Source: Frankiales bacterium (lineage in GTDB: Bacteria; Actinomycetota; Actinomycetes; Mycobacteriales; Jatrophihabitantaceae). From it: DNA of 39,706 nucleotides. Made by a program: the position numbers and the translations under genes. Where the stretch lies: the NCBI GenBank assembly GCA_025966315.1, contig JAOPUZ010000009.1, positions 1 to 39,706 on the forward strand, read 5' to 3'. Position 1 is the first letter of the stretch, and each line of letters opens with the position of its first letter. Shown piece by piece: positions 1-39,706 of the stretch. The notes under the pieces were generated by a model. It was not told the origin of the DNA. It ran no database searches and saw nothing but the letters and a program-made list of their open reading frames with translations.

Positions 1-137
1 TGGCCGGCGCGCTCAAGGAAGCTCAAGCCGCCGGCAAGATCGCCATCGTCGAGGTCATCAGCGACGCCGACGCACTGCCCGCGGTGCCACACGGTGGCCG
101 CGACTTCTACGCTCCGGCGCCCAAGGCGGACGCGTAA
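1..137 (+). CDS. C-terminal end of a probable thiamine-diphosphate-dependent enzyme (partial)
   Basis: The window opens inside a reading frame (codons in phase with position 3) that ends at the TAA at 135-137. The 44 visible residues contain a helix-like stretch (AGALKEAQAAGK), a beta strand (IAIVEVI) and a polar tail ending in APAPKADA. The pattern 'AL.EA...GK.AIVEV' followed by an acidic turn resembles the last strand of the C-terminal pyrophosphate-binding domain in acetolactate synthase/decarboxylase-type enzymes. That is family resemblance over a short tail only, and the active-site part lies outside the window. The next gene starts 2 nt after the stop, so the two are probably co-transcribed and translationally coupled. 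Confidence 0.5.
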   Translation, partial: AGALKEAQAAGKIAIVEVISDADALPAVPHGGRDFYAPAPKADA

Positions 138-139
138 TC

Positions 140-1255
140 ATGGTCGAACGAAGAACCGTTGTCATTGCCGGCGCGTCGGGCCTGATCGGGCAGGCCGCGG
201 CGCGGCACTTCGCGTCCATGCCGGACTGGGACGTCATCGCGGTATCGCGACGTCTGCCGCCGGCAATCGATGGCGTTACGGCGCTGTCGGTGGACCTGGC
301 CGAGCCCGGCGCAATGGAACGTGCGGTAGCCGACCTCAGCGACGTCACGCATGTCGTCTACGCGGCCCTGCACGAGGTGCCCGGTTTGATGCCGGGCTGG
401 CTCGATGCCGAAGTCATCGAAAAGAACGCCACCATGTTGGGCAACTTCTTCGGCGCCGTGGAGCGAGTGGCCCCGAACCTGCAACATGTGTCGCTGCTGC
501 ACGGGACCAAGGCGTACGGACTTCACCATCCGGACGTGCGGGCCCAAGGCCCGGCCCGGATACCACTACGTGAACGGGATCCCCGCCGCGAACATCCGAA
601 CTTCTACTTCGTCCAGGAGAAGTATCTGCGGGACCGCCAGCAGAGATCGGGCTGGGGACTGACGGTCTTCCGGCCCACCGTTGTCTATGGCGATGCCGTC
701 GGAAACAACATGAATCCGATCCCGGTGATCGCGGCCTACGCGGCGATGCTGCGCGAAGAGGGCAGCCCACTGCACTATCCCGGTCGGTCGATGGCACCGA
801 CCATCCACGAGGCGGTCGATGCCGATCTGGTCGCTCGCGCATTGGGCTGGGCGGCGACCTCGTCCCAAGCCCGCAACGGTACGTACAACCTGACCAATGG
901 CGACGTATTCGTCTGGCGAAACATCTGGCCGGCGATCGCCGATGCGATGGGCATGAAGGTCGGTGAGCATCGTCCCATCTCGCTGGTGGACGATCTTCCG
1001 AAGCGTCAGGACCAGTGGGCCGCGCTGGTGGACAAGTACCAGTTACGCGCACCTCGCGACCTGCTGGATTTCGTCGGCTACAACTCGCTGGTCTACACGG
1101 ACTCGGTCCTGGGCAACGACCCGCAACCGGACGGGCCGACCTTGAACAGCACCATCGCCGCGCGGCAGGCCGGGTTCAACGACTGCGAGGACACCGAAGA
1201 CATGTTCAGCAAGTGGTTCACCCAGCTGCGCCGCGACGGCTATCTGCCCGCGTAA
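140..1255 (+). CDS. SDR-family NAD(P)-dependent reductase, PRISE-like (progesterone 5-beta-reductase/iridoid synthase type)
   Basis: A 371-residue extended short-chain dehydrogenase. The nucleotide-binding motif GASGLIG is at residues 11-17, directly after the first beta strand (TVVIA). The catalytic pair differs from the classical YxxxK: Lys124 lies in HGTKAYG and Tyr156 in PNFYFVQE, matching the Lys and Tyr motifs of PRISE enzymes, which reduce activated C=C bonds of enones with NADPH. The length is normal for the family. The protein is soluble, with no signal peptide. The ATG at 140 follows the previous stop by 2 nt, so a shared transcript with the upstream partial gene is likely. The substrate cannot be read from the sequence; small enones or steroid-like compounds are the family's usual range. 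Confidence 0.88.
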   Translation: MVERRTVVIAGASGLIGQAAARHFASMPDWDVIAVSRRLPPAIDGVTALSVDLAEPGAMERAVADLSDVTHVVYAALHEVPGLMPGWLDAEVIEKNATMLGNFFGAVERVAPNLQHVSLLHGTKAYGLHHPDVRAQGPARIPLRERDPRREHPNFYFVQEKYLRDRQQRSGWGLTVFRPTVVYGDAVGNNMNPIPVIAAYAAMLREEGSPLHYPGRSMAPTIHEAVDADLVARALGWAATSSQARNGTYNLTNGDVFVWRNIWPAIADAMGMKVGEHRPISLVDDLPKRQDQWAALVDKYQLRAPRDLLDFVGYNSLVYTDSVLGNDPQPDGPTLNSTIAARQAGFNDCEDTEDMFSKWFTQLRRDGYLPA

Positions 1256-1350
1256 CAGAAAGCCTTTTCCCGACTGGTCAAACTCCGGCCGGCCGCCCAA
1301 CCGCATCGCGGTGCAACTACGTCCGGTTTGGACGTATCAGAATCTGACCA

Positions 1351-1380
1351 TTGATCACCTCCCTGTTGTGGTAGTAGGTT
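1351..1380 (+). promoter_or_regulatory. Candidate SigA-type promoter of the giant-protein operon
   Basis: TTGATC at 1351-1356 (close to TTGACA) is separated by 18 nt from TAGGTT at 1375-1380, which fits the TANNNT -10 consensus of actinobacterial housekeeping promoters. Transcription would start near 1387, about 50 nt ahead of the possible leader ORF and 90 nt ahead of the first large gene. This is the only convincing -35/-10 pair I see in the 171-nt gap after the reductase gene. All downstream junctions to 22994 overlap, so this promoter could drive the whole 21.5-kb block. It is a pattern match only. Confidence 0.42.
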
Positions 1381-1436
1381 TCGCAGCACCCTCCGCGGCC
1401 GTTACATCACGCTGCGCAGGCACGACGTGGGGAGTC

Positions 1437-1481
1437 ATGATCCGCATGGTCAACAGCGACGCGGTGCGCAGGTCACTATGA
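1437..1481 (+). CDS. Possible 14-codon leader ORF overlapping the first operon gene
   Basis: ATG at 1437 opens a short frame encoding MIRMVNSDAVRRSL and ending at TGA 1479-1481. Its stop overlaps the ATG at 1478 as ATGA, the same junction used repeatedly inside the operon. A GGGGAG stretch at 1429-1434 is too close to the first ATG (2 nt) but well placed for the in-frame ATG at 1446 (11 nt), which would give an 11-residue peptide. The frame could be chance. The alternative is that the downstream gene starts at GTG 1427 and this frame is not used. Confidence 0.3.
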   Translation: MIRMVNSDAVRRSL

Positions 1482-2263
1482 CGCGCCCGCGAGCTCGCCG
1501 ACCTAAGGGGCCGAAGCCAACAAGCACGCCGAAGCCTGCCAAACCATCCAAACCCGCAGTACCCGCTGAGTCACCGACGCCCAAGGGCCCGGGGTTGGCG
1601 GCGCAGGCGCTGGCCGGACCCGGTTCCGTCGTCGGCTCGGTGTTGCTGCGGGATGCGCTGGACCAGCTCGACGAGCGGACCCGGGCCACCGTGGTCAAAG
1701 GGCTGGCCGGGGTGCTGCCACAGGTCGTGCAGCCGGGCAAGGTCGGTCGCGACCGCAGCCTGCGCCCGGACGATCTGGCCGCGCTGATCCCGGCCGCCGC
1801 GGTTAGCGCAGCCGGCCTCAATCCGGCGAGTACGCCCTCGCCGCCGCCCGCCGTGCTGTGGTCCGACGGCGGCAACCAGCTGCTGGTGCGGGTCGCCGGC
1901 GTCCAGGCCAGGCTCGGTACCGGCTTCATCGAGCTGAGCATCCCGGTCAGCTGCGATCAAACCGGCGACGCCCAGGTCAGCGTCACCGTGCTGACCGGCA
2001 GCCCGGAGCTGCCCACCGGCGGGGTGAGCACGACCGAAGACCACCCGCGCGGCCCGGCCGTGATCGTGGAGAACTGGCACGATGCGCTGATTGCCTACGC
2101 CTGGCAGACGATTCTGATCGCCACCTCGGCCGTCGCCGGCGCGGTCGGCACCGACACCAACGGCGCGCCGCTGATCACTCAGGGACTGACCGTCACCGCC
2201 GACGGTCTCAGCGTCCGGCCGATGGCTCAGCACCTGTTCGCACAGACGAATCAGCTGCCATGA
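1478..2263 (+). CDS. Uncharacterised protein, first gene of the giant-protein operon
   Basis: A 261-residue protein that I do not recognise as a named family. Residues 1-40 are a Lys/Pro/Arg-rich, probably disordered basic tail (MTRPRARRPKGPKPT and on). The rest is a mixed alpha/beta domain with a helix around LLRDALDQLDERTR, beta-rich segments (NQLLVRVAGVQARLG, FIELSIPVSCDQTG) and a late helix NWHDALIAYAWQTILIA. There is no signal peptide and no sure membrane helix. I chose ATG 1478 because it overlaps the leader-ORF stop and begins directly in the basic tail; GTG 1427 would add 17 unconvincing residues. Its TGA overlaps the ATG of the giant gene (ATGA at 2260-2263), so the two are translationally coupled. 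A structural or assembly role with the giant protein is inference. Confidence 0.72.
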   Translation: MTRPRARRPKGPKPTSTPKPAKPSKPAVPAESPTPKGPGLAAQALAGPGSVVGSVLLRDALDQLDERTRATVVKGLAGVLPQVVQPGKVGRDRSLRPDDLAALIPAAAVSAAGLNPASTPSPPPAVLWSDGGNQLLVRVAGVQARLGTGFIELSIPVSCDQTGDAQVSVTVLTGSPELPTGGVSTTEDHPRGPAVIVENWHDALIAYAWQTILIATSAVAGAVGTDTNGAPLITQGLTVTADGLSVRPMAQHLFAQTNQLP

Positions 2264-5200
2264 CCGGGCTGCCCACGCTGGACCCGGAGATTTCCGATCT
2301 TGGCGTGGCGCTCGGCCTGCTCACGCCCGACACCGGCAGCGGCGTGCAGCTGGACAGCGACTGGTTCGCAGCACCCGCCGATCACCTGAGCGGTGCCCTC
2401 AGCAGCGAAGCTCGGCGCTCGGCCCTGGTTCGGTTCGCCGAGGCGATGCTGGCCAATGGTGGGCACACCGAGCGCAACGGGGTGACGTTGCTGCCGCTGT
2501 TCAACCTGCGCGAGCTGGCCGGCGACAACACGCTGCCCGACCTGGTCATTCAAGCCTCGGTGGACGCGCAACCGGTGGAGTACACCGAAATCGGTCTGGC
2601 GCTCAGCTTCAGCACCGTTGATCCGATCACCCAGACGGACGCGGTGATTCCGCTGTACCGGGCCGCCAAAGCCGGTCATACGGTCGCGCAACCCTTTGCG
2701 CTACTGGCCGGCGGCAAGCTGCAGGTGGCCACCGAAATCACGCTGGACACCAGCACGCCGGCGATCGACGAGTTCGGGTTGGCCGGCGTCGCGGTGGCGA
2801 TCGACACCGCCGTCGTGGGGACGCCGACGCCGAGTTTCACCTTGCTGCTCAAGGGATTGCACCTGCCGGGTGCACCTGCGGCCACGGATATCCAGGTCGG
2901 TGGCCCGGGCGTTCAGATCGAGGATGCGCTGCTCTCGCTGGTGCTCGGATTGGTCCGCCAGGGCGCCGACGCGCTGACCGGTGCCGCGGCGAGTGAAGTC
3001 GAGGCGGTGCTGGACCTGCTCGGGCTCGGCGCCGCGACTTCGGGCATCCCGCCCCTGCCGGTAACCGAGTTGCTTGCCGGTGGCGTCTCGGTGCTACGTA
3101 CCTGGTTCACCGAGCTCATGGGCGCCGACGCGGCGCGAACCGCCTGGCTCACGGCGCTCAGGAGTGTGCTCGGCGGATCCCTCGACCACGGCGTCGTCAG
3201 CATCCCCATTGCCGGCGGTCCGGTCGCGGTGACCGTCGCGATCAAGACCACTACCGGTCCGGGTGGGCATCTTCAGGTGACGCCCCAGCTCGGCCTGTCG
3301 TTACAGGCCGACGTCGCGGGCACCATCCAGCTCGGCGCGCAGGCGAATGCGGAGCTGTTCACCGTGGACGTGGCGACCGGTGCGCTGGTCGCAGTGCCGT
3401 ATGCCGATGTGGTCGTCACCGCCACCGGTTCGGGCAACGGAAACGCGAGCAAGCTGCTGCACAACGCCGTCCTGGACATCGGCTCGCTGCGGCTGGGCCT
3501 GGCCGTGCTGGCCGGCGTCCCGCACGCGCTGATCGAACTGCTGGACGTGGACATCGACGGCACTCACCACGACCTGCTCGACCTGTCCAGCCCGGACGCG
3601 GCGGTCGCGGCGATCGGCCAGCTGGCGGGCGACCTGGTCGGCGAGGCGCTGGATGCGCTCGGGCTGGCCGGCTCGGAATTGAAGGGCCTGCTCGGGCTCG
3701 AGCCGCCGGCCGGGGTGCCCGCGCTGGACGCCAGCCTGCTGCTCAGCGCTCCACTCGGCGCGCTGCGGTCCTGGTGGCACGACCTGGTTACCGATCACGC
3801 GGCCGATGTACCGGCCGTACTCACGCATCTGTTGAACCTGGTGTCCGCGCCGCTGCAGGCCGCCCAGTCGGTCAGCGGTACCGGGATCGCGGCCGACCCG
3901 TGGTCCATTCCGATCGCGAATCGGTTGACCCTGGACGCCTGGCGTGACGGTGACCGGCTGGTCCTGGCCCCGACCGTGTCGTTGCGGGTGGCCGACCTGG
4001 CCGGCGGCTGTACGACCGTGCTGACCACGATCCGGGTCGAGCTGGCCAGCATTGATCTGGTGACCGGTCACGCCGACTTCCTGTCCGGCGTCGAGTTCAC
4101 CACCAAGCTGCGCAACACCGGTGAAACCGCGGCCACCTTGTCCCTCGGCACGGTGGCGTTGACGGCCGACTTCGTCGGGGTGCAGGCGAGCTGGCGGCCC
4201 ACCGCCGGCTTCGACATCGCTTTCCAGGCACCGAACGCCGCAGTCGTCATCGACGACCAGCGCGTGCCACTGACGTTGCCCTCCGTCGACGCCAACGGTC
4301 AGCTCAGCGTTTCCGCGGACGCGTGGAGCTCGGTTGAGGCGCTGGTCGCGGTGCTGGCGACCGGCTCGACCGGCTGGCTGGCCGATCTGGTCGCGCTCAC
4401 CGGCTGGACCGTCGAGGGCGGCCAGACCCTGCTCTCGCTGGCCGAACTCGCGGCAACTCCGGAGGCGGCCCTGCGCGACTGGGTCCGTGGCCTACTCACC
4501 CGGCCCGACGCGCTCGGTTCCCTCACCGCCACTGTCGGCCATCTGGTCGGTGGCAGTACCGCCGGGCTGGCCGGCAGCTTCGGGGGCAGTGGCAGCCGCG
4601 ACGATCCCTGGTTGGCCGGATTGGGCGGTGCGGCCGACTCGCCCGCCATCGCGGTATGGCTGGATCCGAGCGGCCCGGTGGTGGCCGCGTCCCGAGCCGG
4701 CTCGGCGCTGACGACCTGGCGTCCGGGCACCCCGGGGCTGCCACCGGACGGGCTGGCCGCGGCCTTACGGGACGAGGGCGACACCGACCTGGAGGCCGGC
4801 CTGCTCGCCGCCGGCCGGGTCGATCTCGGCGCCGGGCTGCACGCGCTGGCCGGGCGCTGGGTCGATACGGACGGCCTGGTTGCCACGCCGAGCCCGGCGA
4901 TCGACGGCCTGATCACCGTCGTGCGCCCGGACCTGGCCTTCGCGGAGCTGGCCAACATCAGCGATGTCGAGCTGTCGTCGGCCATTCCCGCCGGGCTGCC
5001 CGCCGGTGCGGTGGTCGTCAAGGTCGCGGTCAGTTCGGTGGCCGGCACCCCGTTCACCGCCACGGCCGGCGCGGTTGCCGCGGCCGGGCGGCTGCTGGAC
5101 CTGACCGCGCCCGGGCTGGCCGCCGACTCGTTCGCGGTGAGTTCGCCGGCGCCGGGGGAGTGGATCGTTGCGCTGGCCTCCCGCGGTGACACCTCACTGG

Positions 5201-8200
5201 GGGCGTCGGATCCGAGCGGTGTTCTCGGCCAGGCCGCCCGCTTGCAGAGCGTCCTCACCGCCCTGGCGCCGGCCGGTTCGATCGTGCTGGTGGCGCTGGG
5301 CGGGGCCGGCCACGCGGCGCGGTTGGCGGCCGACGCGGTCAGCGGCGTCAGCACCCTGGTCACGCTCGGGACGCCGTGGAGCGCGGTCACTTTCGACAGT
5401 TACCGGACGGGTGCCCCGGCCGAGGCGTTGCGGCTGTTGCGGGCACTGCTGCCGCCCCCGGACGCCGCCGAACCGGATGACCCCGACCTCGCGCTGGCCC
5501 GGTCGGTGGTGACCGGATCCTTCGACGCGGCCAGGGGAAAGCCGTACATCAGCGACCTCGAGGCGCCGCGTCCCAGCACCCCGATCCGAGTCGGGCTGCA
5601 GGCCGTCGGTGTGTTCGGCACGCTGACCGAGGCGAGCGTCGCGCGGGCCATGACTGCGGTCTTCGCGGCTGGCCTGGCCGGTCGCGCGCAGGCCCGGGTG
5701 GCGGCCGCGCGGGCACCGGCCACCGGCGCGCACATCGCGGTGCGGCTGCCTTTCGACCTGGGCATCCCGCCCGGCGGGCACGGCATCAGCGTGTCCGGTG
5801 CGGCCATGCTCAGCCTCGGCGAGATCGGCTTCGAGCCGGCGACGTTCCGCGCCGCGCCGGCCGTGCACCTGGAGCTGGAGGTGGCCGACACTGACGGCTG
5901 GCTGGTCGGCGGCCCGGGCACCGCCCCGGTGGGCAGCGCACTGGCGCTGGAACTGCGACGGCTCCGGGCTCGCTTCCAGTTCGGCCTGGCCAGCGGCGAT
6001 GCGGCCCGGCCCGGGCCATCCTCGGATGCGCAGATCCTGCTCGGTGAAGGCTCGGCCCTCGGCGCTGACTGGGCCAGCCTGCTCGTCCGGCCGCCGACGT
6101 TGCCCAGTGGCGAGCTGGAACTGCAACCGTTACTGCCCGAGGCCCAGGCATTGCTCGCCGCGCTCACGACCAAGCTGTCGAGCAGTGTCGGGGGCGGCCC
6201 GGGGGGCTCCTTGCTGGCCTTGCTGCAGGCAGCCGGTGTGGCCGCGTCGTCGGGCGGGGCGGCGGCGACTGCGCTGGTGCCGGACGCTTTGGCCCAGTTG
6301 CTCCACGATCCGGCCGGTCGGCTCCGGACGCTGATTGCCGCGCCCACGAGCCGGGCGGCCCTGCTGGCGGCGCTGCAACCGCTGCTGCCGGCGCTGAGCA
6401 CGACGGGCGACACCGTGCAGCTCAGCACGGGCCCGGTTCGGTTGGCGGCCGACGTCACCAGCGGCGCCGTCACCTTCGCCCTCGGCGTTCCGGACGGTCT
6501 GGTGCCGCTGGCCGCGAGCGCCGAGCTGCGTCCTGGGGTGGCTGCGAGCTGGCAGCTGACGGTGGGCGATCCGGCCACGAATGCCTTTGCGCTACGGGTG
6601 GAATCGGTGTCGGCCGCAGGCGCGCCGGGCACCAGTCCGGTGCGCGCGACGTTGCTCCGGCCGAGCGGGGCAACAGCGATCGCGCTGTGGCCGAGCTTCG
6701 AGGCCGATGCGTTGGGGCGGCTGGCGGTGGCGGCGGTGCCGGCCGAGGCGTTGCGGCTCGTGCTCGAAGGCCTGCGCGGCATCGACTACCAACTCGGCAC
6801 CGCGCTGGACGACCTCAGCTCGGCGGTGGGCATGCTCGGGCCGCCGGACGGTGACGGCAACCGCGCCGTCCGGGCCTCGGTGGGGTTGTTCGAAGATCCT
6901 GGCCGCTGGTTCGGGCAGGCCGGGGTGCTGGCCGCGCTGGCCGGTGGCCCCCTCGACGTGAACAAGGTCATCGACCTGCTCGAAGGCCTGAAACCCTTTG
7001 TCGGCCTGGCCGGAACCCCGCGGGGGACGTGGCCGATCGTCACCGGCCTGCAGATCGCGGTCACCGCGTCCGCGACCGGACCGGCCATCTCGCTGACCGT
7101 CGATGCGACCTCCTGGCTGGCCGGCTTGGCCGCGCACGCGCCGGTCGCGGCCGGCCTCACGCTCGGTTTGACCTTGCCGCCCAGCGGGCCGCCGCGGCCG
7201 TCCGTCGAGGTGTTCCTGGGTGCTCCGGACGGCCCGAACGGGACGTCGACGCCGCAACATCGCAGGGCGGCGCACCTACTGGTCGACGCCAGCTCGGTTC
7301 GGTTGCTGCTCCGCCCGGCCGCCGGCGCCGACATCGAGATCTTCCCCAATCCAGCCGGTTTCGGATCGCTGCTCGCCGCCGGGGCAACCGAGTTGTTGCC
7401 GCTGGCCCTGAACGAACTGGCCAAACTGTCCGGCGACACCACTCGCGAGCTCATTGCCGGGTTGGTGACCGGGGCCGGCCGCGGGCTCGGGCTGGCCTCC
7501 ACGGCGACCCCGGCGGTGTTCGACAAGGCTGCCCTCAACGCCCTGGCGGCCAACCCGACGGCCTACCTGCAAGCCCACACCGCCAGCCTGCTCACCGAGG
7601 CCGCGGGCTCGCTGAACCTGTTGTTGCAGGAACTGGTTCCGGCCGCGCGGGCGACCGTGGACGGCGCCGGAGTGCTCACCGCGAGCTTCCGGACGGTGCT
7701 GGTCACGGTGCATCCGGCGCCGTTCGCGGTCAGCGTCACGGCGGCGGTCACGGGCTTGCCGGTGCTGGGCGCGGTGTCGCTGGCGATGTCGGCCGACAGC
7801 ACCGGGCTCACCGGTTGGTCGGCCGGCATCGGCCCGGCCGAGATCGCGCTGGCCGGTATCACGGTGCGGCCGTTCGTCCGGGCCGGGTCGCAGCGAGCCG
7901 TCGGCTGGCAGGCCGAACTGGGGTTGGGGCTGGACGACAAGGCGGCGACGGCCACCGGCCATCAGGAGCTGGTGGCGCGCTGGCGGGAAGCCGATCATGC
8001 CCTGGGCGTGCTGGTCAGCACCGTCACCGGTCCCGGTACCACCGCTGAGGACGCCAGCCCCGAGGGGGTCGCGGTCGCGGCCATCGACGCCGTGCTGGAT
8101 CTGGTCGGTGGCTGGGTGCTCGGCGTCGATGAGGTAACCGCCTTACTGCAGAAGGGTTTCGGCAGCAAGACGGTCGGCTTCGTGCTGCAGGACGCGATCC

Positions 8201-11200
8201 TCGACCAGGCCGCGCCGGCCAATGCGCCACGACTGGTGTCCGGGGTGCTGACCGGCTGGCCCGGCAAGCTGTTCACGATCGCCCTCAATCTGGCCACCGC
8301 GGCACCGAAGATCACCATCGATGCGTTCACGTTCAGCCTGTCCCGGGACGGCTCGAACCGGTTGGGCGTGGCGCTGTCGACGGTCAATGCGGCCGGTATC
8401 GATCTGACCGGCGGCAGCGAACTGGCCCTGCACCTGGAGGTGGACGCCAGCTGGATCGAACCGCCGAGCGGCCCGGCGCCCAGCCCTGGCATCGTGCTCA
8501 ACCTGTTGACCGTGGCCGGGACCGCGGCGAATCCGACGTTCGCGGTCACCCCGGGCGTGGCCGTCAACGGCGTAGGGCTGCGACTGGGTAAGACCACCGG
8601 CCCGCTGATCGACGAGGGACTCAAGCTCGACTCGGTCGCCGTGCACCTGTTCGGCAGTGTCCAGCTCGGGGGCGACTCGCACCCGATCTTTGCCGGCGGC
8701 GTCCAGGTGGAACTCGGCGGACTGGCCGTTCCGCTGGGCGGCGGTGGTGGTGACAATGCGGTCGCGCAGGGAATCATGAGCGACGCCGGCGGCAGCGGAG
8801 CACCGCCCCGGCCGAAGTTCAGCCCGGCCGTCGCCGTCCAGGACCACGGCAGCGGGACCTCGGTCACGTTGCGCGCCGGTAGCGGCGACGGCCCGTGGTT
8901 CCTGCCCATCCAGCGGGCGTTCGGGCCGGTGTACCTGGAGCAGATCGGTCTGGGCGTGGCCTATCAGCCGGGCGTCACACCGAAGAACCTGCAGATGATC
9001 AGCCTGTACCTCGATGGCGGCGTATCGCTGATGGGGCTCGCGGCCAGCGTGGACAAGCTGCGATTCGGCTATCACGTCGGGCAGCCGTTCTTCGCCGGTT
9101 CGTCGTGGGAGATCGACGTCGACGGGTTCGCGATCTCCAGCGACATCGGCGGTCTGACCCTGGCCGGCGGGCTGCGCAAGTTCGACCTGGCCGCACCGCT
9201 GACCGGGGTGGAATACCTCGGCATGCTCAAGGTCGGCTACGCCAGTTACGGCGTCGACCTGTTCGGTGGCTACGCCCATCCCACTACGGCCTCGGGGTCG
9301 TCGTTTGCGTCCTTCTTCGCTTTCGGCGTGCTGCACGCGCCGATCGGCGGGGTCCCCGCATTCTTCATCACCGGTATCGGGGTCGGTTTCGGCATCAATC
9401 GTGAGCTGCACACGCCGACGATCGATCAAGTCAACACGCATCCGTTCATGCAGGCGTTGCGGGCCATCGGACCGACCCCGGCGCCGATGAAACAACTCCA
9501 AGACATGCGGGCCATCGTGCCGCCCGCGCAAGGGGAATACTGGGTCGCCGCCGGTATCAGCTTCACCAGCTTCGTGTTGATCACCGGCGAGCTCCTGGTG
9601 ACGGTCCAGTTCGGCGACGGCCTGGAGATCGCCATTCTCGGGCTGGCGCGGGCGGAGCTGCCGACGCCGTTGCTGACCCTGGTGTCGATCGAGCTGGCCC
9701 TGCTGGCGCGGTTCTCCTCCAAAGAGGGCACCCTGCTCGTCCAGGCGCAGCTGACCGAGAATTCGTGGCTGCTGGACAAGTCGGTTCGGCTCACCGGCGG
9801 TTTCGCCTTCGCCACCTGGTGGAAAGGCCCGAATGCCGGGCAGTTCGTCATCACGGTCGGCGGCTATCACCCGCGCTTCCACCACGACGGTTACCCCGAC
9901 GTGCCGCGGGTCGGTTTGCGCTGGGCGCCCATCGACAACATTTCGGTCGTCGGCGGGGTGTATTTCGCGCTGTGTTCCGAGGCCTTGATGGCTGGTGCCG
10001 CCATCGAGGTCGCTGCGCACTTCGGTCCGGCGCACGCCCGACTGGCCTTCGGCGGCGACGCGATCGTGTTCTTCGACCCGTTCTGGTTCTCGGTGTCCGC
10101 GTACGCCGAGGTCGACGTCGGCATCAGGATCTGGCTGCTGTTCGGATCGGTCGACATCGAGCTTTCCTTCGGTGTGGCCGTGGAAATCTCCGGCCCGCCC
10201 ATCTTCGTCACCGGTCACTTCAGCGTCTGCGGCTTTGCGGTTCCGTTCGAATTCGGTGACCAGGCCAACCCGGCGGACCGGGCGTTGACCAGCGACCAGT
10301 TCGTGCAGAAGTATCTGCGGGCCGACAGCAACGCCCAGGTCGTACAGGCGACGGTGCTCAAGGGCGCCATCGTTGCCGGCAAGGCGCCCGCGGCCAGCGG
10401 TGGTTCTTCCGGTGGCGGCACCGACAAGCCACCGGACGGAAGCGCCGAGCATCCGTTCCGGGTCGCACCGGAGTTCGTACTCAGCTACGTCACCACCGCG
10501 CCGGCGGAAACCCTCACCATCACCGGGCAGGCGGGCAGCACGAAGTCGGTCACGGTGAGCGCTCCTGGGCTGGGCGTGGCGCCGATGTACTCCGCCAAAC
10601 TGGACAGCACCCTGACGATGGCCTTCGCCCGGCCGGACAACGCAACGTTCGATCTGACCGACGTGATCCTCGCGCCCCGGCCGGCGGCCGCGTTCCCCAA
10701 GGGCGTCTGGGGTCCGGCCCAGAATCCGAAGGCGCCGACGGTGCCGGCCGGCGACACGATCGATGCCGTGGACGGCCTGACCATCGACACCCAGCGGCCC
10801 GACAAGCTCGGGGCGCCGCCGATCGACTACCACCAGATCGAGCTCCCGTTGCACGGGCGCAAGCCGCTGCCGTTCGTGACCAACCGGGCCAACACCGACG
10901 CGCGGGTCAGCGCCGCGCTCGCGCTGCGCAACGCCGCGAAGGTGCTGACCGACGGAAATCCCGACAGTGACGGACGATTCGTGCGCGCCGCGTTGATGCT
11001 GTCCGCCGGCGGATCCGGACGGTCGACGGTGGCGGCGCTGCGTGGTGACCGTAACGCCGCGCCGTCGTTCGGCTCGCTCGCCGACGATCTGATCGACAGC
11101 CCGGCGGCCGTATCGCCGGCGGTGACGGCGGTGGTGGTCGACCGGAATCCGCCGGCGGCCCGCCGCTTCGCCCCACTGGTCAAGGCCGTGCTGGGCGTGC

Positions 11201-12540
11201 CGCTGGCCATTGCGCTGGACCGGCCCGGCGGCACCACGGTGAAGGACCCGGCCGGGTCCATCTCGGCCAGCGTGCCGACGTTGGCGTCGGTGCACGCTGG
11301 CAATGCCGGTACCAGCCAGGCCGTGCTGAATGTGGTGCCGCGTGCCGGCGTTGCGGTGGGAAAGACGGTCGGCCCGATCGGGCTCGCCCCACTGACCCGG
11401 CTCGCGTCGGCGTCGGTGGCGGCCGTCGCCAACGCCCAGCCGGCACCTCTTGCCGCCGCTCGGTTGGCCGCTATGTCGGATCAGCTGGTGAGCGCCGACC
11501 CGGCCGGAACCGCGGCGGGCGCGGTGCTGCACGAAGGCGAGGTCAGCGTCATCACCGTTGCGAATCGACCGCTGAGCGCCGGCCTGGACGAGATCGTCGT
11601 GGTCGGCGGGCTGACCCGGGTGCTCGCGCTGGGCGCCGGCGGGACGGCGATCTCGGACGAGTTCGTGGGCGCGGACGGGGCGCCGGCCACGGTGGCGCTG
11701 GCCCGCGAGACCGAGCGGGTGGTGGTCGCGGCCATCGGCAGTCAATCTGCTGCCGGCGGGACGGTGCCGGGTTGGTGTGCTGGTCAGTCGCTGCCCGCGG
11801 TGGGCTGGAACGCGGCGCTGGCCGGTGGCGCGCTGGTCACCGCGCAGGCGACCCGGATCACCGATCACCGGGAACGGGCCGACGGCGGCTGGATCTCCAC
11901 CGGCGAGCTGGCCGTGGCCGCGCAGGTGGCGACGGTATTCACCGATCCGCTGAACGCGCTGGCCATCGTCGTGGACGACTATCTGGGTGCCGACGCGGCG
12001 AGTGCGTTGTCGATGACCCTGCTGGATGCCGACCGGGCCAGCGACGCGGCCGGTAACGTGCTGCCGCCGCAGGTGCTGGTGGACGGCGTGCGGACGATCC
12101 TGCTGTATTCGGTGGTTACTACCGGTCCCGAGCCGGGGGTGCTGGTCGATGGTTGCGGGGGCGGCCAGCTGTCCGGGGTGCTGGCCAGTGCCGCCGGCAT
12201 CGAGGCATTCGCCGCGTTGCTGGCCAGTAGCGGACCGACCGCGGCGGTACAGCAACCGCTGGTCGGTGGCCCCGGGCTGCGGCAGGTGTCGATGGTGCTC
12301 GGTGACGGTCCGGTGCCGAAGTCGGTATCCCGCGTCATCACCCCCCGACGAACGAGGAAAGCCGTGCCGGCTAAGAAAGCCGTGCCGGCCAAGAAAGCCG
12401 TGCCGGCTAAGAAAGCCGCGCCGGCCAAGAAAGCCGCGCCGGCCAAGAAAGCCGCGCCGGCTAAGAAAGCCGTGCCGGCCAAGAAAGCCGCGCCCGTTAA
12501 AGCAACCAAGGCCGCACCCAGCCGCCGGAGGCCCCGATGA
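2260..12540 (+). CDS. Giant 3426-residue modular protein with DUF6603-like region and Lys/Ala/Pro tail
   Basis: About 340 kDa and rich in Ala, Gly, Leu and Val. The start is ATG 2260, overlapping the upstream stop as ATGA; the open frame reaches back to 1858, but that part lies over the upstream gene. Visible layout: (1) residues ~1-1400 contain a module seen at about residues 278, 501, 737 and 1354, each beginning LR.W or LRT and running into a beta segment (DPW, SIPI); (2) residues ~1000-1040 resemble a lipase core, with ALGGAGHAARL then LVTLGTP, but the nucleophile serine of GHSxGG is absent; (3) residues ~2200-2700 are glycine- and aromatic-rich (FGPVYLEQIGLG, LYLDGGVSLMGLA, FFITGIGVGFGINRE) and match my recollection of DUF6603; (4) the last 60 residues are a basic (KA[VA]PAK)8 tail. 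No signal peptide or clear transmembrane anchor is visible. A scaffold role is likely; the function is unknown. Confidence 0.85.
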   Translation: MTGLPTLDPEISDLGVALGLLTPDTGSGVQLDSDWFAAPADHLSGALSSEARRSALVRFAEAMLANGGHTERNGVTLLPLFNLRELAGDNTLPDLVIQASVDAQPVEYTEIGLALSFSTVDPITQTDAVIPLYRAAKAGHTVAQPFALLAGGKLQVATEITLDTSTPAIDEFGLAGVAVAIDTAVVGTPTPSFTLLLKGLHLPGAPAATDIQVGGPGVQIEDALLSLVLGLVRQGADALTGAAASEVEAVLDLLGLGAATSGIPPLPVTELLAGGVSVLRTWFTELMGADAARTAWLTALRSVLGGSLDHGVVSIPIAGGPVAVTVAIKTTTGPGGHLQVTPQLGLSLQADVAGTIQLGAQANAELFTVDVATGALVAVPYADVVVTATGSGNGNASKLLHNAVLDIGSLRLGLAVLAGVPHALIELLDVDIDGTHHDLLDLSSPDAAVAAIGQLAGDLVGEALDALGLAGSELKGLLGLEPPAGVPALDASLLLSAPLGALRSWWHDLVTDHAADVPAVLTHLLNLVSAPLQAAQSVSGTGIAADPWSIPIANRLTLDAWRDGDRLVLAPTVSLRVADLAGGCTTVLTTIRVELASIDLVTGHADFLSGVEFTTKLRNTGETAATLSLGTVALTADFVGVQASWRPTAGFDIAFQAPNAAVVIDDQRVPLTLPSVDANGQLSVSADAWSSVEALVAVLATGSTGWLADLVALTGWTVEGGQTLLSLAELAATPEAALRDWVRGLLTRPDALGSLTATVGHLVGGSTAGLAGSFGGSGSRDDPWLAGLGGAADSPAIAVWLDPSGPVVAASRAGSALTTWRPGTPGLPPDGLAAALRDEGDTDLEAGLLAAGRVDLGAGLHALAGRWVDTDGLVATPSPAIDGLITVVRPDLAFAELANISDVELSSAIPAGLPAGAVVVKVAVSSVAGTPFTATAGAVAAAGRLLDLTAPGLAADSFAVSSPAPGEWIVALASRGDTSLGASDPSGVLGQAARLQSVLTALAPAGSIVLVALGGAGHAARLAADAVSGVSTLVTLGTPWSAVTFDSYRTGAPAEALRLLRALLPPPDAAEPDDPDLALARSVVTGSFDAARGKPYISDLEAPRPSTPIRVGLQAVGVFGTLTEASVARAMTAVFAAGLAGRAQARVAAARAPATGAHIAVRLPFDLGIPPGGHGISVSGAAMLSLGEIGFEPATFRAAPAVHLELEVADTDGWLVGGPGTAPVGSALALELRRLRARFQFGLASGDAARPGPSSDAQILLGEGSALGADWASLLVRPPTLPSGELELQPLLPEAQALLAALTTKLSSSVGGGPGGSLLALLQAAGVAASSGGAAATALVPDALAQLLHDPAGRLRTLIAAPTSRAALLAALQPLLPALSTTGDTVQLSTGPVRLAADVTSGAVTFALGVPDGLVPLAASAELRPGVAASWQLTVGDPATNAFALRVESVSAAGAPGTSPVRATLLRPSGATAIALWPSFEADALGRLAVAAVPAEALRLVLEGLRGIDYQLGTALDDLSSAVGMLGPPDGDGNRAVRASVGLFEDPGRWFGQAGVLAALAGGPLDVNKVIDLLEGLKPFVGLAGTPRGTWPIVTGLQIAVTASATGPAISLTVDATSWLAGLAAHAPVAAGLTLGLTLPPSGPPRPSVEVFLGAPDGPNGTSTPQHRRAAHLLVDASSVRLLLRPAAGADIEIFPNPAGFGSLLAAGATELLPLALNELAKLSGDTTRELIAGLVTGAGRGLGLASTATPAVFDKAALNALAANPTAYLQAHTASLLTEAAGSLNLLLQELVPAARATVDGAGVLTASFRTVLVTVHPAPFAVSVTAAVTGLPVLGAVSLAMSADSTGLTGWSAGIGPAEIALAGITVRPFVRAGSQRAVGWQAELGLGLDDKAATATGHQELVARWREADHALGVLVSTVTGPGTTAEDASPEGVAVAAIDAVLDLVGGWVLGVDEVTALLQKGFGSKTVGFVLQDAILDQAAPANAPRLVSGVLTGWPGKLFTIALNLATAAPKITIDAFTFSLSRDGSNRLGVALSTVNAAGIDLTGGSELALHLEVDASWIEPPSGPAPSPGIVLNLLTVAGTAANPTFAVTPGVAVNGVGLRLGKTTGPLIDEGLKLDSVAVHLFGSVQLGGDSHPIFAGGVQVELGGLAVPLGGGGGDNAVAQGIMSDAGGSGAPPRPKFSPAVAVQDHGSGTSVTLRAGSGDGPWFLPIQRAFGPVYLEQIGLGVAYQPGVTPKNLQMISLYLDGGVSLMGLAASVDKLRFGYHVGQPFFAGSSWEIDVDGFAISSDIGGLTLAGGLRKFDLAAPLTGVEYLGMLKVGYASYGVDLFGGYAHPTTASGSSFASFFAFGVLHAPIGGVPAFFITGIGVGFGINRELHTPTIDQVNTHPFMQALRAIGPTPAPMKQLQDMRAIVPPAQGEYWVAAGISFTSFVLITGELLVTVQFGDGLEIAILGLARAELPTPLLTLVSIELALLARFSSKEGTLLVQAQLTENSWLLDKSVRLTGGFAFATWWKGPNAGQFVITVGGYHPRFHHDGYPDVPRVGLRWAPIDNISVVGGVYFALCSEALMAGAAIEVAAHFGPAHARLAFGGDAIVFFDPFWFSVSAYAEVDVGIRIWLLFGSVDIELSFGVAVEISGPPIFVTGHFSVCGFAVPFEFGDQANPADRALTSDQFVQKYLRADSNAQVVQATVLKGAIVAGKAPAASGGSSGGGTDKPPDGSAEHPFRVAPEFVLSYVTTAPAETLTITGQAGSTKSVTVSAPGLGVAPMYSAKLDSTLTMAFARPDNATFDLTDVILAPRPAAAFPKGVWGPAQNPKAPTVPAGDTIDAVDGLTIDTQRPDKLGAPPIDYHQIELPLHGRKPLPFVTNRANTDARVSAALALRNAAKVLTDGNPDSDGRFVRAALMLSAGGSGRSTVAALRGDRNAAPSFGSLADDLIDSPAAVSPAVTAVVVDRNPPAARRFAPLVKAVLGVPLAIALDRPGGTTVKDPAGSISASVPTLASVHAGNAGTSQAVLNVVPRAGVAVGKTVGPIGLAPLTRLASASVAAVANAQPAPLAAARLAAMSDQLVSADPAGTAAGAVLHEGEVSVITVANRPLSAGLDEIVVVGGLTRVLALGAGGTAISDEFVGADGAPATVALARETERVVVAAIGSQSAAGGTVPGWCAGQSLPAVGWNAALAGGALVTAQATRITDHRERADGGWISTGELAVAAQVATVFTDPLNALAIVVDDYLGADAASALSMTLLDADRASDAAGNVLPPQVLVDGVRTILLYSVVTTGPEPGVLVDGCGGGQLSGVLASAAGIEAFAALLASSGPTAAVQQPLVGGPGLRQVSMVLGDGPVPKSVSRVITPRRTRKAVPAKKAVPAKKAVPAKKAAPAKKAAPAKKAAPAKKAVPAKKAAPVKATKAAPSRRRPR
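12358..12501 (+). repeat. Eight 18-nt tandem repeats encoding KA[VA]PAK
   Basis: Eight in-frame 18-nt units (AAA GCC GTG/GCG CCG GCT/GCC AAG) near the 3' end of the giant gene encode a histone-H1/HupB-like basic tail. The copies differ mainly at the Val/Ala codon and at third positions, with the last copy ending in PVK. The period is a multiple of three, so gain or loss of a copy keeps the frame. Tails of this kind bind DNA, RNA or other polyanions in known proteins; that role here is inference. Confidence 0.92.
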
Positions 12541-14636
12541 CCACGCCCGGCTTCTTCGAGATCTATCCGGACTTCCGTCCCGCGCTGCCGGCCGGTCTTT
12601 ATACGACCACCAGCCATCAGGATCTGGCCGCCGCACCGCCGACCGGGGACGGCGCCATCCACGTCGACGACACCCAGTTCTTCGTCCACATTGATTCGCC
12701 GCGCTACGTGATGCCGCCCGAGCAGATTCTGTCGACCTTCCCACCGGCCGGCTCGCAGGGCGACTGGCGCGAGCGGCTACCGCAGATCGTCCTCAAACGA
12801 CGCACTATGCCGTGGGAACGGAACCCGGGGCCGACGAAGGATTCACCGCCGGTAGGACCGCCCAACCCGGATCCCGATCCGGCCACCGCACCGCCGTGGC
12901 TGGCATTGATCGTGCTCGCCGACGGAGAAGGGCAGCTCAGCACCGACGTGGACGTCAGCCAATGCGTCACCCCCGGCGTAAACCTGGGCGATGATGCCGA
13001 CGTGCCGCAGGGGAAGTACCTCGAAGTCACCCAGGACATCATCGACAAGGTCTTCCCGTGTCTGGACGAACTGGCGCTGTTGAGCCATGTCCGCAAAGTG
13101 GATTTGCGCGACACCGCGCTGGCGCTGGGTGACGACGACGGCTACTTGTCGGTTGTGCTGTCCAGCCGGCTGCCGCAACCCGGTCCGCCGGCCCAACCCG
13201 GCGGCGGGCCGACACCGTTGAAGTACACCGCCTGCCTGATCAACCTCGAGCGCCAATTGCCTCGGCTGTTGCCGACCGAACCGAACCCGATCCTGTTCTT
13301 CGACGCCACCAGCGTGACGGCCCTGGTTACGGCGGAATTTCTGGCCCCGGCGCCGAACGCGACCATCGACCAGATCGCGATGAACATCGGGCCGGGGGTT
13401 CGCGCGGGCGCGTTCGACGCCAAGAGTGCGGCCGTCCCGAAGACCACCGCCGCCGCCCGGAAAGCGGCGAAGGCGGCGGCCAAAGCCGCGGCGAAAAACG
13501 TGACCGCACTGGCCGATGCCGGCTCGACTCAACTGGCTCCGTACGCACCGGCGGCGAGACTGGAGACCGCGGCGGCGGCCTGGAACACCGGGCCGGTCAG
13601 CCGCGCGGCCCTGAACTCCACCGATCTCGCGCTGGCCACCGGTTACAAGTTCGGCGTCAACGACGGCCTGATCACCACGGTCAACCGCAAATTTCGCTTC
13701 CCGGTCCTGGTGTCCTGGGAATTCACCTGTACCGGTGACGGCGGCTTCGAGCGACTGATGAACGCATTGGACGTGGGCTTGCTCGGCACGCTGGACGGAG
13801 CCCAGCCACCGCCGCTGCCCGAGGTGGCGGCCACCGGGCACGTCGCGCTGTCACACCGGACGCGGCGCGGCGAACCGGCCACCTCCTGGTATCGCGGGCC
13901 GCTCGGGCCGCAGCCGACGGAGCGCGTGCTGCCGGTGGCCGGCGTGCTGCCGCTGGCCAACACCGGTGATCAATTGCGCCGGGTGGTGCCCGACGGCCGC
14001 GAGGACGTCTCACTGGCGGCCATGTTCGAGATCGGCCGCCTGCTGACGTTGTCCAAGCCGACCCTGGTCGCCGCCCTCATGAAATGGCGCCGGGACCTCT
14101 TCGGCGCCGCCCGCGCTCGCGAGTTGAGCGATGCCTTGTCTGCGGGCATCATCGCCAGCCTCGGGGTCGGGGTGATCGGCGGCCGCAGCTCGTTGGAGGA
14201 CCTCGTCCGGACCCATCTGGTCGGGGCGTTCACGTCCGCGGCGTCGGGAGCGTTCGGGCCCAAAGCGCAGACCGTCACCGCATCCCGGGTGCCGCCCGAG
14301 GTCGCCGGCCTCGGTGCCGGCGAGGTGCTGACCGGGCTCGGGGTCAGCCCGCAAGCGGCGTTGCGGGCCACGAAACAGTTCGGGGCCGAGGGCCTGGCCG
14401 CGGTGCCGCTCGCGGTCGGAGAGGCTTCGACCAAACCGGTGTCGGGCGACCAGGTGGCCTTCGCGGCGTTGCAGAGCCAGCTCGCCCAGCGGGTCGATCA
14501 GTTGACCGCCGATGTGCTCAAGACTGACCCCGCCCAGCCCAAGGACACCCGCCGCCGCTCTCGGCGCCGCGACACCTTGGACGCGCTGATCGAGGAAGCC
14601 GCGGCGACCGTGGCCCGTTCGCGGGGTGAGCGCTGA
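12537..14636 (+). CDS. Uncharacterised 699-residue protein of the giant-protein operon
   Basis: The start ATG overlaps the stop of the giant gene (ATGA at 12537-12540). I do not recognise a named domain. The N-terminal half is beta-rich, with runs such as DTQFFVHIDSPRYVMPP, WLALIVLADGEGQ and DDDGYLSVVLSSRLP. A Lys/Ala-rich helix lies at residues ~303-322 (AARKAAKAAAKAAAKN). The C-terminal third is helical and ends in a basic segment (TRRRSRRRD) before a last helix. No signal peptide or membrane helix is visible, so the protein is probably cytosolic. The Pro-rich loop (residues ~95-118) looks like a flexible linker. It is probably a structural partner of the giant protein, on the basis of coupling and conserved order only. 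Confidence 0.8.
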   Translation: MTTPGFFEIYPDFRPALPAGLYTTTSHQDLAAAPPTGDGAIHVDDTQFFVHIDSPRYVMPPEQILSTFPPAGSQGDWRERLPQIVLKRRTMPWERNPGPTKDSPPVGPPNPDPDPATAPPWLALIVLADGEGQLSTDVDVSQCVTPGVNLGDDADVPQGKYLEVTQDIIDKVFPCLDELALLSHVRKVDLRDTALALGDDDGYLSVVLSSRLPQPGPPAQPGGGPTPLKYTACLINLERQLPRLLPTEPNPILFFDATSVTALVTAEFLAPAPNATIDQIAMNIGPGVRAGAFDAKSAAVPKTTAAARKAAKAAAKAAAKNVTALADAGSTQLAPYAPAARLETAAAAWNTGPVSRAALNSTDLALATGYKFGVNDGLITTVNRKFRFPVLVSWEFTCTGDGGFERLMNALDVGLLGTLDGAQPPPLPEVAATGHVALSHRTRRGEPATSWYRGPLGPQPTERVLPVAGVLPLANTGDQLRRVVPDGREDVSLAAMFEIGRLLTLSKPTLVAALMKWRRDLFGAARARELSDALSAGIIASLGVGVIGGRSSLEDLVRTHLVGAFTSAASGAFGPKAQTVTASRVPPEVAGLGAGEVLTGLGVSPQAALRATKQFGAEGLAAVPLAVGEASTKPVSGDQVAFAALQSQLAQRVDQLTADVLKTDPAQPKDTRRRSRRRDTLDALIEEAAATVARSRGER

Positions 14637-15703
14637 TGGTCGAGATCAAGGCGGCCGGGTACTTCAAGGCCATGCAGCAGGCGAGCATCCGGCTGGCCGA
14701 CACCATCGCCCAGGTGCCACGCACGAACGGGGTCGAGGACGGCATCCCGCCCGATGGCGTGGTCCCGGCCGATATCGTCCGTGCGCTGGCCCGGTTGCGT
14801 CTGCTCGAGGGGGTGCCGTTTTCGTACCTCATCGCCGACGCCGACTTGATCCCGGCTGAGACCATCCGGTTCTTCTACCTCGATCGGAATTCCACCGACG
14901 CGCTGATCCAGGGTGCGCTCAGCGTGGGAACCGTGAACTCGGCCGACCGCGTGCAGCTGGCCAACCTGCACACCATTGTCCGCACCGAGATCGATCAGGC
15001 CGAGCGGCTGGTGCGAATGAAGGATTCGGACGCCCCGCAACTCGACGCCCAGGGCCGCCCGATCGGGGCCGGTGGTCCGGTCACGGGCTTCGTGCTGCGA
15101 TCCCGGCTGGTGTCGGGTTGGCCCGGGATGCATGTCCGCGCCTACGCGAGCGACACCCATCCCGACAACAAGACGGTGCCCGAGATGGACACCAGTCCTG
15201 ATCGCGTCCGGCTACTGCGGATGGAACGCCTCGCGCCGGCCGTGCTGTTCGTGATGTTCGACGGCGTGCCAGCCGTGGTTCACCTGGAGGAACCGCGTTC
15301 GGGCATCCAGTTCGGGGTGCGGTTGGACGATGTCGGCGATCCGACGAAGCAGACCGCCGCGCTCACCGTTCGCGACGTCAAGGATCCGAACAAGGGTCCG
15401 CTGATGAAGAACGCCACCGAACCGGTCACGGTGCCGGTGCCGTTCCGCGCCGGTGCGCCCGGGGTGATCAACATGAAGCGGCTGAACGAGAGCCTGCTCG
15501 CGGTGACCAAGGCCAACATGGACGCCTCGGTGGACGCGGCCGAGTTCGCGATTCAGATGCTGCGATTCCCGCTCCGGCAGGTCTTCGGCGACACCACGGT
15601 GGCGCCCGGGGCCGACTCATTCGCCGCCACCGTGAGTGTGGCCAGCCTGACCGCACGATTCGACTTGGCCCGCGAAGTACTACAGACCTTGGGGCACGGA
15701 TGA
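14636..15703 (+). CDS. Uncharacterised 355-residue protein of the giant-protein operon
   Basis: ATG 14636 shares its A with the upstream TGA (TGATG overlap) and has a GGGGTGAG purine run about 8 nt upstream. Landmarks: IRFFYLDRNSTDALIQGALSVG (residues ~78-100, helical, shown here in part), GFVLRSRLVSGWPGMHVRAY (about 146-165), and LRMERLAPAVLFVMFDG followed by a beta segment VVHLEEP. These read as one compact alpha/beta domain with a conserved Trp-Pro-Gly loop. The C-terminal 60 residues are helical. No catalytic motif is evident to me, and there is no signal peptide. Size and position suggest a repeated structural subunit or adaptor in the complex; this is inference. Confidence 0.8.
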   Translation: MVEIKAAGYFKAMQQASIRLADTIAQVPRTNGVEDGIPPDGVVPADIVRALARLRLLEGVPFSYLIADADLIPAETIRFFYLDRNSTDALIQGALSVGTVNSADRVQLANLHTIVRTEIDQAERLVRMKDSDAPQLDAQGRPIGAGGPVTGFVLRSRLVSGWPGMHVRAYASDTHPDNKTVPEMDTSPDRVRLLRMERLAPAVLFVMFDGVPAVVHLEEPRSGIQFGVRLDDVGDPTKQTAALTVRDVKDPNKGPLMKNATEPVTVPVPFRAGAPGVINMKRLNESLLAVTKANMDASVDAAEFAIQMLRFPLRQVFGDTTVAPGADSFAATVSVASLTARFDLAREVLQTLGHG

Positions 15704-18700
15704 CCCAGTTCAGTACGGACGAGATCAGCCGGGCCGTTCAGAGCCCGCGCTGGGCCGCGCTCACCCAACTGGGTGGGGTGGCCGCCGACCTGCACAATTA
15801 CGACCGCTTCCTGTTGCGCGATCCGCGGCTGCTGGTGCCGATCGACGTCCAGGCCCTGGTGGTGCGGGCGGGCGTGAACGACACCGAGACCATGGTCGGT
15901 TTGCCCTTCCGGGACAAGGAAGAAATGCCGAGGCTGGACGTGCGGGACGCCGGCCAGCCGCGGCCGCCCGGCGTGCATCTGTTGTGGTCGGTGCCCGCCG
16001 CGCTCGGCCGCGGCACACTGGTCGACGATCCACAGGCGCCGGGCGATCCGACCCGGCGCCGGCTGGACCTGCCGATCCTGCCCGATCGGTGGGTGGTACT
16101 GCGGCTGGCTGTGCCGCTGGGCGGTCGCGATCCGGTCGTGGCCGGCTGGGTGATCGAGGCTGATGCCGCGACCGTGACGCCGCTCGCCGACTACCCGGCC
16201 AACACGGCCAACACCAAGACCGTCGGCCCCGCGGTGCCGCTGTCGCAGTTGAACATGCACATCGGCGGGACGTCCTGGGCTCAGTGTTACGACGCGGCCC
16301 AGGGCCGCTTCGCGCTCCATGACCCGCTCGATGATCTGGGTGGCCAGCGGGTCGAGGGCGATGCCCTCAGCTACCTGGTCGCGGGCTGGTGGTCGGGCAG
16401 CGCGGACGATCCGCTGGACGGGATCGGCAGCGAGATCGGGTACGTGCAGAAGCTGAAAGAACTGGGCTGGAACGACCCCGATCATCCCAGCCCGGACTCG
16501 GCGCAGCGGGATCAGCAAAGTGGCCGGGTCAAGGTGGCAACCACGTTCGGCCTCAGCACACCGACCCGGTACAGCCAGGCGTTGCAACTGGCGGCCGGCC
16601 ACGCGCCAGCGTCGTCCATCAACTCGAGTTCGGTGCTGTCCAGTGTCGGCTCGCCGGCGGCAACCGTGTTGACCCCGGCGCTGAGCGGATTCCTGCACGA
16701 ATCGCTGGTGGCCGCCCTGCTACCGCCGGCGCCGACCCGCTCGACGCTGCTGCACGGCCGGCTGCACGGGGTACCGCTGGATGGTGCGCCGGCTCCGGAC
16801 GGGCGGCCGGCAGCGGAGGCGGTACGGGTTGTCCTCGGCTCGTCGCAGGCCGACCTGGCCGCGACCTTGTCGGTGGCGGGCACCGGTATCGGGGCGGCCG
16901 ACGAGGACGCGCGCCGCGCCGCTGAGCGGCTGCTCGCCGGTTTCGCGTCCGGTCTCATCAACCGGCTCGGCGAGTCCGACGCCTGGGCCGATATCCAGCA
17001 GTACGAGCACGCGCACTGCTTCGGTTCGCTGCCGGGCGGGGTCGAGGGCATGGACCGGTTCGTGGACAAGCCCGGCTCGGCCAGCGATCCGGGGGCCGGA
17101 TTCCGGGCCGGTGGCGTCAACAGCCCGCGGCCGCCGAAAACCGTGGCCGCCGAGTCGACCGTGTTGTGGAGCGCGGTCCAGCGGCCGTTCGCGGTTCGTA
17201 CCGAGCAGCGGCTTTCCCTCAGTGACAGCGCGGTATTCGCCCGGCCGAGGGCCTTCGACGGTGTCGGTAATGCGGTTGCGCCGCCGCCACCGGCCCAGGT
17301 GCGTGAGGTACCCCGACCGGCTCCGCGCTATCACTTCCCGGCGGCACCCGTGCTCGCAGTGGGTGGCGCGGGCCGGGCGTTGAGCGCAGTGGAGCGCGAG
17401 GAGGCGGACGGGGCGTTGATGTGCCGGCTGTCGGACCAGGTCAGCCAGGGCCACTACGGTGTGCTGAGCGCGACCGAGCTGTTGAGCACCATCGGTAGCG
17501 CCGCGGTGCCGGCTGAGGTGCTGGACCTGGCCCGGGAGGCGCTGTCCGAAGACCCGTTCCTGCTCGGCTGGCGGGCCCGCCGCGCGGCTGGCGATCACGG
17601 CTTCGACCTCGACCAGGTGACCAACCGCTTCCGGGCCGAATCGGCCGTGTCCTACGCCTATTACGCGGCCGACGACACCCGGGTCGCGGCCTACACCGGC
17701 GCGCCGGTGGCGTCGGCTGCCAGTCGCCAGCGTGCCACCGAAGGCCTGCTGCGGATGTCGATTTCGCAGGGCACCTGGGCGCATCCCGAAGGCGTCACGA
17801 TGTGGGGACAGCCGTGGCGGCCGATGTTCTGTGATTGGCAGCTCACGCTCGAGTCAGGCCCGCTCAACGGCTGGGACCTCGACGGCGTCGACTTCGAGGC
17901 GAGCGAGACGGTCAGCATGCCGGATGCGCTCACCTTCACCGGCCGCAGTGCGTTGCTGACCGGCGTGGCCGGCACCTTGGCCAACGGCATCGACCGGTGG
18001 CTGACCGAGGAACGGCAGCGTGACCTCGGCGGCCACGGGCTAGCCGACCCGCCAACCGAGAACGCCCTGTCCGCGCTGCGGCAAACGCTGTCCGAGCTCG
18101 ACCTGATGTCGGTCGCGCTGGACGGTGTACGCGAGCAGCTACTGGGCCTGCGTTACGACCGCGGCCTGGTGCACACCGACGCCAACGCGCTGCCCGACGG
18201 CACCGCGAGAGCGCTGGTCGAAGCCCTGCCGCGACTGCTGCGGGCCGGCCGGGTCAAGGTTGAACTGGCCCGCCTGGTCGATGCGTTCGGCCGGTTGTTG
18301 CCGCTGCCGTTGGACGGCCTGCTGGTGCCGGCCCGAGTCGCTGACGCCGATCCACACCTGATGGAACTCAGCCCGCGGCTGACCGCGCCGGCTCGGTGGC
18401 GCTTCGATCTGGTGGACGCGACCTCGACCAGCGTGGACGCCGCGCTCGGCAACATTGATCAGACCGACGTCAGCAAGCAGGTCAATCCGGTGGCGGGCTT
18501 TCTGCTGCCCGACCACATGGACGAATCGCTCGAGGTGTTCGCCACCGATGGGCGCCCCCTCGGCGAACTGTTGCACGACCCGTTCAGCGACGCGGTGACG
18601 TGGGAGATCGCGCCCGGACGGACCGATGTGGCTCCCGCGGCCGGCCCGACCGAGGATCCGGACGTGACCCATCATCGTGTTGGTTGGATCGCGGCCGGCT

Positions 18701-19596
18701 TGGTTGCCGCCGATGCCACCGCCCGGCAAGGCACGCCGAACCGGTCAGAGACGGAGTCCGCGCTGTCGGCGTTGCTGCGCGCGATCGACACGACGCTGTG
18801 GACGGTGGACCCGTTCGGCTCGTTGGGGCAGGAACACATTGCCGGGCTGGTTGGTCGACCGATTGCGGTGGTGGCGGCCCGACTCTCGTTGGACGTCCAC
18901 TCCGACGTCGCGGATCACGCCTATTCGGACGAGGGTTTACGTGCCGGTCGCGAGGCGGCATACCGAAACCTGGCCGCGCTCGAACTGCCGGTTCGGCTCG
19001 GTGAGATCACCCGCTCGGACGACGGGCTGCTGGGTTACTTCGTCGAGGACGACTATGCGCATTTTCACGTAGTCGACAAGGTGATCGTCGAAGAGGCACT
19101 GCCCAGCGGTCGGGGCAAGGGCGTATTGGATCCAGACGGCCCGCCGCCGGGTGCTGCCGTGCCGATCGACAATCCCTACGTCGATCCCTCGGGGGTGCTG
19201 CGGATCCATCCCGGTCAGACCGTTCGGCTGACGCTGTTGATGCATCCCGGTGGCAACGTCTACCTCACCTCGGGCATCCTGCCGCGAACCAGCCGGGCGC
19301 TGTCCCGGGACTGGATCGATCCGGGCTTGCGGGTGCTTGCCCCGTCATTGCGTTGTGGTCCGCTGTTGATCGACGCGGACAAAGTACGCCTGCCCAAGGT
19401 GGCGTCGTTCCCGGCGGAGCAGCTGTTCACCCATCGCGATACGCCCACGTCATGGAAGGACGACCCGATTCTGGCGGCGACCCAGTCGGCCCTGCTCCCG
19501 GACGAGCCGCCGCAGGTGCAGGAAGGTTGGGTCCGGATTGCGCCCAACCCGCCGACTGCACCAGGCCGTCCCGGCTCGGCCGGCGGTGCACCATGA
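15700..19596 (+). CDS. Uncharacterised 1298-residue protein of the giant-protein operon
   Basis: ATG 15700 overlaps the upstream TGA (ATGA). The N-terminal region (residues ~1-230) is a beta-rich domain with the landmark GVHLLWSVPAALGRG at about residue 91 and LPILPDRWVVLRL at about 125-137. The middle (residues ~250-900) is largely helical, with Ala/Leu/Gly-rich stretches such as LSALRQTLSELDLMSVAL. The C-terminal ~200 residues return to beta structure (VRLTLLMHPGGNVYLTSG). I do not recognise catalytic residues, a signal peptide or membrane helices. Size and the mixture of beta ends with a helical centre suggest a large structural or shell component. The stop codon overlaps the start of the propeller gene, so stoichiometry may be set by translational coupling. 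Confidence 0.8.
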   Translation: MTQFSTDEISRAVQSPRWAALTQLGGVAADLHNYDRFLLRDPRLLVPIDVQALVVRAGVNDTETMVGLPFRDKEEMPRLDVRDAGQPRPPGVHLLWSVPAALGRGTLVDDPQAPGDPTRRRLDLPILPDRWVVLRLAVPLGGRDPVVAGWVIEADAATVTPLADYPANTANTKTVGPAVPLSQLNMHIGGTSWAQCYDAAQGRFALHDPLDDLGGQRVEGDALSYLVAGWWSGSADDPLDGIGSEIGYVQKLKELGWNDPDHPSPDSAQRDQQSGRVKVATTFGLSTPTRYSQALQLAAGHAPASSINSSSVLSSVGSPAATVLTPALSGFLHESLVAALLPPAPTRSTLLHGRLHGVPLDGAPAPDGRPAAEAVRVVLGSSQADLAATLSVAGTGIGAADEDARRAAERLLAGFASGLINRLGESDAWADIQQYEHAHCFGSLPGGVEGMDRFVDKPGSASDPGAGFRAGGVNSPRPPKTVAAESTVLWSAVQRPFAVRTEQRLSLSDSAVFARPRAFDGVGNAVAPPPPAQVREVPRPAPRYHFPAAPVLAVGGAGRALSAVEREEADGALMCRLSDQVSQGHYGVLSATELLSTIGSAAVPAEVLDLAREALSEDPFLLGWRARRAAGDHGFDLDQVTNRFRAESAVSYAYYAADDTRVAAYTGAPVASAASRQRATEGLLRMSISQGTWAHPEGVTMWGQPWRPMFCDWQLTLESGPLNGWDLDGVDFEASETVSMPDALTFTGRSALLTGVAGTLANGIDRWLTEERQRDLGGHGLADPPTENALSALRQTLSELDLMSVALDGVREQLLGLRYDRGLVHTDANALPDGTARALVEALPRLLRAGRVKVELARLVDAFGRLLPLPLDGLLVPARVADADPHLMELSPRLTAPARWRFDLVDATSTSVDAALGNIDQTDVSKQVNPVAGFLLPDHMDESLEVFATDGRPLGELLHDPFSDAVTWEIAPGRTDVAPAAGPTEDPDVTHHRVGWIAAGLVAADATARQGTPNRSETESALSALLRAIDTTLWTVDPFGSLGQEHIAGLVGRPIAVVAARLSLDVHSDVADHAYSDEGLRAGREAAYRNLAALELPVRLGEITRSDDGLLGYFVEDDYAHFHVVDKVIVEEALPSGRGKGVLDPDGPPPGAAVPIDNPYVDPSGVLRIHPGQTVRLTLLMHPGGNVYLTSGILPRTSRALSRDWIDPGLRVLAPSLRCGPLLIDADKVRLPKVASFPAEQLFTHRDTPTSWKDDPILAATQSALLPDEPPQVQEGWVRIAPNPPTAPGRPGSAGGAP

Positions 19597-22500
19597 CCAG
19601 GTACGAATGGCCGCGGCCGCCGAAGAACGGTGACAATCCGGCCGCGCGGGCCGACCACAATGCCCGGCTCCGGCCACCCGCCGACGTGACATCGCTCGGG
19701 GTCGTCCCGCAGGCGTTGAAGAAGAACACCCGGCGCAAACGGGCCGTGGCGCACAATGCCCCGGTCGGCGCCGAGAATCTGTGGTTTCCGATCGGCCCAT
19801 CGTCGATGACGAACGGGCAAGCCGCTCGCACCCCGAATGTCGCCGGCCGGATCCGGGACGTCCAGATCGAGCCCGCGAACGGGTTGCGGGCCTATGCGGC
19901 CAGCGCCTCCGGCGGCGTCTGGTTCTCGGCCGACGCGGGCCTGACCTGGAACCCGCTGGACGACTTCCAGCAGACCCCGGATCGTTCGGCGATCGGACTG
20001 GTGGCCAACGCGCTCGCGTGCGGCGCGCTGTACGTGATCTGGGGCGCAACGGCCGCGACCGACGAGGTGTGGGTCGGTACGGGCGAGCTGGGTGGTGGCG
20101 CGTCGGGGATGCCGGGCGGACACGTGTCCGGGATCGGCTTGCTGCATCGCACCGGCGCCGGATGGGCGGTGGTCAAAGGGGATCCGCCGACGGCTGATGC
20201 CGACACGCTGCGCGGCGAGTCGGTCTTTCGGATCGTGGCCGACCCCGGCAACCTGAGTCAACTGGTCGCCGCGACGAGCAAGGGTGTCTACGTCCTGCCC
20301 GGTGGCGGTTCCTGGGTGAAGGCGACCGGCTGGCCGAATTCTGGTGCGATCGGCGACCACGCGCCGGTCGACGTGGTGCTCACCCGCAACGGCACCAGAC
20401 TGCGCATCTGGGTGGTGGAGTACGGCCACCTCTGGGTCGCTGAGGTGCCGGCCGCCAGCCCCGTTCCGGCCACCTTGACGTTCGCCGAGATCGCGTTGCC
20501 CAAGGTCGCGTTCGGTCGCATGACGTTGGCGGCCGCGCCGGACAGCCGAACCGTGTACGTGCTCGGCGTGCGGCTCAAGACTCCGGTGGAAGTGCAGGCC
20601 GCAGGAAACACCACGCCGCTGGCCCACTTGTGGTCAGTTGACGCCACGGCTGCCCTCGGCGCCCTGGCCGCGACCGAACTGCCGGGCGTGCCGACGGCGT
20701 TGTTCATGTCCGGTGCCGGCGACCAATCTTTTTACGACATGTGCATTGCCGCCCACCCGACCGTCGCCGGGCGGGTGCTGGTCGGCGGGGCGGCCGTGCT
20801 CACGAGCAACTACAACGCGGCGCTCTACCAGTGCGACACCGCGACCGTGCCGATGGCGCCGGTGTACATCGGCGACGGCGTTCATTCGGATGTGCACATC
20901 ATCCGGATCCGGCCGCTGCCGGCGGGCAATGTGCCCAACCGCGACGTCTGGATCGGCTGTGATGGTGGGCTGTTCGTCTCGAGTACCGACGGGACGCTGA
21001 ATTCCTTCGTCCCGCGCAACGACGGTTTGGCCGTCTTGGAACCGGGGTACGTGGCCAACCATCCGTCCAACCCGGGGGTCGTTGCGGCCGGCTTCCAGGA
21101 CAACGGCACCGGGTTGCGGGTCGGCGACACCGTCTGGGACGAACGCGCCCAAGGTGACGGGGGCGGACTGATCTGGGATCCCGATCTCGGTGCCCCGCCA
21201 GTCGGGACGCCGGCCGTCAGCCGGTACCTGCGCCAGTACAACCACGCGAGCTGGTCGAGCAGCGATGGCACCGCGCTGCAGCCCGTGTTGCGCCGCAACG
21301 CCGGCGCCCCAGCCGGCGTTGTCGGTTCCGAAGCCGCCGAGAACCTGGTGGCGCAGTTCTATTCCGGCGCGGACGCGGCCTCGCTCGGGCCCAGTGACTC
21401 CCACATTGCCCTGGGCACCAACCGGGTCTGGTACACGCGCGACTTCGGCCAGCATTGGGTGACGCTGCCCAGCGGGACGGATCCCCGAGCCACCAACAAT
21501 CCCAACGATCGCCAAGACGTGGTCACGCCGCAGCTCAACGCGGACGGCTCGACCTGCAGCGACGACCCACCCTCGTTGCCGGCCGGCATTGTGGCGGTGA
21601 AATTCTCGGTGCCGGCGCCGACCGCGACCGACTCCCGGTTGCGCCTGCAGGCCTTGTATCCCGGCGGACTGGTCTGGCTGACCGGCAGCCGGCCGTTGGC
21701 GAGTACCGGACCGTTCGCCTGGACCGTCCCGGCGAAGGATCATCCGCTGCCGACTCAGGCGTTTCGGGCTCCCAAGAGCGGTGCGGAAACGGACTCCTAC
21801 AACGCGGGCAGCGATCTGCACTTTCTGCCCGCACCGGGCTTGGTCAGTGATTTCGCCGTTCACGACGCGGCCCGCGGAGAGCTCGGCTCGTGCTACGTAA
21901 CCACGATCGGGCAACGGGACTTCGGACCGAACACACCAGGCGCGCGGCTGGACACGCTGTGGTTCTTCGACGGCACCGACCGCTGGATTCCGTGTGGCTT
22001 GCGGACCAACAGCGCGAACGGGCATTGGACCGGTACGCAAATTACGGCGCCGGCCCTGGGCGTGGTCGTCGACGCCGTTGGTGCGGACCGCAACACCGTC
22101 TACGTGGCGACCAGCGTCGGTGTCGTCAAGGGTGTGTTGACCATCATCAACGGCCCGTCGTATTCGTGGCAGTGGCAGCTGTTCGCGAACGGACTGCCGG
22201 AGGCCGCTGTGCAGGACCTGTCGATTCGGACGTACGGTGGCGCGCGGTTGCTGCGGGCGGCGTTGCAGGCTCGGGGGGTGTGGGAAACCGACCTGGCCAC
22301 ACCGATCTCGACTGCGTTGACCTACCTGCGGGCCTATCCGTCTGACAGCCGGCGTCTGCTGCCGACGGCCCTGACCGGTCCGACCGTGTCGGGAGAAACC
22401 CCCTTGCCGCGCTGGGATCTGAGCCCCGATGTGGTCGTGGACATCACGGGTACCACGCCGGCGGATCCGAACGAGTCCCAGCTGGCCGCGTTGCAGCCGA

Positions 22501-22994
22501 AGCCGGCTTCGGGAGCGCCCACCGCGTTTCGGACCGGCAATCGATCGCCCATGGTCCACGTGTTGCTGCATCACCGTTGGAGTGAGCCAGCGCCGGCCAA
22601 TGGGGTGAAGGTAGCGCTGCTGCGGCATCCGCTGCCGGCCACGGGAACGGTGCCCATCGCAGCGTTGTGGGCGGCATTGACTGCCGCGCAGGGACTGGCG
22701 ACGCCACCGGTTGGCTTGCCCGACGGATGGACGGCCGCCGGCAGCGTGTTGTGGGATCGGCCCGCAGGCCCAGTGGAAACCAGGATGCCGCGAGTGGTGT
22801 CCTTCGGTGTCAACTTCCCAGCTGCTTCCGATCCGCCCGGAACCCGGGTCGTACTGCTGGCCGTCGTGCTGAGTGCGACCAACCCGATCGGCGACGACGA
22901 CCTCAAGCTCACGGCTACCACCAAGTCCAGCACGGTGGATCAACTGGTGCTCACCTCGTCGCACGCGGCGGCGGTCACCATCGAGCTGCAATAA
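19593..22994 (+). CDS. Asp-box (BNR-type) beta-propeller protein, 1133 residues
   Basis: The start ATG 19593 overlaps the previous TGA (ATGA); the frame is open 80 codons further upstream but only over the preceding gene. An exact Asp-box SADAGLTW lies at residues 112-119, inside the propeller-style context SASGGVWFSADAGLTW, and a second, TRDFGQHW, at 615-622. GFQDNGTG followed by GDGGG is another hallmark of sortilin/VPS10- and BNR-type propellers. Residues ~50-830 are therefore probably one or two propellers; the remaining ~300 residues form a beta-rich C-terminal domain of unknown type. The basic N-terminus (RRKRAVAHN) is not a signal peptide. I see no sialidase Arg triad, so a binding/recognition role is more likely than hydrolysis. 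It is the last gene of the block. Confidence 0.84.
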   Translation: MTRYEWPRPPKNGDNPAARADHNARLRPPADVTSLGVVPQALKKNTRRKRAVAHNAPVGAENLWFPIGPSSMTNGQAARTPNVAGRIRDVQIEPANGLRAYAASASGGVWFSADAGLTWNPLDDFQQTPDRSAIGLVANALACGALYVIWGATAATDEVWVGTGELGGGASGMPGGHVSGIGLLHRTGAGWAVVKGDPPTADADTLRGESVFRIVADPGNLSQLVAATSKGVYVLPGGGSWVKATGWPNSGAIGDHAPVDVVLTRNGTRLRIWVVEYGHLWVAEVPAASPVPATLTFAEIALPKVAFGRMTLAAAPDSRTVYVLGVRLKTPVEVQAAGNTTPLAHLWSVDATAALGALAATELPGVPTALFMSGAGDQSFYDMCIAAHPTVAGRVLVGGAAVLTSNYNAALYQCDTATVPMAPVYIGDGVHSDVHIIRIRPLPAGNVPNRDVWIGCDGGLFVSSTDGTLNSFVPRNDGLAVLEPGYVANHPSNPGVVAAGFQDNGTGLRVGDTVWDERAQGDGGGLIWDPDLGAPPVGTPAVSRYLRQYNHASWSSSDGTALQPVLRRNAGAPAGVVGSEAAENLVAQFYSGADAASLGPSDSHIALGTNRVWYTRDFGQHWVTLPSGTDPRATNNPNDRQDVVTPQLNADGSTCSDDPPSLPAGIVAVKFSVPAPTATDSRLRLQALYPGGLVWLTGSRPLASTGPFAWTVPAKDHPLPTQAFRAPKSGAETDSYNAGSDLHFLPAPGLVSDFAVHDAARGELGSCYVTTIGQRDFGPNTPGARLDTLWFFDGTDRWIPCGLRTNSANGHWTGTQITAPALGVVVDAVGADRNTVYVATSVGVVKGVLTIINGPSYSWQWQLFANGLPEAAVQDLSIRTYGGARLLRAALQARGVWETDLATPISTALTYLRAYPSDSRRLLPTALTGPTVSGETPLPRWDLSPDVVVDITGTTPADPNESQLAALQPKPASGAPTAFRTGNRSPMVHVLLHHRWSEPAPANGVKVALLRHPLPATGTVPIAALWAALTAAQGLATPPVGLPDGWTAAGSVLWDRPAGPVETRMPRVVSFGVNFPAASDPPGTRVVLLAVVLSATNPIGDDDLKLTATTKSSTVDQLVLTSSHAAAVTIELQ

Positions 22995-23016
22995 TCCGTC
23001 GGTTGGTACGCGCGCG

Positions 23017-23043
23017 GTCGGGAGCGCTAGGACTCTTCCCGAC
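23017..23043. terminator. Weak convergent hairpin at the end of both operons
   Basis: GTCGGGA (23017-23023) pairs with TCCCGAC (23037-23043) around a 13-nt loop, followed by TTT on the plus strand. It lies between the stop of the propeller gene and the end of the minus-strand gene, and its loop contains the TAG stop of the minus-strand gene. The stem is only 7 bp and there is no proper T tract, so the terminator call is tentative. Confidence 0.3.
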
Positions 23044-23356
23044 TTTGATCGGGCGGCAATTCTGCCGTGGAATCAAGGGAATCAACGGAGCCCGCTGAAT
23101 CCGCTGAATCAATTGAGCCCACTGAATCCACTGAATCAACCAGGAACACTCCCGATCCGGCCTCGCCCGACACCGTGATCAGCTCGTTCGCGTAACCGGA
23201 AAGTTCCTGGTCGATGTCGAAGGCACCAGCACCTCGCCGGCGCAACACCCAGTCCCGGTCGCTCGCCTGCAAGACCACCGCCGGGCGTGCGCTCTTCGAC
23301 CCGGCCGCCACCGTCCGTACCGAGACCCGACCGGTCAGGCTGGTCGGCGCTGTCAT
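23027..23356 (-). CDS. Small beta-rich protein with acidic DS-repeat tail, coupled to the C25-like protease
   Basis: 109 residues. Residues 8-73 look like one small beta barrel (LTGRVSVRTV, GSKSARPAVVLQ, DWVLRRRGAGAF, ELITVSGEA). Residues 74-96 are a tripeptide repeat of the type [DG]S[VIAL], giving an acidic, Ser-rich, probably disordered tail, and the protein ends in an acidic stretch. Its ATG overlaps the TGA of the protease gene (ATGA on the minus strand, 23353-23356), so it is made together with the protease. I do not recognise a named family. A regulator, inhibitor or substrate adaptor of the protease is a reasonable guess. An acidic tail could also contact the basic tails of the neighbouring operon; nothing in the sequence proves that. 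Confidence 0.72.
   Translation of the reverse strand: MTAPTSLTGRVSVRTVAAGSKSARPAVVLQASDRDWVLRRRGAGAFDIDQELSGYANELITVSGEAGSGVFLVDSVDSVGSIDSADSAGSVDSLDSTAELPPDQSREES
23070..23141. repeat. Eight 9-nt tandem repeats encoding the DS tail
   Basis: Eight 9-nt units (plus strand GAATCNNNN or GAGCCCNCT) form the tail of the minus-strand small protein. A 27-nt higher-order unit is duplicated at 23088-23114 and 23115-23141 with few differences. The period is a multiple of three, so copy-number changes lengthen or shorten the tail without a frameshift. Confidence 0.88.
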
Positions 23357-24996
23357 CGTCGCACCACCCTGCGAATCTCTGTTGCGCTGCCCGGTTCCTC
23401 GCGGACCACCAGCAGCGATTTCGGGTGCCCTCGCGGACCTGGCACGAACGCCACGTGGGCGACCGCCGACACCGCCGACACCGCCGACACCGCCGGTACC
23501 GGCGCGGCCAAGCCGGCCGGCGTTAGCGGCGCCGCACTCAAGCGGCGTAGCGCGCCGCGCCCAACCGCCGCCGCGCCACGGGAAGGGGGAGTGGCGGCAG
23601 CGTTGGCCGACTCGGCCCCCTCGGCAGCAGCGACCACCGGCGCGCTGTCGAAGGTACGGATGACCGTGTCGACGGGAACCTCGCGACCGAGCAGTGCGGC
23701 CAGCCGGGTACGGGTCAAACCGGCTCGCCCTCTCGGTGCGCCCGAACTAGCGACGGCCGCCGACTGGAGCGCCATTCCGACCGCCGAGGCCACCGCGCGG
23801 CGTGATCGCACGCCGGCGCTCACCATGTTCTTCGGGGCCGCGGCCGAGACCGTGAACGGCTGGATCGACGGGTCGCCGAGAAGATCGAACTGAGCCAGGG
23901 TCTTGATGTCCGTCGGATCCAGGAACGACTGGCCTTGAACGAACCGCTGCCGCGCACTCAACGCCGCTCGCCCCAGTGACGCCCCGGCCAACACCTCATC
24001 CAGGAACAGTCTCGCCAGCACATCGGCGTAGTCGTTCGCGGCCGCCGGCCCGTAGGCCACCGTGGACGATCCGAAGAACCCGGCTGCACCGTTGCTCAGG
24101 TAGGTCATGGCGATACCGGCCTGCCCGCCCGCCGCCGACGCGGGCCAATGCGCGGCGCCATAACAGCATTCTGCCGAAACCACCGTCCCGACGCTGATCT
24201 TCTTCGTCAGCAGCGCGGCGTCCATCGCGGTCGGCAATGCCGCCTGGGTGGCGCTGGCCTGGCCGTAGAACTTCGGGTCGAATTCGCCACCGTGACAGTT
24301 GATGAAATGCAGCGGCGCACTGAGGTCCGGCTTGCTCCAGTTGGGACCGTCGGCCGGTGAGGTGTGCACAGTGCTGGTCGCCGCTGCGAGTTTGCCCACC
24401 GACAACTTCGTCGAGGCCTGCCATACCTTGGCGGTTACCGCCAGCACCGCGACGCTGGCCGGCCGCGTAACGCTAGCGGCCGCGGCCGCATTTGCGAGCA
24501 GGCCGCGCAGTATCACCGGCGATGATGCCCCCATCGCGTCCGGCAATCGGCCGACGACCCGGGTCGGCCCGCGAAAGGTGTTGGCGGCGGTGGTGTACGG
24601 CGCTTCGCAGGCATAAGGCAGGTCACTGGCGATGAACTGGTCCGGGTCGTCGTCAGCGTTACCGGTCCAGAGCGGATTGTCCAGCGGCACCTGGGCGAGC
24701 AGTTCCGGGCCGCCGAGCAACACCAGATAGGCCGGGCTCCAGTTCGCGTAGACCTGGTCGACGAATGCCTTGATCGCCTGGGCGTCGGCGGCAGTGTCCA
24801 CCTTGACCGCCGATACCTTTCGCGCGTCGGCGGCAGCATCCACGCAGAGCAGGCGGGTCGTCATTCCACGCGTCCTGTCCGCTTTCACGAGCGCGGTAAC
24901 GGCGGCTCGGATCGCGGTCCAACCCGAGGCGCCGTACTTTGCCCGTGCCGCCCCGCGATGGGTGAGGATGACCTTCACGATCGGAGTAGCTGGCAT
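23353..24996 (-). CDS. Gingipain-like peptidase C25 family (caspase-fold) cysteine protease, cytosolic
   Basis: 547 residues. Motifs in order: YLVLLGGPELLAQVP (90-104), a Rossmann-like strand; DLPYA then VVGRLPD (125-153); INCHGGE with His235; VSAECCYGA with Cys277, where gingipains have SVACVNG; and FDLLGDPS near 370-377, the usual C25 end motif. The His/Cys dyad is present, so activity is plausible. Residues ~390-547 are Ala/Val/Ser-rich and include VSAVSAVSAV repeats; they could be a linker or a binding tail. Unlike secreted gingipains there is no signal peptide, prodomain or sorting domain. The upstream sequence has GAAAGGG about 10 nt before the ATG. It is coupled to the 109-residue gene downstream and convergent with the giant operon. 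It belongs to clan CD (caspase-like), often found in bacterial conflict and cell-death systems. Confidence 0.85.
   Translation of the reverse strand: MPATPIVKVILTHRGAARAKYGASGWTAIRAAVTALVKADRTRGMTTRLLCVDAAADARKVSAVKVDTAADAQAIKAFVDQVYANWSPAYLVLLGGPELLAQVPLDNPLWTGNADDDPDQFIASDLPYACEAPYTTAANTFRGPTRVVGRLPDAMGASSPVILRGLLANAAAAASVTRPASVAVLAVTAKVWQASTKLSVGKLAAATSTVHTSPADGPNWSKPDLSAPLHFINCHGGEFDPKFYGQASATQAALPTAMDAALLTKKISVGTVVSAECCYGAAHWPASAAGGQAGIAMTYLSNGAAGFFGSSTVAYGPAAANDYADVLARLFLDEVLAGASLGRAALSARQRFVQGQSFLDPTDIKTLAQFDLLGDPSIQPFTVSAAAPKNMVSAGVRSRRAVASAVGMALQSAAVASSGAPRGRAGLTRTRLAALLGREVPVDTVIRTFDSAPVVAAAEGAESANAAATPPSRGAAAVGRGALRRLSAAPLTPAGLAAPVPAVSAVSAVSAVAHVAFVPGPRGHPKSLLVVREEPGSATEIRRVVRR
23462..23497. 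repeat. Four 9-nt repeats encoding VSA in the protease tail
   Basis: Three identical units ACCGCCGAC and a fourth variant ACCGCCGGT on the plus strand encode the Val-Ser-Ala repeat near the C-terminus of the C25-like protease. Like the repeats in the adjacent small gene the period is 9 nt and frame-preserving. Confidence 0.8.
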
Positions 24997-25121
24997 CGGC
25001 CGTACCCTTTCGCGCCGTCGACGGAACGTGGCCCAACTCTAGGCCGACGATCCGACAATCCGCTGCACCGCAACGAAAACTGCCTCTGGTGTGCGGCGCC
25101 CGGACGGAGGAAGATCGCGGC

Positions 25122-25361
25122 ATGCCTAGGCGGACGCCACTGCGGCGCAGATTCTGGATCGAGACGATTCTCGCCTCGATAAGCGGTCTGCTGACCGTGC
25201 TCACGCTGATCACCCGTGAATGGATCGAGGCGTTGACCGGCTGGGATCCCGACCACGGCAACGGCAGCCTGGAGTGGTTGATCGTCGTCGTATTCGCCGT
25301 AGCCGCCGCGGTTCTGGGTGTCGCCGCGCGAATCGAATGGCGCCGCCCAGCCCTCGCCTAG
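25122..25361 (+). CDS. Small two-TM membrane protein
   Basis: 79 residues starting at ATG 25122, with GGAGGAA at 25106-25112 as a strong ribosome site; a longer GTG frame from 25089 is less likely. A basic N-terminus (MPRRTPLRRRFW) is followed by a hydrophobic segment (ETILASISGLLTVLTLI), a polar loop with WIEALTGWDPDHGNGS, a second hydrophobic segment (EWLIVVVFAVAAAVLGVAA) and a basic end. By the positive-inside rule both ends are cytoplasmic. No function is known to me. It diverges from the protease gene across 125 nt and converges on the DUF1810 gene. Confidence 0.72.
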   Translation: MPRRTPLRRRFWIETILASISGLLTVLTLITREWIEALTGWDPDHGNGSLEWLIVVVFAVAAAVLGVAARIEWRRPALA

Positions 25362-25413
25362 CCGCCATCCGGCGCTGACAATGGCGCTTTCCGGCCCGCG
25401 GGCAAAAAAGCCG

Positions 25414-25848
25414 CTACCCGGCGCCCATCAATTTCTTCGTCTGCTCGTCGCCGGCGCCGGCGTAGTAGCGATCGAGTAGCTGGCCGAAGACCGGTTCCTC
25501 CGGTACCGCCTGCTGAAACAGTGTCGCCGAAGATCGCAATTTCTGAGCGTCGATGCCGCCGAAAATGTCTTCCGCGCTCGCAGCGTCCGCGCCGAGGACG
25601 GCGTCCGCGCTCAGCTTGAGCCGCGGTCCCAGCACCGGATGCCGCCAGTACGCTTGGGCTTCGGCAATTGATGAGATTGCATACTTCTGCGACATGGCGC
25701 TATAACCAAGTCCGGCGATTTGCGGGAACACGAACCACACCCAATGACTGGTCTTGCGTCCGCGGCGCAATTCCGCCAGGGCGCCGTCGAAGGTTGCGCC
25801 GGCGTTCTGCGCGGCGACGAATCGATCGAGATCATAGGGGTCGTTCAC
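25414..25848 (-). CDS. DUF1810 family protein
   Basis: 144 residues, GTG start. The family signature is clear: DPYDLDRFVAAQ at the N-terminus, ELRRGRKTSHWVWFVFPQ in the first third, GLGYSAMSQKYAI and AYWRHPVLGPRL in the middle. Length and motif order fit full-length DUF1810 proteins, which are small cytosolic proteins of unknown biochemical role, with possible links to ADP-ribose metabolism proposed for the superfamily. It starts 19 nt after the patatin gene ends on the same strand, so the two probably share a transcript. The end at 25414 faces the small membrane gene, with about 50 nt and no convincing terminator between them. Confidence 0.88.
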   Translation of the reverse strand: MNDPYDLDRFVAAQNAGATFDGALAELRRGRKTSHWVWFVFPQIAGLGYSAMSQKYAISSIAEAQAYWRHPVLGPRLKLSADAVLGADAASAEDIFGGIDAQKLRSSATLFQQAVPEEPVFGQLLDRYYAGAGDEQTKKLMGAG

Positions 25849-25867
25849 CCGATTGCCTCCAAGATGC

Positions 25868-26716
25868 CTAGCGCCAGAATGCCGTTATCTCCTCGGCCCT
25901 GTCCCGGCCGATGGCCCGTCCGGCCCGCGCCGCCGGACCACGGGTTGCCGGCGACAGCGGGTTCGTGCCGAACGCGATCGTCGAGGCATCATCGGCGTGA
26001 ATGACCAGCACGTCCGCGTCCCCCAGCAGCGCGATCTCGTCGGCCAGGTTTCCCCACGGCGCGGGGACATCGGCCAGGGTCGGCGTGATGATCAGGACCC
26101 GATCCGATCCGGCGGCCAGGTCTGCGTTGGTGCCAGAACGCATGCCGCCGTCGATGTAGCGGTGACCGTCGATGCTTACCGGCGGCCAGATTCCCGGCAC
26201 CGCACAGCTGGCGGTCACGGCGTCGACCAGCTCGACCCCGGACTCCCGGTTGAACACGACGAACTCGCCGCTTTCGGCATCCACCGCTGGGATCAGCAAC
26301 CGCCCACCGGGCCAGGTCGGCACCGGCAACCGGGCGGCCACCACCGCACGTCGCGTCGCTTCGTCAACCGTGTCGGCGGCGAGGGCGAACGTGCCGAGGC
26401 GACGGAGCAAGTCGGTGGGCGAGTCGGCCAGCGCGGCGGCCTCGGCGAAGCGGGCCATCAAGTCGTCTCGATCGAAGGCCACCTCGAGCTCGGTCGACGA
26501 CTCGCTCAGCTGCCGGTCGTACAGCATCGCCAGCGCCGCCCCGCTGGTGACCTGCGCCGCGACGGCTGACCCGGCCGAGGTCCCGATCACGAGGTCGGCG
26601 TCGACCAAGTCCGGATCCATGCCCCCGCTATGTTCGGCCACCCCGTGCAGGACGCCCAGTTCCCAGGCGATGCCGGCCACGCCGCCGCCAGCCAATACCA
26701 ACGCACGATTCACCAT
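25868..26716 (-). CDS. Patatin-like phospholipase family protein
   Basis: 282 residues with a complete patatin core. The oxyanion-hole glycine run is at GGGVAG (10-15), the nucleophile Ser47 in GTSAG (45-49), and the catalytic Asp190 in DGG (190-192). The Ser-Asp dyad is therefore intact and lipid acyl-hydrolase activity is likely. There is no signal peptide, so a cytosolic or membrane-associated enzyme is expected. The gene diverges from the FAD oxidoreductase across 110 nt that hold a perfect 17-bp inverted repeat. It is followed on the same strand by the DUF1810 gene. Confidence 0.9.
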   Translation of the reverse strand: MVNRALVLAGGGVAGIAWELGVLHGVAEHSGGMDPDLVDADLVIGTSAGSAVAAQVTSGAALAMLYDRQLSESSTELEVAFDRDDLMARFAEAAALADSPTDLLRRLGTFALAADTVDEATRRAVVAARLPVPTWPGGRLLIPAVDAESGEFVVFNRESGVELVDAVTASCAVPGIWPPVSIDGHRYIDGGMRSGTNADLAAGSDRVLIITPTLADVPAPWGNLADEIALLGDADVLVIHADDASTIAFGTNPLSPATRGPAARAGRAIGRDRAEEITAFWR

Positions 26717-26753
26717 GGGTCCATCCCATCACTTGGCGGCCCGTACCTTCAAG

Positions 26754-26803
26754 CGATCGTGCAACATCTGCCCATCGCACAGATGCCAGATGTTGCACGA
26801 TCG
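26754..26803. promoter_or_regulatory. Perfect 17-bp inverted repeat in a divergent promoter region
   Basis: CGATCGTGCAACATCTG (26754-26770) and its exact reverse complement (26787-26803) are separated by 16 nt. It lies between the divergent patatin and FAD-oxidoreductase genes, and the right arm ends 9 nt before the likely ribosome site of the oxidoreductase. No base is mismatched. A dimeric repressor/activator operator controlling both genes is the simplest reading; a 5'-UTR hairpin of the oxidoreductase mRNA is the alternative. Confidence 0.75.
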
Positions 26804-26826
26804 GCAGAGTTGGAGGGGTGACCAGC

Positions 26827-27899
26827 ATGGACATCGTGATCATCGGCGCGGCCACGCCGGGCTGTCGGTGGCGTACTACCTGGTCCGGGCTGGTCTGCGG
26901 CCCGGGGAAGACTTCGTCATCCTCGATCGTGGCCCGACCGCGGGCGGCGCCTGGCAGAGCCGCTGGTGGGCCCTTCGCCTGGACGACGCGCATCGCGTGC
27001 ACGACCTGCCCGGCATGCATCGGCTCGGCCTCAGCTTCGCCACCGCCGACGCCAGCCGACCGGCCCGCGAGGTGGTGAGCGAGTACTACGCAGCGTACGA
27101 AGATTTCTACGGGCTGGACGTACGACGACCGGCCACCGTCGACCGGGTCGAATACCGTCCGGCAGGTTTCGCCGTGCACCAGACGGACTCGGTCGTCATC
27201 GACGCCGATCTGATCGTCAACGCCAGCGGTAGCTGGCAGTCGCCATACATCCCCGACATTCCCGGCCGCGCGAGCTTCGTCGGCCGCCAGCTGCACGTTC
27301 AACAGTTCCGCACGCGTGCAGAGTTCCGCGATCAGCGTGTTGCCGTGGTCGGCGGTGGCACGTCGGCCATCAGCATGCTGGTCGAGCTGCACGGCGTAGC
27401 GGCCAGCACGACGTGGTTCACTCGCCGTCCGGTGGTCTTCCGTCCGGGCGACGTCGGGCACACGCCGGAACTCGGCGCGGCCGCGGTCGAGCAACAGAAC
27501 CAGGCGGCCCGGGCCGGGCTGGTGCTACCCAGCATCGTGAGCAGCACCGGCTTGAGCGTCACCCCCTACATGCGAGCGCTCTACGACGCGGGACTGCTCG
27601 TCGCGCAGCCGATGTTCGACCGGATCGAACCCGACGGAGTACGGCTGGTCGACGGCACCGGCATGAGCCTGGACGCCATTGTCTGGGCGACCGGGTTCCG
27701 GGCCGAACTAGGCCACCTCGCACCGCTGGACATCACCGAACCAGGCGGCGGCCTCCAGGTCGAAGACGGCCGATTGGTGCGTGATCGAAGGATCTTCCTG
27801 GCCGGCTACGGTCCGCAGGCCAGCACCATCGGCGCCAATCGAGCCGGCCGCGCGACGGCGCGACAATTGCTGGCCGAACTGGGATACCCGCCGCGTTGA
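26827..27899 (+). pseudogene. NAD(P)/FAD-dependent oxidoreductase (flavin monooxygenase-like), frameshifted in GxGxxG
   Basis: From ATG 26827 (GGAGGG 9 nt upstream) the frame reads MDIVIIGA and then loses the family. From about 26851 the next frame reads GHAGLSVAYYLVRAGL through to TGA 27899. Restoring one G near 26849-26852 gives IIGAGHAGL, the expected FAD-binding GxGxxG, so a single-base deletion is the likely event. The rest is intact: AGGAWQSRWWALRLDD, a second nucleotide site VAVVGGGTSA, and a C-terminal FLAGYGPQASTIGANRAG typical of flavoprotein monooxygenases/CzcO-like oxidoreductases (about 357 residues when repaired). As written it is inactive, but a sequencing or assembly error is equally possible. 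The open frame upstream to 26172 is antisense to the patatin gene and not part of it. Confidence 0.8.
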
Positions 27900-27914
27900 C
27901 CCCTATCTTTGCCT

Positions 27915-27938
27915 GTGATCAGCGCGTAATAGTGATCA
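27915..27938. promoter_or_regulatory. Two GTGATCA sites spaced 17 bp, upstream of the cupin gene
   Basis: GTGATCA occurs at 27915-27921 and again at 27932-27938; each contains the palindrome TGATCA. The 17-bp spacing is somewhat under two helical turns. They lie in the 75-nt gap before the cupin gene, near the place a promoter would be. They may be paired operator half-sites; six-base palindromes also arise by chance. Confidence 0.28.
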
Positions 27939-27974
27939 TGTCGATTGTTCAGGCGTAAGAATGGGAGACGGTTA

Positions 27975-28493
27975 ATGACCAGAGTGGTAGTCACCGGTGA
28001 CGATGCCGGCGGGGTGTCCGAGATCGTCCGTGACGAGGAACTGGCCCCGCGTGCGGGTGGCACCCTGTTCGACGTCTGGGCCTACGACGACGGCCCGGTC
28101 CACCTGCCCAGCGGTGTCGGTGACGGCAAGCTCACCGGAACGCATTTTCCCGCCGCCGGCGGTTTGCGCGTCTACTCCTCCAAACGGCTTCCTGGAGACC
28201 GCAATCTGGAACAGCGCAACGGTGCGCTGCCGCCACCGGATCTCGACGAAGCCATGAAACGCGGTTCGCTCGGACCGGAACGATCGGCCGGCTTTCACGT
28301 ATCCGACACGGTGGACGTGGCCGTGATCATCGCGGGCGAAATGGGCCTGGAACTCGAAGACGGTTCGATGACCATGCTCCACCCGGGCGACATCGTGATC
28401 CAGAACGGCACGAACCATGCCTGGCATCCAAGTGAGACCGAAGGCTGCGAGATCGCCTGGGTCCTGGTCGGCGCCTTGCGTGATCCCGCTTGA
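27975..28493 (+). CDS. Cupin domain-containing protein
   Basis: 172 residues from ATG 27975 with GGGAG 7 nt upstream; the open frame goes back to a TTG at 27945. The C-terminal half has the two cupin motifs in degenerate form: ERSAGFHVSDTVDVAVIIAGEMGLELEDG and, after a turn, LHPGDIVIQNGTNHAWHP. His residues in GFH and NHAWH could bind a metal, but the first motif lacks the usual second His. The N-terminal half contains FDVWAYDDGP and is a paired beta domain. It is immediately followed by the PEP-mutase family gene (starts within 10 nt or overlapping), so the two form an operon and perhaps one small-molecule pathway. Confidence 0.86.
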   Translation: MTRVVVTGDDAGGVSEIVRDEELAPRAGGTLFDVWAYDDGPVHLPSGVGDGKLTGTHFPAAGGLRVYSSKRLPGDRNLEQRNGALPPPDLDEAMKRGSLGPERSAGFHVSDTVDVAVIIAGEMGLELEDGSMTMLHPGDIVIQNGTNHAWHPSETEGCEIAWVLVGALRDPA

Positions 28494-28501
28494 CCGGCTT
28501 G

Positions 28502-29323
28502 ATGCGTACCCCGGCGGAACTGGCCGCGCACTTCCTGGCCCAACACCGCCCGGGCGATCCGCTGTTGATGCCCAACCCGTGGGATATCGGATCCGCGCGA
28601 GTGCTGGCCACGCTCGGCTTTCAGGCGCTGGCCACCACGAGCAGCGGTTTTGCCGCGACGGCGGGACGCCCGGACGGGTCGGTGAGCCGGGATGAAGCGC
28701 TGGCCCATGCGGCCCAGCTCGCCGCGGCCTTGGACCTGCCGGTGTCGGCCGACCTGGAGAACGGCTTCGCTGACGAACCGGCCGACGTCGCTCGTACCGT
28801 CACTGAGGCGGTACGCCTCGGGTTGGCCGGTTGCTCGATCGAGGACTACTCCGGCGACGACGATTCCCCGATCTATCCGCACGCCCTGGCCCTGGAACGG
28901 GTGGCTGCGGCGGCCAGTGCGGCCCACGACGGACCGAGCCGGCTGGTGCTGACCGCGCGGGCAGAGAACCACCTGCACGGGCGTGACGATCTGGCCGACA
29001 CCATCAGCCGGTTGCAATCATTCGGTGAGGCCGGCGCGGACGTGCTGTACGCGCCGGGTCTGACCCGGGCCGAGGACATCGCAGCCGTCGTGAGTTCGGT
29101 CGACCAACCGGTGAATGTGCTGGCGATGCCTGGCGCTCCGTCGGTAGCGCAACTGGCCGCCTTGGGGGTGAGCCGGATCTCGGTCGGTGGCGCCTTCGCG
29201 TTCGCCGCCTACGGCGCGCTGGTCGAAGCCGGCCGCGAACTGCTCGAACAGGGCAGCTACGGCTACGCCGACCGAGCCCGGGCCGCGCGGCCCACCATCA
29301 ACCAAGCCTTCAACCCCGAGTAA
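28502..29323 (+). CDS. Isocitrate lyase/PEP phosphonomutase superfamily protein
   Basis: 273 residues from ATG 28502; a TTG at 28490 overlaps the cupin stop (TTGA) and would add four residues. Family marks: LMPNPWDIGSARVL, TTSSGFAATAGRPDG, the Mg-binding PVSADLENGF, GCSIEDY, LTARAENHL and VLYAPGL. This is the pattern of the 'isocitrate lyase/phosphoenolpyruvate mutase' group that cleaves or forms C-C or C-P bonds of small 2-oxo/2-hydroxy acids. The KKCGH catalytic motif of true isocitrate lyase is absent, so it is not a glyoxylate-shunt enzyme. It is cytosolic and likely coupled to the upstream cupin gene. A long hairpin follows 10 nt after the stop. Confidence 0.88.
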   Translation: MRTPAELAAHFLAQHRPGDPLLMPNPWDIGSARVLATLGFQALATTSSGFAATAGRPDGSVSRDEALAHAAQLAAALDLPVSADLENGFADEPADVARTVTEAVRLGLAGCSIEDYSGDDDSPIYPHALALERVAAAASAAHDGPSRLVLTARAENHLHGRDDLADTISRLQSFGEAGADVLYAPGLTRAEDIAAVVSSVDQPVNVLAMPGAPSVAQLAALGVSRISVGGAFAFAAYGALVEAGRELLEQGSYGYADRARAARPTINQAFNPE

Positions 29324-29332
29324 CCCCGAAGA

Positions 29333-29390
29333 CGCATAGTGCGGCCTGAATTCCCGTTCTCAAGAGCGGGAACTCGGGCCGCACAATGCG
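29333..29390. terminator. Long bidirectional hairpin after the PEP-mutase family gene
   Basis: CGCAT (29333-29337) pairs with ATGCG (29386-29390) and, after one A·A mismatch, GTGCGGCC at 29339 pairs with GGCCGCAC ending at 29384. The inner stem continues through TTCCCG/CGGGAA with one mismatch and two T·G wobbles. The whole is about 26 bp with a short loop near 29360. No T tract follows. It separates the plus-strand PEP-mutase gene from minus-strand genes, so it can terminate or protect transcripts from both sides. The loop contains the stop codon of the small minus-strand ORF. Confidence 0.65.
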
Positions 29391-29491
29391 TTCGGGTGGG
29401 TGAGGGCCGCGACTAGGCCGACCCGGCTGGCGACCACGAGGAACCCAGCGGCGACCAAGGATGCAACGTTGAGTCCGTAGCGAACACTCAT
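29360..29491 (-). CDS. 43-residue single-TM membrane peptide
   Basis: A short minus-strand frame from ATG at 29491 to TGA at 29360. GGAGG lies 5 nt before the ATG, a near-ideal ribosome site. The sequence MSVRYGLNVASLVAAGFLVV (first 20 residues) starts with a short basic end and enters a hydrophobic helix of about 22 residues; it ends in a polar CGPSSRS tail. The stop lies in the loop of the hairpin at 29333-29390. It sits 92 nt after the end of the flavoprotein gene on the same strand. I do not know a function; small single-TM proteins like this are common in actinobacteria and often missed. Confidence 0.55.
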   Translation of the reverse strand: MSVRYGLNVASLVAAGFLVVASRVGLVAALTHPNALCGPSSRS

Positions 29492-29583
29492 GACGACCTC
29501 CACACAATCTCGCCCGGCACCATTGCCGGTGCTGCCGGGCCGCAGTGTGATCTGGCAGGCGCCACGGATCGGGAATGTCCTTA

Positions 29584-31203
29584 TCAGCTCGGGTTGTTCC
29601 GCGTCTCCAGCAGCCGTAACCAGATCTCGCTCGGCGTCGGGTAGGACGGGACGGCGTGCCAGAGCGTCTCCAGCGTCACCTTGCCGACCACCGCAATCGT
29701 GGCCGCGTGCACAAGGTCCGACACCTCCGGGCCGACGAAGGTAGCGCCGACCAGGGTGTCGCTGTCCGAGTCGATCACAAACTTGGCCCGGCCGGCGTAG
29801 TCCTCGCGCATCACGTACGTCCCGGCCAGCGCGCTCATGTCGTACTCGACCGTCTCAACCGAAATCCCTTTGGTCCGCGCCTCTTGCTCGGTCAGTCCCA
29901 CCGAGGCGACCTGCGGATCGGTGAACGTCACCTGCGGCACCATGCCGTGATCGGCGATATCGGAGAAGCGCGGACCGTCCACCGGCAGCCCACTTGCCCG
30001 CGCGGCGAGAACAGCACCGCAGATGCGCGCCTGGTACTTACCCATGTGCGTCAGCAGCGCGCGACCGACGATATCGCCGACTGCGTATAGCCATTCGCCA
30101 TCGACGCCCTCGACACCTTCTACGGCGAAATGATCGTCGACGGCGACAAAGCCCTTGTTCGCGGTCACCTTGGCGTCCAGCGTGCCGCCCGCGGCCAGCC
30201 CGATCGTGTCCAGACCGATGTCGCGGCTGGCCGGGCTCCGGCCGGCTGCCACCACGATCTCGTCCACAGTGACCGAGGCGTCACCGAAATGCACCGTCAC
30301 CTCGCCGCCGTGCACATGGCCTTCACCGGTGTCCTTCGGATCGACGCGCTCGACCCGGTCGACCGACACGCCCAGGTGGAGCGTGACGCCGCGCGATTCG
30401 AACTTCCTGGCCACGTACTCGCCGGCGAACGGCTCGTTGCGACCGAGCAGGGACGGGGCGTCGCCGATGATCGTCAGCTCGTCCACACCGAGGCCGTTCA
30501 GCCAGGTCGCTGCCTCGCAGGCGACCACGCCGCCGCCGATGATGGCAACCCGGCGAGGGATTTCGTGCAGGTTGGTGGCGTCGCGAGAGATCCACGGCAA
30601 TGCCTCGCGCAGTCCCGGTACCGGCGGAATGGCCGCCGCCGTGCCGGTGTCCAGGACGACCGCATGCCGCGCCCGCAACGTCCGGGTCGATCCGTCCGGC
30701 GCGGTGACCTCGACCGACTTCACCCCGGCCAACCGTGCCCGGCCGCGCACGACGTCGACGCCGACACTCGTTGCCCAGTCGACCTGCGAGGTGTCATCGT
30801 GATGATTGACGATCGCGTCCCGCCGTTCGAGGACGGCCTGGACGTCGAGGCTGTGGTCGCCGACGATGCTTTTGACTCCGGGCAGGTGCCGGGCCGTGTC
30901 GAGCACCTCGATCGGACGCAGTAGCCCCTTGCTGGGCATGCACGCCCAATAGGAACACTCGCCCCCGACCAGTTGCTCCTCGACCAGCACGGCAGTCCGG
31001 TCGCTGCCTTGGGTCGCGTACTGCGCAACATTCTCGCCGGGCGGCGCACCGCCGATGATGACGAAGTCCCAGGTGTCGGGGGTGTCAGGGGTATCAGGGG
31101 TCTCGGGGGTCTCGGGGGTGCCGGGGGTGCCGGGGGTCTCGGGGGTGCCGGGGATGTCGTTGGTGTCGTGGGCGTCAGAATTGGTCGAGTTCGAAGCCGT
31201 CAT
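29584..31203 (-). CDS. Mercuric-reductase/Lpd-like pyridine nucleotide-disulfide oxidoreductase with TP-repeat N-terminus
   Basis: 539 residues. Residues 1-46 are a low-complexity tail of TP[DEG] tripeptides. The FAD-binding motif follows as FVIIGGAPPGENVA, then the redox-active CSYWAC in GGECSYWACMPSK, the C-x4-C disulfide of class-I enzymes (dihydrolipoamide dehydrogenase, mercuric reductase). Later come VAIIGGGVVACEAATWL (NAD(P) site), an AAGRSPASRDIGL segment, YAVGDI (FAD), and a dimerisation domain with TFTDPQVASVGLTE. There is no HxxxxE near the C-terminus as in Lpd (it reads LWHAVPSYPTPSE; the His and Glu are present with longer spacing), so the specific substrate is open. No mercury-binding Cys pair is seen at the C-terminus. 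It diverges from the EthD gene, with 30 nt between the starts. Confidence 0.9.
   Translation of the reverse strand: MTASNSTNSDAHDTNDIPGTPETPGTPGTPETPETPDTPDTPDTWDFVIIGGAPPGENVAQYATQGSDRTAVLVEEQLVGGECSYWACMPSKGLLRPIEVLDTARHLPGVKSIVGDHSLDVQAVLERRDAIVNHHDDTSQVDWATSVGVDVVRGRARLAGVKSVEVTAPDGSTRTLRARHAVVLDTGTAAAIPPVPGLREALPWISRDATNLHEIPRRVAIIGGGVVACEAATWLNGLGVDELTIIGDAPSLLGRNEPFAGEYVARKFESRGVTLHLGVSVDRVERVDPKDTGEGHVHGGEVTVHFGDASVTVDEIVVAAGRSPASRDIGLDTIGLAAGGTLDAKVTANKGFVAVDDHFAVEGVEGVDGEWLYAVGDIVGRALLTHMGKYQARICGAVLAARASGLPVDGPRFSDIADHGMVPQVTFTDPQVASVGLTEQEARTKGISVETVEYDMSALAGTYVMREDYAGRAKFVIDSDSDTLVGATFVGPEVSDLVHAATIAVVGKVTLETLWHAVPSYPTPSEIWLRLLETRNNPS
31073..31153. repeat. Nine 9-nt repeats encoding TP[DEG]
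   Basis: Nine consecutive 9-nt units of the type GTNNCNGGG on the plus strand (variants GTGTCGGGG, GTCTCGGGG, GTGCCGGGG) encode Thr-Pro-(Asp/Glu/Gly) near the N-terminus of the minus-strand flavoprotein. Unit length keeps the frame when copies change. Confidence 0.9.
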
Positions 31204-31220
31204 GGCCCCACGGTAACGAC

Positions 31221-31226
31221 TAATCT
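31221..31226 (+). promoter_or_regulatory. -10 hexamer TAATCT for a leaderless EthD transcript
   Basis: TAATCT fits TANNNT and ends 7 nt before the ATG at 31234, so transcription would begin at or 1-2 nt before the start codon. No ribosome site precedes that ATG, which agrees with a leaderless mRNA. A clear -35 box is not visible. Confidence 0.45.
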
Positions 31227-31233
31227 GGGCATC

Positions 31234-31548
31234 ATGCCGACCAAAATCACCGTCATCTACGACAACCCCACCGACGCTGCCGCGTTCGAAGCCGGTTATG
31301 CGGAGGGTCAGGCTGCGCTGGCGAAAAGGCTGCCCGGTCTGGAGCGCTTCGAGACGTCCAAGGTATGGCCGAAAGAGGATGGCACTCCGACGCCGGCTTA
31401 CCGGATGATCGACATGTACTTCCCGGATTACGACACGGCCAGCGCGGCCGTCACGACGCCCGAGGCGGCCGAACTGTTCCCGAGCATTTTCGGCCTAGCC
31501 ACCGGAGGGGTGCGCATTCTGTTCTCAGACGTCGAGGAATCGTCCTAG
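31234..31548 (+). CDS. EthD family protein
   Basis: 104 residues from ATG 31234; the open frame extends upstream to 30973 but only over the divergent flavoprotein gene. MPTKITVIYDNPTDAAAFEA begins a ferredoxin-like dimeric alpha/beta barrel domain, and the middle segment RMIDMYFPDYDTASAAV followed by EAAELFPSIFGLATGG is typical of EthD/REDY-type proteins. Members are small cytosolic proteins often near oxygenases; EthD itself is needed for ethyl tert-butyl ether degradation, but the biochemical role of most members is unknown. The 7-TM protein follows 49 nt downstream on the same strand. Confidence 0.85.
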   Translation: MPTKITVIYDNPTDAAAFEAGYAEGQAALAKRLPGLERFETSKVWPKEDGTPTPAYRMIDMYFPDYDTASAAVTTPEAAELFPSIFGLATGGVRILFSDVEESS

Positions 31549-31597
31549 CGGAATCTCGCCGCCACCTGGACGCCAGTCTCGACGCCGCGCGCAGCCG

Positions 31598-32272
31598 ATG
31601 AGCGCAGTCTCGGCGGCGGTGGCCGACCTGGTCACCGTGGGGGCACTGGCGGCCAGCGCGGCCGGAGTCCGGCTCGGCCGGCCGCAGATCACGCGATGGT
31701 GGCCCGTCGGCTTCGGCGCTGCGGCCGTGGCCAGCCTCATCGGCGCCGTCCACCATCTTGCGTTTCCCCCGTCCGCGACAGGGGATCGGGGTTCGGCGGC
31801 GTCCTTCGCGGTGGCGGGGGTGGCGTTGGCCATTGCGTTGGCGGCCCTGCTGTCAGCATCCGTGATGACGCTGGCAATGCGCCGGGCCAACGTTTACATC
31901 GGCCTCGCCTGGGCATTCGCCGCGGTGTTCACCGTTGCCGCGGTGGCCGGCAAGGGCACGGTCGGCCCGCTCGTGGTCTCGCAGCTGCCGACGATGGTCG
32001 GCATCGTCGGGGTCTGGCTGGTGGCCGCGCTCCGGCGGCAACGGGGCGCGCGAGCGGTGGTAGGCGCTTTCGTCCTGACCGGGGCGTCGGCAAGTGCGTA
32101 CGTGGCGCCCGTTCATAACCTCGGGCTGTGGTTGCACGTCGACCCGGTGACCTTCCAGCACTTACTGCAACTGCCCGGCCTGGCCTGCATCGCCTTAGCC
32201 GTCCGTTTCACCCCCGGAAACTCCACTTCCGGAAAGTCCTACTCTCGCGTCGTCATAGGGCCGCGAGACTAG
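31598..32272 (+). CDS. Seven-TM integral membrane protein
   Basis: 224 residues with about seven hydrophobic segments (roughly 9-25, 34-56, 68-93, 98-117, 124-145, 150-172, 183-203). His residues lie at membrane edges: His52/His53 in GAVHH, His173 and His180 in PVHNLGLWLH, and His188 in FQHLLQL. This spacing recalls ceramidase/CREST-type hydrolases and the DUF6962 group, but I lack the full Ser/Asp/His set and treat that as weak. The last ~15 residues (GKSYSRVVIGPRD) and the TAG stop are encoded inside the first copy of a 63-bp hairpin repeat, so the natural C-terminus may have been replaced by it. Confidence 0.8.
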   Translation: MSAVSAAVADLVTVGALAASAAGVRLGRPQITRWWPVGFGAAAVASLIGAVHHLAFPPSATGDRGSAASFAVAGVALAIALAALLSASVMTLAMRRANVYIGLAWAFAAVFTVAAVAGKGTVGPLVVSQLPTMVGIVGVWLVAALRRQRGARAVVGAFVLTGASASAYVAPVHNLGLWLHVDPVTFQHLLQLPGLACIALAVRFTPGNSTSGKSYSRVVIGPRD

Positions 32273-32351
32273 GACTTTCTTCAACTAACTTCCGGAAAGT
32301 CCTACTCTCGCGTCGTCATAGGGCCGCGAGACTAGGACTTTCTTCATCTAA
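32226..32351. repeat. Tandem duplication of a 63-bp terminator-like hairpin element
   Basis: Two nearly identical 63-bp copies (32226-32288 and 32289-32351; the visible difference is CAACTAA against CATCTAA at the end). Each has a 17-bp stem with one mismatch, AAAGTCCTACTCTCGCG against CGCGAGACTAGGACTTT, around a 12-nt loop (stems 32233-32278 and 32296-32341), followed by CTTC. They sit between the convergent 7-TM and thiolase genes. A partial third start (CTTTCCG) follows. The function is most likely bidirectional termination. The first copy supplies the stop codon of the 7-TM gene. Confidence 0.85.
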
Positions 32352-32378
32352 CTTTCCGAGGTGGCGGGGGAGGGGTAG

Positions 32379-33581
32379 CTAGCCGAGGCGCTCGATGATG
32401 GTGGCGTTGGCCAGGCCGCCCGCTTCACACATGGTCTGCAAGCCGTACCGGCCGCCGGTTTGCTCCAGCACTGACAACAGCGTGGTCATGAGACGGCCGC
32501 CACTAGCGCCGAGCGGATGCCCGATCGATAGGGCACCACCGTTGACGTTCACCTTGGCCAGGTCCGCCCCAGTCTCGGCCTGCCACGCCAACACCACGCT
32601 GGCGAAGGCCTCATTGACTTCGAAGGCGTCAATGTCGGACAGCTCGAGGCCAGCCCGGGCAAGCACCTTTCGAGTCGCCGGGATGATCCCGGTCAGCATC
32701 ATCAGCGGGTCATCGCCGACGACGGCAAAGCTGTGCAGCCGTGCTCGCGGCCGCAATCCGAGCCGAGCTGCCGTCTCGCTGCTGGTGATCAGGACGGCAG
32801 CGGCGCCATCGTTGAACGGCGAGGAGTTGCCCGCCGTGATTCGCCAACCGATTTCGGGGAAACGATGGGCGAATTCCGGTGTGTAGAAAGCCGGCTTCAG
32901 ACCGGCCAGCAACTGAGCGGTGGTGCCGGGCCGGATCGTCTCGTCCCGGAACACCTCGAGCGCCGCTGCGCTACCGTCCGCGCCGGCAACCCTGAGCGCG
33001 GCCACTTCGGCGGCGAATCGGCCATCGTCCCAGGCCGCGGCGGCGCGTCGGTGGCTCTCGGCGGCGAAGTCATCGAGGTGCTCGCGGGACAGGTGCCACC
33101 TAGCTGCGATCAATTCCGCGCTGATGCCTTGCGGGATCAGCCCGTCGGGGTAGCGGGCCGCCACACCGGGGCCGAAGAAGTCCTGGCCCAGGGTCTGGCT
33201 GCCGATCGGCACGCGGCTCATCGATTCCACGCCCGAGGCGATGGCAACGTCGTACGCACCGCTGATGACACCTTGCGCCGCAAAGTGGATGGCCTGCTGA
33301 CTGCTGCCGCATTGCCGGTCGACGGTCACCGCGGGCACGGATTCGGGCAGGCCGGCCGCGAGGGCGGCCCAGCGGGCGGTGTTCGAACTCTGCTCACCGA
33401 CCTGGCCAACGGCTCCGCTGATCACATCGTCGACCAGGCTCGGGTCGATTCCGGTGCGTTCGATGAGCGAACGGATTGCGTGGGCGTGCAGGTCGACCGC
33501 ATGCACTCCGGACAGTGCACCGCCCGGCTTCCCTTTGCCGACCGGTGTTCTGACCGCGTCGACGATGACCGCATCAGTCAT
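32379..33581 (-). CDS. Acetyl-CoA C-acyltransferase (thiolase), FadA family
   Basis: 400 residues from the ATG at 33581, which has GGAGG 5 nt upstream; the in-frame ATG four codons earlier lies inside that ribosome site. The three active-site regions are intact: acyl-accepting Cys91 in VDRQCGSSQQA, His355 in GHPLGASGGR, and Cys385 in TMCEAGG, with NEAFASV in between. It cleaves 3-ketoacyl-CoA (or condenses acetyl-CoA) in beta-oxidation-type degradation. The CEAGG form with ANATIIERL at the end is common in actinobacterial FadA5/FadA6-type thiolases of lipid or steroid breakdown, but substrate cannot be decided here. It diverges from the YdeI-like gene over about 145 nt. Confidence 0.93.
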   Translation of the reverse strand: MTDAVIVDAVRTPVGKGKPGGALSGVHAVDLHAHAIRSLIERTGIDPSLVDDVISGAVGQVGEQSSNTARWAALAAGLPESVPAVTVDRQCGSSQQAIHFAAQGVISGAYDVAIASGVESMSRVPIGSQTLGQDFFGPGVAARYPDGLIPQGISAELIAARWHLSREHLDDFAAESHRRAAAAWDDGRFAAEVAALRVAGADGSAAALEVFRDETIRPGTTAQLLAGLKPAFYTPEFAHRFPEIGWRITAGNSSPFNDGAAAVLITSSETAARLGLRPRARLHSFAVVGDDPLMMLTGIIPATRKVLARAGLELSDIDAFEVNEAFASVVLAWQAETGADLAKVNVNGGALSIGHPLGASGGRLMTTLLSVLEQTGGRYGLQTMCEAGGLANATIIERLG

Positions 33582-33727
33582 AGCTGCCTCCATCAGGGTG
33601 CCAAGATCACGTCATGTGAGTATGACATTCAAACTAACATGGGGACGACTTGATTCCCCCGAATTGGCATGGCGCCTTTCGTGGCTCCGCCCACCCGCCG
33701 CGCCCGGCGTCGGGTGATAATGCGCGG

Positions 33728-34180
33728 ATGCGATTCGGGACAACGGTGATTCTCGGCGGTAAGACGGCGACCGGCTTCGTCATCCCCGATGAGGTGATCG
33801 ACCAGTTGGGTGCCGGCAAGCGGCCTAAGGTCGTGCTGCGTATCGGTTCGTACAGCTACCGGACGACGGTGGCGTCGATGGGCGGTCGGTTCCTGGCGCC
33901 GCTCAGCGCGGAGCATCGGACCGCGGCCGGCTTGCAGGCCGGCGATGAGATCGAACTCGAGGTCGTGCTGGACGAGGCACCGCGGGAGGTCGAGGTGCCC
34001 GCTGATCTGGCCGCGGCTCTGGACGGCGACGCCAGCGCCCGGGCCTTCTTCGACAGCCTGTCCTACACCCATCGCAAGGAGTGGGCCCGCTGGATCACCG
34101 AGGCCAAGCGGCCCGAGACCCGGACCGCCCGGGTGGCGAAAACACTGGTCGGTTTGCGCGAAGGCAAGCCCACGCACTGA
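33728..34180 (+). CDS. YdeI/OmpD-associated family protein with DUF1905 domain
   Basis: 150 residues from ATG 33728; the open frame starts at 33650 but the upstream 26 residues do not fit the family. The N-terminal DUF1905 barrel is seen as RFGTTVILGGKTATGFVIPD, then VVLRIGSYSYRTTVASMGGRFLAPL (two strands, quoted in part), and LQAGDEIELEVVLDEAPREV. The C-terminal YdeI-type helix pair contains FFDSLSYTHRKEWARWI and EAKRPETRTARVAKTL, the family hallmark. GATAAT at 33716-33721 lies 6 nt before the ATG, so the mRNA is probably leaderless. The biochemical role is not known; the protein is cytosolic. Confidence 0.87.
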   Translation: MRFGTTVILGGKTATGFVIPDEVIDQLGAGKRPKVVLRIGSYSYRTTVASMGGRFLAPLSAEHRTAAGLQAGDEIELEVVLDEAPREVEVPADLAAALDGDASARAFFDSLSYTHRKEWARWITEAKRPETRTARVAKTLVGLREGKPTH

Positions 34181-34208
34181 GCCGCTTGCCACGCTGTAGA
34201 AATCGAAA

Positions 34209-34264
34209 GTCCTGCTCTGGCGCCCCGATCAGGAACAGGCCCGATCGGGGCCGGTGAGCAGGAC
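34209..34264. terminator. Bipartite convergent hairpin
   Basis: GTCCTGCTC (34209-34217) pairs with GAGCAGGAC (34256-34264), and CCCCGATC (34223-34230) with GATCGGGG (34243-34250), giving a 9-bp outer and 8-bp inner stem around a symmetric 5-nt internal loop. AAA precedes and TCTT follows. It lies between the convergent YdeI-like and haem-monooxygenase genes and shares the outer AAAGTCCT.CTC sequence with the 63-bp repeat at 32226. Confidence 0.72.
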
Positions 34265-34276
34265 TCTTCGCGCGGC

Positions 34277-34603
34277 TCAGGCCGGCGAGCCGCCCGCGAT
34301 GTCGTAGGACCACAGCTCGCTGGACACGCCGACATGGGCCGGGGGCGCGCCGCCGGCCCGCTCGGATTCGGAGCGGTGACCGTGGCCGAACGCGGGGGAG
34401 GACGTCCACGCCTGGAACGATTCCTCGTCCCGCCAGCGCGTGATGACCAACCAGGTGGTGCGTTCGTCGGTGGGACGAAGTAGTTCGAAACCCTCGAAGC
34501 CGTCCTGATTGTCGACGGCGCCGGCACGTGCGGCAAAGCGGTGAGCCAATTCGTCGCCGCTGTCGGCGGCAACGGTGATGGCGTTGATCCTTATGACGGT
34601 CAT
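34277..34603 (-). CDS. Haem-degrading monooxygenase (MhuD/HmoB-like, antibiotic biosynthesis monooxygenase fold)
   Basis: 108 residues. The N-terminal strand MTVIRINAITV carries Asn7, and Trp66 lies in FQAWTSSPAF; both match the Asn/Trp pair of IsdG/MhuD-type enzymes. His74 or His76 in FGHGH is placed to be the haem ligand. Length fits the family, which forms dimers and opens the haem ring with O2 to release iron in the cytosol. CACTAT ends 7 nt before the ATG on the minus strand and no ribosome site is seen, so this too may be leaderless. It is a single-gene unit ending at the hairpin 34209-34264. Confidence 0.88.
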   Translation of the reverse strand: MTVIRINAITVAADSGDELAHRFAARAGAVDNQDGFEGFELLRPTDERTTWLVITRWRDEESFQAWTSSPAFGHGHRSESERAGGAPPAHVGVSSELWSYDIAGGSPA

Positions 34604-34666
34604 GTTTCACATAGTGACAGCTTGTTCTGGCAGCGAACACGCTGGCCCGCCGGCACCGTGCCGCCG

Positions 34667-34672
34667 TAGTCT
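34667..34672 (+). promoter_or_regulatory. -10 hexamer TAGTCT before a leaderless leader ORF
   Basis: TAGTCT (TANNNT) ends 7 nt before GTG 34680, which opens a short frame leading into the response regulator gene. No good -35 is visible. The arrangement is the same as in front of the EthD and YdeI-like genes. Confidence 0.38.
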
Positions 34673-34679
34673 GGCCACG

Positions 34680-34715
34680 GTGGAAGACCCGTTGATTCGA
34701 TTGGTGAAGCTGTGA
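34680..34715 (+). CDS. Possible 11-codon leader ORF overlapping the redox-regulator gene
   Basis: GTG at 34680 encodes M-EDPLIRLVKL and stops at TGA 34713-34715, overlapping the GTG start at 34712 (GTGA). It begins 7 nt after a -10-like hexamer, as expected for a leaderless message. Translation would bring ribosomes directly to the main start, which has only a modest ribosome site (GGTGAAGC). Short frames are frequent, so chance is not excluded. Confidence 0.3.
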   Translation: MEDPLIRLVKL

Positions 34716-36397
34716 CCGCTCCCGCGACGTCCGGCATCGAGGCGCGGACCGCCATCCTGACCGTCGACGACGATCCGGGGGTGTCCCGGGCCGTTGCCCG
34801 TGACCTGCGACGGCAGTACGGCGAGCGCTACCGCATCGTCCGGGCCGAATCGGGCCAGCAGGCCCTCGATGCCTTGCGTGAGATGAAGCTACGCGGTGAT
34901 CTGGTGGCGATCCTGCTGGCGGACTACCGCATGCCGCTCATGAGCGGGATCGAATTCCTCGAAGCCGCAATGGACATCTATCCCACCGCGCGCCGAATAT
35001 TGCTCACGGCCTACGCCGACACCAACGCCGCCATCGAGGCCATCAACGTCGTGGACCTGGATTACTACCTGCTCAAACCGTGGGACCCGCCCGAAGAGAA
35101 GTTGTATCCCATCCTCGACGATCTGCTCGAATCGTGGCACGCCAGCGACCACCGGGCCGTCGCCGAAACAAAGGTGGTTGGGCACCGCTGGTCGGCTCGA
35201 TCGTCCGACGTCCGCGAATTCCTGGCTCGCAATCAGGTGCCCTACCGGTGGTACCCGTCGGATGAAAGTGAGGGCCAGCGACTGCTGTCGGCGGCCGGCG
35301 CCACCGAGTTCGCCCTGCCGGTGGTCATCACTGCCGCGGGCAAGGTGCTCGTCGAACCCAATGATGCCGAGTTGGCCGGTTATGTCGGACTGGACACCAA
35401 GCCGGCCGAGCAGTTCTACGACTTGGTGGTCATCGGCGGCGGGCCGGCTGGGCTGGGAGCGGCCGTCTACGGCGCCAGCGAGGGCTTGCGGACGATCTTG
35501 ATCGAGCGCACCGCCGCGGGCGGGCAGGCCGGGCAGAGTTCTCGGATCGAGAACTATCTGGGTTTTCCGGACGGTGTGTCGGGTGCGCAGCTCACCGACC
35601 GAGCCCGGCGGCAGGCGCTCAAATTCGGCGCCGAGCTGATCACCGCCCGCGAGGTCGTCGGGATCGAGGCCAACGGCTCGGCCCGCACCGTCCGCTTTGC
35701 CGACGACTCGACGGTGGACGCCCACACGGTCATTCTCGCCACCGGCGTGTCGTACCGGCAGTTGACCTCACCCGGGCTGAATGAACTGACCGGCCGCGGC
35801 GTCTATTACGGCTCGGCGATGAGCGAAGCTGCTAATTGCGCCGGGCACGATGTGTACATCGTCGGCGGCGCGAACTCGGCGGGCCAAGCCGCGGTTTACT
35901 TCGCCCGGCACGCCAAGACGGTGACGCTACTGGTACGCGGTAAATCCCTGGAATCGTCGATGTCGTACTACCTGATCCAGCAGATTGCCGGCATCGAGAA
36001 CATCATCGTCCGCACCTGCAGCGAGGTCATTGCCGGGCACGGTGACGAGCACCTGGAGCGCCTGACCTTGCGCGACAACGACTCCGGTGCAGAAGAAATA
36101 GTCGACGCGCAATGGCTGTTCGTATTCATTGGTGCGGCACCTCGTACCGAATGGCTGGACGGCTTCGTCCTCCGGGACGACCACGGGTTCGTTATTTCCG
36201 GGCCCGACTTGCCGATGGACGGCGCCAGACCGCGCGGCTGGCCGGCCGAGCGGGCGCCCTACCACCTGGAGACCAGTGTGCCCGGGGTGTTCGTGGCCGG
36301 CGACGCGCGAGCCGAGTCCGCCAAGCGGGTGGCGTCGGCGGTCGGCGAAGGCGCGATGGCCGTGATGCTGGTACACCGCTACTTGGAGAAGTCCTGA
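34712..36397 (+). CDS. Response regulator receiver fused to a thioredoxin reductase-like FAD oxidoreductase
   Basis: 561 residues in three parts. Residues ~13-135 are a receiver domain with acidic Asp19-21, phospho-acceptor Asp71 in ADYRMP, Thr99 and Lys122. Residues ~155-225 are glutaredoxin-like (VREFLARNQVPYRWY, ALPVVI) without its Cys motif. Residues ~235-561 are thioredoxin reductase-like, with FAD motif GGGPAG (242-247), NAD(P) motif GGANSAG (385-391) and GVFVAGDARAE near the end. The redox CxxC is missing: the position reads SEAANCAGHD with a single Cys376. So it probably senses or transfers electrons in another way than reducing thioredoxin by a disulfide. It is followed after 88 nt by a histidine kinase, its likely partner. 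Confidence 0.9.
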   Translation: MTAPATSGIEARTAILTVDDDPGVSRAVARDLRRQYGERYRIVRAESGQQALDALREMKLRGDLVAILLADYRMPLMSGIEFLEAAMDIYPTARRILLTAYADTNAAIEAINVVDLDYYLLKPWDPPEEKLYPILDDLLESWHASDHRAVAETKVVGHRWSARSSDVREFLARNQVPYRWYPSDESEGQRLLSAAGATEFALPVVITAAGKVLVEPNDAELAGYVGLDTKPAEQFYDLVVIGGGPAGLGAAVYGASEGLRTILIERTAAGGQAGQSSRIENYLGFPDGVSGAQLTDRARRQALKFGAELITAREVVGIEANGSARTVRFADDSTVDAHTVILATGVSYRQLTSPGLNELTGRGVYYGSAMSEAANCAGHDVYIVGGANSAGQAAVYFARHAKTVTLLVRGKSLESSMSYYLIQQIAGIENIIVRTCSEVIAGHGDEHLERLTLRDNDSGAEEIVDAQWLFVFIGAAPRTEWLDGFVLRDDHGFVISGPDLPMDGARPRGWPAERAPYHLETSVPGVFVAGDARAESAKRVASAVGEGAMAVMLVHRYLEKS

Positions 36398-36400
36398 TCT

Positions 36401-36477
36401 GACCGAACGAACCGCAGCCGAACCGAACCGCAACCGAACCGCCCCCGAACCGCAACCGAACGACGACGACGACGACA
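36401..36477. repeat. Imperfect ACCGA/ACCGC repeats and a GAC run between the two signalling genes
   Basis: The intercistronic gap consists of repeated CCGAACCG/CAACCGAACC words followed by five GAC triplets. The kinase frame is open through the entire tract (TERTAAEPNRNRT and then PNDDDDDNES), so it could be an N-terminal low-complexity extension if a non-ATG start such as CTG 36399 were used. No ordinary start is present in it. Confidence 0.7.
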
Positions 36478-36485
36478 ACGAGAGC

Positions 36486-37973
36486 GTGACCGAGATGGAC
36501 TGTGATGTAGACGAACTGCGAACCCTGTTCCTGTTTGAGAAGCTCACCGACGATCAACTGGATTGGCTGTGCCGCGAAGGGCACGTCGAGCAGCTCGAAC
36601 CTGGTTGGGTTTATCGCGAGGGCGAGGCCGCCACCTGCTTCTACGTCCTGCTCGAAGGCGCCTTGATCCTGGCGCGCCGGGTGGGCCAGGACGATGTCGA
36701 GGTGAGCCGGAGCAGCCAGCGCGGCGTCTACGGCGGCGCGTTTCAGTCCTATCTGGGCGACCGGATCCGGCAGGTCTACAACAACTCGATGCGGGTCACC
36801 GAGCCGTCCCGGTTCTATGTGCTGGATGCGGAGAAGTTCACTCAGCTGATGACCGAGTGGTTCCCGATGGCCCTGCACATGCTGGAAGGTCTATTTTTTG
36901 GATTCCAGAACGGGCAGCGCGCCGTCGAGCAGCGTGAGCGACTGCTGGCGCTGGGCGCCTTGTCGGCCGGCCTCACGCACGAGCTCAACAATCCCGCCGC
37001 CGCGGCCGTCCGCGCCACCTCGTCGTTGCGCGAGCGGGTCGCCGGCATGCGCCACAAGCTCGCTTTGATCGCAGCCGGGCCGTATGACCGGGCCACCCTG
37101 GAAGTCCTGATCCACCTACAGGAAGACGCGGTCGAACACGTGGCCAAGGCGCCGGACCTGTCGCCGATCGAGGCCACCGACCGTGAGGACCAGCTCTCGG
37201 AATGGCTCGACGCCCACGGCGTGGGCAATAGCTGGAGCTTGGCGCCGATCTTCGTGCAGGCCGGGCTCGAGGAGAGCTTTCTGGACAACGTGGTTGCCAC
37301 AGTGAACGGCGACACGCTCGAAGGCGCGATGCACTGGCTGAGCTACACCCTGGAAACCGAGCTGCTGATGAACGAGATCCAGGATTCGACGACCCGGGTG
37401 TCCACCCTCGTGGCGGCGGCGAAGCAGTACTCCCAAATGGATCGGGCCCCGTATCAGGTCGTGGACGTGCACGAGCTGCTGGACAGCACCTTGCTCATGA
37501 TGGGCCGCAAGCTGTCCAGCGGGATCACCGTGGTGAAGGACTACGACCGGGAGCTGCCGTCCATCCCCGCGTACGCGGCCGAGCTCAACCAGGTATGGAC
37601 CAACCTGATCGACAACGCGATCGGGGCGATGGGTGATACCGGCACGTTGACGGTTCGCACGGCGCGAGACAGGGAGCAGCTGCTGGTCGAGATCGGCGAT
37701 ACCGGCGCCGGCGTCCCCGAAGCGATCCGCGCGCGAATCTTCGAGCCGTTCTTCACCACCAAACCATTCGGCGAAGGCACCGGCCTGGGCTTGGACATTT
37801 CCTGGCGAATCATCGTCAACAAGCATCACGGGGATCTGCGGGTGGAATCGGCGCCGGGCAACACCCGGTTCCAGGTCCGGTTGCCGCTGGTGGCGCCGGA
37901 GCGGACGCCGGAAGGGATGGCGGTGCCGACCGGCATTGCCCAACCCGAGGCGACCAGCGAACTAACGAACTAA
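36486..37973 (+). CDS. Sensor histidine kinase with N-terminal cyclic nucleotide-binding domain
   Basis: 495 residues. Residues ~10-125 form a CNMP/Crp-type beta barrel (LFLFEKLTDDQLDWL, LEPGWVYREGEAATCFYVLLEG in part). The H-box LSAGLTHELNNP has phospho-His165. The ATPase domain has the N-box NQVWTNLIDNAIGAM near 368-382, G1 GDTGAGVP near 404-411 and G2 GTGLGLD near 431-437, so it is a complete kinase. No transmembrane helix is present; the enzyme is cytosolic and its input is probably a ligand in the barrel. The start is uncertain between GTG 36486 and ATG 36495; only a weak GAGAG precedes. It lies between the receiver-reductase fusion and a UBP zinc-finger gene. Confidence 0.92.
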   Translation: MTEMDCDVDELRTLFLFEKLTDDQLDWLCREGHVEQLEPGWVYREGEAATCFYVLLEGALILARRVGQDDVEVSRSSQRGVYGGAFQSYLGDRIRQVYNNSMRVTEPSRFYVLDAEKFTQLMTEWFPMALHMLEGLFFGFQNGQRAVEQRERLLALGALSAGLTHELNNPAAAAVRATSSLRERVAGMRHKLALIAAGPYDRATLEVLIHLQEDAVEHVAKAPDLSPIEATDREDQLSEWLDAHGVGNSWSLAPIFVQAGLEESFLDNVVATVNGDTLEGAMHWLSYTLETELLMNEIQDSTTRVSTLVAAAKQYSQMDRAPYQVVDVHELLDSTLLMMGRKLSSGITVVKDYDRELPSIPAYAAELNQVWTNLIDNAIGAMGDTGTLTVRTARDREQLLVEIGDTGAGVPEAIRARIFEPFFTTKPFGEGTGLGLDISWRIIVNKHHGDLRVESAPGNTRFQVRLPLVAPERTPEGMAVPTGIAQPEATSELTN

Positions 37974-37999
37974 CGAGCTAGCGAACAAAGGGGCCAAGC

Positions 38000-38347
38000 A
38001 TGACTGAAGTCGTCGGCATCGACCCGAATGTGCCGCCGAGCGGGACGGGTTGCATGGAATGCCTGGCCGCAGACGGCTGGTGGCTACATTTGCGCCGGTG
38101 CACGCAGTGCGGGCATATCGGCTGTTGCGATACATCTCCGTCCCAGCACGCCACCGCACACGCACACAGCAGTGGGCATCCGATCATCACCAGCTTCGAA
38201 CCGGGCGAGAACTGGTTCTGGAACTACCGGACCGAGGAGTTCTACGACGGGCCGATCCTGGCTGACCCGGAGCACCACCCACTCGATCAGCCCACGCCGG
38301 GGCCGGCCGGGCAGGTCCCACCAGACTGGAAATCCCACTTGCACTAA
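38000..38347 (+). CDS. UBP-type zinc finger protein
   Basis: 115 residues from ATG 38000, with AAAGGGG about 10 nt upstream. It has the Zn-ligand layout of the ubiquitin-carboxyl-hydrolase (UBP/BUZ) finger: Cys18-x2-Cys21, Cys34-x2-Cys37, Cys42/Cys43, then His50, His54 or His56, and His60, with the conserved WWLHLRRC and HIGCCD segments. The C-terminal ENWFWNYRTEEFYDG is also typical. In eukaryotes the fold binds the free ubiquitin C-terminus; bacteria have no ubiquitin, so the bacterial ligand is unknown. It begins 26 nt after the kinase gene and follows the receiver-reductase fusion, making a three-gene cassette. Confidence 0.9.
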   Translation: MTEVVGIDPNVPPSGTGCMECLAADGWWLHLRRCTQCGHIGCCDTSPSQHATAHAHSSGHPIITSFEPGENWFWNYRTEEFYDGPILADPEHHPLDQPTPGPAGQVPPDWKSHLH

Positions 38348-38374
38348 AGGGTCACATTCAAACGGGTAGGCCTT

Positions 38375-38402
38375 TTCACATCGAGGTTACTGGGCTTAGT
38401 CT
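38375..38402 (+). promoter_or_regulatory. Candidate promoter of the hydrolase gene
   Basis: TTCACA (38375-38380, five of six bases of TTGACA) and TAGTCT (38397-38402) are 16 nt apart. The start of transcription would lie near 38409, leaving a leader of about 60 nt before ATG 38472 with an AAAGGCGAGG ribosome site. It is the best promoter pair in the 124-nt gap. Confidence 0.42.
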
Positions 38403-38471
38403 CCTGTCATTCGTCATTGTGTACGGCGTGATTCCCCCACCCGCGATAACGGTGAAAGGCGAGGCTCGAAT

Positions 38472-39410
38472 ATGGCGCTAGACGAGGCAACGGCAGGATT
38501 TTTGGCTTCGATGGCCGAAGGCGGCGGCAAGCCGCTGCACGAGATGCAACCCGATGAGGCACGCGCACTTGGCCCGATGCTGATGGAGCTTTCCGGTCCC
38601 GGCCCAGAAGTGACCAGTGTCGCCGAGGAGAACCTGACCGCTTGGGACGGCGGCTCGTTCCGCGTCCGGACCCTGATTCCTGACGGCACCGTCAAGGGCG
38701 TTTTCGTCTATTACCACGGCGGCGGCTGGGTCATTGGTGACATCGATCAGTACGACGGGCTTGGTCGCGAGCTGGCGAACCGAACAGGCTGCGCCGTGGT
38801 TCTCGTGGATTACCGCAAGGCTCCGGAAAATCAATATCCCGCCGCGGTCGAGGATTCCTGGACCGCGCTGAACTGGGTGGCCGGGCGGGTGCGCGACATC
38901 GCGGGCGCCGAGGTGCCGTTGATCGTCGGCGGTGACAGTGCCGGTGGCAACCTGGCCGCGATCATGGCTCAGCGCTCGCGGGATCGCTCTGGACCGGCAA
39001 TTGCTTTGCAGGTGCTGGTTTACCCGGTCACCGACGCCGACTTGGACAACGGGTCCTACAGCGATCCGGCCAACCAGCTGATGTTGAGCCGGGATTCCAT
39101 GGTCTGGTTCTGGGATTACTACGTGCCGGACAAATCGGCCCGTTCGGAGCCGGACGCCTCACCGGCGCAGGCCAAAGACCTCTCGGGATTGCCGCCCGCG
39201 GTGGTGTTGACGGCCGAGCACGACGTATTGCGCGAGGAGGGCGAGGCGTACGCAAGTGCGCTGGAGTCCGCGGGCGTCCCGACCCAGTCACGTCGATTCC
39301 CGGGTCAGATGCACGGCTTTTTCTCGATGGTCAACATCCTGCCTGGCGCCGCAACTGGGATGGACTACGTCAGCGAGGCCGTCAATGAGCGGTTGGCTAC
39401 TCTGAAGTAA
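38472..39410 (+). CDS. Alpha/beta hydrolase, hormone-sensitive lipase (HSL) family
   Basis: 312 residues. The oxyanion-hole motif HGGG is at 82-85 in YYHGGGWVIGD. The triad is Ser156 in GGDSAGG, Asp251 in TAEHDVLREEG and His281 in QMHGF. All key residues are intact and the length is normal for the group IV esterases/lipases. No signal peptide is seen, so it is a cytosolic carboxylesterase; the short helical N-terminus (residues 1-50) forms the cap. A separate transcription unit is likely, with its own promoter candidate upstream and a divergent or converging Lrp-type gene on the other side. Confidence 0.93.
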   Translation: MALDEATAGFLASMAEGGGKPLHEMQPDEARALGPMLMELSGPGPEVTSVAEENLTAWDGGSFRVRTLIPDGTVKGVFVYYHGGGWVIGDIDQYDGLGRELANRTGCAVVLVDYRKAPENQYPAAVEDSWTALNWVAGRVRDIAGAEVPLIVGGDSAGGNLAAIMAQRSRDRSGPAIALQVLVYPVTDADLDNGSYSDPANQLMLSRDSMVWFWDYYVPDKSARSEPDASPAQAKDLSGLPPAVVLTAEHDVLREEGEAYASALESAGVPTQSRRFPGQMHGFFSMVNILPGAATGMDYVSEAVNERLATLK

Positions 39411-39452
39411 ACGCCCGAACCCGCGCCGCGCCGGTGGGTGCGACGCTCGAAA

Positions 39453-39480
39453 CGGTTCACGGTTCACGGTTCACGGTTCA
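39453..39480. repeat. Four tandem 7-nt repeats CGGTTCA
   Basis: CGGTTCA is repeated four times without mismatch in the 93-nt gap between the hydrolase and the Lrp-type gene, followed by a duplicated CGGGCGC. The position between convergent stops argues against a promoter operator; slippage-generated repeat is the plain reading. Confidence 0.85.
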
Positions 39481-39492
39481 CCGGGCGCCGGG

Positions 39493-39526
39493 CGCCGGTG
39501 CCGCTACTTTGCTAGCGACACCGGCG
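39493..39526 (-). terminator. Hairpin spanning the stop of the Lrp/AsnC gene
   Basis: CGCCGGTG (39493-39500) pairs with CACCGGCG (39519-39526) and CGCTA (39502-39506) with TAGCG (39513-39517), with one C·A mismatch between and a CTTTGC loop. The gene's TAG stop lies in the stem at 39504-39506. It can act as a terminator for the minus-strand gene; there is no T tract. Confidence 0.5.
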
Positions 39527-39706
39527 CTATTCGGTTATTGCGCAAATGCTCATAAACAACCGAGGTTCGGACGTCGGCAATCTCGGCGCGCTCGGTGAGC
39601 TTGTCGATCACGAAGGCGTACAGGCTCTCGGTGTCCGGCACCGCGACGTGGATCAAGAAGTCCTCGTTGCCGGACGTGACGAATACGCCGAGGGTGTCGG
39701 GCAACG
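39504..39706 (-). CDS. Lrp/AsnC family transcriptional regulator, C-terminal part (partial)
   Basis: Only the C-terminal ~67 residues are in the window; the gene begins beyond the right edge. The visible part, LPDTLGVFVTSGNEDFLIHV then VPDTESLYAFVIDKLTE and VRTSVVYEHLRNNRIAPVSL, is the RAM ligand-binding domain of Lrp/AsnC regulators: the TSGNEDFLIHV strand-turn with the conserved Gly and Asp is diagnostic. Such proteins form dimers or octamers and sense amino acids or related small molecules. The DNA-binding HTH is not visible. The stop lies inside a hairpin shared with the intergenic gap. Confidence 0.88.
   Translation of the reverse strand, partial: LPDTLGVFVTSGNEDFLIHVAVPDTESLYAFVIDKLTERAEIADVRTSVVYEHLRNNRIAPVSLAK

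Follow-up and report, generated by a model that had tools for sequence, protein, structure and literature searches.

Which genes of this locus form a system, and does the protease encoded at its 3' end belong to it? In the window (the whole stretch of 39,706 nucleotides that was analysed), ORF listing and translation confirmed the arrangement proposed by the sequence-only reading, namely six joined genes, g1 to g6, that face a protease gene, g8, with a small partner, g7 (Table 1). Successive genes from g1 to g6 overlap by 4, 4, 1, 4 and 4 nt, g7 and g8 overlap by 4 nt, and the two convergent groups are separated by 32 nt. Two details had to be corrected: position 1437, which had been given as the start, lies outside the g1 frame, where in-frame starts are found at 1427 (GTG) and 1478 (ATG), and the six genes are not all very large, g1 and g4 being of ordinary size.

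Table 1. Coordinates of genes, domain and candidate catalytic residues in the window.
Feature	Position	Strand	Description
g1	1478..2263	+	261 aa; opens the block; no Pfam family over cut-off
g2	2260..12540	+	3426-aa giant; N-terminal repeats of about 230 aa, DUF6603 within the C-terminal third, tail rich in lysine and alanine
DUF6603 domain of g2 (PF20248)	8908..10365	+	Pfam match, residues 2217-2702
g3	12537..14636	+	699 aa; no Pfam family over cut-off
g4	14636..15703	+	355 aa; no Pfam family over cut-off
g5	15700..19596	+	1298 aa; no Pfam family; query for the named-genome scan
g6	19593..22994	+	1133 aa; probable beta-propeller (BNR-like); common, not universal
g7	23027..23356	-	109 aa; encoded next to the C25 protease, of which it is a putative inhibitor or chaperone
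g8	23353..24996	-	547-aa C25-family (gingipain-like) cysteine protease; local accessory
g8 His235, candidate catalytic (NCHG)	24292..24294	-	invariant in 7/7 aligned sequences including the window
g8 Cys277, candidate catalytic (AECC)	24166..24168	-	invariant in 7/7 aligned sequences including the window; Cys277 presumed rather than Cys278

In the Pfam scan of the window only g2 and g8 exceeded a family cut-off, and the other six proteins matched no family. The DUF6603 match of g2 scored 393.2 bits (cut-off 27) over profile positions 1-473 of 502 and the Peptidase_C25 match of g8 scored 58 bits (cut-off 23), which places each protein in its family. No enzyme domain was recognised by Pfam in the core proteins of the window or in those sets of relatives that were scanned.

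A co-inherited and horizontally transferred operon

Conservation of the block was studied with g5 as query against named genomes, which yielded 52 loci, in which genes were called with a home-made codon model instead of a standard caller. Where enough DNA was available upstream of g5, relatives of g4 were present in 44 of 44 loci and relatives of g3 in 43 of 43 (fusions counted in both cases), and a giant DUF6603 relative of g2 was present in 40 of 41; at the single miss (L087) the contig begins 1.7 kb before g3 and holds an unlabelled ORF of 562 aa there. Across the 52 loci, g2, g3, g4 and g5 are adjacent as far as the DNA extends. At one locus (L084) the giant g2 was called as two ORFs, and one genome (G047) shows another gene order, namely g5, a LamG protein, a metallo-beta-lactamase-like protein, g2 and a g3-g4 fusion. 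Relatives of g1 were found in 17 of the 20 operon genomes searched; in 15 upstream regions, which were chosen at g1 matches and so give no measure of g1 frequency, the neighbour of g1 is a gene labelled g2 in 13 cases and a large ORF with no label in two. Among 43 loci with sufficient sequence g6 was found in 30 and went undetected in 13, a count in which one locus (L092) is scored as lacking g6, its propeller-like protein after g5 having been missed by the g6 query. Gaps between neighbouring genes have medians of -1 to 2 nt, with single gaps from -64 to 721 (g1-g2, n=13; g2-g3, n=41; g3-g4, n=38; g4-g5, n=40; g5-g6, n=33). The boundaries of the block can thus be given as a core of g2 to g5, a usual g1, a common g6 and a variable 3' slot.

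These data bear out the claim that several genes for large proteins make up a system not characterised before: g2 to g5 recur in unrelated genomes, in most cases along with g1 and in many along with g6. Also, no description of the conserved core was found, as had been supposed, and full-text searches for DUF6603 gave no paper in the collection that was searched. The domain alone does not define the operon, because among 396 genomes of the phylum DUF6603 occurs in 12, of which only four have a detectable g4; in the other eight g4 was undetected by a search that scored five candidates per genome, so that these absences are weak.

Counting loci from the genome scan together with plasmid matches, the g2-to-g5 block is present in at least seven phyla. 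In the g5 tree, a quick one that carries long-branch warnings, phyla are intermixed and a single clade of the seven Actinomycetota rows is rejected (p-AU 4.75e-5). Pairwise divergences over 36 loci, in which operon genes were compared with each other only, correlate with r = 0.96-0.99 among g2, g3, g4 and g5 and with r = 0.90-0.93 when g6 is involved. Clearly, g2 to g5, mostly accompanied by g1 and in many loci by g6, make up one operon that is inherited as a unit and transferred horizontally. The fact that some 17-21 kb of coding sequence stay joined and pass between phyla in one piece implies that their function is under selection, and despite this the core proteins of the window, apart from DUF6603, itself of unknown function, have no Pfam match. 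Carriers recorded as named strains include Marinobacter flavimaris, Kribbella rubisoli and Chitinophaga filiformis, and with the boundaries defined the question of function is directly testable.

Natural fusions of g3 and g4 are found in relatives from Chitinophaga, Micromonospora and Paenibacillus, and a protein of about the size of the fusion, found in Streptomyces and Embleya, matched g4 only. The fusions bear on the reading that the products make up a surface or storage structure, or the steps of a biosynthetic pathway, and that their genes are inherited together in the absence of a physical complex. Block inheritance alone would give the same picture, and co-inheritance of the operon genes may reflect a pathway instead of a complex; the fusions and a core that is devoid of recognised enzyme domains argue against such a reading, which we regard as highly improbable.

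Proteases in the 3' slot

Neighbourhood analysis had been expected to show the operon together with both DUF6603 giants and C25 proteases, and the first association held, whereas the second failed. A C25 gene was encountered near 2 of 39 operon loci with enough DNA and, anywhere in the genome, in 2 of 20 operon genomes, and both C25-bearing cases have operons close to that of the window; absences in a further search for g8 relatives, which scored three candidates per genome, are weak. Furthermore, the C25/partner pair occurs apart from the operon on four rhizobial plasmids examined, g5 having been found on none of them in a search of plasmid records. Homologues of the operon thus usually lack a nearby C25 protease, the outcome that had been set in advance as speaking against the proposed pairing, and the C25 protease was rejected as a core part on these counts and kept as a local accessory.

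The more general notion of a protease next to the operon could be saved in part. In 9 of 39 loci, which belong to another branch, the slot that g8 holds in the window is taken by an M12A metalloprotease unrelated to C25, its gene being located 17-125 nt downstream of the final core gene and its product showing zinc and Met-turn motifs in all nine, and 28 of the 39 loci have neither protease. The M12A accessory matched Pfam Astacin with an E-value of 4.9e-6, was present in one copy per genome in 8 of 23 genomes searched, and in Arthrobacter adjoins the C-terminus of g6; no relative was found in the genome of the window. As different enzymes are found in the 3' slot, the C25 pair would be an optional processing enzyme and not part of the core.

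In g8 itself, the motifs NCHG and AECC(Y/F)G are invariant in all seven aligned C25 relatives, the window included, and by analogy with clan CD proteases His235 and Cys277 are inferred to be the catalytic residues. No match to PDB sequences was obtained for g8 at an E-value of 0.1. Searches of Pfam and NCBIfam listed no type IX domain family for this protein, a PorU-related NCBIfam match reaching 20 bits at a cut-off of 450.

Intact candidate catalytic motifs, a patchy and horizontally moving block and two unrelated proteases that share one slot would fit a caspase-fold protease that acts as effector of a system for sensing, conflict or cell death. However, besides the low C25 counts, PADLOC matched no family at an E-value of 0.01 for the eight window proteins (g2 being represented by residues 1750-2900), and no nucleotide-binding switch domain exceeded the Pfam cut-off in these proteins. 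Flanking genes were also studied, starting from 233 proteins of 150-900 aa, with 11 loci as well as the core and recurrent accessory clusters left out; the first 70 proteins of a random list of 138 were scanned. Their PADLOC matches are scattered over 34 families, 25 of which are listed with one or two members each, and their Pfam families are mostly metabolic, and on these limited tests a defence island was rejected. The role in conflict or cell death that the sequence-only reading had proposed gained no positive evidence, and we consider it very unlikely.

Cellular location and folds of the products

As had been noted from the sequence, none of the eight window products has a visible signal peptide, the N-termini of g1 to g8 all being below a simple hydropathy threshold. 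With the same threshold, signal-like N-termini are rare among relatives of g1 (0/15), g3 (0/43), g4 (1/40) and g6 (0/34), and were seen in 4/23 relatives of g2 and 4/44 of g5. The operon products could still be exported by another route.

A lack of signals would also be expected for a particle that is released by lysis, following a tailocin- or Tc-like logic, with signal-less giants, propeller- or lectin-like target binders and a protease payload. Proteases at the 3' end suit such a particle, as do single loci with LamG, Kelch and PLAT proteins after g5 or a phage tail collar before g2, and on one Paenibacillus plasmid a gene some 9 kb upstream is annotated as "baseplate assembly protein V". 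Among four viral fold matches with E-values up to 0.001 there is a tail-fibre model, but the TM-scores of all four are below 0.16. Moreover, many loci have no recognised accessory, an unsystematic look noticed no sheath, tube or baseplate genes inside the block, and one scan of viral contigs gave no confirmed g4 relative. A search of phage records found no viral origin for g8, and five proteins scanned (g2 and g6 left out) had no PHROG match. A viral origin was rejected on the empty viral-contig and phage-record searches and the weak fold matches, and the lysis-released particle seems unlikely to us.

For g2, residues 1750-2900 were modelled (pLDDT 77), and the model predicts a long meander of antiparallel amphipathic beta-strands, with 45 strands of at least six residues in 1151 residues. 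Strand alternation amounted to 0.69, compared to 0.46 ± 0.05 in 500 shuffles, none of which was as high, and between residues 2441 and 2666 most of the predicted strands are strongly hydrophobic on one face. The beta-moment of whole proteins was not discriminating (0.102 versus 0.070 shuffled for g2, 0.220 versus 0.142 for g4). A region around residues 950-1150, which by eye and alignment resembled a degenerate alpha/beta hydrolase, found no Pfam support and was dropped. Foldseek searches with the g2 model returned the S-layer complex SDBC/SlpA (3e-6), ApoB-100 (3.2e-6) and the LptD and usher barrels, with TM-scores of at most 0.35 among the 50 matches listed, which limits the likeness to the strand pattern.

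Such matches and the hydrophobic strand faces of the model might indicate a lipid-handling machine, in which a belt or groove of g2 sheets would wrap or conduct intracellular lipids or hydrophobic molecules of other kinds and g3 to g6 would act as loaders or tethers. Paenibacillus and Streptomyces carry relatives of the operon and have no outer membrane, which makes an outer-membrane barrel unlikely as the general function of g2. On the other hand, the low TM-scores reflect strand pattern only, alternation of hydrophobicity is normal in any beta-sheet protein, beta sandwiches included, and the analysis brought up no lipid, membrane segment or linkage to lipid enzymes. We therefore put forward the lipid-handling machine only tentatively, as a rather doubtful reading.

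For the partners, searches of PDB sequences gave no convincing solved relative of g3, g4 or g5, the best E-value being 0.13 (g5), and a modelled g3-g4 fusion relative (pLDDT 68) found no match among solved folds (best E-value 0.21). A single PDB match was obtained for g6, the BNR-repeat glycosyl hydrolase 3b7f, with an E-value of 3.8e-8 overall and a best stretch of 30 positions only, and none of 25 g6 members matched Pfam; g6 is probably a beta-propeller of the BNR type, a weak assignment.

A proposed complex and its relation to known systems

Taking these results together, we give roughly even chances to a model in which the products of g2 to g5, generally joined by that of g1 and frequently by that of g6, form one large cytosolic complex with an interchangeable enzyme at the 3' end. 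In this complex g2 would serve as scaffold through its long sheets of amphipathic strands. The products of g3 and g4 would work as one unit, as they are a single polypeptide in other lineages, and g5 would be an obligate partner. The probable propeller g6 could be the recognition or docking subunit. The 3' position, at which the accessory genes are found, may function as a slot for recruited enzymes, holding a zinc metalloprotease in one branch and, in the branch of the window, a C25 protease that g7 might keep in check. A bolder version, offered with little confidence, is a novel mobile intracellular machine of at least seven phyla, where an ApoB-like giant of amphipathic beta-strands and its dedicated partners, families to which no Pfam model corresponded, would build a lipid- or polymer-binding particle of megadalton scale with swappable proteases and recognition propellers.

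Known counterparts resemble single parts of the locus. DUF6603, of which the giant g2 carries one copy, is a domain of unknown function and not a described system. With ApoB-100, whose belt is described in PMC12419007, and presumably with bridge-like lipid-transfer proteins, g2 has in common its exceptional length and, in the model, extended antiparallel strands of amphipathic character; the likeness to ApoB-100 is one of design and not of sequence as far as seen, with a TM-score of only 0.08. Astacin-like M12A metalloproteases, complete with zinc and Met-turn motifs, are the accessory of the operon in another branch. With the gingipains g8 shares the C25 family match and the invariant His/Cys motifs; gingipains are, according to PMC4560394, type IX substrates secreted to the surface, whereas g8 has no visible signal peptide by hydropathy and is paired with a small protein. 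Coupling of a small gene directly to a cysteine protease gene is described in PMC2873492 for SpeB-Spi and staphopain-staphostatin, and likewise a g7 homologue adjoins all seven C25 genes examined (3/3 actinobacterial, the window included, and 4/4 rhizobial). The proteases of those pairs are not of the C25 family and the likeness lies in gene arrangement, by analogy with which g7 is a putative inhibitor or chaperone of the C25 protease.

Conservation and distribution of the core operon

Pfam analyses of the window genes g1 to g8 revealed matches reaching the cut-off only for the 3426-residue giant g2 (DUF6603) and the gingipain-like protease g8 (Peptidase_C25), and searches in PHROGs (5 proteins), NCBIfam (6 proteins) and PADLOC (8 proteins) gave no match that was over the cut-off or convincing. 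The window makes up one whole contig of a draft actinobacterial assembly, which totals 4.56 Mb over 77 contigs.

Genes and segments of interest in the window
Feature	Coordinates	Strand	Remark
g1-g6 (operon)	1478-22994	+	neighbours overlap 1-4 nt
g2, residues about 950-1150	5107-5709		lipase-like pattern by eye
g2, C-terminal lysine/alanine/proline repeat tail	12340-12537		histone H1 tail-like by eye
g8 + g7	23027-24996	-	convergent with g1-g6; 32 nt between groups
Patatin-like lipase	25868-26716		GTSAG, by eye; next gene past protease
Response-regulator/thioredoxin-reductase fusion, then cyclic-nucleotide-binding histidine kinase	34712-37973		by eye

A scan of the contigs of named genomes yielded 52 loci, in which genes were called with a caller trained on the core genes and counts refer to loci with enough DNA. 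Upstream of g5 (1298 aa), g4 (355 aa) or a fusion of g3 and g4 was present in 44 of 44 loci, g3 (699 aa) in 43 of 43 and g2 in 40 of 41, the single miss (L087) lying on a contig that begins 1.7 kb before g3. Downstream of g5, g6 (1133 aa) was found in 30 of 43 loci. A relative of g1 (261 aa) occurs in 17 of the 20 genomes searched, none being found in Chitinophaga, Micromonospora and the fragmentary RYN_165, and in the 15 regions fetched around g1 matches it adjoins a gene labelled g2 (13/15) or an unlabelled large ORF (2/15). Median intergenic gaps between core genes amount to -1 to 2 nt, and the order differs in one genome (G047), where g5 leads and is followed, later on the same contig, by g2 and the fusion. 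The uncharacterised multi-gene system proposed in the sequence-only reading is real, and the case for a system is stronger than first claimed. The multi-gene core stands, but the proposed extent had to be redrawn: g2-g5 form the core, g1 is usual, g6 common, the 3' enzyme variable and C25 optional. The function of the system is something we infer.

When plasmid records were queried with g5, g3 and g4, matches were obtained in Streptomyces, Embleya and Paenibacillus. Consecutive genes for DUF6603, a g4-matching protein (in P. polymyxa also matching g3) and g5 were found in the sequence from Streptomyces, Embleya and P. polymyxa, and the P. sonchi stretch contains the g3-g4 fusion and g5, no DUF6603 match being found in it. 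The rows of the g5 tree belong to Actinomycetota, Pseudomonadota, Acidobacteriota, Gemmatimonadota and Myxococcota; Paenibacillus (Bacillota) and Chitinophaga (Bacteroidota) extend this list by two, and g2-g5 spans seven phyla.

The operon moves as a block. Pairwise distances of g2, g3, g4 and g5 correlate with r of 0.96-0.99 (36 loci, 630 pairs; without unrelated-gene control), and those of g6 correlate with those of g2-g5 with r of 0.90-0.93 (300 pairs; likewise without such a control). In the g5 tree, Arthrobacter and Mycolicibacterium group with Pseudomonadota, and a topology that unites the 7 Actinomycetota rows in one clade is rejected (log-likelihood 815 lower, p-AU 4.75e-5; the tool warns of long branches). 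The system is also rare, g5 occurring in 5 of 61 near genomes with the window's own genome counted. DUF6603 is present in 12 of 396 genomes of the phylum but the g4 profile in only 4 of 396, all within those 12, and thus DUF6603 alone does not define the system.

Some loci carry further genes near the 5' end. In two Chitinophaga loci (L098, L099; 2948-4453), the short DUF6603 gene is preceded by a gene for a phage tail collar protein, whose N-terminus looks signal-like, and by one for a further protein. A metallo-beta-lactamase-fold protein (by Pfam for the L096 member) lies directly upstream of DUF6603 in L096 (Micromonospora, 874-2712) and L034 (458-2386). On a P. polymyxa plasmid (L025), a gene annotated as phage baseplate assembly protein V (1-2624) precedes DUF6603 at a distance of about 9 kb, and annotations of toxin-like and immunity-like type occur between the two. 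Directly upstream of g1, four loci (L117, L120, L122 and L125) encode members of one cluster of small proteins (56-75 aa); both sequences seen have a hydrophobic stretch.

Predicted folds of the core proteins

At E 0.01, Pfam matched none of 41 g4, 40 g3 or 25 g6 members; for g1 and g5 the scan covered the window proteins. A model of the Chitinophaga g3-g4 fusion (pLDDT 68) matched no solved fold.

Residues 1750-2900 of g2, modelled from 38 sequences (pLDDT 77, highest in DUF6603), show antiparallel strands in an almost unbroken run. With E values from 3e-6 to 3e-4 but very low TM-scores, Foldseek retrieved SDBC/SlpA, ApoB-100 (its belt is described in PMC12419007), LptD and ushers, so that the likeness is limited to the kind of sheet. 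The hydrophobicity alternation in 45 strands of the model exceeds that of all 500 shuffles. Since such a predicted sheet, without visible signal, also occurs in carriers that presumably lack an outer membrane, the model argues for g2 as a cytosolic scaffold or hydrophobic-ligand binder.

In the lipase-like segment of g2, 5 of the 7 aligned sequences no longer have the nucleophile at its position, L092 and L036 having HSLAG or HSTAG, and Pfam support for a lipase is absent there.

Genes in the 3' slot

Right after the last core gene, 9 of 39 loci encode a metalloprotease of about 360 aa, 17-125 nt after g6 (after g5 in Pseudoxanthomonas). The one member scanned matches Pfam Astacin (E 4.9e-6), and all nine display the zinc motif and Met-turn, a signal-like N-terminus being found in 0 of 9. 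Of 23 genomes searched as a whole, 8 have a single copy and 15 have none. By coordinates, seven of these copies are the operon-adjacent ones, and the eighth, from Arthrobacter, lies at another contig's end behind the C-terminal portion of a g6, the operon's own g6 being truncated at its contig end. The metalloprotease probably followed the block into another phylum. As C25 and the metalloprotease are found in the same slot, two unrelated protease families were probably recruited to this position; 28 of the 39 loci lack both. A downstream protein of about 405 aa in a further 8 of 39 loci is propeller-like by eye and has no Pfam family (one member scanned).

Other genes were seen here in single lineages, namely two paralogous proteins of 347-435 aa after g5 in Streptomyces and Embleya (L022, L023, L024), one of the pair with a PLAT domain, and a Kelch protein downstream of g5 in Chitinophaga (L098, L099; about 13624-15500).

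The C25 protease and its small partner

The C25 pair had been read as part of the system, a view that the wider sample contradicts. Of 39 loci, 2 have Peptidase C25 nearby, one in Kribbella and one in an isolate of the window's family, and searches anywhere in the genome found it in 2 of 20 genomes. In the 396-genome sample, the window's own match is the sole strong one, three further matches being weak (E 3.6e-8 to 6.1e-4). Plasmids of Rhizobium, Bradyrhizobium, Sinorhizobium and Novosphingobium, 10 in all, carry relatives of g8 with 38-43% identity, and none of the 10 appears among the plasmid records that have a g5 match. A homologue of g7 (109 aa) directly adjoins the C25 gene on 4 of 4 plasmids examined, one of these homologues being unannotated; g7 and g8 thus make up a module of two genes found also away from the operon.

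In three rhizobial plasmid loci (L130, L132, L133), the surroundings of the pair, about 0.5-7 kb away from its C25 gene, include a recurrent set of genes with ferritin-like and radical SAM annotations; two of the three loci also have a tryptophan 7-halogenase, and two have serine or S8 proteases. The set is absent from L131. Beyond the C25 gene, Kribbella (L048, 19417-21876) has a second gene resembling g6, encoded on the minus strand.

A full-text literature search found no paper on DUF6603 and turned up no description of the system. PMC4357240 and PMC4560394 provide background on clan CD and gingipains, respectively. By analogy, g7 may be an inhibitor of g8, the two resembling SpeB-Spi and staphopain-staphostatin, which are protease-inhibitor pairs according to PMC2873492.
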